From the IMG/VR virus record IMGVR_UViG_3300046004_000349, positions 1-31,089 of that record: a stretch of DNA of 31,089 nt. One strand, written 5' to 3'. This document shows, in pieces, positions 1 to 31,089 of the stretch (the stretch's first letter is position 1; the number at the start of each line of letters is the position of its first letter). The notes beneath the pieces were generated by a model. That model had not been told where the DNA came from, did not search any database, and saw only the letters and a list, made by a program, of their open reading frames with translations. The position numbers were made by a program, and so were the translations under genes. This stretch comes from a virus.

Positions 1-102
1 GACCGGGTGTTCGGTGGTCACGCCACTTTCTTTTACAGCTTCGCAGATGAGGCTGAGTTTCTACTCCAGCGCACCGCTGCGAACCTTGAGCCACAGGAGT
101 AA
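1..102 (+). CDS. C-terminal fragment of an unrecognised phage protein
   Basis: The frame is open from the first base to a TAA at 100-102 and gives the last 33 residues of a protein that begins outside the window. The fragment is acidic and rich in Phe, Ala and Glu. The next gene follows after 5 nt, and its ribosome site (AGGAG) lies over this stop codon, as expected for two genes of one operon. The fragment is too short to assign. By position it could be the end of a head, tail or packaging gene, but that is a guess from context. Confidence 0.6.
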   Translation, partial: DRVFGGHATFFYSFADEAEFLLQRTAANLEPQE

Positions 103-107
103 CACAC

Positions 108-842
108 ATGCCACTATTAGTAGGAAAAGCAGCCAACCAAGTGCCGGTCAACGGGATGCTGGGGACGATGGCCTTCAGGGACGCCGAGCTGTTCGGGACG
201 ATGGCCGCGCAGAACGCGGATAACGTAGCCATCCTGGGGGGCTCTGCGGTTCTTTCGACGGCGCAGGTGGCATCACTTAATGCTACGTCCTTCACGTCAG
301 GGTTGGCCGTGCTCACTACAGCACAAGTATCAGCCCTCACAGCCACCAGTGCTGCACTAACCACCGCGCAGATTTCGATGCTGGGTGCGGGCCTTGCCCC
401 GGTTGCGCGCAACAACACGGCCATGCAGACCGTTAACGGGCTTGGCTTTCCCGCCACGCCTGTGCCGTCCACTGACCCGAACACCTTGGACGTATACGTG
501 GAGGGTACGTTTACGGCGACTATGCAAGGTTGCACTACGACCCCCACAGCCACGTTCTCCTACGTGCGCATAGGGAGGGTTGTAACGCTGACCACCGCGC
601 CCATGTCAGGAACAACAAGCAGTGCAAATATCTACGTTTCTATTAGCGGCTTCCCCTCCATCATCCACCCAGGAACGGCTGTTTCCTGCTTGCTTCCAGC
701 TAGGCATCTTGCCGCTGGGGCACTCGCAAAGCTGGATATAGGCGCAGGTGGAAGCGTGACGCTTAGTAACTTCCCAACCACGAACTACACGTCCGGGCAG
801 GATGTTGGCACTTACGCAGTCTCTGTAACGTACCCCGTGTAA
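108..842 (+). CDS. Tail-fibre-like virion protein
   Basis: This 244-residue protein opens with a segment typical of phage fibre proteins (residues 11-25, with the pattern QVPxNGMLGTMAFRD). That segment usually precedes a fibre or receptor-binding shaft. Residues about 48-93 carry three loose repeats of the type xLTTAQVxxL, a low-complexity shaft-like pattern. The rest is rich in Thr, Ser, Gly and Val and looks like beta structure, with no catalytic motif visible. The start is chosen because an AGGAG lies 10 nt upstream and the fibre signature begins right after it. A lysis cassette follows immediately. The likely role is adsorption or tail decoration; the receptor is unknown. Confidence 0.6.
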   Translation: MPLLVGKAANQVPVNGMLGTMAFRDAELFGTMAAQNADNVAILGGSAVLSTAQVASLNATSFTSGLAVLTTAQVSALTATSAALTTAQISMLGAGLAPVARNNTAMQTVNGLGFPATPVPSTDPNTLDVYVEGTFTATMQGCTTTPTATFSYVRIGRVVTLTTAPMSGTTSSANIYVSISGFPSIIHPGTAVSCLLPARHLAAGALAKLDIGAGGSVTLSNFPTTNYTSGQDVGTYAVSVTYPV

Positions 843-846
843 CACC

Positions 847-1050
847 ATGCTAAACCTACTCAAACAACGCCTGCAATCCAAAACGTACCAAGCCGCAATG
901 CTTGGTGCTGTGCTGACAATCATCGAAGCGCAAAGTGGATACCTATCCAGCTTCGTGCCGGTGGAGTACCGCAGATACGCGGTGATGCTCTGGCCGCTGG
1001 TCATGCTGACCCTGCGGGAAGTCACTACAACGGCGTTGGCTGAGAAATGA
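847..1050 (+). CDS. Small membrane protein, candidate holin-type
   Basis: This 67-residue protein has one or two hydrophobic stretches (about residues 16-28 and 44-56) and basic residues near both ends. It starts 5 nt after the preceding stop without a strong Shine-Dalgarno sequence, so translation is probably coupled. Its stop overlaps the next start as ATGA. The size, membrane segments and position just before other membrane proteins and an endolysin are compatible with a holin or an accessory lysis protein. No family was recognised with certainty. Confidence 0.55.
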   Translation: MLNLLKQRLQSKTYQAAMLGAVLTIIEAQSGYLSSFVPVEYRRYAVMLWPLVMLTLREVTTTALAEK

Positions 1051-1499
1051 AAGACCGATTTATACGCTCTCTATCCCGCGTACTGTGGGACTCTGACTTG
1101 ATTGACACTCGGGTATGGCTGGCGCTGGCTGAACTGTTCTGGGCACTGATGCTGCTGATCCCTGCTGACGGGCTTTTCTCTCGCCCGACATACAAGCACA
1201 TGGCAACGATCATGAATCAAGACCAGTGGGGGATCGTGCTGCTTCTGTCGGCAATCACCCAGATCAGCATCGTCTTGCAGAACGATTTGTACAGTCGGTT
1301 TGCGAGGTACTTTGCAGCCTACAACGCGGTGCTGTGGTGCTACATCGGGGTCTACTCTCCGCTGGTGTCTGTATCGCCACCACCCGCAGCAATGGGGGCT
1401 GAGATGGCTGCTGCCTGCGCTGCTTGCTTCATATTTATCCAACCTATCGTGCTGTGTGCAATCTATCGAAAGGGGTACGGCAATGGCAGGCTCCGATGA
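1047..1499 (+). CDS. Polytopic membrane protein of the lysis region
   Basis: The predicted 150-residue protein has about four hydrophobic segments (residues about 21-42, 62-78, 86-108 and 117-141), with a charged N-terminus and a basic C-terminus. It overlaps the preceding stop by ATGA and the next gene by 17 nt. This tight packing and the surrounding lysis genes suggest an inner-membrane protein made late in infection. It could be a holin, an antiholin or a superinfection-exclusion protein, and the sequence alone does not decide. No recognised enzymatic motif is present. Confidence 0.6.
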   Translation: MKDRFIRSLSRVLWDSDLIDTRVWLALAELFWALMLLIPADGLFSRPTYKHMATIMNQDQWGIVLLLSAITQISIVLQNDLYSRFARYFAAYNAVLWCYIGVYSPLVSVSPPPAAMGAEMAAACAACFIFIQPIVLCAIYRKGYGNGRLR

Positions 1500-1824
1500 A
1501 AAACACCAGCGCCGTGCATCCGACCTTGTTGGCGCTGCGCCCACGGGTGAGCCACTTCTGGACTTGCTGCGCGATGTGCTTAAACGCCTTGAGACTCTTG
1601 AGTTGTGCTGCGCGGAAATACAAACAGCGTTCGTGCAAAACGATCTGAAGAAGCCTGACTTTGACGGCCACCGCAAGGCGCACATCATCATGATTAAAGC
1701 GGCTGAAGTTGTGGATGGCTACAAGCAGGATGCAACCAAGACCGTGCTGCACTGGCTACTGGCGGGAGTGCTTGGCTTGCTGCTCACCGGCTTCGGTGCT
1801 TGGGTGTCGGGGCACCTCAAATGA
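1483..1824 (+). CDS. Cytoplasmic/helical protein with C-terminal membrane anchor, lysis cassette
   Basis: The protein has 113 residues: a polar helical N-terminal part and one strong transmembrane segment near residues 90-108. A longer frame begins upstream, but the ATG at 1483 is preferred because a GAAAGGGG run lies just upstream and the overlap with the previous gene falls from about 200 to 17 nt. The layout of a charged helix followed by a C-terminal anchor is common among small phage lysis-associated proteins. Its stop overlaps the following tiny reading frame. A holin-like or antiholin-like role is possible but not shown. Confidence 0.6.
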   Translation: MAGSDEKHQRRASDLVGAAPTGEPLLDLLRDVLKRLETLELCCAEIQTAFVQNDLKKPDFDGHRKAHIIMIKAAEVVDGYKQDATKTVLHWLLAGVLGLLLTGFGAWVSGHLK

Positions 1825-1880
1825 TGGCGCTGACTGTTTGGTTTTACTGGTGGGAAAACGTCTGGAAGGATTTGAAATGA
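1821..1880 (+). CDS. 19-codon Trp-rich ORF translationally coupled on both sides
   Basis: Between the membrane-anchor gene and the endolysin lies an ORF of 19 codons. It begins ATGATG over the upstream TGA and ends in a TGA that overlaps the endolysin ATG. Both junctions are therefore ATGA-type overlaps. The product would contain four Trp plus Phe and Tyr in the central half and a Lys/Asp-rich tail. It may be a real membrane-active micropeptide or a spacer whose translation carries ribosomes to the endolysin start, whose own ribosome site (GGAAGGA) lies inside it. No homologue is known to me. Confidence 0.35.
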   Translation: MMALTVWFYWWENVWKDLK

Positions 1881-2293
1881 TTAACTCCCGCGACATCAAT
1901 GCACTCAACCCACGCACCTCCGCTAAGGCGCTGGACTTCCAAGTCCGATGCGCCAACGCCGGTATCGACATCATTTTCACCAGCACCTTCAGAGATGACG
2001 AGTCCCAGAACTCCTTGTACGCGCAGGGGCGAACCCTACCGGGGAAGAAGGTCACGAACGTGGCGGGCGGTGGCTCATTCCACAACTGGAGAGTGGCGTT
2101 TGATTTCGTGCCGGTGGTCAACGGCAAGGCCGTCTGGAATGACAACGCTCTCTGGGAGCGTTGCGGCGTCATTGGCGAGCAGTGTGGGCTGGAGTGGGGC
2201 GGGCGCTGGAAGAAGTTTGTAGACCGTCCGCACATGCAGGACACGATGGGATTCTCCATTGCTCAATATCAACGAGGTGAGGTAAAGGTATGA
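1877..2293 (+). CDS. M15-family peptidoglycan endopeptidase (endolysin, L-Ala-D-Glu or D-Ala peptidase type)
   Basis: This 138-residue single-domain protein carries the zinc-site pattern of VanY/M15 peptidases. There is an SFH...AFDF stretch with His69 and Asp76, then a Glu-Trp-Gly-Gly segment at 106-109, and DRPHM with His119. These correspond to the SxHxxGxAxD, E and H ligands of T5-type phage L-alanyl-D-glutamate endopeptidases. The usual Gly in the first motif is Arg72 here. It would cut peptide stems of peptidoglycan late in infection. There is no signal peptide, so release should depend on a holin. The ATG at 1877 is chosen over an upstream frame because of the GGAAGGA site and the full domain starting there. 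Confidence 0.88.
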   Translation: MINSRDINALNPRTSAKALDFQVRCANAGIDIIFTSTFRDDESQNSLYAQGRTLPGKKVTNVAGGGSFHNWRVAFDFVPVVNGKAVWNDNALWERCGVIGEQCGLEWGGRWKKFVDRPHMQDTMGFSIAQYQRGEVKV

Positions 2294-2811
2294 ACGATTT
2301 TCTGAAGACTCTCTTCCCGCTGATCGGCACAGCACTCGGAGGCCCAGCCGGGACGATGCTTGGGGGCGTGGCTGCGTCGTTTGTAGCGGAGAAGCTAGGA
2401 CTAGCCGACAGCACAGTTGAGGCCGTCAAGGAGGCTTTGAGCAGTGGCAAGTTGAGCGCTGACCAGATCGCCGCGCTCAAGCTCGCAGAGATCGACATGA
2501 AGAAGTGGGCCGACACCAACAAGATTGATGTGATGAAGGTTGAGGCTGCTGACCGCGCCGATGCACGAGACATGCTCAAGATCACACGATCAAAGATGCC
2601 TGCGGTGCTGACGTGCTTCCTCGGTGTAGCGTTTATCTCGGTTTTGGTACTGATGTTCTTTAAGCCCGAGGTGAAAGAGTCCGCTCCGTTGATGATCATG
2701 CTTGGGGTTCTCGGCGCTGAGTTCTCGGCCTCCTGCAAGTTCTGGCTCGGAACCACCAACTCCAGCGCCGACAAGAATCAGATGCTGGCCAACAGCGCAC
2801 CAAACAAATAG
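2290..2811 (+). CDS. 3TM phage holin (GTA_holin_3TM-like)
   Basis: This 173-residue protein has a Gly/Ala-rich hydrophobic N-terminal segment (about 8-32), a charged helical middle, and two strong membrane helices (about 103-124 and 132-154). It ends in a CKFWLG motif followed by a polar tail. This is the pattern I associate with the 3TM holin family first described in gene transfer agents and many proteobacterial phages. It would permeabilise the inner membrane and release the M15 endolysin encoded just upstream, with which it shares an ATGA overlap. It is the best holin candidate in the window. Confidence 0.8.
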   Translation: MNDFLKTLFPLIGTALGGPAGTMLGGVAASFVAEKLGLADSTVEAVKEALSSGKLSADQIAALKLAEIDMKKWADTNKIDVMKVEAADRADARDMLKITRSKMPAVLTCFLGVAFISVLVLMFFKPEVKESAPLMIMLGVLGAEFSASCKFWLGTTNSSADKNQMLANSAPNK

Positions 2812-2818
2812 ACCATGA

Positions 2819-2841
2819 GTTGCTTTTATTGCATACTCACA
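2819..2841 (+). promoter_or_regulatory. Recurring GTTGC element, copy R1
   Basis: The 54-nt gap before the spike base gene carries GTTGC-TTTTAT-TGCATACT. About 19 of 23 positions match the copy at 9409, and the copy at 7790 is clearly related. It starts 47 nt upstream of the gene's GTG. I infer a phage promoter or operator. It does not form a convincing host sigma-70 promoter. Confidence 0.5.
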
Positions 2842-2865
2842 TAACGAAATATCAAGGAGATCATC

Positions 2866-3138
2866 GTGCCAGCAAAAAACCTATTCGACGGATATACAAG
2901 CGGAGCAGAAGTTCCAGCACTCCGCATGACAACCATCGCTCCAAGCGATGCATCAGACCTGCCAGTTGCAGTTCGCATGATCTATGTAGGTGTGGGTGGT
3001 GACGTGAATATGACAGACACCGAAGGCAATACGGTTCTGCACAAGAACGCCGGAGCTGGCTGTTACCTTGGCCCGTTCCGGGTTGCAAGAGTACGCACTT
3101 CCGGGACGACTGCAACAAATCTGGTTGGGTACGTGTAA
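2866..3138 (+). CDS. Spike base protein, RCAP_Rcc01079-like
   Basis: The 90-residue product has the pattern of the small spike base proteins first known from the Rhodobacter gene transfer agent. It has an alignable start, a TTIAPSDASDLPVAVRMIYVG stretch around residues 22-42, a beta-rich centre, and a conserved end with FRVARVxTSGTTATNLVGYV features. Such proteins hold spikes on the capsid or tail base. The start is GTG, chosen for the AAGGAG 8 nt upstream; no upstream ATG fits. The stop overlaps the next start as TAATG, which suggests the two products work together, with this protein as the socket for the following spike. Confidence 0.72.
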   Translation: MPAKNLFDGYTSGAEVPALRMTTIAPSDASDLPVAVRMIYVGVGGDVNMTDTEGNTVLHKNAGAGCYLGPFRVARVRTSGTTATNLVGYV

Positions 3139-4508
3139 TGCGGATCGGTATGGGCATTGGGGTTCGCAAGCCAAGTGGCATAACCCCCATCCAACGTGCC
3201 ATCTCCCTCCTGCGCTCCTACGGCACCAACGCTCATGTCTACCTCCCCGGCGTAGGCGTCCTCTCCGGCCTCCAAGCTGCGAACTACCTAGACTCCGCAG
3301 GCACGACGCAAGGCACAGTGGATCAGCCGGTTGGGCTGGTTAAGGACAGCTTTGGTGCAAATGACGCAATCCAGTCCACAACGCCATCGAAGCCCGTGCT
3401 GCGGCGGGGGGCGCTTGCGCTTAACCCAAACTCGCAGAATTTATCTGGGTGGGGAGCAACTACCGCCACTCTTACACCGGCTCAGTTAGACCCCTTTGGT
3501 GGAACATCGGCAACGAAAATAACAGGGGTTGCGACCGCCTATGGGCGGTTTGCACGTCAGTACAACACCCTTATCGCGTCAACTAAATATACTGTTGCGG
3601 CAGTTGTAAAAGCAGGGTCGCAAAACTACGCAGCGGTGAGGATTGCAAGCGCTGCCAACGCTTCAGATGAATACCCATACTTTGATCTAACAACTGGCGC
3701 GGGAACTAACGTAACACCAGTTGCAGGTGTTAACTCTGCGGTTAGCTCTGCGAACCTTGGCAATGGCTGGTGGTTGATTGTGCTTAACCACACCACAGGT
3801 GCAGCACCATCCGGTACAACAGATGTTGCCATGACAACGAGTACGGGGGGGACAACATCGGCACCATTAACGTCCGACAACATCTACTGCCACCGCGCAG
3901 CCCTATTCCAAGGCACCTACACCGCAGCCCAAATCCAAGCCCTCGGAGGCATCCCGCTGACCACAACAGCACCAGCATCAACGGCACTTGGCCCGTACTG
4001 GTGGCAGTTCGACGGTGTAGACGATTCGCTGGCTTTGAGTGGGCCGCTGTTTCAGATGAGCGATGACCATTGCGTGATTGCAGGTGGCATGACAAATGAC
4101 ACATCCTCAGTAATGGGTTTATTCTATGAATCTGGCGCTGGAGGCGTTCCTATAGTCGCCGGGCTTGGTGTTTCTTCTGGCGTAGCGCGTTGCTACTGGC
4201 GCGACGATTCAGGCGCACTGGCTAACGTGACGGGGGACGCAATAACACCCGGCGCTGCATTTGTATTGTCTGGGAGAAAGACCGGAAATGCGAAGCTACT
4301 ACGACAAAACGGAGTAGCAAAAACCACAGTTTCTACGGTGCTTGGGGCGACAACAATCACATCTCAAGCGATTGGATTTGATTCTGTGTCGTCTGGGTTT
4401 TGGATTGGTTCAATCTACCCACTAATAGCCATCAAAGGCACCGTTAGCGACGCCGATCTACTCACCCTAGAGCGATTCGTCGGCAACCTCTCAGGTGTCA
4501 CGATATGA
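3138..4508 (+). CDS. Spike/fibre protein with carbohydrate-binding and lectin-like domains
   Basis: This 456-residue protein has three visible parts. Residues 1-90 carry the virion-attachment-like segment found in many phage spike proteins (AANYLDSAGT...QPVGLVKDSFG). Residues about 92-265 look like a head-spike/carbohydrate-binding beta sandwich with the typical NLSGW...TPAQLDPFGGTSA pattern. Residues about 285-456 begin with WWQFDGVDDSLAL and look like a concanavalin/LamG-type lectin fold. The likely role is binding of a cell-surface glycan. It directly overlaps the spike base gene. No catalytic lyase or glycosidase motif is seen, so it is probably a binder and not a depolymerase. Confidence 0.68.
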   Translation: MRIGMGIGVRKPSGITPIQRAISLLRSYGTNAHVYLPGVGVLSGLQAANYLDSAGTTQGTVDQPVGLVKDSFGANDAIQSTTPSKPVLRRGALALNPNSQNLSGWGATTATLTPAQLDPFGGTSATKITGVATAYGRFARQYNTLIASTKYTVAAVVKAGSQNYAAVRIASAANASDEYPYFDLTTGAGTNVTPVAGVNSAVSSANLGNGWWLIVLNHTTGAAPSGTTDVAMTTSTGGTTSAPLTSDNIYCHRAALFQGTYTAAQIQALGGIPLTTTAPASTALGPYWWQFDGVDDSLALSGPLFQMSDDHCVIAGGMTNDTSSVMGLFYESGAGGVPIVAGLGVSSGVARCYWRDDSGALANVTGDAITPGAAFVLSGRKTGNAKLLRQNGVAKTTVSTVLGATTITSQAIGFDSVSSGFWIGSIYPLIAIKGTVSDADLLTLERFVGNLSGVTI

Positions 4509-4675
4509 CCGCCCTCTACTGCATCCTAGCCTACACGCTAGGCCTCTTAACAGGGGTCTGCGGCATCCTGATATCAATGGCAACACAGGGCGGTGCGAGA
4601 GCTGCCCACAGCACAAGGACGCCAAATGAGCTACGACACCACACTGACGATCACACTACCCTTCGCGCTGGCTGA
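4505..4675 (+). CDS. Small overlapping membrane ORF
   Basis: This 56-codon frame starts with an ATGA overlap on the spike gene stop and extends 50 nt into the next gene. Its first 25 residues form one clear hydrophobic helix with two Cys; the rest is polar and His/Thr-rich. It fills a 117-nt stretch that would otherwise be a gap. The coupled start supports translation, whereas the low-complexity tail in the overlap argues for weak constraint. The function is unknown. A membrane-anchored accessory lysis or exclusion peptide is possible. Confidence 0.4.
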   Translation: MTALYCILAYTLGLLTGVCGILISMATQGGARAAHSTRTPNELRHHTDDHTTLRAG

Positions 4676-4985
4676 CATTGCTTCACGCATTGGACGCGCA
4701 CTTGATCCGGATGTTGGTGGTGAGCGATCCTTTACCCGCATCGTGACAGGCTATGTGGACGACAAGCCCGTCTACGGGGACACGATCAGCACCACGACAC
4801 CATGCACATCTGTTTTCAAAGCACAGGCTGTTGCAATGTTAGCTGACCCATCTCTGCTGCACTTGGCTGTAGAAGCTGACTACGCGGTGCGCTGGGTTGA
4901 TCTTGTAGCACCTACGCTGGCGCAGTGCCAAGCGTTTTGTGATGGGGTGATTCCTGAGCCTTTACCACTTTTGGGGACTCCATGA
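4626..4985 (+). CDS. Uncharacterised virion-region protein
   Basis: The 119-residue product starts at the ATG at 4626, which has AAGG spaced 7 nt upstream. The in-frame codon at 4593 lacks such a site. It is a mixed alpha/beta soluble protein with no signal, no membrane segment and no recognised motif. It sits between a spike gene and a small fibre-associated gene, with which it shares an ATGA overlap, so a role in adsorption structures or their assembly is plausible. I do not recognise the family. Confidence 0.6.
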   Translation: MSYDTTLTITLPFALADIASRIGRALDPDVGGERSFTRIVTGYVDDKPVYGDTISTTTPCTSVFKAQAVAMLADPSLLHLAVEADYAVRWVDLVAPTLAQCQAFCDGVIPEPLPLLGTP

Positions 4986-5434
4986 GCCTACTTGCCAGAG
5001 TCGTACACCCCCCCGGTACGGAGGTAATCCTTGCTCGTGACGCTCATCCTGCGGAGAAGTACCTGTCAGTTGACGCCAACGGGTTCCTTCAGAACTCGCC
5101 GGAGACCAGCGGATTCGATCTGGCGGAGGGTGTGTTCAAGGTTGCCAGCTACGTCTGGGACATCGACACCCTCACTTGGGTGCGAGCAACTCAGTCATCC
5201 GGTGGTGGCGGAGGATCGACGGCCGTGGCCACCAAGGGCAAGCGGTTCGACCAAGCCAGCTCCACCGTGCTTTACATCGGAGAGGCTGACCCCGGCACCG
5301 ATACAGCATCTCCGGCATGGAAGATCAAGCGAGTCACCTTCGATGCATCCGGCTTTCCGCTGCATGTCCAGTACGCCTCAGTTGGCGCAGGGGCGTGTAT
5401 CTGGGATAATCGCGGTGCATTAACATACACCTAA
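4982..5434 (+). CDS. Two-part fibre-associated virion protein with Gly linker
   Basis: The protein has 150 residues and two parts joined by a Ser/Gly linker at about 72-80. The C-terminal part (about 85-150) resembles a short domain I often see next to phage fibre genes, with a pattern of the type FDxxSSTVxYIGEAxPGTxTxxPAWKIKRV ending in a WDNRGALTYT-like tail. The N-terminal part is beta-rich and unassigned. It overlaps the preceding gene by ATGA. A structural or adaptor role at the tail is likely. The exact role is unknown. Confidence 0.6.
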   Translation: MSLLARVVHPPGTEVILARDAHPAEKYLSVDANGFLQNSPETSGFDLAEGVFKVASYVWDIDTLTWVRATQSSGGGGGSTAVATKGKRFDQASSTVLYIGEADPGTDTASPAWKIKRVTFDASGFPLHVQYASVGAGACIWDNRGALTYT

Positions 5435-5449
5435 CGCAACGGAGTTACG

Positions 5450-5878
5450 ATGGCAAGCAAAACCACACGGTCAGCCAATGACGTAGTGAACTGGATGGCG
5501 CGGAATGTATCGCCATCTTGGGCATCTGCGACCATTCTTTACGCCTCCCTGCACGTCGGTGCCGTTGGCCTTGGTGGAGATCAGGCGAGCAATGAGGTGG
5601 CCTACACGGGCTATGCGCGTGCGCCCATCCTGCGGAACAACACCACTGGCGAGTTTGCAACAGCGGCTTCCGGCCAAACCGCAAACACCAACCTGATCCA
5701 GTTCGGCAACGCCACGGCGGGGACTTTCCCCATCACAGCCTCGCACGTCGGCCTTGGCGAAAACCCCAGCGGTGCTGGCACTGTGATTGCCACCGGCACG
5801 CTGGCGTCTCTCACTGTGATCAACCTCAACAGCAATCCTCAGTTCCCTGTCGGGCAACTGGTTTGGGGAGAACAATAA
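5450..5878 (+). CDS. Gp80-like phage tail fibre protein
   Basis: The 142-residue product follows the pattern of small Gp80/Gp23-type fibre proteins. It has an N-terminal helix, a YASLHVG segment (about 31-37), a GYARAP stretch, an FGNATAGTFPITASHVGLGENPSG-type beta region, and a closing FPVGQLVWGEQ that resembles the family's typical FPAGxL end. A GGAG lies about 8 nt before the ATG. Its stop overlaps the next ATG (TAATG). It is probably a virion component in the baseplate or fibre area. Confidence 0.65.
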   Translation: MASKTTRSANDVVNWMARNVSPSWASATILYASLHVGAVGLGGDQASNEVAYTGYARAPILRNNTTGEFATAASGQTANTNLIQFGNATAGTFPITASHVGLGENPSGAGTVIATGTLASLTVINLNSNPQFPVGQLVWGEQ

Positions 5879-6753
5879 TGGCTTTTTCTGGCGTTGATTC
5901 CATCATCACCTCCCGCACGTCGGGCAAGACCAAGCGCGTCAACTGGAACAAAACAGTTGTGACCGGCGCTACTTCCGCCGCTGGCCGCTGGCACGAGATG
6001 CTTTCTGGCGGCGGTACTGGCGGGCCAATGGTTTTGACCGGCACTGCTGGCGCTGGCGTCGCTTGCAGCAAGGCAACCCCCGGCGCACTGCCAATCGGCC
6101 CTGATGTGGCCACCGACCTCCGGCACTTGCTGTCTGCATTGGCCATCACTGGCGGAGCCACGCTAACGCCCGGAGTGATTCTGCTGACAGACATCATCCA
6201 CATCTACCGCTCGTGCGCCTTGGTGACTACACCAACCGCGCTCACTGCTCACCCGGTATGGACTGGCACAGGCGACACGCGCATGACCTCCGCTGCTGGC
6301 GTCGAGTGTTCTCTGGTGGTGACAACCGCAGGCACGGCAGGCAACGGGCAAATCACTCCGACCTACAAGGATCAGGGCGGGTTAGACCAAGCCTCGCCGT
6401 CCTCGCTCTATGCTCCAGTAGCCACCGCGCCGATTGGATGTCTTTACGGGCAGACCAACACAGCCGTGACTGTTGGTGGCCCGTACATGCCTCAGGCTAT
6501 TGGCGATTCAGGCGTGCAGCAGATCAACAGCTACGTGATCAATACCGGCCTGACCACAGGCGTTGGCGCATTCGTGCTGCATCGCCCCATCATGGAGATT
6601 CCATTGGCTGCCGCCAACGTGCCGAACATGCTGGAGTGGATTCTCGGAGATCGCATCCATGACGATGCCTGCCTCGGAATGTTCATCCAGATCGGCGGAG
6701 CAGCAACCACCGGCCAACAGGTAACTGGCTCGTTCGGTACTGCTTGGGGTTGA
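5878..6753 (+). CDS. Unrecognised structural protein
   Basis: This 291-residue protein is rich in Gly, Thr, Ala and Ser and looks largely beta-structured. It has no membrane segment, signal or catalytic motif. The ATG at 5878 is favoured over the in-frame codon at 5863 because GGGGAG is spaced correctly and it overlaps the preceding stop by one base. It is flanked by a Gp80-like fibre gene and by another gene of similar composition in the next frame, which starts 2 nt after its stop. A virion role is inferred from context and composition only. Confidence 0.6.
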   Translation: MAFSGVDSIITSRTSGKTKRVNWNKTVVTGATSAAGRWHEMLSGGGTGGPMVLTGTAGAGVACSKATPGALPIGPDVATDLRHLLSALAITGGATLTPGVILLTDIIHIYRSCALVTTPTALTAHPVWTGTGDTRMTSAAGVECSLVVTTAGTAGNGQITPTYKDQGGLDQASPSSLYAPVATAPIGCLYGQTNTAVTVGGPYMPQAIGDSGVQQINSYVINTGLTTGVGAFVLHRPIMEIPLAAANVPNMLEWILGDRIHDDACLGMFIQIGGAATTGQQVTGSFGTAWG

Positions 6754-6754
6754 T

Positions 6755-7480
6755 GTGCTACTGAACAATGGCACTTGGTTTGGACGCCTGCGCTCCACTG
6801 GAGCTATGGGCGTTATTCCTGCGTCGTTGACGCGCAACGCAGCGCGCATCAAGCTCTACGAGAATGCCCGCTTTGGCCAGAAGGTGTCCTTCCCACAGGG
6901 ATACCAGCAGGCCAGTCGCGCCATTCTGCCAAGCCTGAAGACCACCGACCTCATCTCCGCACGCATCACCGGCTCTGGCGACCTGTTCAATTTTCAGGTT
7001 CGCAACATCGTGAGCGTGGCGGCAACCATCAGCGGGTCAGGGTTCGTCAACTCCAGCGCAGAGGTTGGGAAGACAATGTGGGCCACTCTCGCTGGGACTG
7101 GCGCTCTCACTGGTGGCGCTCGTATGTTGGTCAGCATGAAGGCGTCACTGGATGCTGGAGCAAGGCCATCAGCATTCGACATCGCGCAAGAGGTGTGGCA
7201 GTCGCAGAAGACCAGCTACAACGCCGCTGGCACGATGGGCAACGGGTTGAACAACGCAGCCTCTGGTGGCGTGGATTACTCCGCGCTCGGGCAAGCGGTT
7301 TGGAGTGCGCTGGCATCAGCAAACAACACGGCTGGCACAATGGGCGCTGCTGCCCAAGCTGGCGGGTCTGCGCCAACAGCATCTCAAAACGCAGCAGCCA
7401 TCCGCATTGAACTCACTCCAGAGTTGCAGCGCGTGCTGGCCACACTCACCACCGGCCAGTTCTTGGCCTTGAAGGATTAG
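6755..7480 (+). CDS. Unrecognised structural protein with repeated AGTMG segments
   Basis: The 241-residue product seems to start at a GTG directly after the preceding TGA. A GGGG run lies upstream and no better in-frame start exists before residue 18. The C-terminal half holds two copies of a motif with the pattern VWxSxxxxxNxAGTMG (about residues 149-164 and 186-200), separated by a Gly/Ala-rich linker. It ends in a helical segment. The composition and place next to fibre genes suggest a minor virion or tail-associated protein. A programmed frameshift from the preceding gene is conceivable but not supported by a classical slippery site. Confidence 0.6.
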   Translation: MLLNNGTWFGRLRSTGAMGVIPASLTRNAARIKLYENARFGQKVSFPQGYQQASRAILPSLKTTDLISARITGSGDLFNFQVRNIVSVAATISGSGFVNSSAEVGKTMWATLAGTGALTGGARMLVSMKASLDAGARPSAFDIAQEVWQSQKTSYNAAGTMGNGLNNAASGGVDYSALGQAVWSALASANNTAGTMGAAAQAGGSAPTASQNAAAIRIELTPELQRVLATLTTGQFLALKD

Positions 7481-7481
7481 C

Positions 7482-7790
7482 ATGGCCGAGAAGATTGTCA
7501 TCTCCAAGAAGTTCAACGGATCACCCATCACCGTGAGTGTCGTCTCCGATGGCATCAGCATGTCGATGTCGATCAGCGACTTCTTGCTCGCTGTCTCGAA
7601 AGAGGCGGCCGTAGCGTTGGCCGAGGACGCGGGCCGCAACGCTGGCAGCCCTGCCCTGCTGCTCACGAACGCTCAGCTCTGTGCCAAGTTGGTGATTTCG
7701 GTTGTGGATACTGAGGTGCTTTCCACGCTGCTCAAGGCTGCTGGTGTGGTAATTGAGGAGATCAAACGCTCCTCTGTTGTGGCAGAATAG
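7482..7790 (+). CDS. Small uncharacterised protein
   Basis: This 102-residue soluble protein starts 1 nt after the preceding stop, with GAAGGA upstream. Two beta-type stretches at the N-terminus (about 1-30) are followed by mostly helical, Ala/Val/Leu-rich sequence. No motif, signal or membrane segment is visible. It is the last gene before a gap with the R3 element and may be the final member of the adsorption/virion operon. I do not recognise it. Confidence 0.6.
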   Translation: MAEKIVISKKFNGSPITVSVVSDGISMSMSISDFLLAVSKEAAVALAEDAGRNAGSPALLLTNAQLCAKLVISVVDTEVLSTLLKAAGVVIEEIKRSSVVAE

Positions 7791-7820
7791 TTGCTTCGGT
7801 TGCAATCTTATGCAATCGTA
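7790..7820 (+). promoter_or_regulatory. Recurring GTTGC element, copy R3, with 10-bp tandem repeat
   Basis: GTTGC-TTCGGT-TGCAATCT lies in the 53-nt gap between two genes and begins 54 nt before the next ATG. It continues into a 10-bp tandem repeat (TGCAATCTTA then TGCAATCGTA). TTGC and GCAA form a dyad. It is related to R1 and R2. A promoter or operator is inferred. Confidence 0.5.
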
Positions 7821-7843
7821 ACCCACCTCAACAGGAGAATCTC

Positions 7844-7948
7844 ATGGCCACCAAAGCAAAACCAGCACCAGCGAAGAAGGCACCAGCGAAGAAATCCGCT
7901 GCCAAGCCAAACCCATTCGCCAAGTTCATTGCAGCGAAGAAGAAGTAA
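7844..7948 (+). CDS. 34-residue Lys/Ala/Pro-rich basic protein (histone-H1-tail-like)
   Basis: A strong AGGAG precedes the ATG by 6 nt. The predicted 34-residue protein has 11 Lys, no acidic residue, repeated PAKKAPAKK-type units, and a short hydrophobic PFAKFIA patch before a Lys3 end. The composition resembles histone-H1 tails and DNA-condensing peptides. It stands directly before the small helical protein and the scaffold, so it may be packaged, bind DNA during head filling, or bind scaffold or capsid. It is too short for a family assignment, but the ribosome site and R3 upstream make it a credible gene. Confidence 0.65.
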   Translation: MATKAKPAPAKKAPAKKSAAKPNPFAKFIAAKKK

Positions 7949-7951
7949 CTC

Positions 7952-8260
7952 GTGACGCTCAACGAGATCGAGTCATCGGAGACAAAGCTCCGCGCCCTGC
8001 GAGACCTTAAAACGTCTCCGGGGTGGGCCATCATCATGGAGACACTCAAGGACGACCTCCTGAGTTCTGCTCTCCAACTGGCCGACAACCCCGTAATGAC
8101 AGAGACTGAGATGCACTTCCGACGAGGAGCAATCTCTGCCGCAAGGAACTTTGTCAATGTGATCGACCTACTGATCTCTGGATCAGAAAGCGATCTCCTC
8201 CTTGCTTCTGCAACCTCGCAGACGCAAAACAACTTTAACGCTCCGGCTTTCAAGGAATAA
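7952..8260 (+). CDS. Small helical protein before the scaffold
   Basis: This 102-residue protein starts at a GTG 3 nt after the preceding stop. It is almost entirely helical and amphipathic: charged N-terminus, an SPGWAIIMETLK stretch near residue 24, and a long helix with HFRRGAISAARNFVNVIDLL around 56-76. Many podophages carry such a short helical protein next to portal or scaffold genes. A head-assembly helper is therefore the best guess, inferred from location. No enzymatic motif is visible. Confidence 0.6.
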   Translation: MTLNEIESSETKLRALRDLKTSPGWAIIMETLKDDLLSSALQLADNPVMTETEMHFRRGAISAARNFVNVIDLLISGSESDLLLASATSQTQNNFNAPAFKE

Positions 8261-8263
8261 ATC

Positions 8264-9343
8264 ATGGCAGGCGAAATCGACCCAATGTTGGCAGCTATTG
8301 CAGCCAAGGCTCAAGGACAGCAACCCGGCGCAGCTCCCGCTCAAGCGATGGCTCCGCAGGCTCCTCCACCCAAGCCACAGGCAGACCCGGCTCCAACGAA
8401 CATGGAGAAGGCTCAGGCCAAAATCTCTCCAAGCAATCCAGCCACTGAGTCCGCTGACGCTCCGATCAACTTCTACAAGGTTGGCGCTCAGGAGTACACC
8501 GAAGACCAGATCAAAGGCACCATGTCCCGCTACAAGGACTTGAACTACAAGTGGCAGAGCAACAAGCCAGTTGTGGACGTGATCACCGCCATGATGGATC
8601 AAGCCAAGCAAGGTGGCCATGATGTCAAGCCTGAAGAGATGGCTGGACTGGTGGAAGCTGCCGTTCGCGCCTACGTCAAAGACCCGCAGATGGGTGGACA
8701 GAAGCAGGGTCAGAACGGCCAGAAGGCTGCCAAGGCTCCCATGTCCGCCGATCAGGAGTCTGGCGAGAGCGAGGGGCTGGGCGATCCTGACCACGCTTAC
8801 GAGCAGTGGGAGAAGGACAACGCCGTCAAGCTGCCACCCGGCTTCAAGGAGACTGCCAAGTCCTCCAAGGAGATGGGCGCGAAGATGGATCAGATGATGG
8901 CCATGTTCCAACAGGTCATCAGCGGTGGTCTCGCTGGCCAGCAGTCCAAGGATCAGGCCGGTCAAATGCTCCAGCAGGCTCAGGGCCAGCAAGCGGATGC
9001 AGCCACCAAGATGATCACCAACAATCTGAACATGGCGTTCCAGAAGGCTGGCATCCCGGTGGACGACTCTGTGCGTGGTGACTTCCGCATGTTCGCCGCC
9101 CAGCGTGGCTACGACTTCCCCGACTTCATGGATGGCGGTCTGACAGCTACGGTGGTTGCCGACTACCAAGCCAACAAGGATGCTCCTGAAGTCACTCGCC
9201 TGCGTGAGATGGCCAAGCGTCGTCAGTCCTTCACTGGCATGACCGAGGGTGCTCCGGGCGCTTCCGGCGCCTCTCCTGCGCCTGCTGCTGACCCGATGCT
9301 GGCGGGAATGATCTCCACGGCAATGGGCAAGCGGAACATGTAG
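8264..9343 (+). CDS. Capsid assembly scaffold protein
   Basis: The 359-residue product is low in complexity and rich in Ala, Gln, Lys, Pro and Met. It has a disordered Pro/Ala-rich N-terminal region (about 15-65), a polar helical centre, a Gln-rich helix (about 205-245), and a small conserved-looking C-terminal part with charged helices (about 250-330). It lies directly upstream of the capsid gene, the standard place for a scaffold. It would organise capsid subunits into a procapsid and leave or be removed before DNA filling. No protease motif is seen. AAGGA precedes the ATG at a good distance. Confidence 0.78.
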   Translation: MAGEIDPMLAAIAAKAQGQQPGAAPAQAMAPQAPPPKPQADPAPTNMEKAQAKISPSNPATESADAPINFYKVGAQEYTEDQIKGTMSRYKDLNYKWQSNKPVVDVITAMMDQAKQGGHDVKPEEMAGLVEAAVRAYVKDPQMGGQKQGQNGQKAAKAPMSADQESGESEGLGDPDHAYEQWEKDNAVKLPPGFKETAKSSKEMGAKMDQMMAMFQQVISGGLAGQQSKDQAGQMLQQAQGQQADAATKMITNNLNMAFQKAGIPVDDSVRGDFRMFAAQRGYDFPDFMDGGLTATVVADYQANKDAPEVTRLREMAKRRQSFTGMTEGAPGASGASPAPAADPMLAGMISTAMGKRNM

Positions 9344-9375
9344 CCCACTCCGGCGCAACAAGAAGCCCACTCCGG
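9342..9375 (+). repeat. 12-bp direct repeat around the scaffold stop and terminator arm
   Basis: AGCCCACTCCGG occurs at 9342-9353, overlapping the scaffold TAG, and again at 9364-9375 as the left arm of the terminator. The first copy could also pair with the terminator's right arm, giving a competing, longer-loop hairpin. Confidence 0.6.
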
Positions 9376-9386
9376 TGGGCTTTTTT
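9364..9386 (+). terminator. Intrinsic terminator after scaffold
   Basis: A perfect 7-bp stem (AGCCCAC / GTGGGCT) with a TCCG loop is followed by TTTTTT. It lies 21 nt after the scaffold stop codon and would end transcripts that come from the upstream virion genes. Confidence 0.88.
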
Positions 9387-9408
9387 CATTCTCCGCTCTT
9401 TGCACGAA

Positions 9409-9431
9409 GTTGCTTTAGTGGCATACTTACG
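9409..9431 (+). promoter_or_regulatory. Recurring GTTGC element, copy R2, probable capsid promoter
   Basis: GTTGC-TTTAGT-GGCATACTTAC lies just after the terminator and 155 nt upstream of the capsid ATG. It matches R1 in about 19 of 23 positions. The remaining leader (9432-9563) shows a small CCCGC/GCGGG hairpin at 9489-9502 and a T7 run but no convincing gene. A promoter that restarts transcription for capsid is inferred. Confidence 0.55.
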
Positions 9432-9563
9432 CCATTGCTTGCGAGTGCGCTACGGCTCCCACGACCAAGTGATGTGGTGTGCCGACCAAAACCCGCTGGA
9501 GCGGGCGAAGAACGCAACCGACCTTTGACCATTTTTTTGACGTAACCATTTAAGGAGACTTCC

Positions 9564-10736
9564 ATGTCTGCTATTGCTGGATTGCGCGGTACTGGTCAGT
9601 TTGGCGTTGACTATCGCCCGACTAACTACCGCGAACTGTTTACCCTGATCGAACCCAACGGCACTGCTCCGTTGAATGCTTTGTTGTCCATGGCTCAGTC
9701 CGAGTCCACAGATGACCCGAAGTACAACCACTTCCGTGACGAGATGCCTGCTCGCGTGTTGACCTCGAATGCTATTGATGCAACTGGTGTAACCACCATG
9801 ACCGTCACCAACATCTCGGACAACGCATTCGCCGTGGTCAACACCCTGTTGATGAACACGACCACGAATGAAATCGCCCGTGTCACCTCCGCTCCTACAG
9901 CCACAACTATTACCGTTGCTCGTGGTGCCTCTGGCTCTACTGCCGTGGTGACTGCTGTTGGTCAGAAGTGGGTTGTGATCGGCTCGGTTGACGCCGAGGG
10001 TGCTGGTAAGCCTGTCTCCGTGTCGTTTGATCCAACTACGGATTACAACTACACCCAGATTTTCAAGACCGGCATCGGCCTGACCAACACTCAGAAAGCC
10101 ACGTACCTGCGTACTGGTGACAAAGAGCAAGAGATGGTGACGAAGGCTTTGAAACTGCACATGAGCGACATCGAACGCGCCATGTTCTGGGGTCGTCGCT
10201 TTGAAGAGAACGGTACTACCGCTACTCCTCGTCGCTACACAGGCGGTCTGTTCAACATGATCACCAACGTGACTGACGCGGCTTCCGGTTTCGCAACTGC
10301 GAACACCATCACCGAGAACGAGTTTGATCGCTTGCTGATCGAACAAGTCTTCGCTTGGGGTGGAAAGCAGAAGCTGGCCATCTGCGGCCCTCGTGTCGTG
10401 TCGAACTTGCAAAAGATCGCCAAAGGCCGCTGGCAGCCAACCCAAGTGGACGGCACCTACGGTGTTTCCATGACGGGCTACAGCACCTTCGCTGGCGACT
10501 TGAACGTGATCATGCACCCCATGTTCCGTCAAATCCCCGGCTTCGAGAGCACCATGCTGATCTTGGACTTGCCTTACATCAAGTATCGGTACATGGAAGG
10601 CCGTGACACGAACTTGCGTCGTGATGTTCAGTCGCCCGACTCCGACGGCACCGAGCATTACTACCTGACCGAGTGCGGTCTGGAACTCCTGCAAGGGCGT
10701 CCTCACACCGTCATCAAGAACTGGCAAGCCGCCTGA
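9564..10736 (+). CDS. Major capsid protein, DUF5309/SU10 type
   Basis: The 390-residue product has the layout I associate with the DUF5309 (SU10-like) capsid family of HK97-fold phage capsids. It starts with GLRGTGQFGVDYRPTNYRELF-type residues, then a Thr/Val-rich beta insertion (about 70-140), a region with YNYTQIFKTGIGLTNTQK near 160-175, and a C-terminal half with FWGRRFEENG and RRYTGGLFNMI segments. Length is normal for the family. It builds the icosahedral head. An AAGGAG lies 7 nt before the ATG. Terminators on both sides and an R2 element upstream suggest its own abundant transcript. Confidence 0.88.
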   Translation: MSAIAGLRGTGQFGVDYRPTNYRELFTLIEPNGTAPLNALLSMAQSESTDDPKYNHFRDEMPARVLTSNAIDATGVTTMTVTNISDNAFAVVNTLLMNTTTNEIARVTSAPTATTITVARGASGSTAVVTAVGQKWVVIGSVDAEGAGKPVSVSFDPTTDYNYTQIFKTGIGLTNTQKATYLRTGDKEQEMVTKALKLHMSDIERAMFWGRRFEENGTTATPRRYTGGLFNMITNVTDAASGFATANTITENEFDRLLIEQVFAWGGKQKLAICGPRVVSNLQKIAKGRWQPTQVDGTYGVSMTGYSTFAGDLNVIMHPMFRQIPGFESTMLILDLPYIKYRYMEGRDTNLRRDVQSPDSDGTEHYYLTECGLELLQGRPHTVIKNWQAA

Positions 10737-10756
10737 TCTTGATTGGTGAATGAACA

Positions 10757-10794
10757 GGGTGGCGGTGAGCAATCTCGCCACCCTTTCTTTTTTT
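10757..10794 (+). terminator. Strong intrinsic terminator after the capsid gene
   Basis: An 8-bp GC-rich stem (GGGTGGCG / CGCCACCC) with an 11-nt loop is followed by TTTCTTTTTTT. It begins 20 nt after the capsid stop. Genes downstream have no visible promoter in the 76-nt gap, so they probably depend on read-through. Confidence 0.92.
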
Positions 10795-10812
10795 AAACCA
10801 CCGGAGAACAAC

Positions 10813-11109
10813 ATGTCCGAAGAATTGAACCAAGACGCAGCCGCAGAAGCAGCAGCCCCTGCCCCCGCCCCAGAGGTGGTCAAGCAATCCAAGCGCAAGC
10901 TGGGTGCTGTCACGCCAACGAGCGGCTTCAAAGCCTATCAGTCCACTGGTACGCATACCTACCCCTTCGACATCATGGTCAAGGGTGAGATGGTCAATGG
11001 CCAGTGGATGAAGGCCGATGGCTTTGTGGAGTTCCTTGTGCCAGACCACTTGGTCGAAGGCTTCGAGAAGCATCACCACTTCATCTCCGGCAACGTGGTA
11101 GCTGAGTAA
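10813..11109 (+). CDS. Small protein after capsid, possible head-completion or decoration protein
   Basis: This 98-residue protein starts at the ATG at 10813, with CCGGAGAACAAC directly upstream. The in-frame ATG at 10750 is rejected because it would put the terminator hairpin inside the gene. Residues 1-20 are an acidic, Ala/Pro-rich tail; residues 30-98 look like a small beta-rich domain with His-rich KHHHF near the end. It lies between capsid and the adaptor-like gene. Decoration or head-tail joining is plausible, but the family is unrecognised. Confidence 0.65.
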   Translation: MSEELNQDAAAEAAAPAPAPEVVKQSKRKLGAVTPTSGFKAYQSTGTHTYPFDIMVKGEMVNGQWMKADGFVEFLVPDHLVEGFEKHHHFISGNVVAE

Positions 11110-11111
11110 TC

Positions 11112-11558
11112 ATGGCCACATCTCTCTCTACCTCTCCGCAGATCGCTGACGATAGCGCTCCGCTTGACGTGCTGATCCTCCGCGCTCTGCGACGGTATGG
11201 AGAGATGGCCCCATCCACCGTCGATGGCGAGACCAGCATGATGTTCATGGACTACGCCAACGCCGTGGTCGATGACGTGCTCAGTCACCCATACTGGCAG
11301 ACCGGCGTGGATGTCCCCTACTACAACCACATCACAGAGCGACGCGGCATCCCTGACACCATCCTGCTGGCTGGTTTGGTGGCGCGTTACGCTCTCGACA
11401 AAAGCTCCAAGAAGGCTCAAGCCTACGAGATGGAGTACAACAAGCGCATGAATCAGGTGCTTGCACGCACCCGGTTCGGAGCAAGTCCCGTGTTCGAGGT
11501 TCAGGTCATCGACTACAACACGAACACCAGTGGATCGTCTGACCCCGGTGTCAACTGA
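11112..11558 (+). CDS. Head-tail adaptor-like protein
   Basis: The 148-residue product starts 2 nt after the preceding stop. Helices dominate: an LDVLILRALRRYGEM stretch (about 18-32), then a YANAVVDDVLSHPYWQTG segment, and a long amphipathic helix with YEMEYNKRMNQVLARTRFG (about 104-122). This layout and its place between the capsid genes and the tail nozzle match podovirus adaptor/tail-tube-A-type proteins such as T7 gp11 or P22 gp4. Sequence identity to those is not obvious. It would form the ring between portal and nozzle. The stop overlaps the nozzle start as TGATG. Confidence 0.6.
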   Translation: MATSLSTSPQIADDSAPLDVLILRALRRYGEMAPSTVDGETSMMFMDYANAVVDDVLSHPYWQTGVDVPYYNHITERRGIPDTILLAGLVARYALDKSSKKAQAYEMEYNKRMNQVLARTRFGASPVFEVQVIDYNTNTSGSSDPGVN

Positions 11559-13060
11559 TGGCCACCAGAAGCTCAACCAAGTTCACGCAGCAGCTCTACA
11601 CGAGCTTCGCTGGCCTGAATACCTCACGATCAGACATCTCGATGGAGCGTGCTGAGGCTCAGCCGTTCGTGGAGATGGACAACATGTACTGCTCTGCCAA
11701 GGGCTACCTGACCAACGAGTCCCCCTTGTCCCGCTTCGGCACGGACAACACCTACATCGGCAGCCTGAAGTTCATCAACTCCTCTGGCGGCTCAATCCTG
11801 TACTCCGCACGCACCTCCGGAAAGACATCGCTGCGCGTGACGAATAGCTCGGTGGCAAAGGAGGCTGTGTGGCCGAGGAATGCGGTGGTATCAACCGCCC
11901 TGTTCAACGGCAAGGTCATCGTGGCAGGCGGTCAGGATGACATGTTCTCGTTTGACGGGTTCGAGTTCAAGACGATCACCAGCGAAACCACCAAAGGCGG
12001 GCGCTACGTGGCGCAGATTCAGGATCGCTTGGCCGTGGCCGGGTTCGATGCCGACCCCAATGAGATCACGCTGTCCATGGTGAACAACGAGAGCGCCTAC
12101 TACAACGAGAACGACCCGGCTGACGCCTCGGTGTTCAAGCCAGCCCGGTTCAACGTACAGAACCTGATCGGCAACGGCGACAGGGTTCGCGGCATCGCCA
12201 CTTTCGAGAACAACAAGTTCGCCGTATTCACCAATGACCGGGTGCTGATCTACGTCGCAGACCAAGACTTCGCAAATTGGGCGCTGGATACCCGCCTCGT
12301 GGTTCAGACCGGAACCATCTCGCACAACTCCATCGTGCCAGTGGGTGATGAGGTGTTCTTCTGCTCACGATCTGGCGTGCATTCACTGCGCCGGTCAGCG
12401 CTCAATGGCGCAACCGTCTACACCACTCCGCTGTCTGACGACATCCAAGAGCTGTACCAGACGATGCTGAACCAAGTGCCTGACAAGGCTCGCGTGAACG
12501 CGCACTTCAACCCTGACGACGGCCGCCTGCACATCTTCTTTCCGATCAACGACCTCGTTGCATACCACCTTGTTGGCACGCTTGATCCCAAGAAGCGCGA
12601 AGGAGACCCGTCCTCCATGCGCTGGTCTACTTCCACCTTCGCCGGACTCACATGCGGAGACCATCTGGCTGGCGTGCAGGTATGCGGGTCGATCTCTGGT
12701 ATGCACTCCGTTGGCCAGTGGTACTCCAACGATGGCGCTCGCGGAAACGGATACGCCACCACCCCCATCCTGTGGCACAAAGACTTGTTCAATCCGAAGC
12801 AAGGGATGTCTCTGGTCATCTACGCATCAGGGGCTGGAACGATCTATGTGGATGCCACGGATGAGACCGATAGGAAGCTGGCAACCCTTGAGTTCATGCT
12901 GCCAGATGGGGATCAGGCTGACTTCACTGGAGTCCCGCTGCAGCGCCAGTTCACCCGCCCGTTCTCTCACGAGTACCTTGGCGTGCGGCTGAAAATCCGC
13001 GTCGAATCAAACAAGATGATCCGAATCTTCGGCATCGGAATACTTACTCAGGAGCCTTAA
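11558..13060 (+). CDS. Tail nozzle / tail stabilisation protein
   Basis: The 500-residue protein is rich in beta structure and shows repeated blades typical of podovirus nozzle proteins (T7 gp12 or P22 gp10 type). One block near residues 185-290 reads as fluctuating strands with GIATFENNKFAVFTNDRVLIY and NWALDTRLVVQTGTISHNSIVPVGDEVFF features, and then a GVHSLRR stretch. These DxVxxYG...VGDxVFF elements are what I recognise. It would form the distal tube through which DNA leaves. It follows the adaptor by TGATG overlap. Fibres probably attach to it, as the next gene encodes one. Confidence 0.74.
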   Translation: MATRSSTKFTQQLYTSFAGLNTSRSDISMERAEAQPFVEMDNMYCSAKGYLTNESPLSRFGTDNTYIGSLKFINSSGGSILYSARTSGKTSLRVTNSSVAKEAVWPRNAVVSTALFNGKVIVAGGQDDMFSFDGFEFKTITSETTKGGRYVAQIQDRLAVAGFDADPNEITLSMVNNESAYYNENDPADASVFKPARFNVQNLIGNGDRVRGIATFENNKFAVFTNDRVLIYVADQDFANWALDTRLVVQTGTISHNSIVPVGDEVFFCSRSGVHSLRRSALNGATVYTTPLSDDIQELYQTMLNQVPDKARVNAHFNPDDGRLHIFFPINDLVAYHLVGTLDPKKREGDPSSMRWSTSTFAGLTCGDHLAGVQVCGSISGMHSVGQWYSNDGARGNGYATTPILWHKDLFNPKQGMSLVIYASGAGTIYVDATDETDRKLATLEFMLPDGDQADFTGVPLQRQFTRPFSHEYLGVRLKIRVESNKMIRIFGIGILTQEP

Positions 13061-14581
13061 ATGTCACGTCTTCGCCAATACTTTGCCAACCGCTACACCT
13101 CCTCCGAGGCAACGAACTCAGAGTTCGAGAACGTCATCCGCTACCTGAACTCTGCGGAGATCGGCAACTACACCGTTGGCGAGCTGCTGCTCAAGCTGTT
13201 TGACGACAGTGGAAACGTAGACGTTGGCCTTGGCCTGCGCTACAACCCTGCTACTGGCGTTGAGTTCATGACTGACGCAACCACCCAGAACTGGACTCTG
13301 CTCGTGTCGGCTGACGACATCCGTGGCACCTCCGGGCTGAACGTGGGAACCATTGAGGCTCCACTGTTCTCCAACCGGGTTGACGCCACCGCAGGCGTGT
13401 CCCAGACCGTGTACCCATACGTTGCGTCCGGCACTAACCCTGATGTCTTGGTGTGGGTCAACGGCGTGATGAAGGCCGCTGCCGACTACTTGTACTCCGC
13501 TGGCGCGAGCACAGTGACGCTGACCGTGGCTCCGGCTACCAGCGCTCTCGTGTCCATCGCAACCATCCGCACCAACCCAGCAGTGTCCTTCCGGCGCGTG
13601 GACTTGGTGGCAGCATCCGGTCAGGTGACATTCCCGTTCCCGCACACAGTCACCGAGGAGTTGGTTGTCTATCGCAACGGCATCTTGCAGCGTGAAGGCG
13701 GGGGCTTCGACTACATCAAGTCTCCCGGCACCGGCACGATCACGATGACCACCAGCCAAACCCTTGGCAACATCATCACCATCATCTGCATCTCCAACAG
13801 CGCCATTCGTGACGTTGCTGGCCTGATGCTGGAGGACAAGTACGCGACCAACGGCTTGATCAACATGGCAGCCATCAACATGCCTGACGCCTCGCTGACT
13901 CAGGCGAAGGTGAATGGTCTGGTGGCTGCTCTCGGAACCAAGGCGAAGATCACCGTCAGCGGCTCAGCACCACTCACTCCCGCCACCGGAGACCTGTGGG
14001 TCAACACCAGCTACGCTGTGCCTACGCTACTGTTCTATGACGGCATCCGCTGGTTGAGCAGCTCTCCTAACGGGATGATCCCGCTGCCGCTGCCAGCCAA
14101 TGCCCTGCAGTTCCTGCGCCTGAACTCGACAGCTACCGCCTTGGAGTATTCGCCATTCGACACCACTGGTCTGGTGCAGTTGTCGCAGGTCGGCGCGGCC
14201 AACGGGGTTGCTGCATTGAACTCCTTGGGGAAGGTTCCGAGCAGCAACATCCCTGACTTCGCCCAGCGCAGTCCGATCATTGGACGCATCAGTGGTGCAG
14301 TCGTTAACGGCTCCTACGTGGTTGGCCACATCGCTGGCAACATCCACGCCTTCGACTCACTCACCGCGAAGCTGACATCTGGCACTGCAACCCTGCAGCT
14401 ACAGGTTGGCGGAGTGACTATCGGGGCAACCCTCGGCGCTACCCTGACCTCAACCAAACTGGCCATCACCTCCACCGCGAGTGATGCGACCTCTGTGGTG
14501 AAGGACGTTGTGCTGGTTGTGACTGGCGCTGCTACGCCAGTTGACCTGACCTACAACATCGGCAGCCTGATTACCGGCTAA
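13061..14581 (+). CDS. Tail fibre protein with duplicated beta module
   Basis: This 506-residue protein starts directly after the preceding TAA, with AGGAG 9 nt upstream. Residues 1-105 look like a virion-binding N-terminal region. Residues about 107-170 and 180-245 are two copies of one beta module with the pattern DxLVVYxNGxxxxxxxDYxxSxGxxTxT. After a short helical stretch come a TPATGDLWVNTS-type segment (about 305-320) and a block with VAALNSLGKVPSSNIP features (about 380-395), a common joint in phage fibres. The C-terminus (about 405-506) is a beta-rich tip. It probably binds the receptor. It follows the nozzle gene, its likely anchor. Confidence 0.72.
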   Translation: MSRLRQYFANRYTSSEATNSEFENVIRYLNSAEIGNYTVGELLLKLFDDSGNVDVGLGLRYNPATGVEFMTDATTQNWTLLVSADDIRGTSGLNVGTIEAPLFSNRVDATAGVSQTVYPYVASGTNPDVLVWVNGVMKAAADYLYSAGASTVTLTVAPATSALVSIATIRTNPAVSFRRVDLVAASGQVTFPFPHTVTEELVVYRNGILQREGGGFDYIKSPGTGTITMTTSQTLGNIITIICISNSAIRDVAGLMLEDKYATNGLINMAAINMPDASLTQAKVNGLVAALGTKAKITVSGSAPLTPATGDLWVNTSYAVPTLLFYDGIRWLSSSPNGMIPLPLPANALQFLRLNSTATALEYSPFDTTGLVQLSQVGAANGVAALNSLGKVPSSNIPDFAQRSPIIGRISGAVVNGSYVVGHIAGNIHAFDSLTAKLTSGTATLQLQVGGVTIGATLGATLTSTKLAITSTASDATSVVKDVVLVVTGAATPVDLTYNIGSLITG

Positions 14582-14583
14582 CC

Positions 14584-14991
14584 ATGGCTGCAGTCTCCCG
14601 CATACCAACCTCCCACGCGGCCGTAGTCTGGCCGCATGTGGAGGAGTTCTTTGCTACTGTTGTGCCACACGCTGATGGTGAGTGGACGCTTGACCAGATC
14701 AAGGCCGACATCCTCACTGGCCGGAAGTCTCTGGTGACGGTGGTGAATGCCGGTAGGTTCCTTGGTGCTGTGTGCTACGTGATGCAGAGTCGGAACAATT
14801 CCCGTGTGGCGTTCATCACAGCCCTTGCTGGAGAGTCAATGACCAGCGAGGACAACTGGAATCAGTTGAAGATGATTTTTTCCAACGAGGGGGCAACTCA
14901 GGTTGAGGCCGCCATGCGCCCAGCAACTCTGCGCTTGTGGTCTCGCCTTGGTTTCCGAGAGAAGTACCGAATTACTGGAGTAGAAATATGA
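14584..14991 (+). CDS. GNAT-like internal virion protein (T7 gp13-like position)
   Basis: The 135-residue product has the order of elements of an acetyltransferase (GNAT) fold: an N-terminal helix, central strands with FLGAVCYVMQS near 59-69 and VAFITALAG near 77-85, and a C-terminal helix with RPATLRLWSRLGFRE (about 114-128). That ending resembles the GNAT tail where a helix leads to xxGF. T7-like phages carry a GNAT-like protein, gp13, at this point, just before the ejection proteins. Whether acetyl-CoA is bound is doubtful, because no clear Q/RxxGxG/A loop is visible. A structural or assembly role is therefore more likely. Confidence 0.6.
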   Translation: MAAVSRIPTSHAAVVWPHVEEFFATVVPHADGEWTLDQIKADILTGRKSLVTVVNAGRFLGAVCYVMQSRNNSRVAFITALAGESMTSEDNWNQLKMIFSNEGATQVEAAMRPATLRLWSRLGFREKYRITGVEI

Positions 14992-15893
14992 TCGCAAAGA
15001 AACGGTTTGTACTGATGAAGGGTGAAGGCGGAGGCGACGGAGGCGGCGGGGACAGCGATGCAACGGGTCTAGGGTGGAGTAGCCCCGAGTCAGCTCCAGA
15101 CACTCCATCTGTTCAAAGCGTCAACCAAGAGACGGCAGATAAGGCCGCCGCACAACAGGCGAGTGACCAGCAGACTGCCGACAGACTTGGCATGTCGCTG
15201 GACTCATACCGCGAGACAGCTTACAAAGAGGGGGAAGCCCCGGCGATGATGCCGGGAACGTCCGAAACCTCTGGCGAGATAGGCTCTTGGAGCCTGTGGA
15301 ACGAGGCTAAGTACCAAGCGGGCGAGATGGTGAGCGACATCAAAAACAAGGCAGACCGCCTTGGCATCGTCCCCGGCCTAAAGCCTCAAGACATCTTCAA
15401 CCGCGAGGAGGCTAACCCCGCTCTGCGCGACAAGAGAATGCTCGCGTTCCAAGAGACGGTTGGGGATGTGGCAAAGATGGCCATGCCAGCCCAAGTGAGC
15501 ATGGCGATTGCCGCAGCCAAGGCGCTGAATGGCGACGCACCAATGGGTCAGACATTCGGCAGCATTGTTGGCGGCCTGTCTAAGGTGCCTATGGGCGGTG
15601 CTATCGGCTCGATGCTTGGCGGGTATGTGGAGAAGGGTGACACCCCATCGGCTGGCGACATTGGCTCAATGCTTGGCGGGTACTTCGCTGGCAACGCAGG
15701 AGCCAAGGCTGGCTGGGGGATCGCTGGCAATGCTGGCGCGGCAGTCGGCGGGTGGGCTGGAAGCAAAGCTGGCAAGGCCGTAGGCGGAGCTGCTGCAACC
15801 AAGGCGGCCGAGTCTATGACTGGCGGAGATTGGGGTAAGACATTCGGCGTGACGCCATCAGGCAAATCAACCGCCACTGGCGGAACTTGGTAA
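14988..15893 (+). CDS. Ejection/internal virion protein with glycine-zipper region
   Basis: The start at 14988 overlaps the preceding TGA as ATGA and has GGAG 7 nt upstream; the in-frame 14937 codon lacks both. The protein has 301 residues. The first 20 contain a Gly/Asp-rich stretch. The middle is polar and helical with an EANPALRDKRMLAFQETVGD-type segment (about 138-157). Residues about 160-280 are almost only Gly, Ala, Met and small hydrophobics with GxxxG periodicity, including a duplicated IGSMLGGY unit. Such zippers insert into membranes. In podoviruses, proteins at this position (gp14-like) help form the DNA channel through the cell envelope. Confidence 0.65.
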   Translation: MIAKKRFVLMKGEGGGDGGGGDSDATGLGWSSPESAPDTPSVQSVNQETADKAAAQQASDQQTADRLGMSLDSYRETAYKEGEAPAMMPGTSETSGEIGSWSLWNEAKYQAGEMVSDIKNKADRLGIVPGLKPQDIFNREEANPALRDKRMLAFQETVGDVAKMAMPAQVSMAIAAAKALNGDAPMGQTFGSIVGGLSKVPMGGAIGSMLGGYVEKGDTPSAGDIGSMLGGYFAGNAGAKAGWGIAGNAGAAVGGWAGSKAGKAVGGAAATKAAESMTGGDWGKTFGVTPSGKSTATGGTW

Positions 15894-15903
15894 GGAGAAC
15901 ATC

Positions 15904-16914
15904 ATGGCAAGCGTACAACAACCAGAAGCACCATCCACCTCCATGAGCCTCGTCGATCTGGCGCGGCTCCTTGGCACTATGGGTTCACTCGAATCGGCAC
16001 GAGGAAGCTCCGCAGCTACAGCGCGTGACATGGCTGGCAACCTGCGAGATCGAACCAACGCAACGAACAGTGGCGCGGACACCTATGCCCAGCTCGTCGC
16101 CGCGCTGCAGGCTCAGGCCATCCCAGATGCCGCAGGGGATGAGGCCAGTCTGATCAATCGAACGAACCAGATTGCCTCTGCACTCAACGCGACCACTGAC
16201 CGAGCCAGCGCTATTGCCAGCTCGCAAGCTGGCGCTGGCCTGCTCAAGCGCGGCATGGCCAACTCCAGCCAAGCCTCCGATATGGTTGGCGGGCTGACTC
16301 GCCAGTTCGGTGACGTGTACCAGAAGATTCAGGAAATGGCACGTCAGCGAGCCTTTGACGAGATGAAGCAGAAGGCCGCTGCCAACACCGCCAACCTGCA
16401 GGTAGCCACCCAAGGTCTGGTGAACATGGACAACCAAGCTCTGACGAATGCAAGGCAACTGCAGCAGCAGTCAGCCAAGACAGCCAGCGACACCACCTCC
16501 GAGTACGGTAAGCAGTTCACCAACATCCTTGGCAACAAGCTGATGGATTGGGGATCGAAGAAGGCTGACGGATTCCTGAATGATGCACTCGGGCAGACTG
16601 ATGCGAATGGAAAGAAGCTCGGTGGTTTTGACGCCCTCCTCTCGGCGCTCCAGTCCGGCCTTGGTGTTGGTCAAGAAAAATGGAGTGCTGACCAGTCGTG
16701 GATGGATAACTCTTCCGCGCCACAGGCATCGCACGCACCAAAGTCAGACTTTGACCTCACCCCTCAAAGTAACAACCAAGCAGGCGGAAGCTCAATAACC
16801 GACTGGTTGAGTAGCTCGAAGCCAGACATCAGCTACCCTGCCTACGAAGCCCCGGAGGAGCAATACTCTGGCGGAAGCGATAGTGACGGGTGGGAATTTG
16901 ACTGGTCGGCATAA
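15904..16914 (+). CDS. Internal virion/ejection protein
   Basis: The 336-residue product has AAGGAG spaced 6 nt upstream. Residues 1-200 are helical, Ala/Gln/Asn/Ser-rich, and probably form coiled coils. A GLLKRGMANSSQASDMVGGLTRQFG-type segment (about 113-137) sits in the middle and is followed by long amphipathic helices. Residues about 250-336 are Ser/Gly/Asp/Trp-rich, low in complexity and acidic. No enzymatic motif is seen. Position between two ejection-type genes and composition point to a protein carried inside the head and released with DNA. It is not assignable to a named family by eye. Confidence 0.6.
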   Translation: MASVQQPEAPSTSMSLVDLARLLGTMGSLESARGSSAATARDMAGNLRDRTNATNSGADTYAQLVAALQAQAIPDAAGDEASLINRTNQIASALNATTDRASAIASSQAGAGLLKRGMANSSQASDMVGGLTRQFGDVYQKIQEMARQRAFDEMKQKAAANTANLQVATQGLVNMDNQALTNARQLQQQSAKTASDTTSEYGKQFTNILGNKLMDWGSKKADGFLNDALGQTDANGKKLGGFDALLSALQSGLGVGQEKWSADQSWMDNSSAPQASHAPKSDFDLTPQSNNQAGGSSITDWLSSSKPDISYPAYEAPEEQYSGGSDSDGWEFDWSA

Positions 16915-16925
16915 GGAGCAAGAAC

Positions 16926-18665
16926 ATGGTTACAGAACTAATGCAAAGCGGCAGCGAGGTCTCCTTCATCCAAGGGATGGATCAGCAGGAGAAGTCAAAC
17001 CGGACAGACCGGCTGGCCAACCTTGAGGCGTTCCGCAAGTTCGGAGCGGATGCCGCAGCCGAGGGCAACGTGCTGTCCACTGAGCAGTGGGCAAGCATGT
17101 CGCAGAACATCCTTGGCCGTGATAGCTGGCTCAGCTCCACGTCCCCATCGGCTGACGCCATTGGAATGCTCCAGCAGAACCAAGCCAAGTCCGCGCAGCA
17201 GACGGCTGAGGTGCGCCGACGCGAGCAGTTCAAGGCTGATGATGCCGAGGAGAAGTCTGCGTTCGAGGCTGCTCAAGCGCACTTCGCTGGCGGGCTAGAT
17301 GATCCAGTGAAGGTTCTTGATCAACTCAATCTTCGCTACTCGCCAGAGGTGATTGCGAAGCTGAAGCCAAAGCTGGAGCGAGCGAGGCAGCTCGCCATGT
17401 ATAGCTCCGAGAAAGAGGGGTTGGAGTACGGCAAGAAGTTCAACAGCGTAGCAGAGGCCGAGGAATTCGTTAAGGCGAACCAGCATCTCTCCAAGTACAC
17501 GGCCGAGGGAATGGTGTCATCGGCTCGCGCCAATGAGGAGGCGCTCGTGGCCAAGGTGACGGCAGCCGCTGCCACACAAGGCACCACTGGATGGCGAGGA
17601 GATGAGGATGACACTGCTGGCATGATGGCCATCATTGACACCGCCATGCCGAGAGCGAGTGCTGAGGCTAAGTACACCATGCTCAAGTCAGCCCTGAAAA
17701 CGGCTCAGGCTTCGCACCTGAACAAGGTTGCATCGGAGCATGAGTCGGATGCGAGAACCATCAGAACCAACAATGCGAACAACGCAACCGCATCCACCCT
17801 CACTGTGATGAAGATGGAATCAGAGGACGCGGCCAAAAGGCAGGCTGACGCAAAACGCTATTCTGACATCGCCCTGCAGACGAGGGAGGGCCAGAAGCTG
17901 GTGATAGACAAGCTGCCCAAGAAGCTGAAGCCAGATCACGCGCTTGAGGTGTCAACAGCCTTTGCAACCTACGCATTCAAAGACCCGCTGGCCTATGCTA
18001 TGGCGGTGCAGGATGGCGACGAGAAGACCAAGACGGAACTGCTGCGTGCCGCAACCCCAATGAGCGTTCTCTCTGCGCGGGCAGACGCCATCGGCAGGCT
18101 TGTCACTGGCAACTTCAGGTCGGCTGGCGAGGCTGCGGAGATGTTTCAGCAGTCAGCACTTGGCGTATCGGAGGCGAGCGCCATCAGCGCCGGAAAAATT
18201 ATTCAGGTTCAATCCGACATCTCCAACAGCGGGAAGAGTGCGGAGGTTACTCAGACGGCGAAACGGACTGCACTTGTCTCGCGTCAAGGGTTTATCACGG
18301 ATGCGGCGGCAGACATCAAAGGGTTCCGAGATGCTGTGCAGTCGAACACCCACATCGGGGCGGAAGCTGGCGACATGCAGCAGCACGAGTTCGGCATTGC
18401 CATGCAGCGAGCAAGATGGCTCTCCGCTGGTATGCGTGGAGCCACAAAGCAGTCTGAAGTTGAACTCGCCCAAGAGATCATGCGGCAGGCAGGCCCATCG
18501 TCCAGCTATACAAGAACCCCGTACCCAGCAGAGAGGTTCCAAACTGAGCTTGAGCATCAGCGCGGTGTCGCTGGACTTGACCAGAGAACCGGCTGGCTGC
18601 CCGGAGCTGGAGTCCCCAGCCCAAGAGCCAAGCCAACAGGCGGATGGGCACCAGCGGATTTCTAA
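16926..18665 (+). CDS. Large helical internal virion/ejection protein
   Basis: This 579-residue protein starts at an ATG with AAGGAG 8 nt upstream. It is nearly all alpha-helical and rich in Ala, Glu, Lys and Gln, without a signal peptide or membrane helix. Position and character resemble T7 gp15, the middle protein of the ejectosome. The last 22 nt overlap the next gene in another frame. The C-terminal stretch (about 540-579) is Gly/Pro-rich and looks like a linker, which would fit an ancestral fusion to the transglycosylase encoded next. Confidence 0.6.
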   Translation: MVTELMQSGSEVSFIQGMDQQEKSNRTDRLANLEAFRKFGADAAAEGNVLSTEQWASMSQNILGRDSWLSSTSPSADAIGMLQQNQAKSAQQTAEVRRREQFKADDAEEKSAFEAAQAHFAGGLDDPVKVLDQLNLRYSPEVIAKLKPKLERARQLAMYSSEKEGLEYGKKFNSVAEAEEFVKANQHLSKYTAEGMVSSARANEEALVAKVTAAAATQGTTGWRGDEDDTAGMMAIIDTAMPRASAEAKYTMLKSALKTAQASHLNKVASEHESDARTIRTNNANNATASTLTVMKMESEDAAKRQADAKRYSDIALQTREGQKLVIDKLPKKLKPDHALEVSTAFATYAFKDPLAYAMAVQDGDEKTKTELLRAATPMSVLSARADAIGRLVTGNFRSAGEAAEMFQQSALGVSEASAISAGKIIQVQSDISNSGKSAEVTQTAKRTALVSRQGFITDAAADIKGFRDAVQSNTHIGAEAGDMQQHEFGIAMQRARWLSAGMRGATKQSEVELAQEIMRQAGPSSSYTRTPYPAERFQTELEHQRGVAGLDQRTGWLPGAGVPSPRAKPTGGWAPADF

Positions 18666-19096
18666 AAGAGGGGGGAGGCAAGCCCAGCCTTACCCCTGCT
18701 GAACACGAGGCGAGGAAGACTGAATTCATCAGGGCCATCTACGGTCAGGAGTCAGGCCACGGGGCGGCAGATACCTCCTTTGTAAATAGTCAGGGTGTCA
18801 CCGGGCCAATGCAGGTTGAGTTCGCAACCTTCCAAGGCATGAAGAAGAACGGTCAGATACCAGCGCACGCAGACTTCAGCAACCCGAACCACACGAAGCG
18901 AGCTGGAGAGATTCTCGCTGGCCAGCTTTTTGATGACTACGGCGGCGACACCAAGCTGGCTGCAGCGGCGTACTACGGTGGCCCGAAGGCGGTGCGAAAT
19001 GGAAGAGTTGTAGAGTTCGGGAACCGCGAGCGCCCCGAAGACCCAACCACTTCACGGTACGCAAGGGATATTGCGGAGCGCATGAAGGGTCGCTAA
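18644..19096 (+). CDS. SLT-type lytic transglycosylase, virion-associated
   Basis: The 150-residue protein shows the soluble lytic transglycosylase signature: IYGQESGHG with catalytic Glu36, GVTGPMQV at 51-58, AAYYGGP at 108-114, and a closing SRYARDI (about 138-144). It would open the peptidoglycan locally so that DNA and ejection proteins can cross. In T7 the same activity sits at the N-terminus of gp16; here it is a separate gene just before the giant protein. The start overlaps the previous gene by 22 nt and its ribosome site is weak (AGGCGG directly upstream). A better purine run (18669-18679) lies downstream without a suitable start, so the exact start is uncertain. Confidence 0.82.
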   Translation: MGTSGFLKEGGGKPSLTPAEHEARKTEFIRAIYGQESGHGAADTSFVNSQGVTGPMQVEFATFQGMKKNGQIPAHADFSNPNHTKRAGEILAGQLFDDYGGDTKLAAAAYYGGPKAVRNGRVVEFGNRERPEDPTTSRYARDIAERMKGR

Positions 19097-19097
19097 A

Positions 19098-19127
19098 GTT
19101 GCATCGTTATGCGACAATCCTCCGGTA
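19098..19127 (+). promoter_or_regulatory. Recurring GTTGC element, copy R4 (weakest)
   Basis: GTTGC-ATCGTT-ATGCGACAAT begins 50 nt before the giant gene ATG, at nearly the same distance as R1 and R3 from their genes. The second half is shifted by about 1 nt relative to the other copies. It runs into the hairpin that follows. Confidence 0.35.
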
Positions 19128-19145
19128 CATTTACTGGAGGATTGT
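19114..19145 (+). promoter_or_regulatory. Hairpin that buries the giant gene's Shine-Dalgarno
   Basis: Arms 19114-19127 (ACAATCCTCCGGTA) and 19132-19145 (TACTGGAGGATTGT) pair over 14 bp with one G-U and a 4-nt loop (CATT). The GGAGG ribosome site of the ATG at 19148 is inside the right arm, and the stem ends 2 nt before that ATG. There is no U-run, so it is not a terminator. Translational control is the obvious inference. Confidence 0.75.
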
Positions 19146-19147
19146 GC

Positions 19148-22100
19148 ATGTCTGATCTAATGAATCTGTTGACCAATGACGACAATGTTCGCCGTCGCAC
19201 ACTTGACGCCGAGAGTGGCGGAGGTCTTTTCGCCGGAGCGTCTTGGGATCAAATCGGGGCAGACAAAGAGCTGACCAACTTCCTTCACGGAACCATTGAT
19301 CCGAACGGGTCGAAGTTCGGCGGCAACTCCGAGGCAATGAAGACGTTCATTCAGAACGACATCACAGAGAACAACAGCTCAATCCTTCTGTCAATCCGCG
19401 ACTTCGCCGCTGGTCGAACCGAAGGCGTGCAAGACCGACAATTCAAGAACCTGATTGGCAGACTCTACGAGCAGTCCCCCAACCGCCTGATGTCAGGCAA
19501 TGCTGGTGACACGTACCAAGCACTGAAGTCCGGCGTCGTTGGCGCTGTTGGCTACGACGCTCCACTGCTGGCCTTGAACATAATTGCCAAGCCGCTCTTG
19601 GTTGGGACTGGCCTGATCAAGGCTGGCCTTGGTGCTCGGGGTGCGCTGCAAGCTGGCGTTGCACCAGCATCCGCACTCGCTGGAGAAGAGCTTGCCAAGC
19701 TGATCGCCACCGGCGCAAGCGAGACCGCAGTACAAGCAGCACTCGACGCCTCCGGTGTGCAGGTAGCAAAAGGACTTGGCAAGGCTGGCTTCTGGCAAGG
19801 CGCCAAGCACGAGGCTGGCGTCAACGCTGCCGAGGGTGCGTTTGGTGACGTGCTGCAGCAAGATGCCGCCGTCCAACGTGAGCTGCAGAAAGACATTAGC
19901 TGGGCTGGCGTAGCTGGCAATGCCGCTGGCGGAGCGCTGCTTGGCGGTGCTCTCGGTGGCGCTGCAGGCGTATTCGATGGACGCAGCGTTGCCAAGGGTG
20001 TTCGTGCAGGCATCGAGCGAGACGCCACTGACGTTCAAATCCGTGGTGACGAAGAGCTGAACAGCATGATCACCAAGGCTCCTGATGCAGGGCCAGAGGA
20101 TGGGTTCGTTGCTCTCGACAATGCCCACATCAACGCACGCAGCAACCTTGTCTCCACGGCTGGAGAGGTTGAGCAGTTCATGAATGGCGTCATTGCCGGG
20201 CATGGCAAATCACGGTACACCCCTGAACAACTCGAAGCCCTGCGCTCCGCGCTCGCTGACAAAGCTGGCGCTGGCAGGTTGTCGGAGTCACTGGTTAACG
20301 AGGCCAATGCTCTTGAGGCTACCGGCAAGCCGGAGAACATCAAGCTGGCGCAGCAGAAGCGGCAGCAGGCTGCGAACTACGAGAGCTTCATCAAGCACCT
20401 CGACACCCTTGATCTGAGCGAGTCTGGTGCGATCATGGCCGGGTCTGACATCAGCGAGTCCATCATGCGCGGCGTTGCCGAGTACGACACGAAGCTGGCA
20501 ACAGCCCTCGGCAAGGTTGATGCACCACCAGCAGCTCCAAAGGCTGCAAAAACAGCGGCAGCTCCAGCAGCTCCTGCAGCAGCCACTCCAGCAGCAGGCT
20601 CACCAGATGAGCCTCAAGCAAAAGCAGCGGCAGCAACGGAGGAGCTGAAGGCGGCCACTCCAGCCGCGCCAGAGGCAGCCCCCACAGCAAGCGACATCTC
20701 TGCAATGGCTGAGACGCTGTTCTCCGCCGACGAGAAGCAGGCGCTGGCGGCCACGCTTGAGGCTGCCACCAAGGGCGGCACCACAATGGATTCCGTTCTC
20801 GCCAAGATGAGCGAGTCCGACATTGGCACCGCAGCACAGACGCTGGCAGACGCCTCGCCGGGTTCCGATGTTGGAGCCATCAAGTCCAACCTTGAGAAGG
20901 TAGCTGCTGCGTCCATGCGTGAGCACGCAAAGGCACAAGCTGCAGCACCAGCACCAACAACGCCTACTGCCGCAGCCGCAACCCCTGAATCCGATGTCAA
21001 GCTGGCAGAGTCCGCTGGCGCATCGGTTGACGAGAAGATCGTTGCCAACGCAGACCTGACCGACAAGATTGCCGCCGAGTTGAGTGGGCTGGAAGCTGCA
21101 AAAGAAGCTGCAGCCAAGTCGCACGCGGAGATCGTCAAGGCTGCCGATGACGCGGCAGAGAGTGTAAGCAAGGTTCTCGACGGTGCTCTCGCCAAGATCG
21201 CTGAGCTGAAGAACACCCCTGACCTGAACAAGGTTGAGCTGGTTAAGGAAGCTATGGCTCAGGCCATTGAGTCCAACCCTGATCTGAAGCCTCTGCTTGC
21301 TAGGCTCGACCCAGCGAAGATGACCAGCGCCAAAGGCGTTGAGAATGCCAAGACCCTGCTGAACCAGATGGCTGCTGAGTCTGTGGCCTTCACCTACGCC
21401 AAGGTGGTTGGAGATGTACTTCCCGATGCTCTCAATGCTGAGCACTTCGGAACTGTGCTCCGATCCATGCTTGATGGCGTACCGTCCGAGAAGGTGGAGT
21501 ACATCGTCAACAGCTACAAGGCCATGGTCTACAACGCTCTGGTTGATCGCGTGCGTGCCATCGGCGTGTCAGCGGTAGAGAAGGATGCAGCCCTTGGCTC
21601 AGCTTGGAAGCGCCTGATTGACGGACGTGGCGGCGAGCAGATGCTTGGTGGCAAGACCAAGACGACTGCCGACATCGGCAAGATCATCAAAGACCAAGCA
21701 GCGCAGATCACATCCAGCGTCAAAGGCATGGCTGACTTGACGACAGAGCAGTTGGCCAAAGCTGGCGGCGTTGTTCGTGACTTCAAGAAGCAGCTTGAGA
21801 CCGCTGGCATCCCAATGGATAGCCAGTTCATGCACGACTCGCTGGCGGCCAAGGCCATCAGTGCCGTGCGCGACGTGGCAGAAGACACCTTCCGCGTAGA
21901 GAACAAGGAAGCGTTCGACAAGATAGCTGCCATGAACGCCCTGCGTGATGGTGGAGTTGATCTCTCTCGCAACCCCGCCAACGAGCGCAACCCGTTCTTC
22001 GGCGGTATGCAAGAGAACCCTGTGCTGCACCGGGTCAAGTCCGTTGACGAAGACGGCAACGATGTTTACACCGACGTGATCGCCTCTGGTCGCCAGCAGA

Positions 22101-25100
22101 CCCGTGACAAGAATGGCAAGTTGGTTGTTGGCAAGCCACAAGGCATCCTGTCCGATGGCATCTCCAACTACCTTGGTCTGCTGTGGTCTAGCCCTCGCAA
22201 GATGTTCGCGTCCGTCAGTGCTGCACGCCGCGCCATCCTTGGCGCTGCCGTGGACAACGCATCATGGTCGCGTGGGTCGATGATGATCAACGGTGAGAAG
22301 TTCTCTGGCCCAATGAAGGAACTGAAGGGCCTCTACAAGGAGACAGCTATTGCCAACGCGGAGAAGCGTCGGTTCGGCCTGCTGATGGATGCCGTAGAGC
22401 GCCTGAGCAAAGACGAGGGAGCGCCGGGGTATCTGTCCATGGACGCCTTCAAGGAACGAATCGCTCTAATCGGCTCTCGTGACCGCGTGGTATCCGCTGA
22501 CGAACTGGCTGTGGCAGGCCGCTTCATTGAGCACAAGAAGGCGCTCGCAACCAACACCGCTGTCGTGCAGGCTGAGATGCGTGAGATTCTTGAGCAGGCT
22601 GGCGAGCTTGGCATCAAAGGCTCCGACCAGATCAACGCACTGGTAGCGAAGCTCAACGACTTCAAAGCACGCAACGACAAGACACTGCTCACTGCCGTTG
22701 ACAGCTATACGACCAAGGCTAAGGCGGCCTCCGAGGTGCGTGGCAAGTCTGGAGAGAATGCCAACAAGGGTTCCGCCGAGACCATGACAACGCAGCAGAA
22801 GCTGGCTGCAGACCAAGCCAAGGCCACTAGCCTGACCGTCAATAAGGATGGCTCTGTTGCCTACGCCGTGCGCGATGCGAACCCGGTGGTGGTGAAGGTC
22901 GGCGGAGTTGGGTACGAGGTTACTCCACGCTTGGCGCTGTCGCTGGACAAGGACGGCAACGTCATGCTGTTTGGCGAGAAGATCGGCATCTGGCACAAAG
23001 GAACGAAGGGTGAGCGCAGCGTCATCGTCAACGTCCCCGGACTCATGGGTGAAGAGATTGGAGACCTGACTGCGCTGGTGAACCGCAAGAAGTTCGTCAA
23101 CCAGTTCTCCGAGAAGTTCGCAGCCAACACATCCAAGATGACCAAGGCTGCCGACGCAGCGGTGGAAGGCGCTCAGATCGACAAGTCGCTGAGCCAGACC
23201 GCAAAGGTTGAGACTGCAACGAAAGAGTTGCTGAACCACGCTGACGTGCGAGAGGCGGATATGAGCCGCACCGTCAGCAGCTTCGAGACGCCAGCAGATC
23301 GCGTCATTGTTTTCCGCGACAAGAAGACTGGCTACATCCTGAAGCCCGGAGCCACCCAGCGCGAGCTGTCTGTTACCGAGGTTCTCCGGCTCAAAGGCTG
23401 GAGTGCCGACCATGTTGAGATGGGTACGGTTCCATCTGGCCGCATGACCAAAGCTGGCAAAGCGCAGGGCATGACAGCGCAGGAGTACATGCAAGCTCCG
23501 GGCAGCTTCGTTGCCATGGGGCGTGACACCGGCTCAGTGGATCACGTTCTCGTCAAGGCTGTGGCGGCCAAGATGGAGAACCGCATTCCGATGCTGCGTG
23601 CTCAGAAGGCTCCCGTGTCCATGAAGGATGCAGCCAAGATCAAGGTTGACGGAGAGCGCACCCTTGCCGACATGATCAACGAGTTTGATGCAGCAACGTC
23701 TGGCCTGAAGTGGGGTTCTATCCCAGACCTCGACACGCTAAACACCGTTGTCGCTGGCATGAAGCGTCAGGCAGAGTACATCGAATCCATCGCCCCCCAT
23801 GGCGTCATCCGCGACAATGCAAGCCGCCGCACCTCGTTCCACTTTCTGGAGCAGCATCTGTCTGGCTACAACAAGGGCGAGCTATCCGCATCCCTTGACA
23901 TCCTGCGCCGTCTCGATGCTGGCGCTGGTCAGATGCCGTACTTCAGATCGTCAGGCACCGAGGCGTTTGGCAACTCATTCGATGGCAAGTCGATCACCCT
24001 TGGTGGTGCTGGGGGCGGAGTGCCGAAGCACATCGCCGTCACGCACGAGCTTGGGCATTGGGCATTCATGAACATGCTCACGCCATCTGAGCGTGTGGAG
24101 TTTGTGCAGTCGTTGGCGCAGCACTACGGGACTGATGGATCGCTGAGCAAGAACTCTGTGCTCAACTCCATGGGTAATGCCAAGGCGATTCAGGATGCGC
24201 TGGGCAAAGACATCAAGGGCGTGCTTACTGACACGAACGAGTTGTTTGCATGGCAGTTCACCAACTGGGGCCTCGACACCATGGTTGGCAAAGCTGGCGC
24301 TGAGGCTGAGCTGAGTCTGTGGGGCAAAGTCACAACCGCCATCAAGGAGTTGCTCGCGCACTTCCTTGGCCAGAAGACTGATCCGAAGCTGGTGCCGCTG
24401 TTCGAGCGCATCCTGCCTTCCAAGGTATCGGAGAGCAAGTTCGACTACAGCCAGCTCTATGACCGCAACACCGGCAAGCTGGTATCTCTCGGAGATATTG
24501 AGCAGGCAGGACGCGAGAAGGTTGGCCTTGTCACAGACATCATGCAGAAGGTTGACACCCTGCGTAGCAAGCTCGGCCAGCAGTTGTTCACACCCGGTGG
24601 CGCGGTGGACGGCGGCTTCATTGGCGATCTGGAGGCGGCAACCAAGCACATGTTTGGACTGCTGAATGGCCGCGACGTGGGTGAATACTCCGCGTCCAAA
24701 ACAGTCACCGACCTACGCAAGAAGCTGAATCCAACACGGGGCGGTGCCACACTGCCGGGAGCGGTAGACCCACGCGAACTGTTCTCTCGCAATGAGACCG
24801 GCAAGCTGATGCAAGCCATCCGCGATGTCATGCCAGAAGGAATGGGCGACAACGTGGCGTTCGAGGCTGCGGCTGGTGCTGAGGAGTTCTCGCTGACCAT
24901 GAAGGCTACAGCTCAGCGCGACATGCCTGACGTGGAGTTCACCTACAACCAAGCTCTTGAGCAGGAGTTCAACCGCAAGGTGTCAGCCGGCATGAAGCCA
25001 GAAGACGCTCTTGACCACGCTGACATCTTCGCTGCAAAGCAGGCTGCAGACTACGCGATGGACACCTACCAAATCGACCTTGGATCATCCATGTTCGATG

Positions 25101-28100
25101 AGTCTGGCGCTCGCGTGAAGCTGGGTTCTGCGGATCAGCAGAAGGCGCTCGGCTCATTTGCTCGCCGCCTGTACGATCTGATGAGCGACTCTCTGGATCA
25201 CCTTGAGAACGATGTCCATTCCCATGGGTTTGGATTGAAGCGTACTTCGCGTGAGGTGGCTGCAGTTGAGCCAACCGCCGCTGAGCACAAGGTTGAGCAG
25301 CAAGTGGCTGCTGCGGTGTCGGCCAAAGGCACCAAGAAGACACGAGCTAAGGCTGAACCATCCACACAATCGTCGGCTGCCGTGGTTGCGCGAGAAGAGT
25401 CTGAGCGCGTTGACGGCGTGGCTACCGGCGTACCAGCCGCTGCCCCAGAGTCATGGCGTGCGCTGATCTCTCGCGTGTCTCACCGTGATGCAGACCAGCA
25501 GGATGTGATTGGCTCCATGATGTACCGGGTGTTCTCCCACGTCTTCGGTGACAAGGTGGACATGCTGACCAACGCGGACATCTCTAGGCTGTCTGGCCTG
25601 CGCGGAAAGGCCGCTCTCGGAGAGCACGCTGCCAAGGCTCAAGCCAGCAGTGGAACACCAGCGTTTGAGGCGCTGCGTTCACGCTTCCGTCATGCGTCCG
25701 AGGAGCTGACCAACGGCAACAAGAATGCCCAAGGCTCCATGGACTTCGTGATCGAGCTGCTATCCAACGGCGCAGAGAAGGACATCAACGACCGCCTTGG
25801 CATGGATCGCTTCGATGTCACTGGTAAGCTGGCAGACCACGGCAAGCCAGCTTTCACCAGCGCAGACATTGCCACTGTTGTGAAGGCCATGTCTCACGGG
25901 TCGGAGTTGGACAGCAAGGCTGCCAACTACCTGATGGGAGACCAAGGCTTGGCTGAGATTCTGAGCAACGCCCAAGACATCCTGAAGGACTTGGCCAAGT
26001 CAGCCAATGCAAAGCGCACCATTGGCAATGCAACGGTAGAGACTGCGGGCAAGCCCATCGCTGTGATGCTGCAAGATGGCCAGCTCTATCACCCACTGTT
26101 TGCGAAGAAGGCGGTGGAGACTCGCTTGATGAGCCTGCCAAAGTCAATACTCGACCAACTGGTTGTGACCATGCGTATGGGCAGCGGAGCAAAGCTGGCT
26201 GACTCGGTTGGCTTTGTGTCCACCAGCTCACGCCACGTCCACCTGACAACCAAGAGTGTGATGGGTCAAGTCAACATGGAGCATAGGTTCCAGACCATTG
26301 ACGGAGAGATCGCGTCAGCACTGACCGCTCGTGACTCCGATGCCGTCCTGCGTTTGGCACGCAAGCGTGACGAGTTGGCCAAGGCCACCAATGGAACTGA
26401 CGGTGTTCGCCCGGTGTTCGTGGACAAGTCCCGCTTGTACGACTCCTCGGATGTCTCTGAGTTGGGACGCATGAAGACCGCCGACATCCAAGCGCTGGTT
26501 GAGGCTGGAGGGAAGCTCAACGATGTGCTCAAGGCCAAGGGCTACACCGGGGTAATCGACGGCGACATGGCTACTCTGTTCAAGAGTTCCAGCGCGGTTG
26601 ACGTGGAGAAGCGCATCTCTGAAGTGCTTGGCTTCAAGCGCAACACAGATGCCGGAGACGTTCCATTCACCGGAGAGATTCTCCTGAACTTTAGTTTGGA
26701 GGAGGGGGTATCGGTAAATCGACTTGCCATTGAGCAGCGTGCTTTGCAAGCTGGCGCACCATCCTCCATTGCCAAGGTGATGGCAGACGTGACAGGCAAA
26801 GATCGTCGTGCTGGCGGCCTGACGGATGACCAATCCATGAGTGTGCGAAAGTTCGCTGGCATCCAGTTGTCCACCAACGCTGTTCGCATCTTCAATGCTG
26901 GCGGCAAGTTCCTTGCCAACATAATTGCTCCAGTGGACGGAGCTGGTTTTCAGGACTCCTTGAGTGTGAAGCTGTCTTCAGACCTGTCTCCGGTGCTCGC
27001 GCAACTGGACAAGCTGACCGGACTCGACAACTGGATCAAGAAGTCTGCGAACGAAATCTACCGCAGTCTTGACATGCGTAAGAAGGCTGTGCCGCAGAGC
27101 GTCTCGGAGCTTTCCATTGCGATGGCGATGCGCGAGAACGACATCTCCAAGCTCGGAATGCCAGAGCGGAAGTTTGTTGCAGAGCTGAACAGCCACTTCG
27201 AGAAGCTGCTCCGTATGCAGCGTGATGCTGGCTTGGATGTTGGCGACGTGACCATCCGGTCTGGCGGCATGTACCTGCCTCAGCGATTCAACCTCACATG
27301 GATAAACGCCAACAAGGATGAGGCTGTGAACCTGCTGGCTACGTACTTCCACAAGGATCGTGGATCGGTGGACTTGGCGCTGGCGAAGGCCGACGCTCGC
27401 AAGGTGATCATGGAGGCCGTCAACAAGGACGAGCTGCAGGGGATCATCGACGGAGCTAGTACCGTTTACACGCAGGCGTTTGGCGACAAGCTGCACTCGC
27501 GCAAGCTGAACATTGTTGGCAAGGACTGGCAGGCCATGGCTCCAATGTTTGACAACAACCTGCGTTCACTCGTGACCTCGTACACAGAGGCGGCTCACAA
27601 GCGGGTGGAATGGACTACCAAGTTCGGCGTCAAAGGCCATGGTGCTGCGCTCTACGTCAACATCGCAGAGAGGGGTCACATCGAGGCCAGAAAGGGATTG
27701 ATGAATGGAGCTACCGGCCTGACCAAGGTGATATCTCATCTGGATGAGGCTGGCGACATGCACCTTCCATTTGACCGTGAGGTTGAGGCTGTGTCCGAGT
27801 TGTTCACACCGTTCACCCGGAGTGACCAAGAGGCCGCAGCCATCACCGCTGACATTGTTACCCTGCTTGGAAGAGACGACAGCGCACCAGCTCAAGCCTT
27901 GGTTGTGGAAGCCTTGGTCAATCAGTTCACGCAGAGCGGAGGAGCTGGAGCAAAGCACTTCAAGAAGCACGCGGAGTTCCTTGTTGCTGCTCTGGCAGAC
28001 TTTGGCGACGAAGGCAAGACGGTTGCGAACAGCGAAACTGAGTTCATGCGTAGCATGGTCGGAGTCTTGGGCGGGCGGCCAGCGCACACAACGCTTGCCA

Positions 28101-29407
28101 ACAGCGGGCTGCGCGAAGTGGCAAGGGGCGTCAAGACGTTCAACTCCATCACCTTGCTGTCCGGCGCAGTGCTCGGCTCCTTGGCTGACCCGGCGCTGTC
28201 GCTGATCCGGGCTGGCTCGGTGCAGTCGTGGCTCAAGGGAACCAGCAGCGCAGTGAAGAAGGCTATGGGAGACCCAGCCAACGTCGAAGCAATGATGCGC
28301 GTTGGCGTCGGCCTTGAGTCACTCCTCAACGAGAACATCACGCACGTCAATGGCGGGGCTATGGGGCGCATCACAACCGCGTTCTTCCACGCCAACATGC
28401 TGACACCTTGGACTGAGGCCAACCGTCAGGCTGCTGCGTTCGTTGGCTTCGAGTCGATCAAGGCCAGCCAGATGATTGTCCAGCGTGAGAAGTTCAACGG
28501 GAACATCGACACGCACGCCTACCGTCGCTCCATCCGGTATCTCCGCGAGCTGGGCGTTGCCCACTTGGCTGAGTCCGGCAAGCTCGACAAGTTCGCGGAC
28601 GGTGTGACGTCCGACATCAAGCTGGCTGAAGCGATCCACAAGTTCACCAACGAGGCGGTGTTCCAGCCCAACCGCAATGACGTGCCACTGTGGGCGCAAG
28701 ACCCTATCGCCGGGATACTCTGGCAGTTCAAGTCGTTCCCAATGATGATGGGCCGCTTGGTCAAGCGCAACCTGAAGACAGCAATGTCCTTCGAGGGTGG
28801 CAGCATTGTTGGCAAGCTGAAAGGCGAGAGCGTTGGAAAGTACGACGGAGACCCCATGGGCCTGATGTACCTGCTCACAGTTGGATCGGCTGCTGGCGCT
28901 GGCTCGGTGTACGCCAAGGATGTTCTGCTTGGAAAGAATCAGGACGCAGACCCCGGCAACCCAAGCAACGATTGGCGTAGCCCACGCGAGAGAACGCTGT
29001 CAAAGGTACTGGAGGAGTTCGGCATCGAGGCGGAGATCGACTCACCAGAGGCCGACCTCTTCTTCGGTAGCTACCTGCAGGGCTTGCTGTCTATCGGTGC
29101 TCTCGGCTTCCTTGGTGACTTGATGTACCAGTCGGCCAAGAGCGTTGACGATGGCGCGTTCGGCCAGATGCGTATTCTGTCCCAGATCGCTGGGCCGGCG
29201 CTCGGTACGCTGACTGATTCCATCCAACTGGTGGATGGTGGACTGGCAGCACTCAAGCACGAGGAAGGTGACAGCAATTCCAAGCAGCGCACTGCGGTTC
29301 GCAAGGTGCTGAAGCGGGTTCCTTTTGTTGGCGGCCAAGACCCGCTGGTTGAGGATTGGGTCAATACCTTTGCTGGAGAGGCTGAGACCCCACCCGAGCA
29401 GAAGTAA
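19148..29407 (+). CDS. Giant virion/ejection polyprotein-like protein with HELGH zincin motif
   Basis: From the ATG at 19148 the product has 3419 residues, about a third of the window. A further in-frame ATG at 19109 has no ribosome site. Visible parts: Gly/Ala-rich hydrophobic stretches (about 128-170 and 252-278); an Ala/Pro linker (about 457-515); long helical regions; a zincin-like region with H1633-E-L-G-H1637 and a candidate third ligand Glu1698; a second linker (about 2038-2094); a region with Arg2343, GFVSTS at 2355-2360 and Glu2510, suggestive of an R-S-E ADP-ribosyltransferase; and a C-terminal part with QFKSFPMMM and hydrophobic helices (about 2998-3020, 3240-3262, 3305-3330). By position it replaces T7 gp16 as the largest ejection protein. 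Polyvalent phage proteins with similar domain mixtures are known. Enzymatic roles are inferred. Confidence 0.8.
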   Translation: MSDLMNLLTNDDNVRRRTLDAESGGGLFAGASWDQIGADKELTNFLHGTIDPNGSKFGGNSEAMKTFIQNDITENNSSILLSIRDFAAGRTEGVQDRQFKNLIGRLYEQSPNRLMSGNAGDTYQALKSGVVGAVGYDAPLLALNIIAKPLLVGTGLIKAGLGARGALQAGVAPASALAGEELAKLIATGASETAVQAALDASGVQVAKGLGKAGFWQGAKHEAGVNAAEGAFGDVLQQDAAVQRELQKDISWAGVAGNAAGGALLGGALGGAAGVFDGRSVAKGVRAGIERDATDVQIRGDEELNSMITKAPDAGPEDGFVALDNAHINARSNLVSTAGEVEQFMNGVIAGHGKSRYTPEQLEALRSALADKAGAGRLSESLVNEANALEATGKPENIKLAQQKRQQAANYESFIKHLDTLDLSESGAIMAGSDISESIMRGVAEYDTKLATALGKVDAPPAAPKAAKTAAAPAAPAAATPAAGSPDEPQAKAAAATEELKAATPAAPEAAPTASDISAMAETLFSADEKQALAATLEAATKGGTTMDSVLAKMSESDIGTAAQTLADASPGSDVGAIKSNLEKVAAASMREHAKAQAAAPAPTTPTAAAATPESDVKLAESAGASVDEKIVANADLTDKIAAELSGLEAAKEAAAKSHAEIVKAADDAAESVSKVLDGALAKIAELKNTPDLNKVELVKEAMAQAIESNPDLKPLLARLDPAKMTSAKGVENAKTLLNQMAAESVAFTYAKVVGDVLPDALNAEHFGTVLRSMLDGVPSEKVEYIVNSYKAMVYNALVDRVRAIGVSAVEKDAALGSAWKRLIDGRGGEQMLGGKTKTTADIGKIIKDQAAQITSSVKGMADLTTEQLAKAGGVVRDFKKQLETAGIPMDSQFMHDSLAAKAISAVRDVAEDTFRVENKEAFDKIAAMNALRDGGVDLSRNPANERNPFFGGMQENPVLHRVKSVDEDGNDVYTDVIASGRQQTRDKNGKLVVGKPQGILSDGISNYLGLLWSSPRKMFASVSAARRAILGAAVDNASWSRGSMMINGEKFSGPMKELKGLYKETAIANAEKRRFGLLMDAVERLSKDEGAPGYLSMDAFKERIALIGSRDRVVSADELAVAGRFIEHKKALATNTAVVQAEMREILEQAGELGIKGSDQINALVAKLNDFKARNDKTLLTAVDSYTTKAKAASEVRGKSGENANKGSAETMTTQQKLAADQAKATSLTVNKDGSVAYAVRDANPVVVKVGGVGYEVTPRLALSLDKDGNVMLFGEKIGIWHKGTKGERSVIVNVPGLMGEEIGDLTALVNRKKFVNQFSEKFAANTSKMTKAADAAVEGAQIDKSLSQTAKVETATKELLNHADVREADMSRTVSSFETPADRVIVFRDKKTGYILKPGATQRELSVTEVLRLKGWSADHVEMGTVPSGRMTKAGKAQGMTAQEYMQAPGSFVAMGRDTGSVDHVLVKAVAAKMENRIPMLRAQKAPVSMKDAAKIKVDGERTLADMINEFDAATSGLKWGSIPDLDTLNTVVAGMKRQAEYIESIAPHGVIRDNASRRTSFHFLEQHLSGYNKGELSASLDILRRLDAGAGQMPYFRSSGTEAFGNSFDGKSITLGGAGGGVPKHIAVTHELGHWAFMNMLTPSERVEFVQSLAQHYGTDGSLSKNSVLNSMGNAKAIQDALGKDIKGVLTDTNELFAWQFTNWGLDTMVGKAGAEAELSLWGKVTTAIKELLAHFLGQKTDPKLVPLFERILPSKVSESKFDYSQLYDRNTGKLVSLGDIEQAGREKVGLVTDIMQKVDTLRSKLGQQLFTPGGAVDGGFIGDLEAATKHMFGLLNGRDVGEYSASKTVTDLRKKLNPTRGGATLPGAVDPRELFSRNETGKLMQAIRDVMPEGMGDNVAFEAAAGAEEFSLTMKATAQRDMPDVEFTYNQALEQEFNRKVSAGMKPEDALDHADIFAAKQAADYAMDTYQIDLGSSMFDESGARVKLGSADQQKALGSFARRLYDLMSDSLDHLENDVHSHGFGLKRTSREVAAVEPTAAEHKVEQQVAAAVSAKGTKKTRAKAEPSTQSSAAVVAREESERVDGVATGVPAAAPESWRALISRVSHRDADQQDVIGSMMYRVFSHVFGDKVDMLTNADISRLSGLRGKAALGEHAAKAQASSGTPAFEALRSRFRHASEELTNGNKNAQGSMDFVIELLSNGAEKDINDRLGMDRFDVTGKLADHGKPAFTSADIATVVKAMSHGSELDSKAANYLMGDQGLAEILSNAQDILKDLAKSANAKRTIGNATVETAGKPIAVMLQDGQLYHPLFAKKAVETRLMSLPKSILDQLVVTMRMGSGAKLADSVGFVSTSSRHVHLTTKSVMGQVNMEHRFQTIDGEIASALTARDSDAVLRLARKRDELAKATNGTDGVRPVFVDKSRLYDSSDVSELGRMKTADIQALVEAGGKLNDVLKAKGYTGVIDGDMATLFKSSSAVDVEKRISEVLGFKRNTDAGDVPFTGEILLNFSLEEGVSVNRLAIEQRALQAGAPSSIAKVMADVTGKDRRAGGLTDDQSMSVRKFAGIQLSTNAVRIFNAGGKFLANIIAPVDGAGFQDSLSVKLSSDLSPVLAQLDKLTGLDNWIKKSANEIYRSLDMRKKAVPQSVSELSIAMAMRENDISKLGMPERKFVAELNSHFEKLLRMQRDAGLDVGDVTIRSGGMYLPQRFNLTWINANKDEAVNLLATYFHKDRGSVDLALAKADARKVIMEAVNKDELQGIIDGASTVYTQAFGDKLHSRKLNIVGKDWQAMAPMFDNNLRSLVTSYTEAAHKRVEWTTKFGVKGHGAALYVNIAERGHIEARKGLMNGATGLTKVISHLDEAGDMHLPFDREVEAVSELFTPFTRSDQEAAAITADIVTLLGRDDSAPAQALVVEALVNQFTQSGGAGAKHFKKHAEFLVAALADFGDEGKTVANSETEFMRSMVGVLGGRPAHTTLANSGLREVARGVKTFNSITLLSGAVLGSLADPALSLIRAGSVQSWLKGTSSAVKKAMGDPANVEAMMRVGVGLESLLNENITHVNGGAMGRITTAFFHANMLTPWTEANRQAAAFVGFESIKASQMIVQREKFNGNIDTHAYRRSIRYLRELGVAHLAESGKLDKFADGVTSDIKLAEAIHKFTNEAVFQPNRNDVPLWAQDPIAGILWQFKSFPMMMGRLVKRNLKTAMSFEGGSIVGKLKGESVGKYDGDPMGLMYLLTVGSAAGAGSVYAKDVLLGKNQDADPGNPSNDWRSPRERTLSKVLEEFGIEAEIDSPEADLFFGSYLQGLLSIGALGFLGDLMYQSAKSVDDGAFGQMRILSQIAGPALGTLTDSIQLVDGGLAALKHEEGDSNSKQRTAVRKVLKRVPFVGGQDPLVEDWVNTFAGEAETPPEQK

Positions 29408-30365
29408 CTAAGAGGCGAGCGGAGATAGACTCCGCCGTCTCCCGGTAGTAGCAGTTGATCAGGATGTTGATGTCCTTGTGGCGAGAGATTCGCTGCAGGG
29501 TCTTCACGTCCATCTTCTGTGACATGAGTGTCAGCGCTGTGGCCCTGCTGTCCTTGAACTCAAGGCCGGTGATTCCCATCTGCTTGGTCAGCTTGCTGAA
29601 CAGTGTGCTGGCCTCGTTCGCTTCCACCTTAAATGGTGTCATGCGCTGCATCAGCCGACCACCTTGGTATGTTGTGGGGATGGTGATCGGCCGTGGGTCT
29701 TCCTTGCGCTTGGAGATTCGGATGGTGCCGTTGCTGGGATTGAACCCAGCCGGTGAAGCCAGAGCCTCCTGCAGCCTCATAGCCGTCCTCAAAGCAATAT
29801 GGAAGGCAACCGTCACCTCCTCGATCTTTCCCTGCCTTCTCTGCCCTTCTCGCAGCACGGCGCGTATGTCACGCCAACCCCACACCGCCTCGCGTGATCC
29901 GTTCTCCTTGGGTCGCTTCACGTAGGTGAACGGGTTGTCCTTGATCCACTTCCATTCCTTGCGGGCAATGGTGAACAGGTTGCTGAACACGTTGAAGTAC
30001 CGATTGACTGTGCTGCCAGATACCCTAGCCAGAAGCCTATCCCGGTACTCGCCCACCTCCTCGCTCGTGATGTCCTCAATGTAGCGGCCGGGGAACTCGG
30101 CCATGAACTCGTTGAGCCTGTTGGTATCCCACTTCACAGCATCGCGCTTGTGTGGTGACACGGTGGTGAGGTACTTGTCGCAAGCGTCGGTCAGCTTGTG
30201 CTTTGTGGTGACTGCGACGATCAGCTCACCAGCCTCAGCCTTGGCCCGGAGGTCGGCCTCCCACGCCCTAGCCTCCTTCTTGGTATCGAAGCTGCCGCTG
30301 TGCCGCTTGGTGGCGACCATGATGTTGTGCCTGTACCGGCTACCCCGCTTGGTTGGTTCGGCCAT
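29361..30365 (-). CDS. int: Tyrosine-family phage integrase
   Basis: The 334-residue product has an N-terminal arm-binding-like part (about 1-55), a SAM-like core-binding domain (about 56-150) and a catalytic domain (about 160-320). Visible active-site residues are Arg197 (TAMRLQEAL), Lys219, Arg274, His296 (SRHKD) and the nucleophile in the YY pair at 306-307. The residue that is usually His in HxxR is Lys271 (FKDSRATALT). It would recombine attP with a tRNA attB. AAGGA precedes the ATG, and a promoter with attP lies upstream. The 3' end overlaps the giant gene by 47 bp on the opposite strand. Confidence 0.9.
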   Translation of the reverse strand: MAEPTKRGSRYRHNIMVATKRHSGSFDTKKEARAWEADLRAKAEAGELIVAVTTKHKLTDACDKYLTTVSPHKRDAVKWDTNRLNEFMAEFPGRYIEDITSEEVGEYRDRLLARVSGSTVNRYFNVFSNLFTIARKEWKWIKDNPFTYVKRPKENGSREAVWGWRDIRAVLREGQRRQGKIEEVTVAFHIALRTAMRLQEALASPAGFNPSNGTIRISKRKEDPRPITIPTTYQGGRLMQRMTPFKVEANEASTLFSKLTKQMGITGLEFKDSRATALTLMSQKMDVKTLQRISRHKDINILINCYYRETAESISARLLVTSARVGSQPLQQRY

Positions 30366-30395
30366 TGGTGTATTCCTTGGTGTAGTTTTGGTGTA
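30365..30395. repeat. Three TTGGTGTA direct repeats over the integrase start
   Basis: TTGGTGTA occurs at 30365-30372, 30377-30384 and 30388-30395, with starts 12 and 11 bp apart, close to one helical turn. They cover the integrase ribosome site and the first base of its ATG. They look like arm-type integrase sites or a recombination-directionality factor array; this is inference. Confidence 0.6.
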
Positions 30396-30406
30396 GTTCG
30401 CTCATG

Positions 30407-30442
30407 GATTATGGGCGACTATTGCATTCTATTGCAACCACT
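30407..30442 (-). promoter_or_regulatory. Putative integrase promoter with an overlapping TTGCA-N6-TGCAA dyad
   Basis: Read on the minus strand, TTGCAA is followed after 18 nt by CATAAT, a fair sigma-70 pair (4/6 and 5/6). A perfect dyad TTGCA-ATAGAA-TGCAA covers the -35 and the start of the spacer, as an operator would. The integrase ATG follows about 45 nt downstream. Confidence 0.5.
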
Positions 30443-30477
30443 TACCAATGGCGGCAGCAACCTACCAGAGGGAAGGT

Positions 30478-30487
30478 CGCTATAGCG
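30478..30487. repeat. 10-bp palindrome next to the attP core
   Basis: CGCTATAGCG is a perfect palindrome that directly abuts the tRNA-like core at its CCA side. It could be a protein-binding site or chance. Confidence 0.4.
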
Positions 30488-30510
30488 TGGTGCCCGAGAC
30501 CGGAATCGAA
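30488..30510 (-). other. attP core: copy of a tRNA 3' end (probably tRNA-Leu)
   Basis: On the minus strand this 23-bp segment reads as the T-loop (TTCGATT), the 3' side of the T-stem (CCGGT) and an acceptor strand ending CTCGGGC-A-CCA. The 5' side of the T-stem that should precede it is absent (CGGCT instead of ACCGG), so this is not a full tRNA gene. An acceptor strand of CUCGGGC pairs with GCCCGAG, a usual start of bacterial tRNA-Leu. Such fragments beside an integrase are typical attachment cores. Confidence 0.85.
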
Positions 30511-30547
30511 AGCCGCATGGATAGGGGCTTCGCAGGGTGTGGAGTAA

Positions 30548-30874
30548 TTAAGGAGTAGTTGAGCGCCAGAAAGGAGCTTCAATTTCGATGCGTTCGCTGC
30601 GTTCCATGATCGGAATAAGCGCTGCCAGCATCTCGGCTTGACTGAATGGGGGCAGGGTCTTGATGGCCATGAACAGCAGGGCTGCCGCATCAACGGGACT
30701 CGATGTGGTTCCCAGCCCGCGCACATCCACCTTGCCGTTGTTTACCATGATGGTAACGCCAGCGTCCCACTTACCACGCTCGATGTCGCGGGTAAGCAGG
30801 ACGAACTGCTCAAGCACTTGGTCGAACTTCGACTCAAGCACCGGCAGATCAGGCGTCTTTGACAAAGACACCAT
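30548..30874 (-). CDS. Uncharacterised early-region protein
   Basis: This 108-residue protein overlaps the MazG-like gene upstream by 26 nt and is read in the same direction, so the two probably share a transcript. It begins with helical, acidic sequence (about 10-40), then a beta-type stretch with VTIMVNNGKVDVRGL (about 40-54), and then a hydrophobic helix with AALLFMAIKTLPPF (about 64-77) that looks soluble rather than membrane-inserted. The start has no strong ribosome site, in line with coupling. No family is recognised. It ends about 40 nt before the attP core. Confidence 0.6.
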   Translation of the reverse strand: MVSLSKTPDLPVLESKFDQVLEQFVLLTRDIERGKWDAGVTIMVNNGKVDVRGLGTTSSPVDAAALLFMAIKTLPPFSQAEMLAALIPIMERSERIEIEAPFWRSTTP

Positions 30875-31089
30875 CCGGTCTGAGGTAGCCTTTGCGATCC
30901 TTGATCTCTTCGTAGGCCAGCTTCAGGCACTCCGTCACGTTAACATGCAGCGTGGCTGCACACATGATCAGCGTAACCAGCACGTCGCCAATTGCATCCA
31001 TTGCTTCTGCCTCGTACAACGCCATGAGTTCAACATTGTCAGTGCCACACTCCCACCCTGCTTGGAGCTTGGAGCACGCCTCAATCAGC
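30849..31089 (-). CDS. MazG-like nucleotide pyrophosphohydrolase, C-terminal part
   Basis: The frame is open from the right edge of the window to a TGA at 30849-30851 and gives the last 79 residues of a protein that begins outside. A block with EAMDAIGDVLVTL (an ExxDxxxD-type metal-binding helix) followed by a second helix with ECLKLAYEEIKDRKGY matches the C-terminal helical bundle of MazG-like enzymes, which hydrolyse (d)NTPs to monophosphates. Many phages encode one to adjust nucleotide pools or (p)ppGpp effects. The first metal-binding pair is expected upstream. It overlaps the next gene by 26 nt. Confidence 0.82.
   Translation of the reverse strand, partial: LIEACSKLQAGWECGTDNVELMALYEAEAMDAIGDVLVTLIMCAATLHVNVTECLKLAYEEIKDRKGYLRPDGVFVKDA

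Follow-up and report, generated by a model that had tools for sequence, protein, structure and literature searches.

A repeated sequence element with a putative sigma70 promoter layout in the intergenic gaps of a phage virion gene cluster

The window analyzed here is the whole of the IMG/VR virus record IMGVR_UViG_3300046004_000349 (G000), a fragment of 31,089 bases; the early region lies outside it. It carries lysis genes, tail genes, a putative scaffold gene (8264-9343), the major capsid protein gene (9564..10736, + strand; phrog_1328) and, after the virion genes, a giant gene of ~3,400 codons (19148-29407, with its ATG at 19148) whose product matches no Pfam or PHROGs family. An integrase gene occupies the other strand, and upstream of it, at 30485-30510, a sequence resembling the 3′ end of a tRNA (GGTGCCCGAGACCGGAATCGAA, + strand; recognized by eye) is likely the attachment site. 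The capsid protein shares 53% identity across 100% of its length with that of Roseobacter phage CRP-810, and the genes downstream of it are syntenic with those of CRP-810, so that both the capsid and the gene order are CRP-810-like. CRP-810 integrates into its host, and a family of integrating phages has been described with it as the type (PMC11288001). Within this setting, the window belongs to a close clade of four IMG/VR species with capsid identities of 81-85%, the others being L003, L004/L019 and a species referred to as sp2, which is represented by contigs G003, G004, G005, G006 and G021. G021 and G006 are treated as one species because their overlapping stretches are identical or near-identical. 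Most of the relatives are metagenome fragments, and gene calls outside the window are mechanical.

The virion cluster is compact, with only 464 nt of noncoding DNA in 29.3 kb, and exactly four of its gaps exceed 20 nt (2812-2865, 7791-7843, 9344-9563 and 19097-19147). All four hold a copy of the same element. An earlier note on this DNA had placed the element in four of five + strand gaps; its four copies stand, but its gap count does not. The first copy, R1 (2819..2848, + strand), lies 47 nt 5′ of the GTG start (2866) of a tail-fibre-like gene (phrog_12296) and consists of a -35-like TTGCTT (2820-2825), a second repeat, TTGCA (2829-2833), and a poor hexamer, AACGAA, at the -10 position (2843-2848). 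R2 (7790..7819, + strand) overlaps the stop codon of the upstream gene and is situated 54 nt 5′ of the ATG (7844) of a gene for a 34-aa lysine-rich protein. R3 (9409..9438, + strand), which reads GTTGCTTTAGTGGCA, is the putative promoter serving the major capsid gene; it lies between a terminator and the leader of that gene, 155 nt from the start codon. R4 (19089..19118, + strand) again overlaps an upstream stop codon, 59 nt 5′ of the giant-gene ATG, and has the layout TCGCTA-N17-GACAAT. This last copy had been assigned to 19098, a position that is out of register because the second repeat was aligned; the true start is 19089 (GTCGCTAAAGTTGCATCGTTATGCGAC). Likewise, the string GTTGC-N6-TGCA that had been proposed as common to the copies occurs in exact form only at 2819 and 7790, with R3 and R4 differing from it, and the spacing of 47-54 nt claimed for three copies applies to R1 and R2 but not to R4 or R3. 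By eye, R1 and R2 are identical at 15 of 23 ungapped positions rather than 19, and R1 and R3 at 18 of 23.

A matrix scan of the kind suggested in the earlier note, performed by training on one set of species and scanning the other so as to avoid circularity, ranks the four copies first to fourth in the window. With a matrix built from sp2 only, they score 27.1, 26.2, 23.2 and 17.6 bits, relative to a shuffle background with a 95% point of 16.3 bits and a maximum of 18.0; the weakest, R4, is near that maximum and rests also on its orthologue in G006. In the reverse direction, a matrix from the window, L003 and L004 scores the sp2 copies at 24.8-33.5 bits versus shuffle maxima of 18.8-21.0. By this cross-species ranking, the full element is beyond chance. 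The short pattern alone is weak evidence, since GTTGC-N6-TGCA with at most one mismatch has 27 matches in the window versus 15.8 +/- 4.0 expected, many of them within genes. The four best matches of the full matrix all reside in gaps. A 16.8-bit match at 27983, within the giant gene, was discarded; the cross-species matrix gives it 15.6 bits or below, which is in the shuffle range.

The sister phages have similar copies at three of these four sites, ahead of the genes for the small basic protein, the capsid and the giant protein, which is the kind of conservation that the earlier note had proposed looking for. R2 has orthologous copies in three sister species, R3 is conserved in all four species of the clade, and the R4 orthologue in G006 reads GTCGCTTTCGTCGCATACTGATGCGACAATAC. 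A collection-wide scan of IMG/VR with the strict motif returned six contigs, all from the window clade; the element is absent from CRP-810 and the more distant relatives scanned, and a search of genome contigs gave only two distant metagenome-assembled matches. When motifs were sought de novo in gaps, with crude gene calls, the element emerged from G021 and nothing comparable from CRP-810 or G015.

There are four strong copies in the window and five in the sister species. The sp2_E copy precedes a gene on the strand opposite the virion genes, and the sp2_T and L049a copies precede a 90-91-aa gene that opens the terminase operon; the start of this operon in L048 is without the element. In both L048 and L049, an antisense gene resides between terminase and portal (L048:5745-6164, - strand; L049:2631-3050, + strand); its 139-aa product has a weak GntR-like match, and a direct-repeat copy lies 50-53 nt upstream of the gene, pointing toward it. 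Being isolated and antisense, this gene needs its own promoter. Where L048 and L049 hold it, the terminase-portal gap of L005 and of G021 contains a degenerate element-like sequence that can be read in both directions (L027:3878-3904) and is perhaps a remnant. The replication genes of sp2 have no strong copy, the best match there being 12.0 bits before prim-pol.

Alignment of 16 copies yields the consensus GTTGCnTTnGTTGCATACTnATGCrATAAT, the most constant part of which, GTTGCnTTnrTTGCwTAC, contains GTTGC as a direct repeat spaced at 9 bp from start to start. Positions 2-4 read TTG in 13 of the 16 copies, TCG in the two R4 copies and GTG in L004 R2. The TTGC/GCAA dyad remarked upon previously is present, with a third, inverted arm (ATGCrA), but is less constant than the direct repeat: by eye, the arm occurs in about 9/16 copies, and the dyad is missing in R1, L003 R2, and the L048 and L049 copies. 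Its arms vary together in R3 (TGGC..GCCA) and R4 (TCGC..GCGA). Such covariation would be in keeping with an RNA element in the leaders, in which the dyad forms a hairpin that controls processing or translation. This possibility seems the most remote of those considered, as the constant part is the direct repeat and not the dyad, two copies overlap upstream stop codons, and R3 lies downstream of a terminator.

Scores for -10 hexamers peak only at position 25, which is 17 bp past TTGCnT. A -10-like hexamer (four or more of the six positions matching, A2 and T6 among them) is found at this position in 6 of the 16 copies, versus a best-offset maximum of 5 in shuffles (0 of 2000), although the p-value is optimistic because the test counts orthologous copies (R3, R4) as independent. 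Five of the six copies concerned come from different sites or well separated species. Good hexamers are present in sp2_E (GATAAT), sp2_T (GATAAT) and sp2_R2 (AATAAT), and those in R1, R2 and, in all species, the R3 copies are poor. The earlier judgment that the copies are not good sigma-70 promoters is therefore apt for R1-R3 taken alone, and a consensus scan reports none at R1-R4; it does not extend to the family, in which sister copies read TTGCnT-N17-GATAAT or AATAAT with the -10 peak at 17 bp. Judged from its sequence, the layout is of the sigma70 type with a conserved spacer, the -10 support existing at the level of the set only. Other promoter classes do not match: the GC-to-GC distance is 9 where sigma54 (-24/-12) requires 11, the spacing of sigma28 promoters differs, and the spacing of the T4 MotA box (TTGCTTTA) fits the L048 copy only.

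Taken together, the element probably represents a clade-specific class of sigma70 promoters sharing a box for a phage regulator, most likely a late activator (a probability of roughly 0.6). Promoter function is well supported by the sequence comparison, and from it we infer where transcription begins, that sigma70 is used, that a regulator takes part and in which direction it acts. A host RNA polymerase of the sigma70 type would read the element at several transcription units, with the first TTGCnT serving as the -35 box, the -10 hexamer following after 17 bp, and transcription starting about 37 nt past the first G of the element. The second GTTGC, together with the partial dyad TTGCAT-N4-ATGCrA in the spacer, would then be the box for one phage-encoded DNA-binding protein, and because one protein would bind the shared box, all copies would respond together. 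The shared element is probably a means of switching on the particle genes together. This reading predicts particular bases at which transcription would begin, and one regulator for all copies. Against it stand the poor -10 hexamers of the R3 copies in all species, and the ribosome sites in R1 and in the divergent copies L003 R2 and L049a, which are near enough to be truncated by a start at position 37.

The protein that would bind the box is most likely an activator of late genes, which is favored because the -10 hexamers of R1-R3 are poor and because strong copies occur at virion or isolated genes and not at replication genes. An activator site is not usually conserved across the spacer as this one is between -26 and -11, a pattern that a repressor would fit as well. 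In phage lambda, PR has the form TTGACT-N17-GATAAT with the dyad operator OR1 between its hexamers. The element resembles PR in its N17 layout and in the dyad between -35 and -10, and differs in that one box is found at four or more late units, often with poor -10 hexamers. Conceivably, these are sigma70 promoters whose spacer box serves a lysogeny repressor as its operator; repressor dimers would occupy the dyad and the third half-site, and the prophage would silence each unit separately. The window does encode an integrase and CRP-810 does integrate into its host (PMC11288001), the TTGCAT/ATGCrA arms lie between -35 and -10 and covary in R3 and R4, and some copies have good -10 hexamers that would be in need of repression. 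However, a repressor would act first at replication genes, where the sister species has no strong copy, the -10 hexamers of R1-R3 are poor, and the dyad is missing from several copies; an operator of this sort is the foremost alternative to an activator box, albeit an unlikely one.

A repressor could also act without any promoter being involved. The stoperators of Cluster A mycobacteriophages are asymmetric, occupy short gaps between genes and are oriented along transcription (PMC9283540), all of which holds for the element too. If the copies were sites of this kind, blocking elongation in the prophage, their confinement to short gaps, their single orientation relative to the genes and the temperate nature of the phage would be expected, these being traits of known stoperators (PMC9283540). 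Stoperators are 13-bp sites, many per genome and lacking a promoter, whereas the element is longer, has promoter hexamers, and exists in four (window) or five (sister species) strong copies as against more than 20 in L5. The -10 hexamer at exactly 17 bp would be left unexplained, as would the copy right after a terminator and those at isolated antisense genes, so that a stoperator-like role appears very improbable.

The earlier note had also raised the prospect of promoters for a phage-encoded polymerase. Conserved repeats of ~25 bp before late genes are typical of phages with a single-subunit RNA polymerase, and the copies have this appearance. Nonetheless, no RNA polymerase gene was found in the CRP-810 annotation or among the G021 early genes tested, the giant protein of the window has no family match, and the sigma70 spacing fits the element, which makes such promoters about as improbable as stoperator-like sites.

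Precedents for the favored arrangement, an activated set of sigma70 promoters, exist among temperate phages. In phage P2, the small activator Ogr acts through a common box at dispersed late promoters read by host sigma70 RNA polymerase, and the direct repeats TTGC-N6-TTGC bound by lambda CII lie around the -35 of a sigma70 promoter. In phage Mu, the small activator C similarly serves dispersed late promoters with host sigma70 RNA polymerase (PMC4461284). The element is like the Ogr and C systems in having several dispersed late promoters in a temperate phage, a common box and poor core hexamers. It differs from them in sequence and spacing, and their boxes are at or upstream of -35, whereas that of the element would begin at -36 and take in the spacer as far as about -11. 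Homologues of Ogr or C were not found. TTGC direct repeats in the -35 region are shared with CII sites, but the element has a period of 9 (N5) rather than 10 (N6), its first repeat is itself the -35 where the CII repeats flank it, and it is used on virion genes. Identity with a CII site was rejected on the basis of the N5 spacing and the position of the first repeat.

The gene for an activator would be expected in the early region, outside the window. Among the sp2 proteins, just one is a clear candidate for a transcription factor: a 156-aa protein carrying a helix-turn-helix of the sigma70-region-4/GerE type (G021:21678-22148; L047:2678-3148), whose gene overlaps an integrase gene. It is homologous to CRP-810 gp13; the paper on the family (PMC11288001) names gp13 LuxR, records it from 107 relatives and reports no promoter analysis. 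As the regulator of the box, the 156-aa protein is only a lead, because CRP-810 has the protein without the box.

Between the putative scaffold gene and R3 is an intrinsic terminator (9360..9386, + strand) with an 11-bp stem, a UCCG loop and a T run, equivalents of which are present in the three sister species and in CRP-810. Each of the four clade species has R3 downstream of this strong terminator, and the capsid gene thus needs a new start there, unless the terminator leaks. Within the capsid-gene leader is a hairpin (9436..9468, + strand; loop CGCTACGGC at 9448-9456) that begins at a constant distance of 39-40 nt from the first base of the element (39 in the window), which is about the predicted start of the RNA. 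In the wider family, the -10 hexamer upstream of the hairpin is not significant (p 0.14), and so hairpin position alone proves no start site elsewhere.

A hairpin with the almost invariant loop CGCUACGGC is a feature of all 14 CRP-810-like capsid leaders compared (window, L003-L005, L009-L013, L015, L017, L025, L032 and L033), with CGC[UC][AG]CGGC lying 101-162 nt 5′ of the capsid start in every one. In the structure stem-C-GC(UACG)GC-U-stem, 81.6% of cells pair, two-sided changes number 24 cells versus 9.4 +/- 2.5 in shuffles (0 of 500), and the covariation score is 0.51, falling to 0.06-0.19 when the partner is slid. In the window clade the 3′ side of the stem is displaced by 2-3 nt, which leaves the window with a weak stem in the common register; the capsid leader of the window, taken as a whole, folds no better than shuffles. 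No Rfam family reaches its gathering score in the window, and none of the sub-threshold matches in the window and L009 leaders covers the hairpin convincingly. In the genomes scanned, the capsid leader is the one convincing match to a model of the hairpin, weak matches at window 8227 and L030 5403 being coding sequence for a conserved C-terminus. The hairpin is a candidate for a new family of RNAs shared by diverse phages and offers a way into the control of capsid dosage.

More tentatively, R3 may be the front half of a capsid control unit, in which a clade-specific promoter is joined at fixed distance to a family-wide, protein-bound RNA hairpin that sets capsid output or mRNA life. The hairpin, whose loop CGCUACGGC would be a UNCG-type tetraloop with a C.U mismatch, would then sit at the 5′ end of the capsid mRNA, its binder being for instance the capsid or scaffold protein. 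If so, it would constitute a new cis-acting RNA family in a phage family that is widespread in marine and fresh waters. In the leaders of the distant relatives L009, L010, L011, L015 and L032 there is a second hairpin, directly after the scaffold gene and with GGGACGACA on its 5′ side; the window clade has the terminator and the element in its place.
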